The notes under the pieces were generated by a model that did no database searches, was not told the DNA's origin, and saw only the letters and a program-made list of their open reading frames with translations. This document shows, in pieces, positions 1 to 64,000 of a DNA stretch of 64,000 bases (position 1 is its first letter; each line of letters begins with the position of its first letter). Source of the DNA: Rhynchonema sp. JSB1_4 (lineage: Eukaryota; Nematoda; Chromadorea; Monhysterida; Xyalidae); the NCBI GenBank assembly GCA_030248065.1, contig JASAMV010009160.1, positions 1-64,000 on the forward strand, in the 5' to 3' direction. The translations under genes and the position numbers were made by a program.

Positions 1-1637
1 TGACTGCATTACCGTGCTCATACCAGACTATACGCAAAGCATATGCAACCGCATTCAACCGCAGTCGTCGACAGCAGCTAACTGCGGTGGACTATATGTA
101 TATATACCTATAGTTACATACTGTATACTTTTTTGTGTAGTCCTGTGCGAATGCGGCGCGGTTGGCTCCAGAAATCCCGCGACTGCGAATGCTATACATA
201 CTCGGAGATCTGTACGCTTGTGTGGGACGTTTTCGGCCATTGATATTGACTGCACACCACAATATTGTAAACCATAATCAGTGGGCAGGCTCAGGCACGC
301 ACGCAGCCGTTTCGAAACTGGTTGACCTTACAGTATTTGTGTTTGTAACACATGCCGGAACAGCAATCCAGCAAACTGATTTTCAAAATGGGAAGGACAC
401 GTCATTTGTCTCAGTTGAAATCGGAGCTCGATAGTGATTGGCTGAACTGACGTGCACCATAATCTTGCCGTTCCTGCTGCGTGCGCATCCAACCAAGTAC
501 ATGTAGGTGGCCTGTTTGGGTCACTGTCGGCTTATGCCAACAGGAGCCCGATTTCGGAGGTGGCTGATTAGTAAAACATTCAGAGGTGGCTGTTGATTTG
601 GGAAATGTTACACGTTGTGGAATTCAACGTGGTGCATGAGGAGGATTTTATCTTTCTTTGCGTTTTGCAAGTTCACCGCCTCCGAAATCGGGCTCGTATT
701 GGTGTAGTTTGACTATATTTTCCAAAACTATGCTAACGTTTTTGGGGTTGCTGATGGCCATAATACCAACATCATCTACATATAATGGTTTATAATATTG
801 CGTTCTTCTTTGTATCTCATGTCTTGTTTTGAGGCGATGAATGAACGACCCTGCTTTCCGTTCCTGTTGTTTTGTTGCAAAGAAATGCCGGAATAGCTTG
901 ACCGGCGTCAGCTTGCCCGAGAAACACTGTCCATCAAGATAACGGTACATTTCTTTCGGTCTTTCTGCGTTTTAGCACCCAAGCTTGTTTCAAGTCACTG
1001 GATGGATGCTCTTTTCCACCAGCTGTACAATAGTTTTGCTTTACTCTGTTTCAGACGAAGAACCGGAGGCCTGATCGTAACATATTGTTCATGCAGAACT
1101 GATTGTCTCATGGCCAGATTAAAACATTGCAATAACAATCTATGTTATTGCAATGTTTTTGCATTCCACCGTTATTCTACGCCCGCGAATTGAACGACCT
1201 TGTTTTTCTGTTGTGATTGTTTTCGCTGAACAAAGGATTACGGTAACTAGTGCCGTGGTGGCGTGATCGTTTCGCGCAAGTTCTCTGCCTGGAGCGTTAT
1301 CTTGCATAAGATCACAGAGCGTCCACTAATTACAAATCGACGAAAGTATGTTTCAAAAAGATTTCATGTTGCGTGCACATTTTTTGTTGTGCAAATGAAG
1401 GTATACTCCGCGAAGGCTCGCGCCAGAAGGAAGGAAATAAATCGATGTGTTTACGTTTTTATGAACGTTGGCTTGGACTTCCATTTAGGCTTTTTCATAT
1501 TAGTTGAGAATATTCTAAAACTGAGCAAACGAGAAAGATTTAAATTATGGACGCAAGAGCAAAACATGATCAAACAAAAACCAAAACGAAAAAAAAGATA
1601 ACCAATACAACTCGACTCAGTTCTAGCTCCGTTGCAG
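1..1637. other. Upstream intron or intergenic DNA
   Basis: I see no convincing exon here. The first recognisable iGluR exon starts at 1638 after a good acceptor, so this stretch is probably a long intron of that gene or its upstream flank. The S1 ligand-binding half and the amino-terminal domain were looked for and not found. It contains an inverted pair of a GCCCGATTTCGGAGGTGG sequence (546-563 and about 674-702), a perfect 17-bp hairpin (1121-1159), and a minus-strand 100-codon ORF (648-950) of unknown meaning. Confidence 0.5.
1121..1159. repeat. Perfect 17-bp hairpin
   Basis: Arms 1121-1137 and 1143-1159 are exact reverse complements around a 5-nt loop (ATCTA). The arms are AT-rich (AAAACATTGCAATAACA). 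The stem is too short for a classical animal pre-miRNA. It may be the remains of a small foldback element or a cruciform-forming site. Confidence 0.7.
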
Positions 1638-3983
1638 GTATCGGCGCTTGTATGGCTGATGGCACGAGTGACCCCCTGCGAGGGTGACCCTCTGTTCAGT
1701 GTACGTCTGCGTTGGCATGATGCGTTTTGGTACACATTGGCTGGATTCAATCATCAACATTCGGGGCTCATACCGAGGTTTAATTTCCGATTCAACATAT
1801 CGTTGGTCGTCACATACTAAAGACCTTAGGTTAAAACGGAATGTAGCTTGTTATCTGAAAATGATTTTGCAAGATATTTGCGCTTGGATTACGAGAACAA
1901 GCACGCAGTCCTGCCAAGCGGGTCAGGTCCCATTTCGGATTGGTCCGGTACATCGCTGCCTGGTTCCTTTTTCAGGACCTTTGCCGTTCGTCTGCTGGTG
2001 ATGGGATGGTGGCTGTTCAGCTGCATCATCGTGCTGGTCTACCTGACCGGACTCTTCCACATGTTTGGCAGCACCCAGGTACAGTCTTGCCTCGTTAGAA
2101 TAACACGGAGCGACTCGGCCGTTCGGCCGGTCACATTACAAAATATGCAGTGTTTTGGTGCATGACAGATCGTTTTTGGTAACGCACGCTGGACGCACCG
2201 AAGTGTCGGTCACCACACTCATACACCAGCTTTCAGTATATGGTGAATTCTATACAAAGACGATTGTGTGTGTGCTAAGTGGCACCGAAACCTTTCAACA
2301 GAATAAATCATCGAAAACTTTTAACACACCTATCCCTATTTACAGGCAATCACGCCAATCAAAAGTATCGATCAATTGGCAGCGCAGAATTCTGTGAAGT
2401 ACGGCATTCAGACCGGCGGCAGCACGCAGCAGTTTTTCGAGGTTTGGATTTCTTCAGCGTCGTAAAAAATTATCTGTTACAGTACATCGTTGATATTCAC
2501 AATTTGTTATGGAAATCATATGAAGTTTGTAAAAGGTAAATTTCAAGTCGTTTTCAGAAGTCCGAGATTGATCAGGTGAAGCGCATGCATTCGTTCATGG
2601 TAGCCGAGGAGAATATGCTGACCATTAAGAGCTATGCCGAAGGCATACAACGCGTTCGCGATGAGCAGGTAGTGAAATTCGTCAAATGTTTGGGTAAAAC
2701 TTGATCGCACATGTAATATGTGGGTGCGTGCTACGTGCGAGTGCGTGCAAACGAGGCAGAACACAAGCCGACATGCAACATACACCGATCGTTCGGTATC
2801 CGTGTCGTGGTGACACACGAAAAAACCTTGCTGAACCGGACCGAGATAGCAAAAAATGTAGATTGTGCAGCGTGGTTTTGTTTGCCCGCTTCGACCTGTT
2901 TCATAGTCGACCTGTGGCCACGTGCGAATGTGCCAAAAACACCACGCGCTGGTGTTATGCTTGCAAAACGTCAATTTTGACATTCATATGTCTAATTCAT
3001 GGTTAATTTCACATTTGCCGTCTCTATGCAGGGTCAATTTCAGATGGGCATTGTGAATCAAGGGTCAATTTCACACCTGCCTTCCCAGTTCAGTGTCCAT
3101 TTCACATCCACCCTGCTAATTCAGGGCCAATTCGCGTTCATTCTGGAAGACATTACCGGCATGTATGAGTCCGGCCGTCGTCCGTGCAACATCGAGCGCA
3201 TTGGACCAAAATTGAACAATGTCGGCTATGGGGTGGCGATGCGGAAGAACTCACCGTACAAGTTTGTGCTACTTGACAAGGTACTCAAGCGAATTCTCGA
3301 TCAACCATGATCCGATGTTGTCTTTGACAGACAACGAATCGACCAGGCGATCGCCGAACTGAAGAGTAGTGGTGAGCTGTTGGCGATGGAGAACAAATGG
3401 TGGCGTGACAAGGCACAATGTGAAGTGGACAGGGATTTGATGGTTGGTCGGACGGCACTGATGTTCGGTCGCTGCTCAATGTAAAAGGAACGCATCTCAT
3501 AGATCACGTTCGGGTTTTCAACTGAGCGGAAACGTTGACTGACCATTGAAGAACACAAGTGGAGGCGTGAATGCATGCCGTTGGCACATGTGAATGTAAC
3601 GTGGCTATTGCCTGTTTTAACAGATGGACGGTGTGCGAACAGCCAGGTTGATTGACCTCCAACCCATATAATACGTATTTGCAGCGTCAATCGCACGATC
3701 GTTTCTCGTCGTCGGTCAGCGGTGCGTTCTACCTGCTGATCGTGTTCGGTGCACTGGCTGCAATCGCTGCACTCTTGAATTTGTTGGTCAACGTGCTGAA
3801 TGAATCAAAGCAGACCGGGGTCAGTGGACGGCTGGTTGATGTTTCCTTATGCTGATCAGGATCGCATTACACGTTTACTGTACCCTGTTGGTACTTATTC
3901 ACAAGGTTTGTTTAAAATTGCAGAGTTCATTCTCGGAAGCGTTGAGCAAACGCATGGAACAAGAACAAGCGGCAACTGCCTGA
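1638..3983 (+). CDS. Ionotropic glutamate receptor, 3' part
   Basis: This is the pore and S2 half of a ligand-gated cation channel. Exons by phase: 1638-1777, 1976-2078, 2346-2441, 2558-2668, 3125-3280, 3347-3424, 3685-3819, 3924-3983, giving 292 codons plus TGA. In order the protein shows the end of M1 (WLMARVTP), the pore loop (DAFWYTLAG, GLIPR), M3, and S2 with the GST glutamate-contact motif (QTGGSTQQFF). The FILEDITGMYE block, the paired cysteines (RRPC and KAQC), ENKWWRDK and a C-terminal M4 helix (FYLLIVFGALAAIAALLN) follow. S1 and the N-terminus lie upstream or outside the window. M3 reads IVLVYLTGLFHMFGS where nearly all iGluRs have SYTANLAAF, so the channel is divergent and may be IR-like or an orphan subunit. 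The acceptors of exons 1 and 2 join the pore loop to M3 exactly. The end of exon 6 is uncertain: an in-frame alternative donor follows at 3443. Confidence 0.85.
3000..3140 (+). repeat. Tandem ~30-bp units across an acceptor
   Basis: Four to five degenerate units of about 30-31 bp begin near 3000, 3030, 3060, 3090 and 3121. Most start with CAGGGTCAATTTCA or a close variant. The last unit runs into the iGluR exon at 3125, so the exon start belongs to the tandem array and near-copies of the acceptor context lie upstream of the true one. Confidence 0.6.
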
Positions 3984-4929
3984 GCAGAAATATATAAATT
4001 TTCAAATAGGTATGATGTTGGCAGTCATCTATTAAACTGACATCAGGTTCTTTGGGATTGGTAGCTTAATTGAGACTCTCCTGCTTCATTTGCTTATTTC
4101 TCATAGTGTAATACAGTGATTTTATTTTCGTCTCCGCTAATCGTTGAGTCGTTCTCTTGTATTATACCTATATCAAAAGTTGCAACATAAAGTTTGTTGT
4201 TTATATCCAAATTATGTGAGTGTCTACATTTCGCGCATTCAGATGGGAATCAATAGCTGATTTATCAATGCATATATTTTTTCCATTGGAACAAGCACAG
4301 CAAGGAAGGACTTTTCTCGCTTTCAAAAATTACGACTGTTTGTTGTTTTACCTTGTCTTGCCTCCTTGACATAATCTGTCACTGTGTTTCTCTTTTCTTC
4401 CTTGCTTTTATAATCGCATTTTTCAATGCACATGTATTAGTCTTTGCTAACGTCTTGTTACTTTTAGCTTATTAATCAAACGTTTTGTTGTGGATGACTG
4501 GATAACGTGTCTGATGTCCTGTTCAAATTTGCGCTACTGTAATAAAATCATATCTTGGTGAATGCAACCTCCTGAGCCCACGATTGATTACATTACTACC
4601 CCACTCAGCCCAACTACGCCAACACGAGCCCGATTTCGGAGGTGGCGTGAGCCTGGAGACACGGAGATAGAATTCACACAAACGGAATCCAACTGACGCG
4701 AAACTGCCGTATCCTAATTGTGTTGAGGTCTCGTTTCAGGCTTTAAATTAGGCACGGACGTGAGAAATGGGCACAGATCTTCCTGGCTAGAACCTAAGCC
4801 TAAGCCAAAGCCTGAATCGAGGCCTGAGCCAAAAGTTGAACGAACGTGAAATCCAGAGTTGGATTCCGTTTACCGGTATGTGAATTCTACGTAAAATATC
4901 TCCCGTCGTTGGGCCTGGCCGGCGTGCTT
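3984..4929. other. AT-rich intergenic DNA
   Basis: No exon is visible. This is the 3' flank of the iGluR gene. It holds a further copy of GCCCGATTTCGGAGGTGG (4628-4645). GCCTAA/TTAGGC-like units near 4792-4826 belong to a dispersed repeat that is also seen near 54.25 and 57.12 kb. Confidence 0.5.
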
Positions 4930-5179
4930 CAGAGATCGGAAACGGGCCGGTGTAAAGTCGACCCGGCCCGGCCCGGTCGGCGAAAAGTCCGGCCCGGCCC
5001 GGCCCGGTGGAGGGCTGCAGGTCGGCCCGGCCCGGCCCGTTTTGGCTTGAGGTCGGCCCGGCCCGGTCAGCCAATTTTCAAGGGCTGAAAAACTAAAAAA
5101 GTCCAAAAAGCTGAAAAAAATTTGAAAATTTTCTGCAGAATGCTTGTTTTCACTGGTACAGCTGGGGGAAGGGTAGGTA

Positions 5180-5355
5180 TACTCTGACAATTCTTTTGGG
5201 AGAAACTTTTCAAACGCGTTGCCTGATCCGTAAAGCGGATGATGCGTGCACTGGCTATAGCGGTCACGTGACTTCTGTAGCCAGTGCACGCATAATGTGC
5301 TTTACGGATCAGGCAACGCAGTTGAAAAGTTTCTCCCAAAAGAATTGCCAGAGTA
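5180..5355. mobile_element. TACTCTG foldback MITE, copy 1
   Basis: Terminal inverted repeats start TACTCTGACAATTCTTTTGG and are almost perfectly mirrored at the right end. TA dinucleotides flank both ends (5178-5179 and 5356-5357), as in Tc1/mariner-type elements. The whole element is a near-palindrome of 176 bp with no coding capacity. A close second copy is at 46067-46235. Confidence 0.8.
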
Positions 5356-5920
5356 TAGGTAGGTAGGTAGATTGACGCGCCATCCTGATGCAGTACGTAG
5401 GTAAGTCGCCGCCCCGGTTGGTACAGTAGTAGGTATAATTTTTGGCTCAAAATGGTTTAAAATCGGTTATTTTCACTCCATATAGGCGAAAAATTGCGCG
5501 TGACGCGCGAAATTAGCGCTTAAGAGTACATTCTCATCAATATGTAGACATAAAATTTTGTTCCCGGACGACTCCCCCAGCTCGGCCGGTCGGTACGGTA
5601 GGTAGGTAGGTAGGTTGATTGTAGGCAGGCTTTTTTGGTGGTACAGTAGGTTGATTGCTGCAAAGCAAAGGCCCGGGTATAGGTAGCTACTGCTTCTTTC
5701 TTCAAAACGATGACTGAAAAGATCAAGAACTAGGAAATGTTATTGCGCGAAGCGCAAAGATTTTGAAAATTTTTTTTCAAAAAATGGCAATTTCGTTCAA
5801 ATTTAGGCATACCGGGCCGGACCGGGCCGAGCTGCTCGGCCCGGCCCGGCCCGGTCGACCAACTCCAAAATCGCGGCCCCGGGCCGGGCCGGCCCGTTGG
5901 TAGCTAGACACTTGTTGACA

Positions 5921-7061
5921 TGTCAACAACTGTCCTATACGCAGCGGTGAAATGCATAGTTGTTGACACACGCAAAGACATAAATAACACGTGTGTCAAC
6001 AACTATGCTCTACCACGCTGCGTATAGGACAGTTGTTGACATAAAGACAAAAAAGACAAAAATAGTTGGGTGTCAACAACTATGCATTACCACGCTGCGT
6101 ATAGGACAGTTGTTGACATAAAGACAAAAATAAAGTTTAAACTTTAATAATGTTCTTTTTCTTTATCTGAGCATGTATGTAACTTGTTTCAGGTTTGAAG
6201 TGGTGTAGAAATCTTAAGGTATGCAAACTCTTCATTGGACGTTTACTGGGCAAGGTGTATAGGCAGTCCATCGGCTCATGGCACTTTTGATACACACAGC
6301 GCGCATGCAGCAGCACACGCCATTTTCTAAACAAAACGTACACTTTGGGCGACTGTCATACTTTGGTGACCGCTTTTTAATTTATTCAGTTTTCATTTGC
6401 TGCTTGATATAACACTTTTCTGCACTGTTGCAAAGTTTGGGGATGTTTCAACTAACGATTGCAGAGGATAGAGGCATTAATTGATGGCAGTAATGTAGCG
6501 TGCAGCCTGTGTGTGATGAGTGCCATGAGCTGGCGGATTGGCTATACCAGCAACCCCGGCAAGGTCGAACGAACGACAAAAGACATACATGTGGGTTATG
6601 ATGGGAATGCACTTGAAAATCACAACGGCATTACACAGGCTTGGAAGTTAATCAGCTGCTTTATTTTTTCCTTCCTTCGTTCACTGCAAACATATAGCAA
6701 ACCCTAAAACTCGATTTCAGACTCGAAATCTCAAGATGAGTACGAAAGTATTTCAAAGTTGGGAAAATAAGCGTGAAAGCCCGATTTTTCACATGCGTGT
6801 GGATCCTTTCCTTACCGACTCCTCTTCTGGCCATTCGAGGTCCTTCGTTTGAATTCTATTGACGATACGACAGAATGTACGGTACTCGCTTTCTGACAAC
6901 AATCCGACACCCAGACCCAACTATTTTTGTCTTTATGTCAACAACTGTCCTATACGCAGCGTGGTAATACATAGTTGTTGACATCCAATTATTTTTTGTC
7001 TTTTTTGTCTTTATGTCAACAACTGTCCTATACGCAGCGTGGTAGTGCATAGTTGTTGACA
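5921..7061. repeat. Five palindromic 48-bp modules
   Basis: Each module runs from TGTCAACAACT to AGTTGTTGACA and is exactly 48 bp: 5921-5968, 5994-6041, 6071-6118, 6936-6983 and 7014-7061. The asymmetric core (CCTATACGCAGCG) shows copies 2 and 3 inverted relative to copies 4 and 5, so the modules mirror each other across an unrelated centre (6119-6935). Spacers are rich in AAAGACAAAAA. No gene is seen in the centre. Confidence 0.75.
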
Positions 7062-7164
7062 CGAAAGACATTAAAGACAAAAAAGACATTAAAGACAAAA
7101 AAGACATTTATTATTTTTGTCTTTGTCAACAAGTGTCCACATGCCGGCCCGTTTCCGATCTCTG

Positions 7165-7692
7165 GCGTGCTTACAAAAACAGATATTGGTCGCACAATGA
7201 CTATATAAGAATTCATCAAATCAATCCTGATTTTCACGTTCAGTCACTCTTAACCACTGTGCTATTTGTGATTCTCACAAAACATTTTCAACTGAAAATA
7301 ATCCATCAGATCAACCACGTTGCCGCAGGTCTGAAACATTCTCTTTACAACGTGTTTTGTGTGCGATCGCGCAACGCAACGTCATTGCCCCGTCACTTTC
7401 CCTCTTTGCGATTCAGGAAAAAAATTTGACCAATTCTTATAAAGTCATTGTGCGACCAATAGAAAGAGAAAATTCTCATGCACCAGACCAGAGATCCAAG
7501 AATTTTTTTCCGGATCCCGGTAATTTTCGAAAATTAATGCCAGAAAAAATTACTGGTTATTTTCTTTTCCGAGAAAATGTGTTTGTTTCTCTGAAATGGC
7601 GAAAAATGTTCTGGAGGGTTCGAACCTGTGTCATAAAATCGGTTTAAAAAGGTCTAAAACAGCTAAAAGTATAGTAGTGGCAAGGGAAGGGT
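7165..7692. other. Repeat flank without gene
   Basis: No exon is recognised. The segment from about 7500 to 7690 is paralogous to about 9690-9880; both carry TTTTCCGAGAA, TTCGAACCT and TAAAACAGCT blocks. It is therefore dispersed repeat DNA. The TTCGAACC block resembles a tRNA B box, but no A box or cloverleaf accompanies it. Confidence 0.45.
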
Positions 7693-8526
7693 TACCGTAA
7701 AACCTAAAATACAAGGGGGGGGCTGTATTTTTTCACTGACCCCTTTTAGGGGGCTGTATTTTTGGGGGGCTCTATTTTTTTTGGGGGGGGCTGTATTTTT
7801 TCGCTGCCCAAAATCTCAAAAAAATGTTCCAAAAAATACCCCTCAAATGGAGTTCTGTCAGGGTGTTACTAGTCATTATTGAGTGTTTTTAGGTGCAGAT
7901 CTTCCATAAAATGCTTTACGTCATCATATACTCAACCACAAACGTTATACACAAGGTGTCTTATACAAGAACTTGACTTTACGACCCCCAAGCGGGGAAT
8001 TCCAAGTTGGGGGGGGCTGTATTTTTGGGGGGCTCTATTTTTTCACTGACCCCTTTTAGGGGGGGGCAGTGTAGTTCCTGGTCCGGCGCGGCGGTTAGTG
8101 TACCTACCCCTTTTTTCCGTGCGGCGGTTAGTGTACCTCCCTGGGGGGGGAAGGGGGGGGGAAGACCCAAATCCAGGAAAAAGTCACTTTTTGGGGTAGA
8201 AAATTTGACCGATTTTTGGCCCTTTTTGGAAAAAATTCTTCATAAAAAGGGTATTTTGGCGACTTTTGACATCATTGACCTAAAAATCACTCATTTTAGG
8301 CCTAAAAATGCCCATTTTAGGCCTAAAAATGCCAATTTTAGGCAAAAATTGAGGCGGTTAGTGTACCTGGCGCGGCGGTTAGTGTACTAGTGTACCTTGG
8401 TCGCGGCGGTTAGTGTACCTTAGGGGGGGGACCCCCCCCTCCCCCCCCAGGAACTACACTGGGGGGGGCTGTATTTTTTTGGGGGGGGCTCTAGTTTTGG
8501 GGGGCTCTATTTTAGGGAATACGGTA
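7693..8526. mobile_element. TACCGTAAAACC MITE with nested insert
   Basis: The left end TACCGTAAAACCTAAAATA mirrors the right end (CTATTTTAGGGAATACGGTA), with TA at both edges. The interior is built of GGGGGCTGTATTTTT and TCACTGACCCC blocks. A second element (8067-8461) is inserted inside. Shorter relatives lie at 53616-53759 and 56474-56890. Confidence 0.6.
8067..8461. mobile_element. hAT-like MITE (CAGTGTAGTTCCTGG), copy 1
   Basis: The ends are CAGTGTAGTTCCTGG and its exact reverse complement. It is flanked by runs of G, so the target duplication cannot be resolved base by base but fits a poly-G site. The interior has the GCGGCGGTTAGTGTACC subtype and the shared AAAAAGTCACTTTTT core. It is about 395 bp long and non-coding. 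Confidence 0.65.
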
Positions 8527-8648
8527 TCTCCCCGAAAAAAAACGGGGGGTCCGCTATCTCCTCCCCCGGACAAGGAATTACACTGCCAGTACATGTCTAT
8601 CTATCTGACAACTTTTGTCAGGCGGAGATTGGGGGATTGTGTACCACC

Positions 8649-9579
8649 CAGTGTAGTTCCTGGTCCGGCGCGGCGGTTAGTTTACCTACCCCTTTTTTCC
8701 GTGCGGCGGTTAGTGTACCTCCCTGGGGGGAAGGTAAGGTAGTACTTTGGGGGGGGGTGGGGGGTCCCCCCCCAAATTCTATCGTCAACACTTTTTGATT
8801 TCATCTATCTATCGTCAACACCAGTGTAGTTCCTGGGGCGGGGGGGGGGGGGGGGCCGGCCGCCGCCCCCCCCCCCTCGGGTACGCTATCTCCCCCTCGG
8901 GTGGTACACTATCCCCCTATCTCCCCCTCCGGGTACACTATCTCCCCCAATTTTTGCCTAAAATGGCCATTTTTAGGCCTAAAATGAGCATTTTTAGGCC
9001 TAAAATGTGTGATTTTCTGGTCAATGTTCTCAAAAGTCGCCAAAATACCCTTTTTATGAAGAATTTTTTCCAAAAAGGGGCAAAAATAGGTCAAATTTTC
9101 TACCTCAAAAAGTGACTTTTTCCCAAATTTGGGTCTTCCCCCCCCCTTCCCCCCCCCCTCGGGGGTACACTATCTCCCCCTCCGAAAAAAACGGAGGGTC
9201 CGCTATCTCCCCCTCTGGACCAGGAACTACACTGGTCAACACTTATGGGCAAATCTATCTATCGTCAACAAATTCTGGGAACAATCTATCTATCGTTTAT
9301 CGTCAACACATTTCGACCCCAAAATGGCTATTTTTGCCTCAGAATGGCTCAAAGTCGGTATTTTTTGTCCCAAATAGGCAAAAAATCAAACCAAATTGAC
9401 CTAAAAATCACCATTTTAAGCTAAAAATGCCCATTTTAGGCCTAAAAATACCTATTTTTGGCAAAAATTGAGGCGGTTAGTGTACCTGGCGCGGCGGTTG
9501 GTGTACTAGTGTGCCTTGGTCGCGGCGGTTAGTGTACCTTAACCTTAGGGGGGACCCCCTCCCCCCAGGAACTACACTG
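8649..9579. mobile_element. hAT-like MITE, copy 2, split by nested inserts
   Basis: The terminal repeats are the same as copy 1. Flanking octamers are GTACCACC (8641-8648) and CTACCACC (9580-9587), 7 of 8 identical, which fits an aged 8-bp target duplication. The interior is interrupted by a larger repeat (about 8736-9400) that itself contains copy 3. Confidence 0.6.
8822..9234. mobile_element. hAT-like MITE, copy 3
   Basis: It runs from CAGTGTAGTTCCTGG to CCAGGAACTACACTG. The perfect 8-bp target duplication is GTCAACAC at 8814-8821 and 9235-9242. The interior has the GGGGAGATAGTGTACC subtype in inverted orientation and the AAAGTCACTTTTT core. The paralogous repeat at about 58.90-58.98 kb carries the same target without the insert. 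Confidence 0.85.
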
Positions 9580-9880
9580 CTACCACCTGAGGCTGAGGGG
9601 AGGTAGCGTACCTGGGGGACCCCCTCCCCAGGAACTGCACTGCAGCCGCAGCCGTCCAAAATGGGGTCAGTGAATTAATAGAGCCATCCTTGTAGTTAGG
9701 TTTTTGCGGTAAATTACCCGAAAAAATTACCGACTGGCGGTAGTTGTAATTTAATTTTCCGAGAAGATGTGTTTTTCGGTCTGAACTGAAAATGGTGAAA
9801 AATTTTCTTGAGAGTTTCGAACCTAACCTACAGTTACAAAATCCCTTCAAAAAAGGCCTAAAACAGCTGAAGGCGACCCC

Positions 9881-10273
9881 CAGTGTAGTTCCTGGTCCGG
9901 AGGGGGAGATAGCGGACCCTCCGTTTTTTTTCGGAGGGGGAGATAGTGTACCCCGAGGGGGGAAGGGGGGGACGGGGAAGACCCAAATTCGGGAAAAAGT
10001 CACTTTTTGAGGTAGAAAATTTGACCTATTTTTTCCCATTTTTTGGAGAAAATTCTTCATAAAAAGGGCATTTTGGCGACTTTTGAGAACATTGACATAA
10101 AAATCACACATTTTTGGTATAAAAATGCCCATTTTAGGCCTAAAAATGCCTATTTTAGGCAAAAATTGGGGGAGATAGTGTACCCGGAGGGGGAGATAGG
10201 GAGATAGTGTACCACATGAGGGGGAGATAGCGTACCTGAGGGGGGACCCCCCTCCCCCCCAGGAACTACACTG
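9881..10273. mobile_element. hAT-like MITE, copy 4
   Basis: It has the same terminal repeats, with a perfect 8-bp target duplication GCGACCCC at 9873-9880 and 10274-10281. It is 393 bp long. The 249-codon minus-strand ORF that covers it is an open-frame accident of this repeat and not a gene. Confidence 0.85.
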
Positions 10274-10509
10274 GCGACCCCTTTTCGTGCCTGAAACACT
10301 CTGGCAAAAAAACATAAGCAAAGCAAAAACTTCTCAAAAAATGGGTGTTTTTGACTTCTGACGGAATTCCTTAGGCTTTAGCACTGGTATTTGAAAAAAA
10401 CGGTTTCTTTCCGAAAATATAAACTACCGTAATTTTAGTCATTGTACAGTGAAGACAATTGGTAATTACGTGGCAGCATTTCAATCGGCTGTTGCGGTTT
10501 CCATCCGCC

Positions 10510-13500
10510 ATGGGCTTGTTAAAGATATCTTGGTAAGTTGAACGAAGTATAATTGATTTGATTTAATGCCTTGGTGCCGTACGTTAGAACGCGGGTTCTA
10601 TTTCTTCACTGACCGAGCCCAAGGCCCGAAAAAATCACTTTCAAAAAGTAATGAGCTTAAAGGGATGTTATTAATTATGTTTGTTCATTGATGTTGAATC
10701 TTCACGTGTTTGCCTTACTATGACTGTGCAAAACCATGTTTAATGCAACAATAAAGCCCTACCACCACAAAGCTATGTGGGGTACCGCACCAGTCGAGAA
10801 TGGTTTTTTTCACTCTGTCCGTAGGGGTTTCTGTTATTGGGAACTCAATCTTGGGGCTCTGCTTTTTTCACCCGGTCCAATTTAAGGGGTTTCTTTTATT
10901 GTGCCAACTCAATTTTGGGGTTCTATTTTTTTAATCGGCCCAATTTCGGGGTTTCTGTTATTGGGAACTCAATCTTGGGGCTCTGTTGTATCACCCGGTC
11001 CAACTTAAGGGGTTTCTTTCATTGTGCCAACTCAATTTGGGGTTCTATTTTTTCACTCGGTCCAATTTAAATTAAACCACTAAGTTTTATCCCTATCAAA
11101 TACCAGAATGAATGATGAATACAAGAGGATCACGCGTGATACTCTTACTCCTCCCCCGCCTATGGAGCCTATGGAAAGAAATTTGGGGTATAAATACAGA
11201 AGAAAATCGGCGGAAATCACATGATGTCACTTTATCCACTTCCTGTCAATTCCTAAACCGGTCAACCATCGAGAACCTGAGCTCAATTATTTTCTCTTTT
11301 TTCTTCTTTACGCCTCGACCTCGCGCCACCATCTCTTTCTTCACATCGCCTGTTTCCGACGTGGCGCATTCAATCAGCAACGTCGTCAGTTTGTTTGCGT
11401 GGTTGGTTGTCGTCGTGGCGCCACGTCGCACACTTTTCTTCGGTTTCGTCGGTTCCGGTTCCGGTTTCTTCCGCTTCTCCCACTCTCGGGTTTCTGTTAT
11501 TGGGAACTCAATCTTGGGGCTCTATTTTATCACCCGGTCCAATTTAAGGGGTTTCTTTCATCATTGGAACTCAATCTTGGGAGATTTACCTTTTCACTCG
11601 GTCCAATTTAGGGGTTTCTGTTATTGGAACTCAATTTTGGGGTTCTGTTTCCGACAATACCAGGGTCGTTTGCCAGTTTTACTGGCTCATTGAGCCAATA
11701 AGAATTTGAAATGAGCCGGTAGATTTTGGCAAATGAGCCAGCAGAATTTCAGTGAGCCAGTAGAATGAGCCAGCAAGCAGTCCCAGAAAGCACTTTCTAA
11801 GGGTGACAAACAGCCAAAACTAGAAAAATTTTCGGGCTTCGCGCGTTTGTTGCTACTTGTCATCTGGTTGTGCACTTAGGGGAATTGCAGTCTTGTTGCG
11901 TTAGCATGTAAAAAGCGGTACGATGTCCTATTAATAATATTCAGAACTTTAGTTTATCGAAGATGGGCCATGTAACTGGCTTTATCGTCAATTTTTAGGC
12001 AACAATATCCTGCTTGGCATCAGAAGGCACCAAAAACACACCAAAATTGTGCCAAATCAACATGTTTTACCCCATTTTAAAATGAGCCAGTAGCTTTCAA
12101 AGTGACCCAGTGGCTCATTTTGATAAAAATCCTGCAGTACAGTAACTTCGAAATCATGTTTGAGCAATTTTTTGGAGGTTATTTCACCTTATTTGAAAAA
12201 CATCAAGGGCCCCCTTAAATTTGATGCAATAGTGCGGCGGGTAGATTTTGTTGAAAGGAAACTCTGAATTTTTCCCCAACAGGAATCTCGCACGTATAAG
12301 CGTTGTGGGCGTGGCCGCCAAGCTGACATATGATCAAAGTGTGTGGACACCGGAACCGACCATTGGCAGGCTGAAATATGATGAAGCAAAGCAGAAAGTC
12401 TTGCCAGGAACGATTGTTTTTCCCGAGCAGGTAGGATTCTTGTCACAGGTTTGAAACACTGTGCCCTAACGTATACTTGCGTATTTTTCCGCAAAATATA
12501 TTTTTGGAAAAAACCGTTTTTTCCAAAAAAACCGTTTTTTTTTTCAAATATTTTTCCAGTACTTAAGGATACCCATGGTCCAAAAACGCCTATTTTGGAG
12601 AGAATTTTATCGGGAAATGGCCTGAAACAGGCTAAAAATGCACTTGCAGATTAAAAAGTGCTCATTTTGAACTGTTTAGCACCGATTTACATTGGTTTTG
12701 ACAACATCCTTTCGCAACCTTTGAAAATATCTCGAAAATTTTTGAAAAAAAACCGTTTTTTTCCAAAAGTTGCCACTTGGAAAAATTTCCGGAAAAATAA
12801 AAACGTATTTTTCCGGGCCTCGGAAAAAACGGTTTTTTTCGAAAAAAACGGTTTTTTTCCGGCCCGCAAGTATACCCTAACGTCCGTAATAGTAGGTCGA
12901 AGGCCGCCCTTCTGCTGTTCACGAATCTCTTGGGTGGCCATCGGTGTCGGCGGGTATGCCGATACCCGATAGTTCATTAAAAAAGCCGATACCCGATACT
13001 TCGGAAATAAACCGATATCCGATAGAGCCAAAATACCAATAAAAACACCGTTTCAATAGCAAAACTGAGGTGGTTTTTCGCAAACGTCGCGCGGGATTTT
13101 TTTTGAGATGGGCATTGAGTACTGCGCGCAACAATTTTTTTCATAAAAATCGTGCTCTGTTGTTGTTGTGTCATGCAGCATGAAAATCAATCCCACCTTC
13201 ATTTTGAAATTCTTTTTGGTCGCACGTAAAACAATGAATATTGCAGAGCTGTTTTTGAATACTTTTTGGGTGCCGATACCCGATACCTTTCGATCCCTAG
13301 TTTGGATCGGAGGCGTGAGAGGTATGTATGATTTTGGTCACCTAAAAAGGTGAAAAAACACCGTTTTTAGCACGTAATTTGGCTAAAAAATGAGGTAAAA
13401 TTAGTGCTTTTTCCAAGTTTACGCCGAAAAAAAATCGGTTTGAAATGCCTATTATGGAATATTATGGTCCAAATGCAGGTTTTATTGGACTTTGGCACTA

Positions 13501-13680
13501 TTCGCGGTTTTTTCACGTAAGTTTGACTGTGATGCCCATGCGCACCCCCACCCACGCATCCCCTTGTTTGATTGTCAATTTCAGCTGCCTTCCTGCCACG
13601 ACGTGACCATCAGTGCCGAGAAAAAGTGGAACAAGGTTGTGAGGACCGTTTTTCGCGCGTTGGACAGAACTTTATCTTAG
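10510..13680 (+). CDS. MIC13: MICOS subunit MIC13-like
   Basis: This is a small inner-membrane protein of the mitochondrial MICOS complex, which shapes crista junctions and bridges MIC60 to MIC10. Exons are 10510-10532, 12283-12430 and 13585-13680, giving 88 codons plus TAG. The phase joins TG|G into one tryptophan codon. The N-terminal stretch ARISVVGVAAKLTYDQSVW matches the MIC13/QIL1 pattern of a hydrophobic segment ending in a YDQ motif. The C-terminal half keeps the LPxxxxxxISAEKKWNKVVRT arrangement that in the family precedes a short amphipathic helix. It is somewhat shorter than vertebrate MIC13. Intron 1 (1.75 kb) contains a minisatellite, and intron 2 (1.15 kb) contains a MITE at 12472-12874. 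The assignment rests on short motifs. Confidence 0.6.
10828..11655 (+). repeat. Interrupted ~60-70-bp minisatellite
   Basis: Units begin GGGGTTTCTGTTATTGGGAA and end near CACCCGGTCCAATTTAA. About four lie at 10828-11070 and about three at 11487-11655. The two blocks are separated by roughly 415 bp of unrelated sequence (11071-11487). The array sits inside intron 1 of the MIC13-like gene. Confidence 0.65.
11660..12140. repeat. GAGCCA-rich dispersed repeat
   Basis: TGGCTCATT/AATGAGCCA blocks cluster at about 11660-11780 and 12070-12120 and face each other. Related blocks appear at about 23585-23690 in an AP3B intron. This suggests an inverted-repeat element of a few hundred bp, but I could not fix its ends or a target duplication. 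Confidence 0.4.
12472..12874. mobile_element. TATACTTGCG MITE with 8-bp duplication
   Basis: The ends are TATACTTGCG and its reverse complement. The target duplication CCCTAACG is perfect at 12464-12471 and 12875-12882. The sub-ends carry mirrored AAAAACCGTTTTTT tracts. It is inserted 34 bp inside intron 2 of the MIC13-like gene. A relative with its own duplication is at 55781-56232. The 8-bp duplication suggests a hAT, P or Merlin type of transposase. Confidence 0.85.
12940..13320. repeat. CCGATACCCGATA repeat
   Basis: Four copies of CCGATACCCGAT or CCGATATCCGAT lie at about 12958-13025 and 13272-13290, followed by TTTCGATCCCTA. The arrangement resembles one end of a hAT-type element. I found no clear partner end, so boundaries are not assigned. 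Confidence 0.35.
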
Positions 13681-14193
13681 CATTTGGTTTGCTGAATTGA
13701 ATCTGTGAGGAATCTTGGCGTTTGATGTTGTTGTGTGATTTGTACATTTGCGCGCTGCGTTGGTCGGACTTATTTTGCGTAGAATCCAGCAAAACGTTTG
13801 TTCATCCGTTACTTGGCTGAATTTCGCGCTGTTTGCATTGTCGGCAATACGCCCTCCACCTTTTTATCCAAAAATGTTTTCAAAGTTATTGATGCGATAA
13901 TGCGAAACGACTTTGCCATTGCCACGCTGCATTCGACATATTTATAGTGCAACACGTGTTCTGCTAGTTTTAGTCATGTACAGGCAGAGGCAAATTATTT
14001 TAATTATCAATTTTTAGTTTTGTGAATAAAAATCACTACTTGCCTGTTGACAGCATTATCATTATACGTCGCTCTGAAGTTGCGATTGCCGCGTGTGGTG
14101 CAGCAAAATTATCTTTCTTTGTATCGGTTGTGTGTGGTTACGACAGAATAGTTCCAAAAATCCATTTCAAAATCAGTGTCATTGGCCTTAAAA
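13681..14193. other. Intergenic DNA, MIC13-like to TAF5
   Basis: No exon or RNA gene is recognised. This is AT-rich DNA between two plus-strand genes and presumably holds the 3' UTR of the first and the promoter of the second. Confidence 0.4.
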
Positions 14194-17100
14194 ATGTCGA
14201 CGCCCTCGAATTCGGTGGACGACGCGGGTGAGCCGCGTAGTGTGGATGACAATCGCAGACAAATGGACGCCATTCAGAATGCTATGCATTTGTTGAAAAG
14301 TTGTGGGCGACAGGTAAAAAACGGTTTGTTGTTTCGGCAAATTTATTGCCGAGTCATGGACAGTGTTCGGTTGCGTGCGAAGCGCCCAGCATGTTGGCAA
14401 TTTTCAGTGTCTGGGTCAAATGTGCAAAATCAAGAGTTGGCCGAATTGAGCTGCGTTTTGGATGTTTCTAAAATTACGGGCCGTGGTTCTTCCATGGTGG
14501 ATTGTTTGTGTTTGGTACAGTAGATCTGAAAAGCGGAGCCGAGGGCGGAGACCACCAGTGATGTTGTCAGGCCACGCCCAACCAGCTGCCGGCGAATTTT
14601 GGTATTGGGGTATGGTATGGCCAACATTTTTGCCAAACCTCTGACAAACACGTTTATTGCCATGTTCCTTGTTCAGGTTGGGCTAACTAGCAAGTGATTG
14701 GGGGAGGGATTTGGTGGCGCGAGCTGGCCACTCAACCCACTCAACTGGGGGCGCTGCACCTCGCCCCAAACGGTGGCTGTTAAGAATCGCAAAAATGTTA
14801 GCCAGAAAGGCCTGTTCATGCGAAGGAAATATCAGTGAGAACAAAGTGCCCAAATTATGGGATCTGTCCACATGAATACCTTTTTTGCATAATAAACTTT
14901 GTACTTTTCCTTTGTTTCAATTTGGGGACGTTTGCTTTTCGGGATGTTTATTTTTCGGGATTTTACCCGAAACTTTCGACCCCACCCGACCCCAACTACA
15001 TCACTAGATCGCTATCAGCGATCGAATAGTTGTATGATACGGTGGCTTATGACGGCAGCCATGTTGAAGCCCCGATACCAAAGGCCTACAATCCTCAATG
15101 CTGCCATCAAGCGTCCCAAAATTTCATATTCGAATCAATTTTCAGGATTTGTGTGAATTATTATCAAAAGAAACATCAGACATGAATGCTGCATCTACGT
15201 GGCGTCTCGACGATAGCTCATCGTTATCCAATTTGGGTGTGAAGTACGTTCAAGATGTTTTCTTTTTAAATTTAATTCGCTGCGATTTAAAGAGAGCACC
15301 GAAATTTTGTTGCAGAAGTTCCACAAGTCTGGCAGATGTTGACAATTTTGCCGGCGAATATTATGAAGTGGTTAGATTTGTGGACGCCGCTGCCGATCGC
15401 TGTAAGGTGATTTCGTGGCGATTAAAAACACGAGTTCTTGCTATTTTTATTCGTTCGTTTGTTATTATTTGATGTTGGCTTTGGTGCAGTGGTTTCTCTT
15501 GTCTTTCTTCCAGAGAGTGCCGATCCTTTTCTCATCAAACCCGAAAACATCGTTGCTGTTTTTGCTGGTCCAGCCTAACGTAAAATTTTTAGTCGATGCA
15601 AATTTTCCTTCTGTGCAAGTGTGGATGACAGAATTCTATGCTTGGATTTTGAGCTCAAGAATATTACAGAAAGTACGTGTTGAACAACCATGGGGACAAA
15701 ACTATTGTTTCAGCCCGAATTATCCGCCCTGCTGTTTCCGCTGTTTGCCAACATGTACCTGAGTCTGTTGTCCGCCGACAGAACGCAGTTAAAAGGTTCC
15801 GGCTTGGAAATTGATCTTTGGTATTCAAAGTACTTCAGTGGTGTTGAGAAAACGGTTTTTCTTGTTCAGCGCACGATTTCATGGTTCAATTTGGGGACGA
15901 GCAGGGCGCAATTTGGCAGTCGGATGTGGCTGAGCTGCGAAAAGTGACTGACACGAATGAAGCCAATGTGAATGAGACTGCCAGAATTATTAGGTTGGGC
16001 ATGGGAATAGAATCGGCTACGATTTTTATGGTTTTGAGTAAATCCGCATTCATTCTGTAACGCTATCAGCTGAACGCGATCACTTTCTAAAATGAACACA
16101 TTGGTGTCGAAAATGACGCCTTTTTCCTGTTGGTCCAGTGCTGTTCTGGTTAAAGTGTTTCACAACTGGCAGAATAATGTCAGAGGTTGTTTTGGTGCTT
16201 GCGGGTTTTCAAATTCGAGAAGTAAATGAACGAACTTGTAACACAGATCATAAAAAATGTGACAAATCAGCTGACCTGGCCGACCATACAAGCGCAAATT
16301 AAACAATAATTTCTGCGATAAAATTTACCACGTTATATAATGGTTTTAGATCAACGAAGTACGCGATGCGCATGAGCAGACCGACACTGGGCGTTTTGAA
16401 ACCGTTCCTAACTGCACATCCGTTGACGGAACGATTTGTCAGAGAGTACCTGCACATTGAACGTTGGTTCAGTTAGTCCTTTGTCAGGAGTCTGACGAAA
16501 TCCATTTCATTATGCTTCAATGTTTCAGCTTCCGATGGCGCGCCGAGGTCTGACGTTTGTGTGGGCGCTGTTTCGGGCAGTTTGATGGGCGAGGCGCAGA
16601 GAGCATGTTCGTCTGCTGAACCTTTTTGGCGATTCATTGTTGGATTCAATTTTTTATGTAGTCGGTCGACATCAACAATGATCAAATCAACAAGTCGGCG
16701 TTGCAACTCTGCTCGTATTCGTGTGTGGGATTAGGATAATTCGTTGAATTCCTTTCTGCGCTGTTTCGTTATTTCATTCTGTTCTGTTTGTTTATCAACC
16801 ATTAGAGAATGTGGGAAGGACAACTTCTTCGTTGGTTTTTGTTGGATTAAATTTTGCAAACTGTCAAACGGCGGGTGTATTTTTCCAGTGAACAAAACGA
16901 AAATGCTGTATGGCGTGCTGAAGGAGGATTTTGCGTCGACATCAAAGTTAAGCGGTGGTGGGGAGGAACAAATGTCGAAGAAGAAACGAGCGCAAAAATT
17001 GCGAGAGGCAAAAGAGAGCAAAAAGAGCAAAGACCCGAACGTGCCACCGTTGAGTCGTGTGCCTTTGCCCGATTGGTTGGTCTCTCTTCATTTCTTTCGT

Positions 17101-20100
17101 AAGCGACTAGACGGGACCCGTGCCCACGGCCCAGCTACAGCGCCGCGCCCGTGCCGTGCCACCCCCCCTCCCGAAGACCCATTAGCATACCCAAAGCTAC
17201 CCGTGAAAATTGACCCGTCCGCACCTCCGAGGGAGGGGGCCACAGACACACACACATACGTCTTCCTGTTTTAGCAGCCTAGTTAAGCGGCTTCATATGG
17301 CGACTATGTCCTATGTCGCGTATAGTTCACCACCCACTTTTATTTGCAATTAAAATGTGCGTGAAACGAAAGTTAGAAGATAACAGTCCCAGGATCCAAA
17401 ATGGCCAATCTTCGTCTTTTATATTGTGCACCCGAATGTTGTCCGAATGTTACCCAAAGGTGAGTACCGATTGTATCACAACAAAGCAAACATTCTGTGT
17501 GATGGTTACCAGGTCGGAAGTTGTGCGCAGCGAGAAGCGGCAAGCGCAGAAAGACTTTGGCAAACGAGTGAAATTGTCCGGTGCACACCTGCCCAGTGTG
17601 TGCATGTACACAATGTTGAATGCCGATGGAGGGTGGGTTTGGGGGAGTCAAGATTTGTTTTGCATTTTTGTTACCTTTTGCTAATTTTAGTGCATCGATT
17701 GCACTTGGATATCAATATTTTCGGCACTCTCTCGCGTCCGAAACAAATCGTTTTGTAGTTAGGGTCTCTGGATGTTAGATCTTGTCTGACAACGATAAGC
17801 ATCGGAACATATTTTTACAAGAAATATAATTCTGCGCACCCATTTTGCCACCTGTACAACACCGTTACAGTATGTCAGCATGTGAATTGAGCGAGGACAC
17901 ATCGATGCTGGCCGTGGGATACGGTAACTCGTCGGTGCAAGTCTGGTCGGCCACAAATGAATCGTTGAAATCGCTCAAACCAATCAGCGAACTGGATCAA
18001 TTGGAACAGGATGCTCGTTAGTGGACAGGGATCGATAAAACCGCTTGACCACAATTCTACTAGTTGGCCATGTGAAACTTGATTTGGTGATTTGACCTTT
18101 TCGGGTTAGACCTTCCTTGTTCACGTATTGAACGTGGTCCTTTATGTCCAATATATTTCAAGGTTCACTCTTTTCCTTATTTGGACGCGCGCAAAGGTTG
18201 TTCGTTAACCAGGTAAGACAACCAATAAACAGCAATAAAGCTGGTCGAAACTACTGCCGACGGCAAGTATCGACGTATTGGTGACAAAGACCGAATCAAT
18301 AACCAAGTTTGATATGTTTCCAATGTGTTTGCAGCCGACATCCACGAACGAATGCTCGACACAATGCCCGGCCGACAGCAACAAACCCTGTTCGGTCACC
18401 ACGGCAGTGTGTATGGGGCTAGCTTCAGTCCCGATCGAAGACTGTTGCTGACTTGCTCAGAGGATTCGACTGGTTGGATGGCGACTATTGATTTTATGTT
18501 GTATTTTGCTGCTATGTACAATGTACTCATCAAGATGTCAAAGATGTTCAGCTGCAAATGCAGTTAGTATCGCTGATGTTTCACCGCCGAATGACATAAG
18601 GTGAGTATTTTCACTCACAGTTCCGGTCGGTACGGTAGTACGTTCGCGAATCATAAATTCATTTTGAAGCAACAGCATAATATGCAAGATCTATAGCGTG
18701 TAGCGCGACTCGATGAACGCACGATTGATTGAATTTTCATTCCAGTTCGTCTGTGGAGCACGCAGCTGTGGAAGAATCTGGTTGTGTACCGTGCTGGCGG
18801 CGGCTTTCCCATTTGGGATGTGCAATTTTGGTATGGCTGTTGTTTTTAAATTTTTGTCAGATTTGCAGCGATTATTGGAAAAATACGTTACAAGCACGCG
18901 GTGGTACCGTGCATCTCACGTTACCGATGGGTTCATGTTTTTTGGAAGTGCCTGTGCCTGTATGGTTATGGATTCCACATCTGATGTTAAACGTAAACTC
19001 AAACTGCATAAGCTGTCGGTGTATTGCTCGCGCCAATGTCAATAACTAGAAACATTGCATTCAATTTTCAGTTCGCGCGGCTACTACTTCGCAACAGCGC
19101 ACGCCGATCGCACAGCTTGCGCGTGGTCAACGGACAGAATGCAGCCCATCAGAATGTTCACTGATCACTTATCGGACGTGTCCGTGAGTTTTTCTCTTTC
19201 ATTTTACATGTTTATGTTTGAGTGCTTTGAAAGAGCACAATCAAAGGAAGTCTGTTTAGGAATATTGTAATGAAGATCTCATTTCAATAGAGTGTACTGG
19301 CCATCTAGATTGAGTAAACCGCAAATTGTCGGAATCCCTAAATAGACTGCTTGACAACTTGAGAATGGCAGAACGATCTAGAAGGTTAGCTTTGTCTATC
19401 CAATTCATCTCTTTAAAGTGCATCGAGTTCCATCCCAATTGCAACTACGTGGCGACAGGTGGTGATGACCGATGTGTGAGGGTGTATGACATGCTCAATG
19501 GATCGTGCGTCCGATTCTTCACCGGACATCGGGTAGGGTGTATTTCGGTTTACATTTGATTTTCATTTTGGTTATGCGAAAACAGTTGGACAAATCATGA
19601 GCAAATTTTGGACTGTTTCGTTTCCCTTCCATCAGAAACATCTTTACTTTCCTGCCGAAGATCAGCCACAAACCACTCAAATTTCAAATAATGAGTTTCG
19701 AACATTTTATTCAATTCACGTGTTGCCTGTAGTCAGGTTTAATCACTCGTGTTCCGCGTGCGCGTGTAACATTCTGGCACCTTGTCTGTAACCCATTATG
19801 TACAAACTTACGAGCAGCAATATCGAAGGACAAAATAGCCAATAGAATAGTTCATAGTTGACTGTCATGTTATCCATCCAAGTGTGTGGTTGTATTCCGT
19901 CTTCCGCCATTCTTCCTCGCAATCTCAATTTCGTTCAGGCGAGCATTTGTCGCATGCGATTCTCAAATGACGGAAAATTGCTGGTCGCCGCAGGTGAGAT
20001 GATCTTCTCGTTCTTTTTGTTTCATTTTGTTGCGAGTCGTACCATGCGTTTCTCAGCTGAATGATTTTGTGCCGTATTTACACACGCAAATGAATAACAA

Positions 20101-22288
20101 AACCTATATCTGAATGATAGAGGCCTCCCAAATAAAAAGCAATTTACTTCATGATATAACCACAAGGTAAATGCACAACATCTGCTGAGCGAATGGTCAT
20201 TGTCGTTCTTATACCGCATCTGAATCATCAGCAGTTGGCCACACACATTGCATTGCTCATAAAAACAGTGCGGAAACCCAGTGCGTTAGGGTGAAGTCAG
20301 CAGCGGAAAAAAGGCGAAATCAACCTTGGTGGTCTGTCCGATTCGGTCTTGCCTTGGTCATGGGACTTTTTGTTGTAAAGTTCTTTCGAGATTTATGTTT
20401 GCCACTGAGTTCGAGTCCAAACCATTGTCCATTTTGTTCAAAACCCTTCGAACTACGTGATTTTCACAAATGGGGCAAATTACAGTAAATGTGGGGTATA
20501 CTGTCGGTTTCTTTTTCAAAGTGTGCGTGTCGGGAAAGGTTTTTTTCAAATGTGGCCAGTAGCGAAAATCGCCACTTGGTCCAGAATCCAAGTGGCGGTT
20601 TGGAAATAGAAGTGGCTATTTGAAGACGGAAGATGAAAACGAAATTCGATTAGCGGAATATCGCTATTCCGTTTTCACCTGGACGCTTTATTCCGCATTT
20701 CGCTTTTGTCTGAACACAGGCCAATCGAGAAACAGGGCATTGTTGGTCCTTGGCCGATCAGCAGGTTTGACACCTGCAATACTGCAGCAGGCAATTAATA
20801 AATTAAGTATGTCTTGCAGCAAGATTGTTTGTATACAGGGCACATTGCATGTCTCCTTCAGACATTGACCTTTTCCTCAAAAAATATGAAGCAAGGCAAG
20901 GTGACATTATGTATACAGTTTAACGTTTGGTCATCCAGGGAAACACCAGATCTGGATGTGAGCCAACAGCTTGGTTGTTGTATTTTACTTTTTATGGTAT
21001 GTTACTGGGTTAACATTTTCGAAAAAATACAAGAAAGGATAAGTACATGCACCTGCGAAGATTGTGGGAGATGAAAACCAGAAAAATGCCATCGAGTTTC
21101 CTAGTACATTGTTTGTTGTGCTCTGTTGCCATGTGATGGCGATATGATACGTAATGCTAAGCCGACAAACATGTTCTGCTGTCCAGATTGTAAATAACGT
21201 CAATATGGTGCGGCCACAAACATGAATCCGCCTGGGATAGCAACTCACAAAACACCAGAAGCTTTGTAAGTTGGCTGCGATCGATTCAAAAACTGTCTAA
21301 ATTTCAGGTTCCGACGGTCGTGTCCTAATTTGGGACGTTGGCCAAAGTCGTCTGTTGGCATCGTTGGCCCTTTGCGACAAACGACAGCCCATTTATTCAC
21401 TCGCATTCACCAGGGACAACACTGTGCTCGCTGCTGGTTCGTTGATGCGGTGTTTGTTTAGATTGAATCGTGTTTGCCAAGCATAACATTGTTGACATCG
21501 ATTATCTGCGTGGTCTATCTCGCGTGAAACATCACAAAAATTACATTGGTCCCATGGTCACTTGTTGGCATATGAAGCTTAATCTGACCCATCTGTTCAC
21601 ACGTTCACAGCAGGCAGGTCTGTTAGGCAAGCTAGCAGTGATGTAATAACACTCGGTTTTGCTCGTTTTTGGCCTGTTTTCAAAGACGGGCGAGGTGCCA
21701 GGCCTCTGGTGTTCGAACGCGTCTGGCCAATTGATCTCCAAAAAGGACCTCGAGCAGATCTTATTGCTCACAAAAGTGCAAGCTAGTGTAAATCAAATCT
21801 AAATGAATACAGTCGACTTTCTCGGTGAGCCACTTTTCTTATCAAATCCATCAAAATTCTCTTGATACGGGCTCACAAAAAAAGATATAAAAATTCAATA
21901 CCGAACCAAAAATTGTTGCAGGCGGTTGTCAACGTATTCACTTTCTCTCCATGGACCATCTCGCTGGTACTACTGATGTCGATGACGTCAGGTAGTTGGG
22001 ATGGTCGTTTCATTGTTTTTGTCGATGGATTGTGTCCCGTGTCCTAAAAAACAGGTTTTTGGGATGGATGAGCCAGATAATACTGACACTAAATTACAAT
22101 CACAGTATCACATTCCAGTCATAAAATTGCCTCTCAAAATGAAATGAACGAGTGCAATTTCTTTTTTCAGAACGTTAATATCGTCCGTGCAACTCACCTC
22201 CTATGAAACCAAGTCAACGCCCGTTCTGTCATTGAGATTTACGCCGAAAAATCTGCTTCTCGCTGTTGGTCCGTTCGATCAGAAATGA
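14194..22288 (+). CDS. TAF5: TFIID subunit TAF5
   Basis: This is the core scaffold of TFIID (and of SAGA in its paralogue). Seventeen exons with consistent phase give 633 codons: 14194-14313, 15146-15243, 15316-15406, 15714-15795, 15870-15993, 16350-16462, 16889-17075, 17513-17632, 17871-18016, 18335-18472, 18746-18830, 19072-19183, 19419-19532, 19939-19993, 21308-21436, 21922-21991, 22171-22288. In order they encode a LisH-like start (about residues 24-50) and the NTD2 helical domain (YYEVVRFVDAAADRCK, ELSALLFPLFANMYLSLL). A conserved NKTKMLYGVLKED segment and a lysine-rich linker ending DPNVPPLSRVPLPD follow, then a C-terminal WD40 propeller. That propeller includes LFGHHGSVYGASFSPDRRLL, FHPNCNYVATGGDDRCVRVYD and GRVLIWD, and the protein ends TKSTPVLSLRFTPKNLLLAVG. 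Length and order match animal TAF5. The region normally holding the last DNTVRLWD-type repeat (exon 16) is divergent. A poly(A) signal lies at 22450. Confidence 0.93.
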
Positions 22289-22852
22289 AGTTCAGGAGCA
22301 GCTATGGTCGATTTTATACTGTTCTGTCTTTTTAGATAAATTTGTTAGTAAACGTTATGCCAAAAAATCAGGACAAAATAACACAATGTGTTCGTTTTAT
22401 GCGGGTTCTGTTTATGATTATGACCATTCTGTTTAGCGTACTGCCAAGGAATAAAATGTGCAAATCGGCTGACGTGATTGGTATTCATTGAAAATGGTCG
22501 CGAAGACCAGCTGCTGACACCATCAGTATTATTTTTCTCTCCACTGATGTTCATTGATGCTGTGATTACTGCGACCGTGCCAATTTCTCGTGTCATAACT
22601 GGGCCTGTTTCGTAACTGTCGTGGGTAATGTATGTGTACCCTTCTCGTGAATGGAAAAATTTGATTAGATCCTCCAGGCTAACCCTCAGGTCATGCCCAA
22701 CGAGTAGTTTGCGCTCATCTTGATGCTATTTCTTATTGGCCGCTCAATGTGCCCATTCACGTGTGGGCACCATCATGAGTGCAAAATAACTGGTCTGATG
22801 TTCTCCACAACTGTGGACCCCACTTTATTTTCAGCTACCACATCCTACAGTT
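22289..22852. other. Intergenic DNA, TAF5 to AP3B
   Basis: No exon is seen. An AATAAA at 22450-22455 probably ends TAF5 transcripts. TCCTACAG ends two bases before the AP3B start codon, so it could be a 5' UTR intron acceptor or, if the organism is a nematode, a spliced-leader acceptor. TTTTCAG lies about 18 bases further upstream. Confidence 0.4.
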
Positions 22853-25800
22853 ATGTCGTCAGCCAGTGGCACATCATATGCCAACGAGGTGACATCGCCA
22901 GAGATGGAGATGGGAGGTGACGCTGTTGGCGGGTTTTTCGCCGATTCGAAAATGTGGGTTTTTTACTTTTGTGTTGTTCTGCATTTAGCTAGTTTCATCT
23001 GATGTGACAGCACGCGAACGGAGTCCAAGGTGAACGTTTTTTGCAATATTAGGTTTATTGGGTTCGACTATTACACATGAATTTAGGCACGCACATTTTT
23101 GAAAGCTGTATTTTGAAAAGCTTGAATACCTGTCCAAGCAATTGTCAAAACTTCTGAAATTGAGCAGGAAACACGCCGATCTAAAGGCTATGTTGGATGG
23201 CAACAAGGACAATCTCAAGATGGAGGCCATGAAACGCATCATAAATGTATTTTTTTAATTTGTGACGGAAGTGAAGTGCTTGCAATCGTTTTCGCTTGTG
23301 TTCCAGATGATGGCCAAAGGTCGCGATGTCTCTGATCTGTTTCCAGCTGTGGTCAAAAATGTGGCCGCCAAAAATCTAGAGGTTGGTTAAAAAACAGCCA
23401 AGCTGCTTTCTAAGATACGATTCAATGAGCATGCAAATTTGCGCTCTGCTGCAGGTGAAAAAATTGGTCTACGTCTACCTGGTGCGCTACGCCGAAGAGC
23501 AACAGGATCTCGCCTTGTTATCAATCAGCACCTTTCAACGTGGTCTCAAGGTACATATATTTGTGTGCAGTTCTTTTTTTTTAAATGGGCCGTGGCTCAT
23601 TTGTCAACAATTTAGTGGCTCATTTTGTACACATTTGCCTAAGTCTTGTGGCTCATTCAAAATTTTAGTGGCCCAATGAGTCACCATTAGTGCCTGGCAG
23701 AAAACCTGTTTGTGTGTGACTGTACATATTGCGGTTCTTCGCTTGTTCAACTTGAACAATTTTGTGCCGGTAGTGGGTGAACTTCGTTGACGTTCACGCC
23801 CAAGTGTCACGGCACCTGTTTGACGTCCTATGTTTAGTGAATGAAGTCTGGTCAACAGGAGGAATTTGTTCAAAATTTTTCAGGTGTAATTCGTCTGTCA
23901 GAATTTAGCTGCAAGTTAGCCGTTGCTGGGCGCTTTTTGGCATTTGGTGCGAGCGAAACAAAAAAGTATAGGTGCACGTTGCACCTAAACCTAGTTTTAG
24001 GTGCAAATAAAAATATCACAATGAAAACTGCAGCCCAGAATTGTCTAAAAAATCTGTGGTCGTGGTCAACACGCGTTTTTCGACGTTTCACATTCTATGA
24101 AACTCCAGTAGATAATCAATAAAGTACAAGCCAAACACACAGGACCCAAACCAATTGATCCGAGCGTCAGCCCTACGTGTCCTGTCGAGTATCCGTGTGC
24201 CCATGATTGCACCCATTCTCATGTTGGCCATCAAAGAATCCATGCGTGACATGTCACCGTATGTGAGGAAAGTGTCCGCTCACGCCATACCCAAACTATA
24301 TTCGTTGGTTTTATTAATTTTTGCATTTTTCGTTTATATAAACTGACGTAATTATAATCATATTTAAAGTCTGGACCCAGATCTGAAAGAGCAACTGATC
24401 GAAGTTATTGATCATCTAATGGCCGACAAAACCACGGTGGGCCATAATGTCCTGATTATGATAAAAAGAAAGACAAATTAATATTTTATGAAAATTCCTT
24501 GTCTGCAGTTGGTTGTTGGCAGCGCGGTGTACGCCTACGAAGAGGTGTGCTCGGATAGACACGATCTATTGCATCGGCATTATCGCAAATTGTGTCACGT
24601 GATCATGGATGTGGACGAGTGGGGACAGGTGGGTTACGGTAGTTGACTACTGTATTGAGTTACCGTATGTCAATTGCTGGTTATCTTCGACGTGCGTGTC
24701 AAGCAGTGACAAATTTGCCCCCAACGTGTGTTTGCTGATGCTTCACGCACGAATGACTAGAAACCCTGAGCTCTCTGTAATCTGTTTCTGGAGCCGCCTG
24801 GAGGACATAAATAAAGCAACAATTGTTAACAGGTAAACGGCAAAAATTTATGTGTCACTGTAAATTATTTGCAGGTCGTCATTGTAAACACGCTAACGCG
24901 CTATGCACGGACACAGTTTGCTGAACCAACCGTAAGTCAATTTTGTCACTTTTCCCAACGGAGTTCTTTTACAATTTTTGAAATTCGTCTTTCAACTCCG
25001 AAGGCTGTTGAGTATGGTATAATTTTTGAAAAATTATATTTTTGTATCATCCAACCAGGATCAAGACAATGACGAGCAAGAGAATGGCAAGAGTTTCTAC
25101 AGTGATGATGAGGAGGAAAATGAAACATCAGATGATGAAGAGAGTGAAGAAAGCGATGCTGATAACAAGACAAAGAAGAACAAACGCAAAGCACCGTACG
25201 AAATGGACCCGGACCTGCGGCTGTTGCTTAAAAACACAAAGCCGTTGCTACAAAGCAGGAATTCTGCGGTTCGTGCCTGTTTCGGTTTTGTTTAAATCTA
25301 TTTGTTCAGTGAGTTTTAGCATTTCAAACGCAGGGAGCGTGTGTATCGTAGGAAATGACCGCGATTATCATTGTGCGAAATGTTTTTTGTTGAATTAATG
25401 GTTTTCTTAGTAAAATTTTTGAATCCTGTGATAATCATACGCTTTAAATCTGCTGATGTTTCACGCGTGAAAACCCAGGAAGCCTGTGGCAACAATCATA
25501 TCGACGTATCCAAAATCACCTTTTAAATTAAAATAAAAACGAAAGAACCATCAATAATGGGAAGATACTGCCGTATTTCCGCTTGCACGATGATATCATC
25601 ATCATCGTAGTTTTAGGGCGCGCCCATGTAGGCCAGGGCCAGGGCCGGGGCCGGGGCCGGGGCCATGAAAAATAATCTATGTCCGAGGCCCTGGCCCCGG
25701 CCCCGGCCCTGGCCTACATGGGCGCACCGACAGGGCCGGGGCCGGGGCCGGGGCCGGTGCGAAACATTTTTCTGGATAGGCGACGTTAGAACTACAGGGT

Positions 25801-28800
25801 TGTCAATAATCCAACATCGGTTTCGTATACATATGCAGCTGTGCGTGTGTGTTCGTGTTGGGTGTGCTGTTGCCTGATGTATCAACGGCACGGTCATTTT
25901 GGGGTTTTATTTAGGTTATGCATATGTATTTGTTCAAGCAAATTAATGTAAAGCGCTTTATTCTTAAAAATACTGGCTGATGAAAAGTCACCAGATGACA
26001 TAAATTTTTTGAGCAACCACAGTAAACGACATGTCTGCGCGAAATTCGAGTAACCTATAACTCCAACCAATCAGCGAAACGCGCACGTCGTGTATGTGCA
26101 CGGTCAAGAGCAAACTGTATGTGTATAATTGCAGGTAGAAATTCAGTGTTTTGTCAACCATATTTCAAACTGCAGCCCGAATTTGCAATTTACAAATTTG
26201 TATAATCTAAAGAAAAAACACAAGATAGCCATGCCCTTGATAAATCAGGCAGTAGCGCACCCAACGCGAACACACACGCACAGCTGCATATACGAAACCA
26301 ATGTTGGATTATTGACAACCCTGCAGTTGAAACGTCGCCTATCCAGAAAAATGTTTCGCACCGGCCCCGGCCCCGGCCCTGTCGGTGCGCCCATGTAGGC
26401 CAGGGCCGGGGCCAGGGCCTCGGACATAGATTATTTTTCATGGCCCCGGCCCCGGCCCCGGCCCTGGCCCTGGCCTACATGGGCGCGCCCTAACAACCTC
26501 CCAACTTCACAACGCCCAAACAGTGTCCCTGTCGGTTTGCAGGTAGTACTGGCAGTGGCACAACTGTACTACCACCTGGCTCCAGCCAACGAAATGTCCG
26601 TTATGGTGCGTGCCCTAATTCGTCTACTCCGGGGCCATCGCGAGGTCCAATCGGTTGTTCTCATGAACGTCGCCACAATATCGGCCAAGCGACGGGTATT
26701 TAGCTCCATTTATGCTATCAGCAAAGTAATTTCCACTCTTAACTCATATGTCATACGCTGTCTATTGCTGTTGTGTGTGCCTGTTGACACTGTCTCTATT
26801 TGCATGCAAACTTTTGTGGGCCCAGTTATTTGATCATACCGGAGATTTTCACTGCCGGACCGCAACGAGTTGCTGCTACTCGGGGGATGCAAGTGGAAAG
26901 TCGCGGTACCTATCAATAACAATATTTACGTGGCTGTGAAGTTCGAATGTGCTGCATATTTTGTTTGATCAATATTCGGACTTCTCAGTTGTGAATGGGC
27001 ACGATCGCTGATGTGTGCTCGTGTACTGAAACTTGCTGACTGTCCCAAAAAGACACGAGGTGCACATTTGTGATCGTCTTGCTTCCTAAATTGTGCCAGG
27101 AAACAAATTTTTAGATTCTACGTTCGAACTGTTTCCTGACACAAGGAAGGGATTTTAGTAACAGATTAGTACCAAACGAAGGCATATCGGTCAAAAGTTT
27201 TGAATTTTGACCCATGCGACTTGTTTGGTGCAAATTCCATTTCCTTTTCCGGTTGTGTTTCATTTCATAGGTGTATGCTCGGGGACGCTCTTAGAATGGT
27301 TTCCCGTTGGTGGAAGCCCTCTGATTTTGTCGCCAACTGTGTACACAGCGGTTGTTATCCCGATAATAGCGGCACCGGAGAAAGGGTGACGTTGTGTTTG
27401 GATCAGCCTCCTAGCTCACCTCACAAAAGCGTCCCTTCGTGGCATACCCACATGGGCATGCACTTATAAAGTTTAGATTGTGTGGTTGTGGTGTTATCAA
27501 TGTGTGACTGGCTTGCCCCTCCCCATCTATCTCTCCCATTTCCAAGCATGCCACATCTTTTTAGCTTCGCATTACCTCACGCGTGCCCACTCCTGTCCGT
27601 GTCGTCCCAGACGGAATTTGTGGGAATGCTGCCCAGACTGGCACAGGAGTTTTTTGGTACTTTGTAATCATCTCCTAACCCTATCTATTTACAAAAGCGT
27701 GCCAGCGACTGGTTGCTTTCCTCGAATCTTGTGTGGAAGTGGCATGTACCTGGAATTTTGCCACTTGGGTTGAACTAACAAACGAAAGTATTCTCAGATC
27801 AGATCAAAACGCGCATACGTTGTGCATGACATAAGTTAGTGTGCATCACACTGTCATCTCATATTTTATTCAACTTTTCGATCACTGGCTTGGGTTTCAT
27901 TCAATTTAGATCATTGGTACAGGAAAGGGTGGTTCTCTAGTTGTGTTGGTGATATCCGTGTTCGTGCGTATTGTATCGTTTTGTTCCAGTTAGTGATTAG
28001 TTAGCCAATTGAGCATGTCTTTTGTTTTCGCTTCTCTGTGCCAATTACTTGTTTTGTAAGTTGCGCAATTTCTGTTTCAGAACGTTTTTGAGCCATTCTT
28101 AAAAAGCTTCTTCGTTCGCTCCAGTGATCCGACGCATATAAAGCTGCTGAAGGTTGGTTTTACGTTTCAATTTTTTGAGTTTTTGCCAAAAATACGTTGT
28201 CTTCATTTCCAGCTGGAAATCCTCACCAATCTCGCCACGCAAACCAACATTTCCGTGATTTTGAGGGAATTTCAAGTTGGTGAAGTTTGAAAGTTTCAAA
28301 CTAAAAATTGACTATTGCTTTTTGTGGTAGGTAAAGCGCATTCTTTTGCTCATTTCTATTAGGCAATGTTTCTAACATGGGCCAAACATTTCTCAGCCGA
28401 TTTTCGTAGAAGAAACTTGCCTTTGTCCAAACTACAGACCTACGTGCACACGCACGACAAACAATTTGCGGCATCCGCCATTGAGGCGATAGGTCGATGC
28501 GCTGGCAACATCAATGAAGTGACGGATGTGTGTCTGTCGGGACTCGTCAATTTAATGGCCAGCAAAAATGGTTGATTTTGGGCTATTTTCTTACCTTTTC
28601 TCATTCTTTTGAGCATCTAACCAAATTTAGCACTTTGTTGGGAATAGCTGCTGGGAATCATGCGATACTTATTATTGTTATTACTTATTATTATTCGAAA
28701 TTGAATGTTCAAAAATAATTGCGGTAAGATGTCAAATTGTATCTGGTCAGAATTTATCGACCTTGCATTGTTTGGTGTCATTTTTAGCCTGACCTTGTTT

Positions 28801-31800
28801 GTGCTGCTCGGGCCAAGGCCAGCTTTCGGTCGGAGCAGTATATTTCTGACGGCGCGGCAGCAAAGCCAAATCATTTTTTTCAGAAACGGTGGTTGCGCAG
28901 AGTGTCGTCGTCATCAAACGTTTGTTGCAACTGCAGCCTGATGCGCACAATGACATCATTGTGAGAATGGCCAAGTTGATTGATACGGTCAAGGTTGGAT
29001 GGCTGGTGTATCTATGTTTCTGTAATTTTTGGCTTGTTGAGTTTATTTTTGATTTCGTGCCATTCGACTACTGCATGGTTAAGATTTTACACTAGCACTG
29101 TACTGTTATAAGATAAAGCATTCGGCTGAAATAGGTTACTGTTATTTTAGCTGCTTTTTCAGTCATGATGAGTGACTAGACTATGCTATGCTCTGTGTCC
29201 GTGCCATTTTCCACACGCAAATGAAAAAGCTTCTTCATGCAGTACCACATTACAAAAAACGTCTGTGGTACATAACAAAAATTTGTGCCAGGTGGGTGCT
29301 GCGCGAGCGTCGATTGTGTGGCTGCTGGGCGAATATTGCCAAAAGGTGCCGCATATCGCGCCGGATGTACTGCGCAAAATGGCCAAGACATTCTGTCAAG
29401 AGGTACGAAGCGTTGTTTTTCGCCTCATTCTGTACAATTTTCGATATTTTTGTTCGTTTCTACAGGAAGAAATAGTGAAATTGCAAGTACTGAATCTGGC
29501 GGTGAAGCTGTACCTGACCAATCGTGAACAGACCGAGCTGCTCTGTCAATATGTGTTCTCGATGGCCAGATATGACCAGTCGTATGACTTGAGGTCGGTT
29601 GATGGTTTAGTTCCCTTTTTGTGCGAGTGTGACACACACTGATCGCATTGTTTTCTTTCAGCCCTGTCCTGTTCATTATTTATTTGTTTTCGTTTTCCTT
29701 TGCAGAGATCGAGCGCGCTTCCTTCGGCAACTTGTGATGCCCGCGCAAGAGACGCGGCTGTCGAAATTCGCCGAAAAGATATTTTTGAGTCCGAAGCCTG
29801 CGCCCGTCCTGGAATCGACATTCAAAGGTTGGATTGGGTTTTGTGACTTCCGAGTCGAAGCTGTATTACGTTCATTTCGGCCCGGCACAACTTGAAAAAA
29901 CGGTCTCTCCAAGCAGCTATCATATCTCCAAACGCACAATTATTTCAGACCGTGACGAATTCCAGTTGGGCACGTTGTCGCATTATCTCAACCAACGCTG
30001 CTCTGGGTACCAAGACCTGCCCGATTATCCAGATGAGCCACCAGACGCGAGTGTGAGGAATGTGATCGGCTATGAATCACCCGTGTTGGACGCAAAGACA
30101 CCCACTGCCAGTGGTTGGTGTAGTGGGAAAATGATAAGATTTGTTTGACTGTGGGTTTAGAATCTACATCACATCATTATTTTAGCATTAGGGACTCGAT
30201 GTGCCTCACCTAAGAGCACGTTGAACCTAAAAAGATTTCTGCTTGCTTCTTGTCTCTTGTAAAAATGGCCTATCGAACAGCTGTTGTTTTTCTGGTGTTG
30301 TACTGATGCCAGACACAAAAACTGATCGGATTTTGGCTCTTAATTACGGAAGACGTTATGGTCCGGGTGATGTTTCAACAATGTTTCTTATGCTCACAAG
30401 CAGAATAAAAATCTCCGTTTTCGTTGCAGGTGCCCAACAACGATCGTTGCTTTTCGGAGGTGGCACAGAAGGCAAATCGAGCTTGGCTGGATTCTATTCT
30501 GATGAAGAAGACGAGAGCAGTGAAGAAGGTTGTTTGAAGCAAAAAGGTCTCAACTTTTTCGTGTGTGTGGGTCTCCAACACAAACGACAGTCATGTCACT
30601 GCTGAATCTCACTTTCTGGCCCTTTTTATGAATTAATTATACTGGATGGAACATTATCATTTGCAGATGAAGAATCCAGTGAAGCAGAAGAAGAACAAGC
30701 AAGTGGAGAGCAAGAGGAAAAATCATCTGAGGAAGAAGAGGGCTCGGAAGAGGGTGCGTGTTCGTTGTTCTTGGTTCTACAGATTGAAATATTTTCGAAT
30801 TCAAAGTAATATTATAAATAGCAGATGAAGAAAGCGAGGAAGGGGAGAGCAGCGAGGAAGAGAGCTCATCAGAAGAGGAAGAGCCGGTGAAACCGGTCGT
30901 AACGAAGCCGAAGGCGAAGCCCACACCGAAACCCGTGTCACAATCGAAACCGATGCCGAAAGCGAAACAGAAAGCTGTGAAAACTGATCTGCTGTTGGAT
31001 TTTGGCGGTCAGTTTACTTTTCTTATGAAAATTGACGTTGTTTGAAATTAGAAGTGGAGGTCTTTGTTCCGGAACGCTCCATCACATACTACAATCAGTC
31101 ATTGTGCTGTCACCCACCCAAACAGCAGGTTGTCAGGTGTTTGAATGTTTTATGTTTACCGCACAACAGACTTAAATGGAAAACTCCGGTACGTATGAAC
31201 ACAACAGTATTCACATGAATGATTCACATGTTTTATATGGCGAAGGTTGCCATTCGTTGCTCAATATGCACTGGCTCTGACAACATTTTTGGGAATCCAT
31301 ACTTGATTCGAATGCGTTGTTGTTGTCTGATACGTGAAGCGCACGTGGCCTGTAACCGCGTGCTTCATGTGCCTGACGGATCAGGCAATGTATTGAAAAA
31401 GTTCTTTCGAACTATTGCGATAGTGGAATTCGTTATGGTGGAACACTCGTTATAATAGAGTCCTTTAAAACCAGTTTGGTCGTAAGCTGGTATTTACGAA
31501 ACGGTGAAGTGGCAAGTTGAGTGGAACGGTCAGTGAAAAAAGTCCGGTTGAAAACCAGTTCTCTTCCCAAAGATCGCGTTGAGCTGCGTGGAATGGTACG
31601 GCAGCACAGCGTAACATGACGATTTGTTAGAAAAATCACAAATCCTTCAAAAATGCTTATTTCCCGATTCTGAAGCCAGTGCTGGTACCATGATTGCATA
31701 TGTTGTGGACACAACTGTGTGCCACACACAGGGAGAGTATTTTTCTGACTTGAATACTGTCCGGATGTAAAGCGCTTGGTGAAGGCTGCCTGGCATAACA

Positions 31801-34074
31801 AGCTGGCGAGTGGCACCACTGATACTCGGAAACGCAGCACACCCCGGCCGGGCAACTACCATGCGTATCCGCTAGAGTCGGCAATAAGTGCAAACACAGC
31901 GAAGTTACAGCAATCCACAAAATATGACACGAAAACCAAGTGATTGCAGTCGACACGACGTCGTCGTCGGCCAATGACGGCACACCAGCGGCGGGCGTGT
32001 TGGGTTCGGTGCCCCTTGTGCCCAGCACCAATGGCATGCAAGCTGCGCCAACGTCCATGTCGCCGAAACGCAAACCAGAACGGACGGTGGCGAGAATGGA
32101 GGAATATGTGAGTTTGGCATTATTGTTGACGACACCCGTGTGTAGTGCTGCTGTTGGAATAGCTCGAGTTCACGACAGCACATACCCGATATAATCTCAT
32201 GGAAACAGAGATTATCACTGATGCAGAACTTCGGGATGTTTTATAAGTGTTTGGTGCAATATCTGGCGAACTGTCGGTAGAAACGTAGCAGGCGTGTTCA
32301 GTAGGGCAGGATCACTTTCTACGAACCTTTCCGTGGGCATGAAGAAAGGGCCATTGCTCCAGCGCTGTCCAGCATGCACCCACGTGTTTTATCATTAGTT
32401 CGTTGCGCGTTTTCCAATCAACGCCTAGCTAATCCCTCCCGTTGTTCTCAGCCATCTGCGCCCGCGCAGCACGTGTCCAAATCGGCGCACGAACTATTGA
32501 CACGTGTGAATGCGCACGGTGTGTCCGTATGCGCTCGATTCCCCCGATCCCCCTCCCTCCACTCGAATCGAATGTGTGTGGTCGAGTTGCAATGCGCCAA
32601 TCACTCGAATGATCGACAGCAGATGCACGTCAATGTTCAGGTGTGTGTCAGGCAGTAATCTTGTAAAGCACGGCACACGATCAGCAGCAGGCTGGCTGTG
32701 TGCGCAACCGCAAGGGCTACAGACGAACATTTTATAGTTTATGCGTAATGCATATTGCCTCTGGCTTACGTAAGTGGATGCCCTATTAAGAGTGTTTTTC
32801 TATCGAATCGACGCGGTAACGAAGTTTGACATGGATTTTGTGTGTAAAGTTCGCTTGTCAAACTTGCTCTGACGCGGAATATGCAGCTGTTTATTCCAGA
32901 AAGACAAGCTTCCATCGGGTGTCAATGTGGCGGAGGTGACCGATTCGGGGCTGCAACTCGATCCGGGTGCTTCCGCTACCGTAACTCTCGGGGTGGACTT
33001 TGCTGACACAACGCAGGTTGGACTATTTGATTGTTTGAAAATTATTCGTTTGTTTGGTCAAGCATCCATCCGAGAGCTTTTTACTTTTGACAGGCAGCAA
33101 CAATCGAAATTGTGGTCACCAAACCCGACCAGGACCCGGCTCGATACCCAATCAAACTGTCAGCCAGCGTTGGCGAACAACTGCAGCCCGTGCTGTTGAG
33201 TCCGGAACAGTTCAGAATCGAGCAAAGTTGGTTTTCATTCATTAAGTGACAGGCTGTGCTGAATTCAGTACCCTCGAGACGCCATATCTGCCAACTTTAT
33301 ACACCGCAAGGCATCGCATCCCACGCCCATTGATTATTTTCGTGCCTTACAACTTTATACACCGCAAGTGCTTATTCGCATCCCACGCCCACCTTTGCAG
33401 CTCGACTAAGTGGCCTGAATGAAACATCAGCCAAGATCAAATTGAGCGACGCGCACAATCTTTCGGATACGCAAAGTATTGTGGCGGTGGTGTATGAGCT
33501 GGCCAATGTCATACAAGTCGATCAGATGGGAGACACGAATAAGGTGACGATTGGTTGACCGGGACGTTCTGAAAACAATTGTCACGCTGCAATTTACCTT
33601 CTGATGAACTGGCTTATTTTTTATGTTACGCGGCAGTCTGGTGGCATGGACACAGATCATGCCATTGGTGCAAGGCCCCACCCTACAAAAAACAGGAAAA
33701 AATAAGTTTTTCAAAAATTGAATCAAAATCAAAGAACCTATTTCATAATTGTTTCGTGCCCAGTTTTCTTTTCTGTTCAGTAAATTTTCTTCAAGATGAC
33801 CGAAAGTGCCATATGCTGTTCAGGTCGTTTTTGAAGTCCTGACAGCCGCTCACGCAAAAACAAATTGCTCATTCGTCAAATACCACCCCTCTCATTTCAT
33901 TCCCTCAAACCTCAATCATTGCAGTTATGTTTCTGCGGCCGCACGCTGTCAGGTAAATCACTGGTCTTGATCTCATTCGCTGAATCCGGCGATTCGATTC
34001 GGTTGACAGTAAATTGCGAGAAGATGGTGATCGGATCGATGCTGTTCAAGCAGTTGAAGGAGGCGCTCACTTGA
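22853..34074 (+). CDS. AP3B1: AP-3 complex subunit beta
   Basis: This is the large beta subunit of the AP-3 adaptor, which sorts cargo from endosomes to lysosome-related organelles. Twenty-seven exons joined by phase give 1115 codons. The first is 22853-22957, then 23106-23246, 23307-23381, 23455-23550, 24143-24303, and so on to 33925-34074. The N-terminal armadillo trunk is highly conserved ([45 protein letters not shown]). An acidic insert lies at about residues 275-310. After the trunk (ending [11 protein letters not shown]) comes the Ser/Glu-rich hinge (about 700-795, split over three exons) and a beta-sandwich ear ([30 protein letters not shown]). The C-terminus is [19 protein letters not shown]. 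One gene serves for the A and B paralogues of vertebrates. The exon at 31950-32107 and the junction at 22957/23106 are the least certain. A poly(A) signal lies at 34408. Confidence 0.94.
23551..24142. other. AP3B intron with repeat remnant
   Basis: This intron holds GTGGCTCATT-type blocks at about 23585-23690, related to the 11.7-12.1 kb repeat, and a short palindrome GGTGCACGTTGCACC near 23970. No exon is seen. Confidence 0.4.
25616..26490. mobile_element. GC-rich foldback element in AP3B intron
   Basis: The ends GGGCGCGCCCATGTAGGCC and reverse complement are flanked by TA (25614-25615, 26491-26492). The arms are roughly 270-300 bp and nearly identical when reverse-complemented. Each carries tandem GGGGCC hexamers, AAAAATAATCTATGTCCGAGG, and the block CGAAACATTTTTCTGGATAG. 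The 875-bp element lies wholly in intron 9 of AP3B and contains no gene. The many ORFs over it are by-products of the two arms. Confidence 0.85.
26696..28080. other. Long AP3B intron
   Basis: This 1.4-kb intron has no recognised nested gene. Two open stretches (27200-27470 and 27480-27770) have no similarity I know and no good splice context. I treat it as ordinary intron sequence. Confidence 0.4.
31008..31949. other. AP3B intron with MITE relic
   Basis: Positions about 31335-31412 resemble a decayed half of the TACTCTG foldback MITE; GACGGATCAGGCAA followed by a TTGAAAAAGTT block is shared with 5180-5355 and 46067-46235. No target duplication remains. A 140-codon minus-strand ORF (31433-31855) is open but has no recognisable protein. 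Confidence 0.4.
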
Positions 34075-34544
34075 AGTGGTGATGGGTAGTGAATAGCACG
34101 TGTATTAGCTTAGGGATTCATTTGGGATTTGGTTATGATGATTGGTTTGTTTTACACTTTCAGATTCTGATAGATATTTAATTTGTGGGGATTACTGCTG
34201 TTTTGTGGTGATGGTTTGTCTGCAAAATTAAGTATAATATTTCGAATATTTTGATAAAGTGCTTGTTTTGTTTACACGTTTGCGTGTGAGGCATTTCAAA
34301 TTGTTAGTTGTTTCGTCGAGCCAGACTTCTTTATTGTGATTTCTTCCTTACTTCGTGGTCATATTATTTTCATTCAAAAATTGTACATTCCGAAGTTGTT
34401 GAGCATAAATAAATTTGGGTGACACAAGGTTTCATAATCCATTCGAAATATATGTGATCGGTTCCCATTCCGATATGTGAAATACTTCTAAATTTTCTTT
34501 CGAAAATCTGAACTTTCTAAAATGCGATTTGTTCCAGCAAAATA
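34075..34544. other. Intergenic DNA, AP3B to GNA1
   Basis: No exon is seen. AATAAA at 34408-34413 is the likely AP3B cleavage signal. TTCCAG lies eight bases before the GNA1 start codon and is a candidate 5' UTR or spliced-leader acceptor. Confidence 0.4.
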
Positions 34545-36691
34545 ATGTACCGCAATTTTCAAACCCAAGATCGAAGTAAGCCAATGGAGCAGCAGCCGTG
34601 CGCTAGCGTGAATGGCGAAGTGCCAATTCAGGGCTGCCCTCGTGGCAAGGGCCTTCATTCGATGGATAACAACAACGAAACCACGATCACAAATAATAAT
34701 GATCCATGTCAGCAACCATTCGAGGTTTTTGTTAATTTCGTTTTTTCACGTCTGGCATAGTTGACTGTTCACGCTGGTGGATTCTCTTGATATATGCGGT
34801 CTCACAAAAATTTTTCAAAGTTTTTTGCACGAATCGATGCTACATAGCTATGTGACATGTTTTTACATTTCAGCTTCGCAAACTGCCCGATTCTCTCTTT
34901 TCGCCTTCCCATCTGATTGACATGATGTCTGAATGCAGCTCAAGCCTAATGCCTTTGCCTGACGGTTAGGCAGACTTGTTTCAGCATTTTTTTATTACAC
35001 CTAAAATTTATTAAATAAATAAGAAACTGTCAGGACTACACATACGGCCTTTATGCATCTCGGATTTCGACAAGAATTTTCCTTCGCTGCTCTCGCAACT
35101 AACTGACGTCGGGGAACCCACGCAGCAGCAGTTTGAAGGTTGGGCTTCGTGATGTTTCACAACAGAATGTAACCTTCGTAAACGTTTATGTTATTTTTCA
35201 GCCCAATTTCGTTCCATGCAATCCTGCCAACGAGCACTGTTCTATGTGACTGTCATTGAAGACACTGACACAAACAAGGTAATGTTTCATCATTCGTCGT
35301 TGGATGATGTTCATCTTATAAATGCCTGCCGTGTTCAGATAGTGGCGGCAGCGACATTGGTGCTCGAACTCAAATTCATTCATTGCATGGGTCATCGAGG
35401 TCGAATAGAGGACGTGGTGGTCGATGAATGTATGAGGGGCAAACAGTTGGGGAAAATGTTAGTTTGCCGTTGACTGTTCTGGTGCTAACGACAGGGGGAA
35501 CCGCAACATAATTTTGGTGGAACAAAATAATTGTAAGTCTTTACTTACAGTTTGTGATGTGCGAAACCTTGTTTAGGCTGAGCCCACGCGCAGGGTTGGA
35601 AAAAAAAATTTTTTTTTAAACAAGTTTTTTTTTTAAAAAAAAAAATTTTTTTTTAAAAAAAAATTTTTTTTTTAAAAAGTCTGAGATTCGGGGAAATTTT
35701 ACCAAATTTGCCTAAAAAACGCGCAAAATCGCGAAAAAATGCAACTTTAATTGACAAGTCACTTTTGTGACTTGGTTTGCATCACTTATCAAGGGTGTTT
35801 ACGTCATTTAGGTACGATCCAACAGTCTGTGCTTGATATGGACCGATGATTGCTGCTCTGTGGTATCGGACACAACAGTTTGTGGCCGAATAAGCAAGAT
35901 TCACTCATAAACCACACAGAGTTGAGAATATAAGCTGCAGAAATACTTGTCGGGCAGCTGAATCAGTCGTATATGACCGACCTGATGGGGTATGACATCG
36001 AAGTACCATGTAGGCACATGCATACTGTGTCCCATGTACCAAGGGAAGGTATAATAACATCATTTGGGGTATCTTAGGTACCAAATACATGCCCCAAAGG
36101 TGATTTTGTGAAGAAAATTTGTCGACCCTTGAGAAAAAATGACAAAAAATAACCCCCAAAAAGGCCATTTTTGGACGTTTTAGAACATTTTGTTCCCCCG
36201 AAAATTTTTAAAAAAAAAATTTTTTTTTTAAAAAAAAATATTTAAAAAAACTTTTTTTTTTTTAAAAAAAAAAAAATTTTTTTTTTTAAAAAAAATTTTT
36301 TTTTTTTGCCCAACCCTGCCCACGCGACACCACTTAGAATCACCGGTGATATACTTTTTGCTAATTTATAGTCTATGCTCATATCGGTGCTGTTGGTACG
36401 ATCGGGACTTTAACTTTTGCTCTCTACCAAGAATATTCATGATATACAGTGGTCATCACATTAACCTGGGCACCAAACTGTCGGTCAGTTTCGCCACAGT
36501 AGAGGGTTAATAATGTAAAGGAGTCCGACTGTGTTTGCAGTCTGCTCGAGCGTCTGACCATGCTGGGCCAACGACTTGGTTGTTACAAGATGTCACTCGA
36601 GTGCAAAGATCATCTGGTACAATTCTATGAAAAATTCGGATACAAGGTCGATCAGGGCAACAATTTCATGGTGAAACGCTTTGTTAAGTGA
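34545..36691 (+). CDS. GNPNAT1: Glucosamine 6-phosphate N-acetyltransferase
   Basis: The enzyme transfers acetyl from acetyl-CoA to glucosamine 6-phosphate in cytosolic UDP-GlcNAc synthesis, which feeds chitin and glycan production. Six exons with consistent phase give 240 codons: 34545-34724, 34874-34964, 35034-35138, 35202-35278, 35339-35457, 36541-36691. The first 60 residues are a polar, Asn-rich extension not usual in the family. The GNAT fold follows: [16 protein letters not shown], then [20 protein letters not shown] with the R-G-K-x-L-G acetyl-CoA pyrophosphate loop. It ends [20 protein letters not shown] and FMVKRFVK. The last intron (35458-36540) contains a complete MITE. The start could be a later methionine (codon 14), which would shorten the extension. 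Confidence 0.93.
35591..36318. mobile_element. hAT-like MITE in GNA1 intron
   Basis: The ends are CAGGGTTGG and CCAACCCTG, with a perfect 8-bp target duplication CCCACGCG at 35583-35590 and 36319-36326. Next to each end are about 80-100 bp of alternating A and T homopolymer runs. The 728-bp interior has no coding capacity. CAGGG ends plus an 8-bp duplication fit the hAT superfamily. Confidence 0.88.
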
Positions 36692-37520
36692 ACCATCTGA
36701 GCTTGCTGTTTCAGGAAAACCTTATCTTTTGTAATTTTATGGTCATTATTATTTTAATTATCGAGTCATATTTGATTTGGTGGAAGGTTTTAGGCATTAT
36801 CCCGGTCAGGTTTGGAGGAGAATGCGTTCAGGTCAAGTCGGTTTTTTTTGTTTTACGTTAAGTGTTGTTGGTCAAAAGCGCTTTCGCTTGACAATTTATT
36901 TTATTGGGAGGTATAGTTTTCGAGGTTCTCATCGTCTTTCGCGCTTTTAAAAATCTCGAATTATCGCAATCTTGTATTCAGATTACGTTTAGTTGCCAAG
37001 TTTCACACAACTGAAGTGCCTATGATGACAGAAGTGGTACAATTTTTATATTTATTCTCAAAACTGATTTGATTTACTGACCTTTTATTGCGTTCGTTTC
37101 AAATGTGACTGACCTCTGTGAATATTATAACATACTGCATTCCGCCAAGCTTTATCAACAACATTTTTGTGCATTCTTGTAATTGTTTGTTTGATATTTT
37201 GCACTAAAAATCTCAATTGCAGTAAAATGTTGATTTTGTTCTCTGTTTGACTTTGATATTGTCAGATTTTGCTTGGTCCACGCACCAAACGCACGCTTTG
37301 CTTCTGTGCGTGATCCTTCATTGTTGTTCGTGGTCTGAAGCCAAAGTAACATACAAGTTACATTATTCAGGCTGAAACGGACTCGAATAATGACGGACTG
37401 CATATGAAACACGTTCCAACATGGTGTGACAAGCTGTGAGTACGCACACGTTGTTACCATAGGAATCTGACGTCACTTGTTCCGAGCCTCGTAACCGTGC
37501 TCTGTTTTTACTATCACGGC
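36692..37520. other. Intergenic DNA, GNA1 to STMP1
   Basis: No exon, RNA gene or repeat is recognised in this AT-rich stretch. A 101-codon minus ORF (37155-37460) has no recognisable features. Confidence 0.4.
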
Positions 37521-37861
37521 ATGGGGCTGTTCAAAATATTGGTTTGTTTTCAAGTATTTTTATTTCTTGTCCCACATGTTTCGCTTCCTGTATGAAAACA
37601 GTTATTCCTTAATCAATTGGTTATATTCTTCAGACTATAAAACTGAAAGAAAATTGTTTATTTTCCAGCTGAGCTACGGCGTCGGTGTCTACTCTGGTGT
37701 TTTTCTGGCACAAAATTACGAGGTCAGTTTCCTGGATTTGCACAATCCATGTTTTTTCATAAATTGCGGTTTATGTCAGTTTTCAGTTGCCAATGCTCGA
37801 AGACCCACGGAAATACTGGGAGAAAATCAAGGAATACATGGAAGAACACAAAAAGGATTAG
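37521..37861 (+). CDS. STMP1: Short transmembrane mitochondrial protein
   Basis: This is a 49-residue microprotein in three exons: 37521-37541, 37669-37722 and 37787-37861. A single hydrophobic helix (LSYGVGVYSGVFLAQNYE) is followed by a charged tail (KYWEKIKEYMEEHKKD). The pattern FxLGxxxGxYLAQNY plus a Lys/Glu tail is the signature of STMP1 (vertebrate C7orf73), an inner mitochondrial membrane protein linked to respiratory complexes. All three exons are in phase 0. An AATAAA lies at 37943, and XRCC1 starts only 122 bp after this stop, so the two may share regulation. Confidence 0.75.
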
Positions 37862-37983
37862 AATCATCGTGTCTTATCAACTTCACCATATCAACCTGAT
37901 CTTTCCGAACCCACCCGTCCCAGAAACCCATAAACTTCAACAAATAAACAATCCCTCAAAATAATTGAATAGTATAAACTAAA

Positions 37984-40900
37984 ATGCCTCCAATTAAAAT
38001 CACCAAAGTCCTGTCCTGTTCGTCGGAGCTGCCCGACTTCCCTGCCGAAAATCTCGTCAAATCACAAGCGTTTGCCAAATGGAAAAGTCAGCCGGGCCCT
38101 GGTCAGTTTATGAGATTATATAATATCTGGTGTAAAACATCAGCCAGCCGACCCATTGCTCGGTTTAACTGATCACTCGCTATCAGAACATATTTGTGAT
38201 CCTGTAATCCAGCCAATCGCACGTCGACTGTTGTGCTGCAACTGGAGCACTCAACATCGATTGAAACATTAGATATTGGCAATGATGGATCCGCCTTCGT
38301 TGAAGTGTTGGTCGGACGATCAGCCACTGGACACGGGGATATGGAGGTTAGGTTAATATAGCTTGTCTGTGAAACATCACCCACAAAGCGAACAAGTTCA
38401 GGTGTTGCTACCCACGGTCACCATGATGTCGCTCAAAGAAAGCCGCGATCAAACGGACATGCTCAAAGTGCGCATGTTCAAGAAAGCGGACTTTGTGCAG
38501 AAAACCGCCGAACAGAAATGGGACATGTTGAAAGTTAGATACAATTTTGTGACTAATGTTTTCATTAGCAGTGCTACGCAGCTATTATTGGAACCTAGTC
38601 CGCATGGCGTTCATATTTGTGACCGTGAAACATTTCCTGGCTGGTTGTTTGATTTTTCATAAAAACTCGCGTTGAATAGACTATCAGCGAGCCTGCCTTT
38701 CTGCTATAAATCAATTTGCCAGCGATAAGGTTCGCAGATTCGATTGGAATTAATGTTTTGCACAGAACGAAAATTGATACCTTGTATTTGATAGAATAAT
38801 GGTAGTGCTTCGGGGATCACCAGTGACAACACAGTGGAACTTAAGTTAGTCCAATATACTTATCAATTCAGATTGTCTGCACTCAACCATTCAACAAACA
38901 GAGCGTCTTTGGTCTGTCATTTGTGCAGTTGATGTCTCCGGAAGAAGCGAAAGTTTGTGGACTTGGCTTTGTTCTTAATTTTCCGCTAGTTGTTTGTTAA
39001 TTTTTCAGCGCAACACTCAAACGCCTGCAACAATTTCAACCCCAAATGTTTCCAAGCAGTTCGGCAAATTCACACTGCGTCCGGAAACTAACGATGATGT
39101 TTCACCCACGTCGGGTGCTCTTATGTTCGGGAAAGCACAGGCAGCTGGGACAAGTTCGTTGGAGGTAAGTTCTGGTGCAGGTTGGTTGTGGCAACTAGTT
39201 TTAGAACGCTGCGTTGATAACCCAATTCTCGACAACATCAAATTGGCACTGTTTGGGACGGCCAGGTCTTTACTGAGTGAAACATAAACTGCTCAGCGAA
39301 TGTGCTTGTCCAGTCGTTTTTCATTGTTTATTTTACGGTTGTGTCTTCGTTCAGCAAGACGAAAATTCTATTCTACTGCTGCCGGCGTGTTTCTCGGTCG
39401 CTTGGACCAAACCATGCAGACCGTCGTGCAAACACGGTTATGTGTGTGCTGCCATCCATGTTTCAGGCACCTCGGGGACAGGGTACTTTCGAAAGTCACG
39501 TAATGCTATTCTAACAAGATATCCACACGCAGGCAGCCAAACCGTCCGTCGTGCCACGCGAACCATCCAAGACAACCAGTGTCACGCCCAAACCAACCCC
39601 ACAACAGCCAGTGCACAGAACTTCGACTGAAACATCAGCCAAAGCGAAAGGTCCCGAGGTCGAAAAACCGAAGCGAACGAAACTGGGCGATTTTGCTGCC
39701 GCAGCAAGCACACCCAAACGAACAAGTGACACACCTATATCTGAGAGAGTGCTCAATGCCGGTAAAAGGCCCAGACCCGCCCAGCAAGGGTCAGGGTCCA
39801 AGCAGTCACACAATGGTGCCCCTACGTCAGGGAGCAAGCCTAGAAGGGCTGCTGCTGCCTCGGTGAAGAAAGTTCCGTTTGAAAAAGTGTGTGGTTTGTT
39901 GATAAGTGTTGTTATATTATCTGTATGAAACTTCAGCTAGTTAGTTTCTGTGTGTTTCAGCTGCTTCATGGCTGCACATTCGTGTTAAGTGGTTTTGTGA
40001 ATCCACAGCGTGGCGACCTGCGAAAGAAAGCACTGGAGATGGGTGCTAAATGCTCAAATGATTGGAATGATAGATGCACCCACTTGATATGTGCGTTTGC
40101 AAACACGCCGAAAGCCAGAGAGGTCAGTATTGTGGTTTGTCATGTCTTCAAAACGCTGTTTTTTGCAGTTCATGCAGAGCTGCTGACGAAACAGTACTGA
40201 CGTGATTTATTACTGTCGCTGAGATAACATCAGCCAGGTGGCCGTAGGCGCACTGGCTGTATTCGCACTTGCACTGTACCCACATGCCCTGATACACATG
40301 CGCCGATACCTTTGTCCTGTCAGAACCGACTACAGTGATAAAAATTGAGTCAACTTTGTTCCACATGAAAGCTCGTCCTGTTTACTCAGGTGCAGCGCAG
40401 TGGTCATGGTCATATTGTGAGGAAGGAATGGATAATTGATGGACACAGACAACGCAAACGGATGCATTGGAGACTGTGAGGCTGGCTGGAATTGATGATT
40501 TGGTTGTTTTTTGTGTGGGTGACTCAAGAAAATTGACTGAATTGACCGCCAGATGTCAAATTGTACTCGATGACAGCAAAACATTCTTGTTGTTCATCCA
40601 GATTGCCTTGAATGGAAATGCATCTTAAAATGTTTTGCCGATAGCGCATAGTCAGAATAATTCTTAGCTCGTTGATTGCAAAGCGACACAGCCGTTTCAG
40701 CAAAAGAAGAACTAAAATTAGCGCTTGAACAATATCAGTACTGGCCAAACCAATCAGATTTATTCTTCAGCTATGCGCTCGACCCGAAGCAGCAATCGAA
40801 CACGTTCTCGGACGATGAATTGGTCGCTGATGACAACAGTGAGGATGGTGAAACATCAACTGATACTCAGGTAGGTGTTTGAATGTCACGGAGTTGTGTT

Positions 40901-41887
40901 GTCAGCCAGTGCAGCAAATAATCAGCTGCTTCTATAGTTAGCTTTTCACATTATTTTTCGGTGATTGACAGTATAATGTCGGAAAACGTTGCATGCTCGT
41001 TGATCTACCCGTTTCTCGGGCATTGTCCTCTTTCTGATTGCGGTGCCCATAAAATTTGAAGAAACATCGAATGGGCACTTATGATCAACAAGTCTCATTC
41101 ATCCGGCATAATGGTAAGTGTGGTTGAGACAAGCGGGCAGACTGAGCCGATACGATCACTGAGTTTGTTTGCAACACCAACCAATCACAGTTATCGTTTG
41201 CAGAGTCAGCAACCAGGCACATCGCAACAGTCCGATCCAGACTACAATCCCGAGTCTGGGTCCGGTTCTGAGTCGGACAACGAACCGGACGCAAACTGGG
41301 ACTCGGAGGATACGGATGACGAAATCGAGAGGATCAAGGCCGGACGGACGAAAGGAAAGAGGACAACGGATAAAAAGGAAGAGAAAGTGGAGAAGAAGAG
41401 CAGGTGCGATAACCAATTTTATATTACTTTTCTGTGAAACATCATCCTGTCAAATGCATGATTCGGTAAGGTAACTTTGGTTTCAGTCTCCAACTTGACG
41501 CCGATGGTTTGCCCGTGCTGCCAGATCTGTTCGATGGCATGCGATTCTTTATTTTGTCAGATGTGACGAAAGAGAAACGACGCCAGGTTGTTGCCTAATT
41601 GCCCTGATTGTTCAAGGCTACTTTCTTCTTTTTTGATTCCTGGTCTCAGTCCGATCGTGCATATCCAGGTGACCCGCTACGTGACGGCGTTCAACGGTCA
41701 GCTCGTCTCATACATGGACCCGACTACCGTAACCCACGTGGTCACCGACAAAGCGTGGAATGCGGACTTTGATGAAATTGGCGCGAAAAATTCGAAAATC
41801 CAAATAGTCAAGCCTGATTGGCTGGTGAAATGCGGCGAAACGAACACTCTGGTCGATATTGAGCAGTTTTTGGTGCAAAAGTCATAA
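37984..41887 (+). CDS. XRCC1: DNA repair scaffold XRCC1
   Basis: XRCC1 is the scaffold of base-excision and single-strand-break repair, binding DNA polymerase beta, ligase III, PARP and PNKP. Twelve exons give 642 codons, close to the vertebrate length: 37984-38101, 38213-38346, 38402-38533, 38872-38952, 39009-39164, 39533-39886, 39961-40122, 40390-40475, 40684-40870, 41204-41403, 41487-41586, 41669-41887. The XRCC1 N-terminal domain (about 1-155) shows VLSCSSELPDFPAENLVK, LDIGNDGSAFVEVLVG and FGLSFVQLM. A Pro/Lys/Ser-rich linker follows, then BRCT1 (about 325-408; GCTFVLSGFVNPQRGDLR, HIVRKEWIIDGH). An acidic linker (about 471-537) precedes a C-terminal BRCT2 (about 537-642; VTHVVTDKAW, KPDWLVKC). 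The boundary at 40684 uses a weak AAAG acceptor. Most introns over 80 bp carry a TGAAACATCA-like motif. Confidence 0.93.
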
Positions 41888-42954
41888 TTGTCAATTTTAA
41901 ATCTCGGATGATTTGACAGGTCAAATATAGGGTGACCCAAAAGTACCCTCAATATCGTTACTCTTGTGACCTTGTTAAGAAGTAGACAACTCGGATAAGG
42001 TTGAATTGTAGCTCATTGAAATTGCCACGCGATTCTACGTGCGACTAACACCGTTAAATCAATTCTCCATGCCGTTGTCTGATGTTTCAAGACTGGATTT
42101 TTTATGCGCCTTTTGACCATAATTTTATCAGTAAGCGTGCGGTGTTGGTCACTCTTGGTGGACTTCTTGAGTTGAAGCTACTGTTATTGATTTAATGACA
42201 TTTGTGGTTTTGACCAGCGTGAAAGTTGTTCACGGACGGTAAATAAAGAACTTTTACGCTGGTCGAAGTCTTAAAAAATATCCTTAGCTGTTTGAGTTAC
42301 CAAGACAAACCTTCAGCAAGAAGCATGCGTGAGACATCAGGTAATTGAACAGAGCGCCATTTTAATAGGTTTTGTTGCATGGAGAATCGCCTGGTGAGTC
42401 CAATGAGCTACAAATCAACCAGTTTCTGTGCGTGTTTGGCTCACAAAGGCCACAAATAGTGACCAAGTTGAGTGTACTTTTGGGACATTCTGTACATCTG
42501 TACATGTATACATTAGTTTGCAAAAAAAGTTGTCATCTAAATAGCGGGTCTGCATGTTTCAGTATGCATTAGATTTGCATGTTCTTTTTTCGACAAATTG
42601 CTGTGGTATAATAGCCTTTTCACCACAAAATAGAATTATGGCGTGGATGGGCCGTGTGTTTGTGTGTTCCTATGTTTTCATATCCAATTACTCAATTTTG
42701 TGAAGTGTGTGTGTTGTATTGTCATTGTAATGTTCTCATGGCAACCAACGTAAAGGCAACCTGGTTATACTTCTTAGAGCGCTAGGGCTTTCTTGTTTGC
42801 GTCATGTTCAAAAATACCAGCGAATTGTTTCAGCACGTTTTGATACGTCACAAACCACCACAAACGTATGTAAAAGCGGTGTCAATGTAACAAAGAACAA
42901 GACATTTTTCTGGCATGGTGAGACAAACAAGGTGAACAGACGATTGCCTTGCAA
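41888..42954. other. Convergent intergenic DNA
   Basis: This lies between the 3' ends of XRCC1 (plus) and the vWA gene (minus). AATAAA at 42242 may end XRCC1. One exact TGATGTTTCA lies at 42080-42089 and a one-mismatch copy at 42330-42339. No exon is seen. Confidence 0.4.
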
Positions 42955-45900
42955 TCAGGTGGAGCGGCAATTTGAATTATAGGTCCGTCGAATTCGTTCT
43001 TTCAGCTGACGGAATTCATTATCATTGATAAACACATTATCGCGTTGTCCGGCGATGTCGACCAGTTGTGTCTCGTTCACTCGCACTGTGCCTTGACCAG
43101 CGTAGAAATTCTGGAATGCAACGCTGCCATTGTGAATCTTTTTAAAGCCTGTCACGCTCGTTTGTGAGGCCGACGATTTGGTTGCCAGTCTGGGATTACG
43201 TTTGGTACCAGGTATTATCTGGTGAGGTCAATACGACACAATACGTCAATATTGGTCGGGAGCACCGAACAGGGCAGTCAATAATAAGATTCAGTCTGCG
43301 CTGCGTTAAAAAATATTTCGGTCACTCCCGCTGACCTGAGATCCAGTGAACGAGCAAACATCTAAACATCAACTAACATCGTAATCGTAGTCGGTTCCTG
43401 TCACAAGCAGTTCCATTTTCGGCAAACGTCTGACGTTCTCAGCTGCAGCACGCGGGTCCTGGAAACAAGCGCAGCATCACTCCATGAACGTTGTGCTGCA
43501 GCGCGCATTCTGATTCACAATCCGACTTTAATTACAGTCGCACTCTACAGACAGAACATTCTTCACAACGACCGACAGGAATGAACGGTCTCATTGCAAA
43601 ACCTGTTGACTCTGATTGTCTTGATATATCAGGCACATATCAAGCCTAACCCCAACCTGTTGACTGTATCCATCGGTGAAAACCAAGGTCACACGTCCAT
43701 TCACTTCGTCCAATGGCCGGAATCCGTGTCGTTCCTGATTGCGATCGTCAAATTCGTCTGCTGCCATTTCCAGCGCTCCGGCTGAAATAATTGGACCCCA
43801 AATTATTTTGATATTAATAATGCTTGTGAAACATCAGCCAATTAGTCACCAACCAGTATCCGTCCATCCGCCGTACCATTTAGCATTCCTTATATCGTTG
43901 ATGATCGACTCCTTGTCAAAATGCTTGCTGAATCGGAATTCTGGCTGAAGTACCGTGTACAGGGTAACCCGCAACAAGTGCGGAAACTCTTTTATGAGGC
44001 TATATCTCAGCCGCGCTTACACATGGAGATAATTTTGGTAATGCTTTCTGAAGCATGGACGATCTATTTTTTTGTGTTAAAATTCGGTCTCCTCACATGC
44101 CATCGTGAATAAGCTACGCAGCATAAACAGATCAACGCCAAATCAATCTTGCAACCGCGGCCAAGATCAAGCGACACAAAATGGGGGTTTCGTACTTGTT
44201 GGGTCACCCTGTATTATCGCGAATGATCTGCCAATTTTCAACGTTTATTTATCAAATGCCCAAACGTATAAAAACTGCATAGTACGATGGTTCGCTTTGA
44301 ATGCAATATTGCTGTGAAATGCAATAGCAAGAACTCGGAACTTGATTTAAATGGGATCCGGACAGTCATGAGTCAGTCAGGCGAATGACATGACTTCACC
44401 AAAATTTGAGCAATTCGGAAAACTATTCTTCCAATAAATGTGCTATAGTTAATAATGCTCACCACAACGTATCCGGGCGATGAGTATTTCAACATGGCCA
44501 CTCTTGTTGTCTTCTCCCCAACTTCCAGATCGTTAACCAGATCGACGGCCATATCCTGATGTTTCAAAGAGGGTATGAAACATTTATTGTGGTTGGTATT
44601 CACACAAGAGTCAGGTATGAATAGAAAAATGCTGGACCTAAATAATCTTCTTTGTTCAAACATTTAAGGTTCAGATTAAAAGTACAGCGGAACCTTGAAT
44701 CGTTGATGTTCGTCCATAACACTGCCCGAGAAGTCAACCACCAACTGAAGGTCCAACTCACAACCTGCGGAGAACTACGTCGTAATAAAACTGGCAATGT
44801 TCAATAGTGCTATAACTTCGCGTTTATGTCTCTCACCTGATCGTCCCTCGGTCGTTGTAGTGGCTAAAAATATTTGGAAACTTGGAAAGTTTTGGCCATC
44901 TGGTGCATTCTCACTGACGATAATCCGGTGCATCGACCGTCTGTGAGACCACAGTCGAAACATTAGGCAGTCAAAAAACGCGCTGCATAGTTTCGCATTT
45001 GACAATCCTGAATCGAAACTCAGCATGTCTACTTGAATCATCACTCACGTCTTTTTGTTGTTGTTGTCGTTGTGACGGGATCCCTCTGCGGTCGACGACA
45101 TGTCAAGCCAATGCGCAGATAATCGGCCACTTTCATAGCGGCGTCCGGGGCCTGGTCAGGGTATATTTTGTTCGTAAAAACTGATTTTCGCTGTGTCGTA
45201 ATGCAAAACTAAATTTGTTGCAATGGATTTTTGAAGTGTCTACACCTCGATCAGATTATCTTCATCTCCACCAGCCCAACGCAGCATGTTGCGACGACCA
45301 GACTGTTCGGTCCTGAAAAAAATGTCATGTGGTGTGTATCAGTCAGCTGACTTTTTTTGAATTAAAAGTGTTATTTTGACGCTTAGCAGTTTGGGAACGG
45401 CTGTTTACTGAAATACTAAATTTTTGCCTTTGACTCTTGTACCATAACACAGAGAACAAAGGTTATACGTGATCCAAGCGCAGTTGGATCATAGTTCGAT
45501 ATCGGTCAAAAAGCACATCGAAACATTTCGACCAATTAGGCACTTTTTTCTATTTCGAACAAGTGGCTGATTGTGAAACATCATTCAGCGACTCACGTTT
45601 CCTCTTCACGTAACATCACCAGTTTCAAGTCCACGCCTGGTGTATTCCTGAATTTTGCTGCATACTCGTCTGATAGATCGAGTTGGTCCACGCCGTTGGT
45701 TGGTTCGCCATTCACCAGACCATCCGATACGAAGAACACCAGCGTTTGATCGGTCGGCTCTGTGAATGGGGCTAGCATTTGGGTGTTGTTTGTTGGGGTG
45801 GAATATACCGCTCAGTTTGGACAGCCAAAGCTTGGAGTGTACGTAGCGGCTTAGTTCAATACCAATGAGTTTAGCTCTATTTGTTACGTGTTACCTATCC

Positions 45901-47207
45901 TTGAAATATATTTGTTTTGGAAAACAAAATAGCCTTTGATTTCAATGAAGTGGAAAATAACAAACTTTTACTGAAGACCATTGCTCTGCTAAAAGCAGCC
46001 GACCACTACAAAGCAAACTGTTTCTCGGTGTTACAGCTTGTGTGACAGAATGTGAATTACATAATATACTCTGACAATTCTTTTGGGAGAAACTTTTCCA
46101 ACGCGTTGCTTAAAGCGCATGACGCGTGCACTGGCTTTAGCGGTCACGTGACTTCTGTAGCCAGTGCACGCATAATGCGCTTTACGGATCAGGCAACGAT
46201 GTTGAAATATTTCTCCCAAAAGAATTGCCAGAGTATACCTCCTTTCCTAGGCAGTCGTGCATCAAACATTTCCCACACGGTCATCCAGGCCAGACCCATT
46301 GGCGTGTTGCCAGAGAATAAGCGTTGTCGATCAACAAACTGATGCCACTGACGATTGGTCTGTGCGTGAATGTGAAACATCAGCCACGTGAAACAGCCGC
46401 CAATGTAGGTTGTCGGCGTGATCAAATCAGGCTTCCTTCATTGTGTGCCCAGCGTGAAAGTCTGTGACCACCGATGTGTACACTCCGTTACAATTACCCA
46501 ATCTGTATTGACCGACGCGTGCAGAGCTCTCAGCGCAAGAAAATGTTTTAAGGCAGCACACCTTCAACTTTCCAAAGTTGACATTACTAAATCGATTGCC
46601 CTGTTTGTTCGGTCCGAGATCGGCCCATTTCTTCGCTTTGCGTTGTGAGCCCCAATTGAAGGCTGCCACCCGGTGCTCGGCCACGTCTGAAATCAATCAT
46701 CTGTGTTCATCATTCGATTCTGATTGTTTCTCGGTTGTTTCAGGAGTCCCAGTGCTATCGACTGACCACTCAGATCGATCACTCTGGCCAACTGTGTGCC
46801 CAAAATGAAGGCATCCCTGGCCGCTTGACTTGCACTGGTGTCCAGCACGATCAGCACATCCGTGCGACATGCGGCCTCTTGCGCTCGAATTGGGTGCAGG
46901 GCAAGGCACAACTGGAAAAGGAGTTATGATGGAGAGCGTCAAGAAGGCATGTCTTGGTCGTATAATTTACTATCTTATTATTTGACTTTGATCAAAGTAA
47001 AATGCATTGTAGCGTACCAGTTGCTTTTATTTGTCTTGTAGTTGTAGTGCTAGTTGTCTTGTCTTGTAGTATTTGATGTTGATGTACAATATTGATGTCC
47101 CAGGAAACTTGGTCATCGCGCTTATTCCCATAAAAGCCAAAGCGACTAACCAAGACTGCGATAATGCTCTCCAAGTGAATCATTTCGAAACACGGAAGTA
47201 ATCGCAT
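42955..47207 (-). CDS. Secreted protein with two vWA domains
   Basis: This is an extracellular protein, probably in metal-dependent adhesion or matrix binding. Thirteen exons with consistent phase give 491 codons: 47207-47151, 46911-46767, 46686-46583, 46338-46239, 45771-45597, 45312-45246, 45151-45049, 44764-44694, 44555-44463, 43944-43854, 43781-43657, 43458-43378, 43218-42955. The signal peptide is made by joining exons 1 and 2 (SIIAVLLCLALHPIRAQ). vWA 1 has DVLIVLDTSAS, the GNTPMG threonine and FFVSDG. A Thr-rich linker follows (PVTTTTTT). vWA 2 has LVVDFSGSV, GGWTDTG and LVFTDG. Both MIDAS metal sites (DxSxS, T, D) look intact. Two-vWA secreted proteins are common in nematodes, but I cannot name an orthologue. 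The donor of exon 4 abuts a MITE. Confidence 0.85.
46067..46235. mobile_element. TACTCTG foldback MITE, copy 2
   Basis: It has the same TIR (TACTCTGACAATTCTTTTGG) and palindromic interior as 5180-5355, with TA at 46065-46066 and 46236-46237. It sits in an intron of the vWA gene. The TA next to its right edge supplies the T of the GT donor of the preceding exon (read on the minus strand as GAG|GTATAC), so the insertion lies two bases into the intron. Confidence 0.85.
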
Positions 47208-47320
47208 GATTTTCTCTAAAGTCTGAAAAACAGGAGATAAAAGGCGTGTGTGACAAACATTAGGACGCCACTGCGGTTAATCGTAACAACAACGTGTGTT
47301 TTGTTCGCACATCACAACGA

Positions 47321-47679
47321 TGCAGAAAAATAACATTGAATTGATGACATTTATTAACGAAGTGAAAACAACGACAGCTCTACTTCTTTCGCTCATTGAT
47401 TACCCGGGATTTTCGGCGGAAAAAATTAATATATCATACTATAATAACTTTCACGCGGCAGTGAGAAATGCAATGAAAAGTAAAATCGCGCCCAAAATTA
47501 ATGTCGGCAGAGGGCGGGCGCGAAAGTCAATCGTGGGGTCCGGAGTTTTCCGCTTTGAGCCCCACACTGGGACCAGGGCTCTATTTGGGGTAAAAAGTTA
47601 TCCAAATCAACCCAAGAAAGCAACTAGGGTCATTTTCGTACATTTTTCAAAGGAAACCGTGCACACAAGGCGATTGTGA
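47321..47679 (+). CDS. Unrecognised ORF
   Basis: This is a 119-codon open frame starting 114 bp from the divergent vWA gene. I recognise no domain. The first half is amphipathic (NIELMTFINEVKTT), and the second is basic with a GRGRARK stretch. Open frames continue in other phases to about 48071, including a stretch with CPFCN and CYEC cysteine pairs, so this may be one exon or a decayed coding unit. It could also be chance. Confidence 0.25.
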
Positions 47680-50045
47680 TAACATTCAACATGAGTTTCA
47701 CAAAAAAGGTCAAAAATATCGCAATATCGCAAATGCCAGGTGATATATTTCAAGTCCGAAGCTCGACCGCGTTCAAATGTCAGCCACAAAAGCGGCGGCC
47801 GGAATATCGTGATCGGTGTGCCCTTTTTGCAACTTGGATCCAAAAATGAATGGCAATCGTCATCCTGCTGTCGTCCGAAAAACGTCATTCCGGCGAATTC
47901 CGATTAAACACCCCTGCTACGAATGTAGTGACACGGGGGTGGATTCGAAAACTTTGCGAAAAACCTCGAAATGTGGGGTCGCAAATACAGCTTGCTGGAT
48001 ACGTTGAAATGGATATTCAATACCGAACTATTGCGGGACCAGGATCATTCATTATCCAGCTTGTGAATTAATTTTATTCACAATCATACGAGTGCAGTAG
48101 TTCTTCGCTACTGATGTCAGAAGCTGTGCTAAATGGCCATAAAACGTGTTGCAGAAAGATGACACTGTTTCATGCGTGTGCTGATAGTTTTTTTACACAA
48201 CACAGAGCAGTGCCAAATCATTGCCAAGTCGACAGTTTTTGATGTTCTCATTTCGCTTGACATTGAAACCATCACCGTTTAGTACTACTGTAAGTTAGCA
48301 TTTTTGTTTTGCAGCAGACGTTAGGATTCAGCATTTGCTATGTTGCGTAAGTTTCAACGGGATATGAAGGTCGTGCATGCCACATCATAACGCCAATGTT
48401 TTCGCTGCTTATTTTCCATAGAAATTCTTTTCCAAAAGCAGCAACATGATATTTTATGAATTGTGCCACATTACTGTACGCTAGCATTTATCTTACGACA
48501 ACCGTCTGCTCCTGTACTCTATGACTGCACACATGGCAAAGTCTGCGACTGCGTGCGTATTGAAGTTATTGATTTGAATCACAAATCGGTTATACTCCGA
48601 GAATGATTCGTGTTGTGTAGAAACATCAGCAAATCGCTTTTTTTAATCAATATTGACCTGCGCTCATTTTTAAACCGCTGATGTTTCACAACAGACATGA
48701 AGGCCATACCGGTGGAGACTCAGGCTGATAACATAACGATATTTTTTAGCATCACTAGGCACTTTAATTCGACTGACATATTCAAGAACAAATTATATAT
48801 CGATAAAAGTGCGGCAGTAGATACTACTAGTGAAATCACGTCTGTGGTTGCCGTAAGTGTGAAAGTTATTCAGGTTAGAAAAACGGAAATTAACGCCACA
48901 TTCCAGTGAAGGTGCGACTTTCGGTAATTTTTCATTTCTTTTCAGATTTTTTATGCTGCGATCATGTTCATTAAAAAATAAAGTATTTTCAGGTTTTATG
49001 CGCCGTGGAATGCACTCTTTTCCAATTCAAACGCCGCATAAATAAAGTAAGCGACAAAATTCAGTAAACTGACCATTATAGTGATAAAAAATGAACAAAA
49101 TAGCATAAGATACCAGCAGAGATAATATGGGGATATACATACCAGGATCATGAGATAAAGTGTAAACAGAGCAAAAATAAACATGCGACAACTTGTGGTA
49201 ACAAGGCATAACATCTTGGAATGGTATACACAATCACCTGCTTCTGTGTGAAAACAGTCATTTTTGATCAGATGGAAAGCAAAACATAAGAAAGGTACAA
49301 AAACAGGTAGACAAACATAATGAATAGGAATTCAATGGCAGGTGAATGGTAATAAAGATGGTGGCCAAAAACCATTGCTGATTATTGAGTGCTGCAAACA
49401 TTTGAGGATACAAATAACGCTAATTCGTGAGAATATAAAATAAATAGAAAATTCACGCTCTCTTTCCGACTATGAATGACATATGAAGGCATCGAATCCA
49501 CAGAAAACAAACAGCAGAAAACAACGTCCACACACAGAAATGCTTGTGAGACTTTTTTTACTTTTTTTATTTTGCAAGCATCTTCTGTTTGAACGGATGT
49601 AAAACACATATGTACGAAGCACCAGAAAGAGCTCACTAATAGCTAAATATGAACCGAGATTTTTAATTGCATCAATCAAGTTAAGAGCATCATAGTTGTT
49701 TACAACTAAAATTGATTTGTTCTCGAACAACCAACACAATGAACAAAAGCACGCGAAAGTGTAGCGCACAATGTGGCCCAAAAACAATCTTGAAGAAATT
49801 TCATTTGCACACAAACGGGACCACGAATGAAGCAGTCATTACAACGTGACCACTCCCACAACTCGTACCTCAAAAGGTTCGCTATGGTTGGGCAAAGTGT
49901 GGCCATAAATCGGAGATTAGGCATCCTAAGAAGGATTCAGTTGAACAGCTTACCTTACCTACCAAATCCCAAATGTGCAACGAAAATGCCTTCACAAAAA
50001 CAAAGCGACAGCGACTAGCACTCATTCATTCATTTTTATTGTTCT
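47680..50045. other. Region without a firm gene
   Basis: A 70-codon plus ORF (48697-48909) lies next to a TGATGTTTCA motif. The minus strand at about 48996-49370 has strongly hydrophobic open frames (LFTLYLMILVCI, FCSFFITIMVSLLNFVAYF) that might be exons of a small multi-pass membrane protein. Another minus ORF covers 49470-49814. None matches a family I know, and the splice sites do not settle a model. Confidence 0.3.
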
Positions 50046-53000
50046 CTATTTCACGCCCAGTTTAGCCATACACCTGGCGAGACCCTGTTCTTCATATTCT
50101 TTCTTCGATATCCAAAAGTCCAGGTCCCGATCGCGCATCAAATGTGCCAACACAGCACCACCCAGGAACACCATGTGCTTGCGACGTGGCGGTGCTTCGA
50201 TTCGAAGTTTGAATTTCTGTACAAAAAACGTTAAACATTGGTTCGCCACATGTGCTATTGTAATTCCATAGTTGCAAGATGAAAAGAAAAGGCCGGTTTT
50301 GCTGGAAACAAAATTCCGTTTATTAGCGAAATCCAATTTTCTCGAAAACAATGATATCCGTTTTGAATCTTTACGGAAATAACGTGCAAAACATCTTCGG
50401 TGCTTAGAAACAGCAGGCAGCTCCGCAAGGTTGATAACGAGGTGGGGTAAGGTAATTTCGCGTGCTTGGGAAGTAAATCGATAAGTTTCGCAAAGTGAAA
50501 AATTAGGCAATAAGCAAGTACCATATAACAGAATAGAACACCTGAAACGCAGCGACGTCGCCTCTGAGCACCCGCTCCAGGTACAACTGCTTCAATTCAC
50601 GTTCCAACCGACTGGGCAGGCCGGCGTACATCGTCGAACCACCACTGAGCACGATGTGTTTGTAGAATTCGAGTCGTGTGTCTGTGATTAAGCACGAATT
50701 CGGTTGGTTTTGAGCCGTGAAAAATGTACGAATAAAGTGCGCTTATGTCGCTGGCCGAATAAATCAGGAAAGTGCGCAAGGCGATACCGCCATTCTTCCA
50801 AGCCGGGATTGCGGCACATCATTGGGAGATTCCATCTATTCCGACGCGCGCTGCCCCCCCCCCCCATTTACTGACCGCATTTATCACAGCGACATTACCC
50901 ACAAAAACACAAGACTCGAACACCTATTTCGGTGCTGACACAGTTCAGTTTGTGTCTGCTTTGACCACCACCCACCGTGAATGCAATTGACCAGGGTGGA
51001 ATATAAAGCGTTTACGCCGATCAAAATCAGTGTATCACATCAGCACTGTATCATAATCACAAAATTAAATCGATACAAAACAGTGTCAGTGGTCAGCAGC
51101 GGCTGCGTTCGCGTAAAGGCTAAAGCTGACACAGGCACAATGACCAACCGATATCGGCCGATTGTATGACATTGAACAACAATTCACTGATTCCCACACC
51201 CTCGACGTTGATCAGATGCGGCTGGAACAACACCTCGGGCGCTTCGAATCGCTCGCCGCCGATTTTAATGATTCGACCATCCGGTAGCTAAAAGGCTATT
51301 ATTGTTATTTTGTCCACCTTATTCGGGGGAAGGGGGCGGGGTGGTGTCAGTATCGTCAAGTCTATTTGAACCTCGAATGTCTACTGGCTGTAGTCAATAC
51401 GCAAAATCAAATCGCACGTAAAGCTGTAAGATACGAATGAAGATAGTAAAGGCACGGCAGGTTTTAAACACTAGAATGTGCAACGCAAAACGGAATACCT
51501 TCAACCCAGAATTTGGCTCAAGCGAGTTTTTCTGCTGAACAACCGGAGAAAGTAAAAAACTTGCCGTGTAGGGTTCGACCAGTACGGTTGTTTCAAGCGC
51601 CAGTTTTTGTTCCTGGAAAGAAATAGAATTAACAAACAAACAATTGCGCAACTGCAAATTGCAAAATAACCAAAAGCAGCTTGAAATTCACATCTAACCT
51701 GATCGACATCATAGGCGACATAACACAGTTTTTCTTTTATTTGTCTGACGGTCTCAAAATCGGCCGAATGATTGAATGCATAGCCGCGCAGTAATAAAAG
51801 CTGAAGAAATGCCATGAAATGCGTGAGTAGGTTGTGGCTTGTGACGTTGGGGTGTTTTGTAAGATGAATGAGGTTATTGTCAAAGACCCTGGCATTGGCA
51901 TAGTTCTAAGGTCACCCCTGGATTGGACAGAGACATGATCTGCACCTTTTAATCAGTGACAACAAAAAGTAAAATACGAAGATCGCATACTGAAAAAATT
52001 GTGCATCAGTTGCTTGACGGTAAACTAAACTCAGTGGACCTAATGTAGCAACGCGATAAACAACAAACATGCCTTGATCAAATATTTGGTCACATCGCGT
52101 CCGGCAATGTCCAGTCGTCTGGTCAGATGGTTCATAGCGAACCCTTCAAACACCGGACAAATATGTGTGACACCATCACCCGAGTCGATGACAACACCAG
52201 TTAGCAGACCTTGCGCGTACAGGGTCAGCACGGCCTAGAATCAGAGATTAGTGTTCAGTGAAAAACGGATTTGTTTTCATTGAGCTGTGGATGACTTGAA
52301 ACTGTGAATACACCAAGTAGTCTCAGTTGCAAACAGTGACAGCGTAACGGTCGATATGCCTTGGTCGAGCAACTTCGCATTTCGGGATTTACTAATGCGG
52401 CTACTGGAGTAAAAAATCTTCTCGGACTGTGTCCTGAGCAGGGCATATCCAATCCGAGCGCAAGAATAGGTAAGCCGACCTATGTACATTTTTTCGAAAC
52501 GCAGAATCATCATTGCTGTCATGACTCATGAGTACATGACATGATGCGAAATCTCAAACTAAGGCATAATAAATTATAGCTCGTCCTGACATCCTTACCT
52601 GAATAGCGATGTAGACCGAATCGAATCCGTACTGCTCAAACATGTACTGCAACATTTTCTCTCTGTTGCTCATTGGATTCATTGGAGGCTCGGTTAGCAG
52701 TAATTTGCACTCGTTCGGATCGATATTTAATTTGTCCTCCTACATGAATTCGAGTTATTGTCGGCGTGTTCCTCATGACGCTTTTTCCAACAAACTTGTC
52801 AAACAGCAAACATTAGCAGGCGAAAATCAAGACTAGGCACCGTATTTGGTAAATGCGAAGGGCAGAATAAGCAAAACACTTGCTGTGGTGACAAGAAATC
52901 TAAAACTTGGGTCGTTCATTAATGTCAATGTACAATGACTAACGCCGAATGTGTGATCCCAAACATGGCACATATCGTCCCAATTCCTGACAATGCCGTT

Positions 53001-54048
53001 ATCCATTGGATAATTGACCTCGAGCATTTGACGCAACGCCGTGCACTCCTCGCCAACCATTAGGTCCTGTCAAAAGTAAAAGGTCTTCTCGTTGAACCGG
53101 TGGGTTGGTTAACGGTAACTCTGAACACTGGAATCTCAATTCAAACTTAGCAGCATCCAATGTTTTATCTAGTTAGTACCTGCTGCAAGTTGCGCAGCAA
53201 ACTGGTCGTTTTTTATTTGTGCCTGTCTAACATCTTTTAGAAAAACAATTACAGAAGTCAACCTTTATCTCAATATCGCCCACTCTCGTCGACGATCGAA
53301 TAATCGGCCGGCCGACAACGGACGGAAAAATGTGAGACGGAAAATTGGTGCCCGCATAGCCACACTTGACAAACTGAAAGTTAGTTGAGCTTCAAAACGA
53401 CTCGGCACCCATAGGTTGAAACCATGGTGTAGCTTAGCTACCCAGGCGGGGCGGCAACCTACTGTACCACCAAAAATGTGGGGCGGTAACCTACCTGCTG
53501 TACCGGCCGAGCTAGGGGGGAACAAAATTTTTTAGGTCTAAATATTGATGAAATGTACTCTAAAACGCTAATTTCGCGCGTGCCGCGCGATTTTTCGCCT
53601 ATTTGGAGTAAAAAATACCGTAAAACCTAAATACAGCCCCCGGAATAGAGCCCACCCCCAAAAATGGGTCAGTGAATTAATAGATCCCCCGGAATAGAGC
53701 CCCCAAATTAGGTCAGTGAATTAACAGAGCCCCCCCCGTCTATTTAGGTTTTTACGGTACAGATTCCGATTTCATACTGTTTTGAACCAAAAATCGCCAC
53801 CTACTGAACAAGCCGGGGGCGGCGACCTACCTACTGTACCAGGTCCAGGACGGAGCGTCAACCTACCTTACCTACCTACTGTACCTAGGGGGGCTCCCCC
53901 ATCCCCCCCCCCAGCTACACCAGTGGTTTGAAATGACTCGACACGCACCCAAACGCCAAATCAAAAAGCCAAACAGGACACCCAAATTCATGGAACTCAC
54001 CCCACTGCCATTGTCAACCACCAGTATCTTCCGACCTTTACTGTCCAT
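50046..54048 (-). CDS. ACTR2: Actin-related protein 2
   Basis: Arp2 is the ATP-binding subunit of the Arp2/3 complex, which nucleates branched actin. Ten exons give 394 codons, the usual length: 54048-54001, 53373-53263, 53066-52944, 52739-52599, 52234-52073, 51800-51699, 51612-51565, 51287-51149, 50681-50542, 50216-50046. The actin fold is nearly unbroken: [61 protein letters not shown], the Arp2-typical [43 protein letters not shown] and [16 protein letters not shown]. Two introns begin with GC instead of GT: after 52073 (GCATGT) and after 51565 (GCAAGT). The AATAAA lies only about 6 bp past the stop (50035-50040), so the 3' UTR is very short or another signal is used. Intron 1 contains repeat sequence with a MITE (53616-53759). 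Confidence 0.95.
53420..53900. repeat. CGCGCGATTTTTCGCC repeat in Arp2 intron
   Basis: This is a fragment of the dispersed repeat also present at about 5440-5660 (opposite orientation) and 58250-58380. It shows GCGCG-ATTTTTCGCCTATTTGGAG, and tracts of ACCTACCTACTGTACC flank it. The 144-bp MITE 53616-53759 is inserted within it. Confidence 0.6.
53616..53759. mobile_element. TACCGTAAAACC MITE, short copy
   Basis: The ends are TACCGTAAAACCTAAATA and TATTTAGGTTTTTACGGTA, with TA at both margins. The interior repeats GGAATAGAGCCCCC and GGTCAGTGAATTAA. It is 144 bp. The paralogous repeat at about 58337-58356 reads GAGTAAAAATACCGATTT without the insert, which gives an empty site. Confidence 0.75.
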
Positions 54049-55251
54049 AGCGATTGAAACCCACAAGAAAACGGTGCACCCAAGAAAAACGCTGGAGCCG
54101 TCGATGAATCACCGTGACTGGCGGATTTGGCTCTCTCTCGCTTTGACTAAAAAAATGCAAAACCATAAAAACCAAAATAACTGTTAGGAATTCCACCCGT
54201 TTTGTGTGTGCTTAAGCAAAGTCCCATACTTAAGCTTTGGGCTTCTGTTTCAGGTTTAGGCTTGCGGTTAAGCTTAGGCTCAGGCGCTCGGGCACCAGCT
54301 TGCATCACATAAAATACACAGCCACCACGACGGAAAACGGCTGTATCTCTCGTGGACGCGTGCTCGGTCGGGTGGATTTCCGTATAAATTGGTCGCTCCC
54401 GCTCGCAGGAATTTGGAACATAGATCAGGATCGGCTACCTAGGGCCGGGATTTTTTACTTTTTACTTTACTTTAAAATACAGCCCCCAAAAATAGAGCCG
54501 CCCAAGAATACAGCCCCCCCTAAAAGGGGTCAGTGAAAAAATACAGCCCCCCTTGATTTTAGGTTTTACTAGTTCTTGGTCAGGGTGTTGACGATAGATA
54601 GATTAGATTTGGGACCCGAAATGTGTTGACGATAGATAGATGCAGTGTAGTTCCTGGTCCGGAGGGGGAGATAGCGGACCCTCCGTTTTTTTTCGGAGGG
54701 GGAGATAGTGTACCCTCTAGGGGGGAAGGGGGAAGACCCAAATTCAGGAAAAGTCACTTTTTGAGGTTAACAATTTGACCTATTTTTACCCTTTTTGGAA
54801 AAAATCTTCATAAAAAGGGTATTTTGGCGCGACTTTTGAGAACATTGACCCAAAAATCACACATTTTAGGCCTAAAAATGCCCATTTTAGGCCTGAAAAT
54901 GCCTATTTTAGGCAAAAATTGAGGGAGATAGTGTACCCGGAGGGGGAGATACCGTATTGTCGGAAATAGAACCCGGGGGTGTATTTTTTCAATGGGATCA
55001 TTTTGAGGGGTTCAATTATTGGGGGGGTTATACTTTTCATTCGGCCCCCCGACGAAAAAATCATTGTTAATAATGCCCATAAAAATGGCTTGTTTTCGGT
55101 ATTTTCTAACTTCAACAGCGGCAATTGTGCTTAAAAAGCTGTATTCTGTTGTGTACGCAAGCTTAAACAACGTTTGACACAACAACACAGCACTACCATA
55201 CCACTAATCTGTGGTACGGTGAAGGTTGGGGTGGGGTTCTATTAATGGGGG
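54049..55251. repeat. Mixed repeat flank upstream of Arp2
   Basis: It contains TTAGGC-bearing repeat (about 54250-54300), TACAGCCCCC/TAGAGCC blocks (54475-54570), TGTTGACGATAGATAGA units (about 54587-54642) and a truncated CAGTGTAGTTCCTGG element starting at 54643. A GC-rich AGGGGTTCAATTATTGGGGG block lies near 55010. No exon is seen. The Arp2 promoter presumably lies just above 54048. Confidence 0.45.
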
Positions 55252-55780
55252 CAGCGTAGTTCCTGGGGGGAAGGGAGACCCCCTTTAAGGTACACTAATT
55301 TTCCCGACCAAGGCACACTAGTACACTAATTTCCCCTCCGGGCATAGTAGTGGCAGGGGGGGTTGGGGGGTTACCCCCCTCTCAGTACTTACCTACCACA
55401 AAACCCGAGGGGGGTTGGGGGGTTGAGTACTTACCTCTCACAACTCCAAATCATACCTCTCACAAGCAATTTTATACCTTTTTAAGGCAAAAATCGGTTT
55501 TCGACCTTATTTTCCCAAAAATCGCGCGAACCCACCCATAATACCTATTTTTCGGGGATTTTCGGCGAAAATTTGGGGAAAGTACTATTTTTACCTCAAT
55601 TTTTGGCCAAAATTGTATCACAAAAACGGTGTTTTTTCGCCTTTTTGGGTGACCAAAATCATACCTCTCACGCTTCCGGTCCCAACCCCGCATCATACTT
55701 ACCTCCCACATATGGGCCCTGCCGGCCAAAATTTTACGGCAGAATATTCTATATTCTGCCGTAAAATATTCTGCCGTAAC

Positions 55781-56232
55781 TATGCTGTCATAAAGAACCG
55801 TTCTTTATTTTTCGTGGAAAAAAAACGGTTTTTTCCGAAAAAAAACCGTTTTTTTCCAAATACTTTTCCAGTACTTAAGAACGTAATTTCGAAAAATATA
55901 ACAATTTCAGTGCAAAATTTGTTCGAAGTGACGAGAGTGCTCTTGAAGAGTGTTGAAGTCAGTCGAAAACACTTGGTTTACACGCTTTTTGGCCCATTTT
56001 GGGCCGGTTAATTTTTGTGCTCGAGCCAATTTTTCACTGAAATCGAAAAACTCATCAGTTTTGCATTACAATTTTTTGGAAAAATTGGAATAAAGTACCG
56101 ATATTTTTCCGATCAAAAACCGAAAAGGTACCCACGGAAAAATAAATGGAAAAGTATTCGGGTCTCGGAAAAAAACGGTTTTTTTCGGTTTTTTTTCGGA
56201 AAAAAACCGGTTTTTTTCCGCCTGCCAGTATA
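55781..56232. mobile_element. TATACTGGCA MITE with 8-bp duplication
   Basis: It is related to 12472-12874. The right end reads as TATACTGGCAGGCGG in reverse complement, and the left end TATGCTGTCA differs by two bases. The perfect target duplication is GCCGTAAC at 55773-55780 and 56233-56240. Mirrored AAAAACCGTTTTTT tracts lie inside both ends. It is inserted into a GGCAGAATATTC unit of the surrounding element. Confidence 0.8.
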
Positions 56233-56473
56233 GCCGTAACTAGTATAGAATATTCAGCCGAAAAAAATAAAAATAAAATTTGTCCATATAGTAATACAGA
56301 GGGCTTGGTTCTGTGACACTTCAATACACAAAACACCGCTTTATCATACATTTAGAATATTCTGTCCTCGGCAGACTATTCTAAACTGGGGCATAGCTTA
56401 CGTTTAGAACATTCTGCCGAATCGTTGATTCGTTTTGAACATTCTGCCGTCGGCATGCTGTTCTAAACTAGAT

Positions 56474-56890
56474 TACCGTAAAAACCTAAATAGAAGGGGG
56501 GCTCTATTAACTCACTGACCCCATTTTGGGGGGCTCTATTACGGGGGGCCTCTATTAATTCACTGACCCGAACCTGAAAAAATTGTTCCCAGAAATACCC
56601 CCAAAAACCCCTAAAAAGGGCTTTGAAAGGATGTTTTTTCGCTTGTAATCGCATTTATTCGTGTCTATTCGTCAATAAGAGGCGTATTATGTGCTCTGAA
56701 CGAACAACAAACGTGCATAAATGTACCTGTGCACCACTATCAAGCGTTAATACACTACTGTATGGGGGTGTTACTTAGGGGGGGCTCTATTCCGGGGGGG
56801 GGCTCTATTAATTCACTGACCCCTTTTTGGGGGGCTGTATTACGGGGGGGCTCTATTCCGGGGGGGGGCTGTATTTAGGTTTTTACGGTA
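56474..56890. mobile_element. TACCGTAAAAACC MITE, longer copy
   Basis: The ends are TACCGTAAAAACCTAAATA and its mirror, with TA margins at 56474-56475 and 56889-56890. The interior has GGGGGGCTCTATTA and TCACTGACCCC blocks, shared with 7693-8526. It is about 417 bp and non-coding. Confidence 0.7.
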
Positions 56891-57118
56891 AACTTACATT
56901 TAGAATGTTCTGCCGAAACATATTGTAAGTTTAGATCATTCTGCCGAAATTATGCACCCTTCACGGCTCCAGAAACGACAATCCACATCTCTACAATTAA
57001 TAGAGGCCCCCCAAAATGGGGTCAGTGAGTTAATAGAGCCCCACTTCTATTTATGTTTTTACGGTAAACGCAAAGGAAAGGGAAGCAATCAAGTGTTTGG
57101 CTCTGACTTCCTTTGCAT

Positions 57119-57136
57119 TTAGGCTTAGGCTTAGGC
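57119..57136 (+). repeat. Interstitial (TTAGGC)3
   Basis: Three perfect TTAGGC units sit inside a dispersed repeat. Related stretches are near 4792-4826 (reverse strand) and 54250-54290. TTAGGC is the telomere unit of most studied nematodes. Here the runs are short and embedded in a repeat whose flank (CCAGCCAGGAAG) is also shared, so they are not telomere ends. Confidence 0.7.
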
Positions 57137-57618
57137 ACCAGCCAGGAAGAGATGTGGTCATTGGTCATTTCTGGGGTCGTGAAGGGTTCATATTTTCGGC
57201 AGAACCATCTAAACGTATCATATGTTTCGGCAGAACATTCTAAATGTAGGTTTTAATCTAGTTTAGAACAGTATGCCGACGGCAGAATATTCTAAACGTG
57301 TCAAGAGGTTCGGCAGAATGTTCTAAACGTAACCTATGTCCTAGTTTAGAATAGTATGCCGATGGCAGAATATTCTAAACGTAACTTGTGATCTAGTTTA
57401 GAATAGTATGCCAGCGAAAAAATCAGGTTTGTGCGAATGCATCGAACTGTCACCCAACCTAAGGGGCCATCACGTGTATAAACATACATTATTTTCGGCA
57501 GAACATTCTATACTAGTTACGGCAGAATGTAGAATATTCTGCCGTAAAATTTTAGAAAAAATGCTAGGGCAGAATGTTCTAAACGAGCGCCGGGCCTGCC
57601 ACTACACTGCCTCCGGGT

Positions 57619-58051
57619 CACTGTAGTGGCTGGGGGGGGGGGGTATGGGGGGGGGATTCCCCCCCCCCCTAAGGGGTATCTATCTCGAGTCAACCCTTAG
57701 GGGGGATGGGGGGGGGAAGGGTATCTATCTCGAGCCGACCCCAAATGGTATCTCGAGTAAGTAGATTTATGGTTTTCAAAGGCAAAAATAGGTGTTTTTC
57801 GACCTCGGGACCCCCAAAAATCGCGCGCTGACACCCAAAAATGGTCATTTTAGGCCAATTTTCGGCAAAAATGTCAAAAAATACCCATTTTTAGGCCAAT
57901 TTTGCAGTAAAATTGCATGCAAAAAACGGCCTTTTTTCGCCTTTTGACGGACCATAGGGGTATCTTGGGTAGCCTCTGGGGGTATCTCGAGTAAGTCCGA
58001 AACCTTCCCCCCCCTAGGGTATCTTGGGTCGATTGGCCTGCCACCACACTG
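57619..58051. mobile_element. hAT-like MITE (CACTGTAGTGGC)
   Basis: The left end CACTGTAGTGGCTGG and right end CCTGCCACCACACTG are imperfect inverted repeats. The perfect 8-bp target duplication is CTCCGGGT at 57611-57618 and 58052-58059. The interior has GGTATCTCGAGT blocks. Its target overlaps by seven bases the target copy left by the neighbouring 55343-57609 element. Confidence 0.78.
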
Positions 58052-58249
58052 CTCCGGGTACACTAATTTTCCCAATTTTTGCCTAAAATGGCCATTTTTA
58101 GGTCTAAAATGGGCATTTTTAGGCCTAAAATGTGTGACTAGATGACCCAAGTCCGAAATCTGGGGGGTCGACCCAAGCTTGTTGTTGACGATAGATAGAT
58201 GGTGGGGGGGGGGTAACAAAAAATCAAGGCATAGTATAGTGCATTAAGT

Positions 58250-59020
58250 TGGTAATAATGTGTAAATACTAATGAAAATGTACTTAGATGTACTAAACCC
58301 GCGCGTAGTGCGCGATTTTTTGCCTATCTGGAGTAAAAATACCGATTTTGTTTGAGCCATTTGGGTCAAAAATCTCCATTTTGGGATCGATTGTTGTTGA
58401 CGATAGATAGATTGTTCCCAGCAGTGCTGTGGCTGGGGGGGGGGGGGGGTGGGGGGGGCGCGCCCCCCCCCCCCAATGGTACCCTACCGCCCCGGCCTGG
58501 TACGCTACCCCCCTACCCGCCCCGCTCTGGTACCCTACCCCCCTACCCGCCCCGCCCTGGTACCCTACCCGCTCCGATTTTTACCCCCAAAATGCCCATT
58601 TTTCGGTCAAAAATGCCCAAATTTCGACCGAAAACCCTAAAAAGTGCAAAAAATTTCGCGCTGCGCGCGATATGTGTACTTTTTAGCACATAAAAACAGG
58701 CACGCGAAAAAACTTGTGTTGTACCCTACCCGCCCCGAAAAATCTTCCCCCCCCCCCCCCCCCCCCCAAACCGGATTCTCCCCCCCCCCCCCCAAGATCC
58801 CAGGTACACTACCCCCCTACCCGCCCCGATTTTTTCCACCTATGTACCCTACCCGCCCCGCAAAAGTAGCCACAGCACTGGTTCCCAGAATTTGTTGACG
58901 ATAGACAGATTTGCCCACGAGTGTTGACGATAGATAGATGAAATCAAAAAGTGTTGACGATAGATAGAGAATTTGGGGGGACCCCCACCCCCCAAGTACT
59001 ACCCTGCCCGGAATAGAGCC
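58250..59020. repeat. Copy B of a larger dispersed repeat
   Basis: This is homologous, in reverse orientation, to about 8736-9400. Shared blocks in order are GCGCGATTTTTTGCC, GAGTAAAAATACCG, TTGTTGACGATAGATAGATT, GTTCCCAGAATTTG, and the GGGGGGACCCCCACC to AGTACTACC end. It is interrupted by the element 58422-58880. Confidence 0.65.
58422..58880. mobile_element. hAT-like MITE (CAGTGCTGTGGCT)
   Basis: The ends are CAGTGCTGTGGCT and AGCCACAGCACTG. The perfect 8-bp target duplication is GTTCCCAG at 58414-58421 and 58881-58888. The GC-rich interior repeats CCCTACCCGCCCCG. The paralogue at about 9270-9290 carries the single target (CTGGGAAC on the plus strand) without the insert. It is 459 bp and non-coding. 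Confidence 0.87.
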
Positions 59021-61061
59021 CCCACCGTATGTAATAGAGCGCCCCAAAATGGGGTCAGTGAATTAATAGAGCCCCCCTTCTGTTTAGGTTTTTACGGTGC
59101 ACACATTTTTGTCGGACCCAATCCCAAATGGACATGGTTCATAAGACGAATCACAACACAAACACAAGCACGTTTAACATGCTTCCCAGTTCCCGGAGAA
59201 AATTTTTCGAAATTTTGGCTTTTTCCGAACATTTTTGCCTTTGAGGCCAAAATCGGAGCGGGCTGACCTTCTTAGGCTCGGGCCGGACCGCGAATTTGGG
59301 CGGGCCGGAGTTTCTGCCAGTCGGGCCCTCTATTTAGGTTTTTACGACATCTCTCTGACTTGTGACTTGGAAAAAATTTATTTTCTCTGCTTTTATGAAG
59401 TGGAGGATGGTTTGGTGCTAACTTGTTGAGTCAGTGAACGGTCATATCTGGTCATAGCAGTCCAGTGTTCCCCTCAGCGCCGCCAGAGCCCCCTTCCCGT
59501 TTTTATTTGTCATCGGCTTTACTAATCAACGGTGTGTCCATGCACATGCGACTGTGATGCAGCATGGTACCTGATACTTATATTGGATATAATACGGGGT
59601 AGCTATGCGATGATTCCCCTTGTTGTTGATAACGGAGAAGAACAATTTACGCTCACGTGTAAAATATTTAATTATTTGGGTGTATTACTACATGTATAGT
59701 CCAACCACCAGCTCTACTAATTTTTAACCAGGGGACACGACCAGCTCATGAGACGACTTTTTTAAAGCTCGCTCCATGAGACGACAAAACTTTAAAGCCA
59801 CCAGACAAAGCACACTCGCAAAACAAAAAGAAAGACTGCACCGGATACACGGTTTCGCAAACAAAAGAAAGAGATCGTGCTGAGAGAAATGAACTGACCA
59901 AAACCCCCACAAACCAAACTTCCAGCTGGCTGACCTCAATTTGTTGCGTGCTTACGCGAACAGCAACGTTGTTCACCACACAAAGGGTTTGGGAGTAACA
60001 GGGAATTTACGCACCGAGGTGGAGAGCGTGTTTAAAAAAAAACATGCGTTTCCCCTTCCTTTCATCCGGGAAAAAGGGGGAACGAGAAAATTAAATGGAC
60101 CCCCACAAAAAAAAAAAAAAAAGACGACCCAAGTGATTGCGGGGCTGCAAAACACCATCCAGACTTACTGATAAATTGATCTTTGGCTGAAAAGTATGGG
60201 GAAAAGCATGTGAAGCATATGAACAGCGATTTTTTTAATTATAGAATTCTGGTGCGGTTGACACTGGAGGATATGACTGCCATATATGATGGTGCAGCAA
60301 TACCAGAGGCAGGGCAAATGAATGCAGAATCACTCACTTTATCACCACATAAGCAGCCTACTGAACATGACGCGGATTCTATTTGCCTTCGTCCTGCAGT
60401 TGTTTTATTCTCGAAAGCCACGGTATAAGTGAACTCGCCGACGAAAAAAATGTGGAATCAAAGTTAGCAAATTACAAATTTATGACATGACCAAAATCTG
60501 ATCAGAAGTATCCGAACAAAACCATGTGAAATTTGTGAAGAATGTTTGACATCTCGGAATACACATCCACAGGTATTGATAGAAAGAACCATACTGCAGA
60601 ATCACAGATAAGTCAAATACAAGAACCAGAATCATTGAAAATGTGAAAATTTCTGTTAATTTGGTACTTAGCACTAGCACAAGTTGGCGGTTTGTGGAGG
60701 AAAAATTGAAAAAGATAAGTGATCTTTGTGGAATCTGCAGGCATGTTTCACCATGAAAAAGGCAAAAACGGCAACAATTTGATTTTTTTTGGATATGTAT
60801 CTACTGTACATCAAATGGTTGTGGAATATGTATAATATAAAACACGAATACATTGTTACCTGAATAAAACCATAGAAATTGGAAATTCAGAAAGTAAAAA
60901 CAACAACAAACTATTTATATACAAACACAAAATAGAGTTCAAAGATTCATGAGCTAAAACTACCTATCATTCCAAGTGGTGTATATGAAAAAATAAGCAA
61001 CGAAACAAGAAACAGTCCTCGAATAAAGCCAAACATCAATGCTTGCATCGCCAACGTTTAT
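59021..61061. other. Repeat end and AT-rich flank
   Basis: Positions about 59010-59345 hold two broken right ends of the TACCGTAAAAACC family (TTTAGGTTTTTACGGT near 59085, TTTAGGTTTTTACGA near 59335). Two neighbouring plus ORFs (59941-60171 and 60183-60428, 76 and 81 codons) have no family I recognise. The first includes a poly-lysine run from a poly-A tract, so I do not call them genes. Confidence 0.4.
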
Positions 61062-63476
61062 TTAGTAGGCACCATACTTGCTGTCCTCAAATATCTGAAA
61101 TATGGAAAACAGTTGATTAAGTTTGTATGTGCACACATGGCAATGATGTATAGTAACCGCAGTGAATTTTCGTAGTCCACTGCATATTTCGTTCCGTTTT
61201 CAGAGAAAAACGGTGCATCAGGACATCATCTGTAAGCTTACCTACTCTGCAGCTGTGGACTTTACAGTTCGAGTTGCCCCAAGCGCAGTAGCAAGGGCCG
61301 ACCCAAATCCATCCGCCCCCTTACCTGAATGAGATGATCCAATCCGGTGAGATATCCGTCCTCCCTATTGCCCATCACCCAGTCCTGTCTGTGATTCAAC
61401 AGTCTGCCCTCATCCACAGGCATGCACTTGGCAAAGTCAATCATCCAAACGCCGCAGTGCTGGTCGTCGTAGATGAACAGCAGCGACGAACCGATCATCT
61501 GAATACACAGACATTGGGTATTGTGGAACCTCGGAATGATGGTCGCGTGACCGGAGCCCTACACTCATTTATTGCACGACACTGCACTAAGTTGCAAACA
61601 CTCAATGCGGGGATAAATGATGACCGTACATCGCATAGTATAGCACCAGCTGGTTCATGCTTTGCATTCTCACACAAGTATGGGCGACGTCAAACTTGAT
61701 GATCGGTTTTGTGTGTCAAAACTGCCTCCCCAGGCAACCAGACTCAAGTATACAGTACATTGTGTGAGCGATCGCCTGGTTTGACGACACTTGTTTGGCA
61801 AAATCCATGTTATTTGACAAAGCACACGAGCAAACGTTACACAGATAAAGTACCATAAAATCGCATCCGACTTTCCGCGCGATGATGGTGAAAAGATCGC
61901 AAACTAAAAGCCAAAATGTAAGCAACTCAACATGAAACTGAAACAAACGCAAAAAACGAACCTCGTGCTTTTTGAAGAACTGCGATTGCTCGACCAGATT
62001 TCTGATCGACTTCAGGCGTTGGACGAACGCCTTTCGCAGCGTCGAGTTGCCCTTGATGAAATCGTTGAGCACACACACTATCTGATCCTTGGCTCGCACT
62101 TTCTGGAAATTCTTCTTGCACGGACGGAATGGCGGCTGAAAATAGGAGACAATTTGACAAGCAGTCAATTACGAACAGTATCGAGAATAGAGCAGGGATA
62201 GAAATAGAATCGAAACGTCGAGACAGCAAACTTTCGCCCAGCGCACGGCTTTTTTTCAACGCGCCAAAATGTTTTTCTGCACACAAAGTTCTGCACATAA
62301 TGTCGTGCTTTTGTCCGTTCACTACCTTTTTATTTCTGATAAAAACTGCGAAAAAACCAAAATAATCGAAAACAAAAGACACAGCCATTACACCACTGCC
62401 GTTCCAACTCGCAAGAACGCAAGACACAACAACAAATATCGAGAAGTCAAGCAAGACTACGTACCTTGATTGCTTCTATCCTGAATCCATATGTGTACGA
62501 CGAGCTCTGTCTCTCTCTGAACTGCATGTATCTGAGTTTGGTCACCGCCTGTTGTTCATGTTCATCAGGAGTCGGCTCATTGATGTCAATCTTGACCATT
62601 TTGTTGTACAGATCGTTCCGAACCGACGGATTCGACACTTCAGATTCGAGGAATGTGCTGGAAAAGTGGTGAAAGTTGGTTGCTTGATTCGCAGATTCAA
62701 TTCATGGTTCTTATTTCATACATCTATTGTCCGCTGTTGAAACAAGAAAGTTTGCATGGTTCCGGATAGTCGTTCTTGACGGACAACATCAACAATATTT
62801 TTCCATCCCAAAGTGCGTCAACAAATACGAACTGGACAAATTATGCAAATCGCCAACCGTTTCCCGATTTTGACGTCCATCACGGCAGGTTCGTTGAAAT
62901 AGTGTGTGAGATCTTCAATTTCCAAGAATACTGAAATTTGGGGAAAAATGTACAGCATCTATTATTCATATCACCAGAGGATGTACGTGATGGCAACAGT
63001 TTCTAGTCTACAAACATGTTAGTTTACGACAGCTAAACGTCTGGAGTAATTATCACGATTATCGATAAATAGTAACAACACCAACGTTCATCATTGTGCG
63101 TTACTTCACGTGTGAATCGCGGCACCAACGTGCAAATGTGCGGATCAGCAAGCATCGCTCTGTACGAGGCCGCCTCTCGGTCATTTGGACTTGTCTTCTT
63201 CCATAACGTTTTGTCCGTTGCTGGCACGATCGTGCCTGTAACGATTGTAGGTCACGATTTGTTTGTCAGTTGTCTATGAAGCCACGCGATGCACGATGCG
63301 GGACACCGAAAAAATTTTACATATTCAAATGAAGGCCACCGGACTTTGCATCACTTAGGAAAAAATCAAACTTTCGACGCACCTTGATGCCCCGATAATT
63401 GGCAGAATTGAAACATTCGTTCTCTCAGCCATGGTTCAAGTGGTAATGCCGTACATGCCATTGTATCAACGGAATG
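61062..63476 (-). CDS. ITPKA: Inositol-trisphosphate 3-kinase, catalytic part
   Basis: The enzyme phosphorylates Ins(1,4,5)P3 to InsP4 and ends calcium release. Seven exons in phase give 288 codons: 63476-63383, 63235-63110, 62930-62858, 62657-62465, 62135-61962, 61498-61325, 61094-61062. Family marks are FCQLSGHQG, then [16 protein letters not shown] in the glycine-rich/lysine region. The hallmark PxxxDxKxG follows ([10 protein letters not shown]) with GKRTFLESEV, then [10 protein letters not shown] and GFRIEAIK. The end holds FFKKHE then [10 protein letters not shown], and the DFG-like VWMIDFAK followed by [17 protein letters not shown]. The uppermost exon has a good acceptor (TTTGCAG) but also an in-frame ATG at 63461, so the gene either starts there or continues beyond the window. 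The AATAAA overlaps the stop codon by one base. It could be any ITPKA/B/C (lfe-2-like) member. Confidence 0.9.
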
Positions 63477-64000
63477 CTGCAAATTAAAGCAACATATTTA
63501 TGGTTTGTTGTTATTGATAATTGGTAAACTCATTATTACGTTGAAAACACCAAAAACACAACACTAATATGATGGTAAAGTGAATACAAGTTACACAACG
63601 CACTTGCAATATTGTTTGCAACATATTTAGTTGTAGGGCCATAACACAGTGCGCTCGAAAATATGAATTTTGATCCCTGATTAAGACGTGGCCCGGACCG
63701 GTTACCCAATCATAAAATTACAGTAGCTAGCCGATGGAATGGAAAACAAATAATATGATAACAATAGAGCTATGGTCATAAAACCGTTGAAAAATGTATT
63801 GTGAACTTTCTATTTTTATCTGTTTTGGACGAGCACAAAGTGGCGGGAAGTCAAACCCCGGACGGGAGGACTGTCAGTTTGGCAATAGGGTAATTCCTTA
63901 TCTCTCGTTAGAGGAGAAATGCTGCTCTAAGCAGACAACCGAGCCATAAAGCTTGGCACACACGGAAACAAGATGTAGACAAACAACGGAAAGTTTTAAA
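63477..64000. other. Upstream flank or intron of ITPK
   Basis: This is AT-rich DNA with no recognised exon. If ITPK has a longer N-terminus, this is its intron; otherwise it is the promoter side. Confidence 0.4.

Follow-up and report, generated by a model that had tools for sequence, protein, structure and literature searches.

The window, the whole stretch of 64,000 nucleotides from Rhynchonema sp. JSB1_4 analysed here, carries a plausible XRCC1 gene, which C. elegans is not known to possess, together with open reading frames (ORFs) that match the Pfam families Adaptin_N (ORF 29172-29639) and, weakly, AP3B1_C_2. Interspersed with these are 18 exact copies of a 10-bp motif, and the strand given below for each site is the one on which TGATGTTTCA, the promoter sense of the motif, reads. 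The initial annotation had placed all 18 copies correctly (10 plus and 8 minus in its notation, which is opposite to ours), and the further copies that it listed are also present: GAAACATCA occurs at 15170 and 48620, and words with a single mismatch at 38133, 39926 and 42330. Four copies extend by TGGC to TGAAACATCAGCCA, as it had noted (33420, 39628, 43827 and 46373).

Its description of the motif as mostly intronic is not established, because seven of the 18 exact sites, by reading, fall within plausible coding ORFs. The claim that exonic copies all encode Glu-Thr-Ser holds for only four of these seven, at 25121..25130 (-), 33420..33429 (-), 39628..39637 (-) and 40849..40858 (-). The sites at 30368..30377 (+) and 39095..39104 (+) are read as Asp-Val-Ser and that at 21525..21534 (-) as Val-Lys-His-His. 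Those at 39095, 39628 and 40849 belong to plausible XRCC1 exons, and the ORF around 30368 lies near the Adaptin_N ORF. Pfam support comes from neighbouring exons of the same genes; the ORFs around 30368, 39095 and 39628 have no Pfam match themselves and that around 33420 matches AP3B1_C_2 only below the curated cut-off (E 0.0021). These coding calls were made by reading; a codon-based exon finder proved too weak and enters none of the counts.

The remaining 11 sites are counted together, whether intronic or intergenic. The copy at 38370..38379 (-) either opens the exon encoding XRCC1_N (ORF 38357-38659) or lies immediately upstream of it, and that at 41435..41444 (-) is in a likely XRCC1 intron, after ORF 41060-41437 and before the BRCT ORF 41567-41884. 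The site at 46373..46382 (-) is at the edge of a minus-strand ORF without a Pfam match (46192-46437), and that at 48679..48688 (+) is accompanied by a one-mismatch copy in the opposite orientation at 48619-48628. Further copies are found at 18574..18583 (+), 25454..25463 (+), 35150..35159 (+), 43827..43836 (-) and 45574..45583 (-), and two more, at 42080 and 44557, are considered below. As first reported, the repeat blocks at 5-13 kb and 50-64 kb contain no exact copy; the former has a single one-mismatch copy, at 6441.

The strong overrepresentation of the 10-mer is real and exceeds what had been stated. The chance expectation of 0.12 given earlier was slightly low, since 100 dinucleotide shuffles of the window yield a mean of 0.39 copies and a maximum of 2, and sites with at most one mismatch number 34 versus 9.91 expected. 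Counted on both strands of the 204-Mb genome, the 10-mer occurs 37,556 times versus 345 for a reversed-word control, and the 14-mer 2,190 times versus 3. In the sample used for motif scans (343,855 bases, G+C about 45%; P. murrayi is given as 43.60%, PMC8022722) there are 93 exact cores versus 2.2 expected. The excess falls away rapidly with divergence, with 86 one-mismatch words (all 30 pooled) versus about 50 expected and 515 two-mismatch words versus 528. Scaling up from the sample puts the genome total including near matches at about 50,000. A full-text literature search with the motif letters gave no title on the subject among the matches listed.

The same motif precedes the U1 and U5 snRNA genes of this genome at a fixed place, from about -60 to -30, and variants of it precede the U2 and, less clearly, the U6 genes. 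Seven of ten U1 genes score 14.2-20.3 bits at -59/-58..-30/-29, in the sense directed toward the gene, and two of these seven possess the exact TGATGTTTCA core; two others have no motif and one a decayed form. Scores of at least 14 are reached at 131 places in the 343,855 bases, both strands included. Among the U5 genes (eight found, seven fetched), five score 13.6-18.1 at -60/-59. Matches at -62/-61 in seven of eight U2 genes are weak or variant (0.1-11.3), TGAC replacing TTTC in five of the eight, and five U2 genes have a further forward-sense match (9.6-12.0) at -221. For U6, nine places were found and four stretches fetched, three of which carry CGCTGATGCTACAGG (with a variant core, CTGATGCTACA, and a score of only 3.8) followed by GATAAAAGG, where a polymerase III U6 gene would be expected to have a PSE plus TATA; two of the three stretches are nearly identical. 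This fixed placement identifies the motif as the proximal sequence element (PSE), a site to which SNAPc is predicted to bind.

The dispersed copies resemble this element in sequence. They have the 5' half GGCTGG[CA]TGA in common with five of eight U2 promoters, albeit in weak form, and the core in common with the U1 promoters; their GTTTC core is related to the predicted SNAPc motif of the genome itself. At the snRNA genes the motif agrees with a PSE in sequence, position and orientation (U1 and U5, with variant forms at U2 and, less clearly, U6). The dispersed copies differ in retaining the TTTC core strictly. Their core barely varies and is distinct from those of U2, U6 and most U5 genes. 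An element, GACTACCC, that follows the PSE in 6/10 U1 and 7/7 U5 stretches occurs at none of the 93 dispersed sites, where [AT]GACTA is likewise absent and GACTA is found twice.

The genome is that of a nematode, since it contains 57 matches to the cuticle-collagen domain Col_cuticle_N. Three loci are PIWI-like: their exons follow one another in order along the protein and show 39-56% identity to Drosophila Piwi (52-55% for the C-terminal exon). Five other Argonaute loci are listed at 33-41% identity. On pairwise identity, the genome is predicted to encode a PIWI-clade Argonaute. The canonical SL1 22-mer is absent from the genome, where a variant leader is possible. A search for SmY RNA returned no match, and neither did its controls.

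The PIWI-like genes, the G+C content and XRCC1 suggest a plectid-like genome, and Plectus offers the closest precedent for the motif. According to PMC6436959, the piRNA and SNAPc motifs of P. sambesii and P. murrayi hardly differ and occupy similar positions with respect to the start, the piRNA upstream motif combines a SNAPc-like 5' motif with the Ruby GTTTC, and 21U sites are most frequent 42 nt away from the motif. Here too a PIWI-bearing nematode possesses a dispersed motif with a GTTTC core close to its own snRNA promoter element, and the distance to the start agrees, as by the U1 spacing the expected 21U would lie 43 nt beyond the G of GTTTC. In contrast to Plectus as described there, the dispersed sites here have a weak 5' half and the sample gives no downstream signature; the 37,556 exact cores also exceed the P. 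murrayi scan figure of 3,082 sites more than 10-fold (PMC6436959), a comparison across different thresholds. The same source places Pristionchus-type piRNAs within introns of active genes. Our sites are similarly spread through genes, but are also found in plausible coding exons, which counts against a piRNA function in so far as that arrangement is purely intronic. The C. elegans Ruby motif, CTGTTTCA, likewise has a TGTTTCA core ahead of what are presumed to be very short polymerase II units; in that species the loci form clusters on chromosome IV (PMC6436959), whereas the copies here are dispersed, and the sample shows no excess of CTGTTTCA itself (27 observed versus 29.7 expected).

Downstream of the sites no clear YRNT or T peak is present at 28-48 nt, in sets of 128 and 169 sites, and random sequence is rich in YRNT. 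There is an excess with Y at +34 (z 1.4 and 2.5, respectively), but z 2.5 is also reached at +5 and +48 in the smaller set and at +5 and +54 in the larger. The GC profile of 124 sites, a proxy for melting temperature (15-nt bins, standard error 0.012), has no valley beyond scatter. CA occurs at offset +33 in 18 of the 124 sites, compared with 5-13 at the other 23 offsets listed.

We consider it probable, at roughly 0.6, that the motif is a variant of the snRNA PSE whose dispersed copies serve as SNAPc-bound piRNA promoters, working like Ruby-motif loci. SNAPc would bind the 37,556 exact copies, and the near matches in addition, and very short RNA polymerase II transcripts would start some 36 nt past the core; these would give rise to PIWI-bound 21U-RNAs, as in Plectus. 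That copies occur within and near genes, facing either way, would follow from each being its own small transcription unit. The avoidance of repeats and the unrelated flanks, described below, favour this reading. Weighing against it are the missing downstream signatures, the absence of GACTACCC at dispersed sites, the much larger count than in P. murrayi, the sites in plausible coding ORFs, the U1 genes with no motif or a decayed one, the further U2 match at -221 and the absent SL1 22-mer. The likeness to the Ruby-motif promoter concerns the mode of working, as an analogy and not as proven membership. The initial remark that TGTTTCA resembles the upstream core of nematode piRNAs has proved a good lead, and two of the explanations then offered, a putative DNA-binding site and putative promoters of intronic small RNAs, still stand. 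If the piRNA promoter reading is correct, piRNA or piRNA-like transcription starts of this nematode could be read directly from DNA, and one could ask how genome defence came to recruit the machinery of snRNA promoters. With a core that varies so little over 37,556 places, and that is unlike most of the genome's own snRNA cores, selection on individual piRNA promoters could also be tested.

An unlikely alternative is that SNAPc or a related factor binds the sites, but mainly in a role apart from piRNAs, such as chromatin marking, polymerase pausing or unstable short RNAs made without PIWI. The very large number of sites, the near-invariant core with few degenerate relatives and the missing YRNT, T or GC signature are all consistent with this; the PIWI-like genes and the piRNA function of such motifs in Plectus argue against it. 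Recognition by a sequence-specific but unrelated factor, such as a zinc-finger architectural protein, with the PSE overlap due to descent or chance, is distinctly less probable. It would account for sites lying densely and irrespective of orientation in unique sequence (of 103 neighbouring pairs in the sample, 44 are alike in orientation) and for the lack of enrichment of U2-, U5- and U6-type cores there (1, 0 and 0 copies), but not for the 5' half shared with five of eight U2 promoters and the core shared with U1 promoters, at fixed place and orientation.

The splicing element or introner footprint proposed initially is very improbable. Some copies are near splice sites by eye, without a count, and that at 44557..44566 (+) may overlap the splice acceptor of a minus-strand gene. 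Nevertheless, both orientations occur within one gene and copies lie in plausible coding ORFs, which argues strongly against such an origin, and the expected intron-bound, one-orientation, shared-flank pattern was not found. The flank comparison suggested at the outset, run on the 93 exact sites, reveals nothing in common beyond a short motif, in promoter sense GCTGGCTGATGTTTCACA, and no convincing target-site duplication emerged from 576 combinations (the best, with more than one match, being 6 versus 1.5 expected). Dispersal of the motif by a transposon or another kind of dispersed repeat is scarcely credible and was rejected, for despite the copy at 42080..42089 (+) within an inverted-end repeat (41926-42494) that has a relative on contig C3788, the flanks are unrelated and only 2/93 exact sites are in sequence repeated within the sample, versus about 17 expected by area.

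A more speculative extension, which we regard as possible but doubtful, is that tens of thousands of near-invariant SNAPc-type elements, held by selection genome-wide including in coding exons, may form a layer of micro-transcription units larger than, and partly differing in purpose from, known piRNA loci, with new sites arising by local small changes. Site conservation between repeat copies was followed in 13 comparisons, in which sites were few and mostly weak. The core at 42080 is kept in the 76% identical repeat copy on C3788, which also contains an additional TGATGTTTCA, absent from the window copy, at a place where the alignment is gapped, and this is one apparent case of such a local change.

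All 18 exact copies of the 10-bp word TGAAACATCA that the initial annotation had placed in the window were recovered at their positions, where shuffled sequence averages 0.39. The word is a feature of the whole genome (204 Mb, 5,747 contigs), in which it occurs 37,556 times on both strands compared with 345 occurrences of the reversed word, approximately 109-fold above this control; TGAAACATCAGCCA occurs 2,190 times compared with 3 for its control. A literature search of open-licence papers found no report of such a motif count. The sample used to describe the motif (343,855 bases) comprised the window and 32 of 35 loci, and is denser in the motif than the genome since every locus was taken from a contig with 10-mer or 14-mer matches, L001-L008 and L029-L035 being chosen for holding the 14-mer. 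Alignment of its 93 exact sites gave [TG]-TGAAACATCA-GCCAG, which reads GCTGGCTGATGTTTCACA in the other sense (core TGATGTTTCA), and outside the motif no further position stood out from -60 to +90 nt around the core. The core hardly varies: the sample contains 93 exact copies versus 2.2 expected from a second-order chain, the thirty one-mismatch words pooled gave 86 versus about 50 (single expectations added), and two-mismatch words 515 versus 528. A weight matrix recovered 161 sites at a 12-bit threshold and 131 when this was raised to 14 bits, compared with 16 and 3 for the reversed matrix. Motif sites avoid sequence repeated within the sample, which makes up 18.3% of it and holds 2 of the 93 exact sites (about 17 predicted by area) and 7 of the 131 14-bit sites (about 24 predicted). 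No orientation rule was found between neighbouring sites in the sample, 44 of 103 pairs being alike. The words GGTATTGG and CCGGGCCGGG are strongly overrepresented in the sampled loci. Four adjoining loci, L010-L013 (contig C17, 10001-50000), span 40 kb with no exact copy, and their long ORFs look, by eye, like those of a giant muscle-type protein with Ig-domain repeats.

We consider the motif to be a PSE-type promoter element, with a probability of about 0.9, because one upstream place common to several snRNA gene classes is what defines a PSE. Rfam models located 9 U2, 10 U1, 8 U5 and 9 U6 places, and the upstream stretches of 8, 10, 7 and 4 of these, respectively, were examined. In U1 the motif lies at -59/-58 in promoter sense in 7 of 10 genes (14.2-20.3 bits; two cores are exact TGATGTTTCA and five TTATGTTTCA), an eighth gene has a decayed motif at the same place, and the remaining two, alike in upstream sequence, have none. 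Upstream of one U1 gene (L052) the exact core is followed by TATAAAGG in place of GACTACCC. The motif is found at -60/-59 in five of seven U5 genes (13.6-18.1 bits), the other two scoring 4.4 and 0.0 there, and TTACA replaces TTTCA in six of the seven. Matches at -62/-61 are present in 7 of 8 U2 genes, with scores of 0.1-11.3; of the eight genes, five (L036-L040) read GGCTGG[CA]TGA[TC]GTGACA there and have another match in forward sense (TGAAACATT or CGAAACATT, score 9.6-12.0) at about -221, some 160 nt farther upstream than the PSE. Three of four U6 stretches contain CGCTGATGCTACAGG and GATAAAAGG, with a score of just 3.8. Several of the snRNA genes are recent copies of each other, and the strength of the argument therefore lies in one place being common to several gene classes. 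By analogy with the family, the motif would be bound here by SNAPc.

The dispersed copies probably work as piRNA promoters, although we hold this with less assurance. According to PMC6436959, the piRNA and SNAPc motifs of Plectus are almost identical and similarly placed, its 21U sites lie 42 nt from the motif, Pristionchus has dispersed genic piRNAs, and Plectus alone of the surveyed species outside clade V has PIWI. The same paper gives 3,082 scanned sites for P. murrayi, at another threshold; copy number here is far above this. The present organism is, on sequence grounds, a nematode, the cuticle-collagen N domain being matched 57 times, and its genome carries PIWI-like genes. Matches to the Piwi domain total 54; Drosophila Piwi aligns with three loci (C1663, C3368 and C4595) in exons 39-56% identical and ordered along the protein (C-terminal exon 52-55%), and five other loci listed at 33-41%. 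The three loci share nearly the same match pattern and are either recent duplicates or uncollapsed haplotypes.

By the U1 spacing, transcription would begin about 36 nt downstream of the core, and the 21U end would hence fall 43 nt downstream of the G of GTTTC. Anchoring 128 or 169 sites revealed no clear peak of YRNT or of T; the excess at the predicted offset (Y +34) reached z 1.4 and 2.5, respectively, with unrelated offsets equal or better. CA occurs at +33 in 18 of 124 sites, the sole high count among the 24 offsets listed. The GACTACCC element is present in most U1 and 7/7 U5 stretches and in 0 of 93 dispersed sites. In the sample, cores of the U2, U5 and U6 types show no enrichment (1, 0 and 0 copies) and TTATGTTTCA, the commonest U1 core, barely any (3 versus 1.8 expected); the dispersed class is thus a variant of its own. 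Ruby-type loci have a pausing signature, for which GC served as a stand-in; no GC valley beyond scatter appeared in 124 sites, and we therefore say that the copies work like a Ruby-type promoter and do not claim family membership.

A splicing or intron element, as suggested for a motif thought mostly intronic, is rejected, given sites in both orientations in the XRCC1 gene of the window (XRCC1_N and BRCT matches in Pfam) and near an ORF matching Pfam Adaptin_N, plus copies in plausible coding ORFs. By reading, such ORFs hold 7 of the 18 exact window sites; Pfam backs neighbouring exons, but not most of these seven. The reading Glu-Thr-Ser, attributed to exonic copies, applies to four of the seven, and the others read DVS (two) and VKHH (one).

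The site at 42080 lies within a repeat with inverted ends (TATAGGGTGACCCAAAAGTAC..., window 41926-42494 and 41924-44215), which resemble mariner-type ends. A relative on contig C3788 is 76% identical (213/279 columns) with the core intact, and has, as a single apparent case of site turnover, a second TGATGTTTCA without counterpart in the window copy. An element of some 175 bp at 46065-46237 is palindromic and looks like a miniature inverted-repeat transposon; it matches at least 38 other contigs, of 40 scored candidates, in both orientations, at 88-93% identity in one sense and 81-86% in the other. A further dispersed repeat (35590-36320) has copies approximately 90-96% identical in three sampled loci (L017, L026 and L035).
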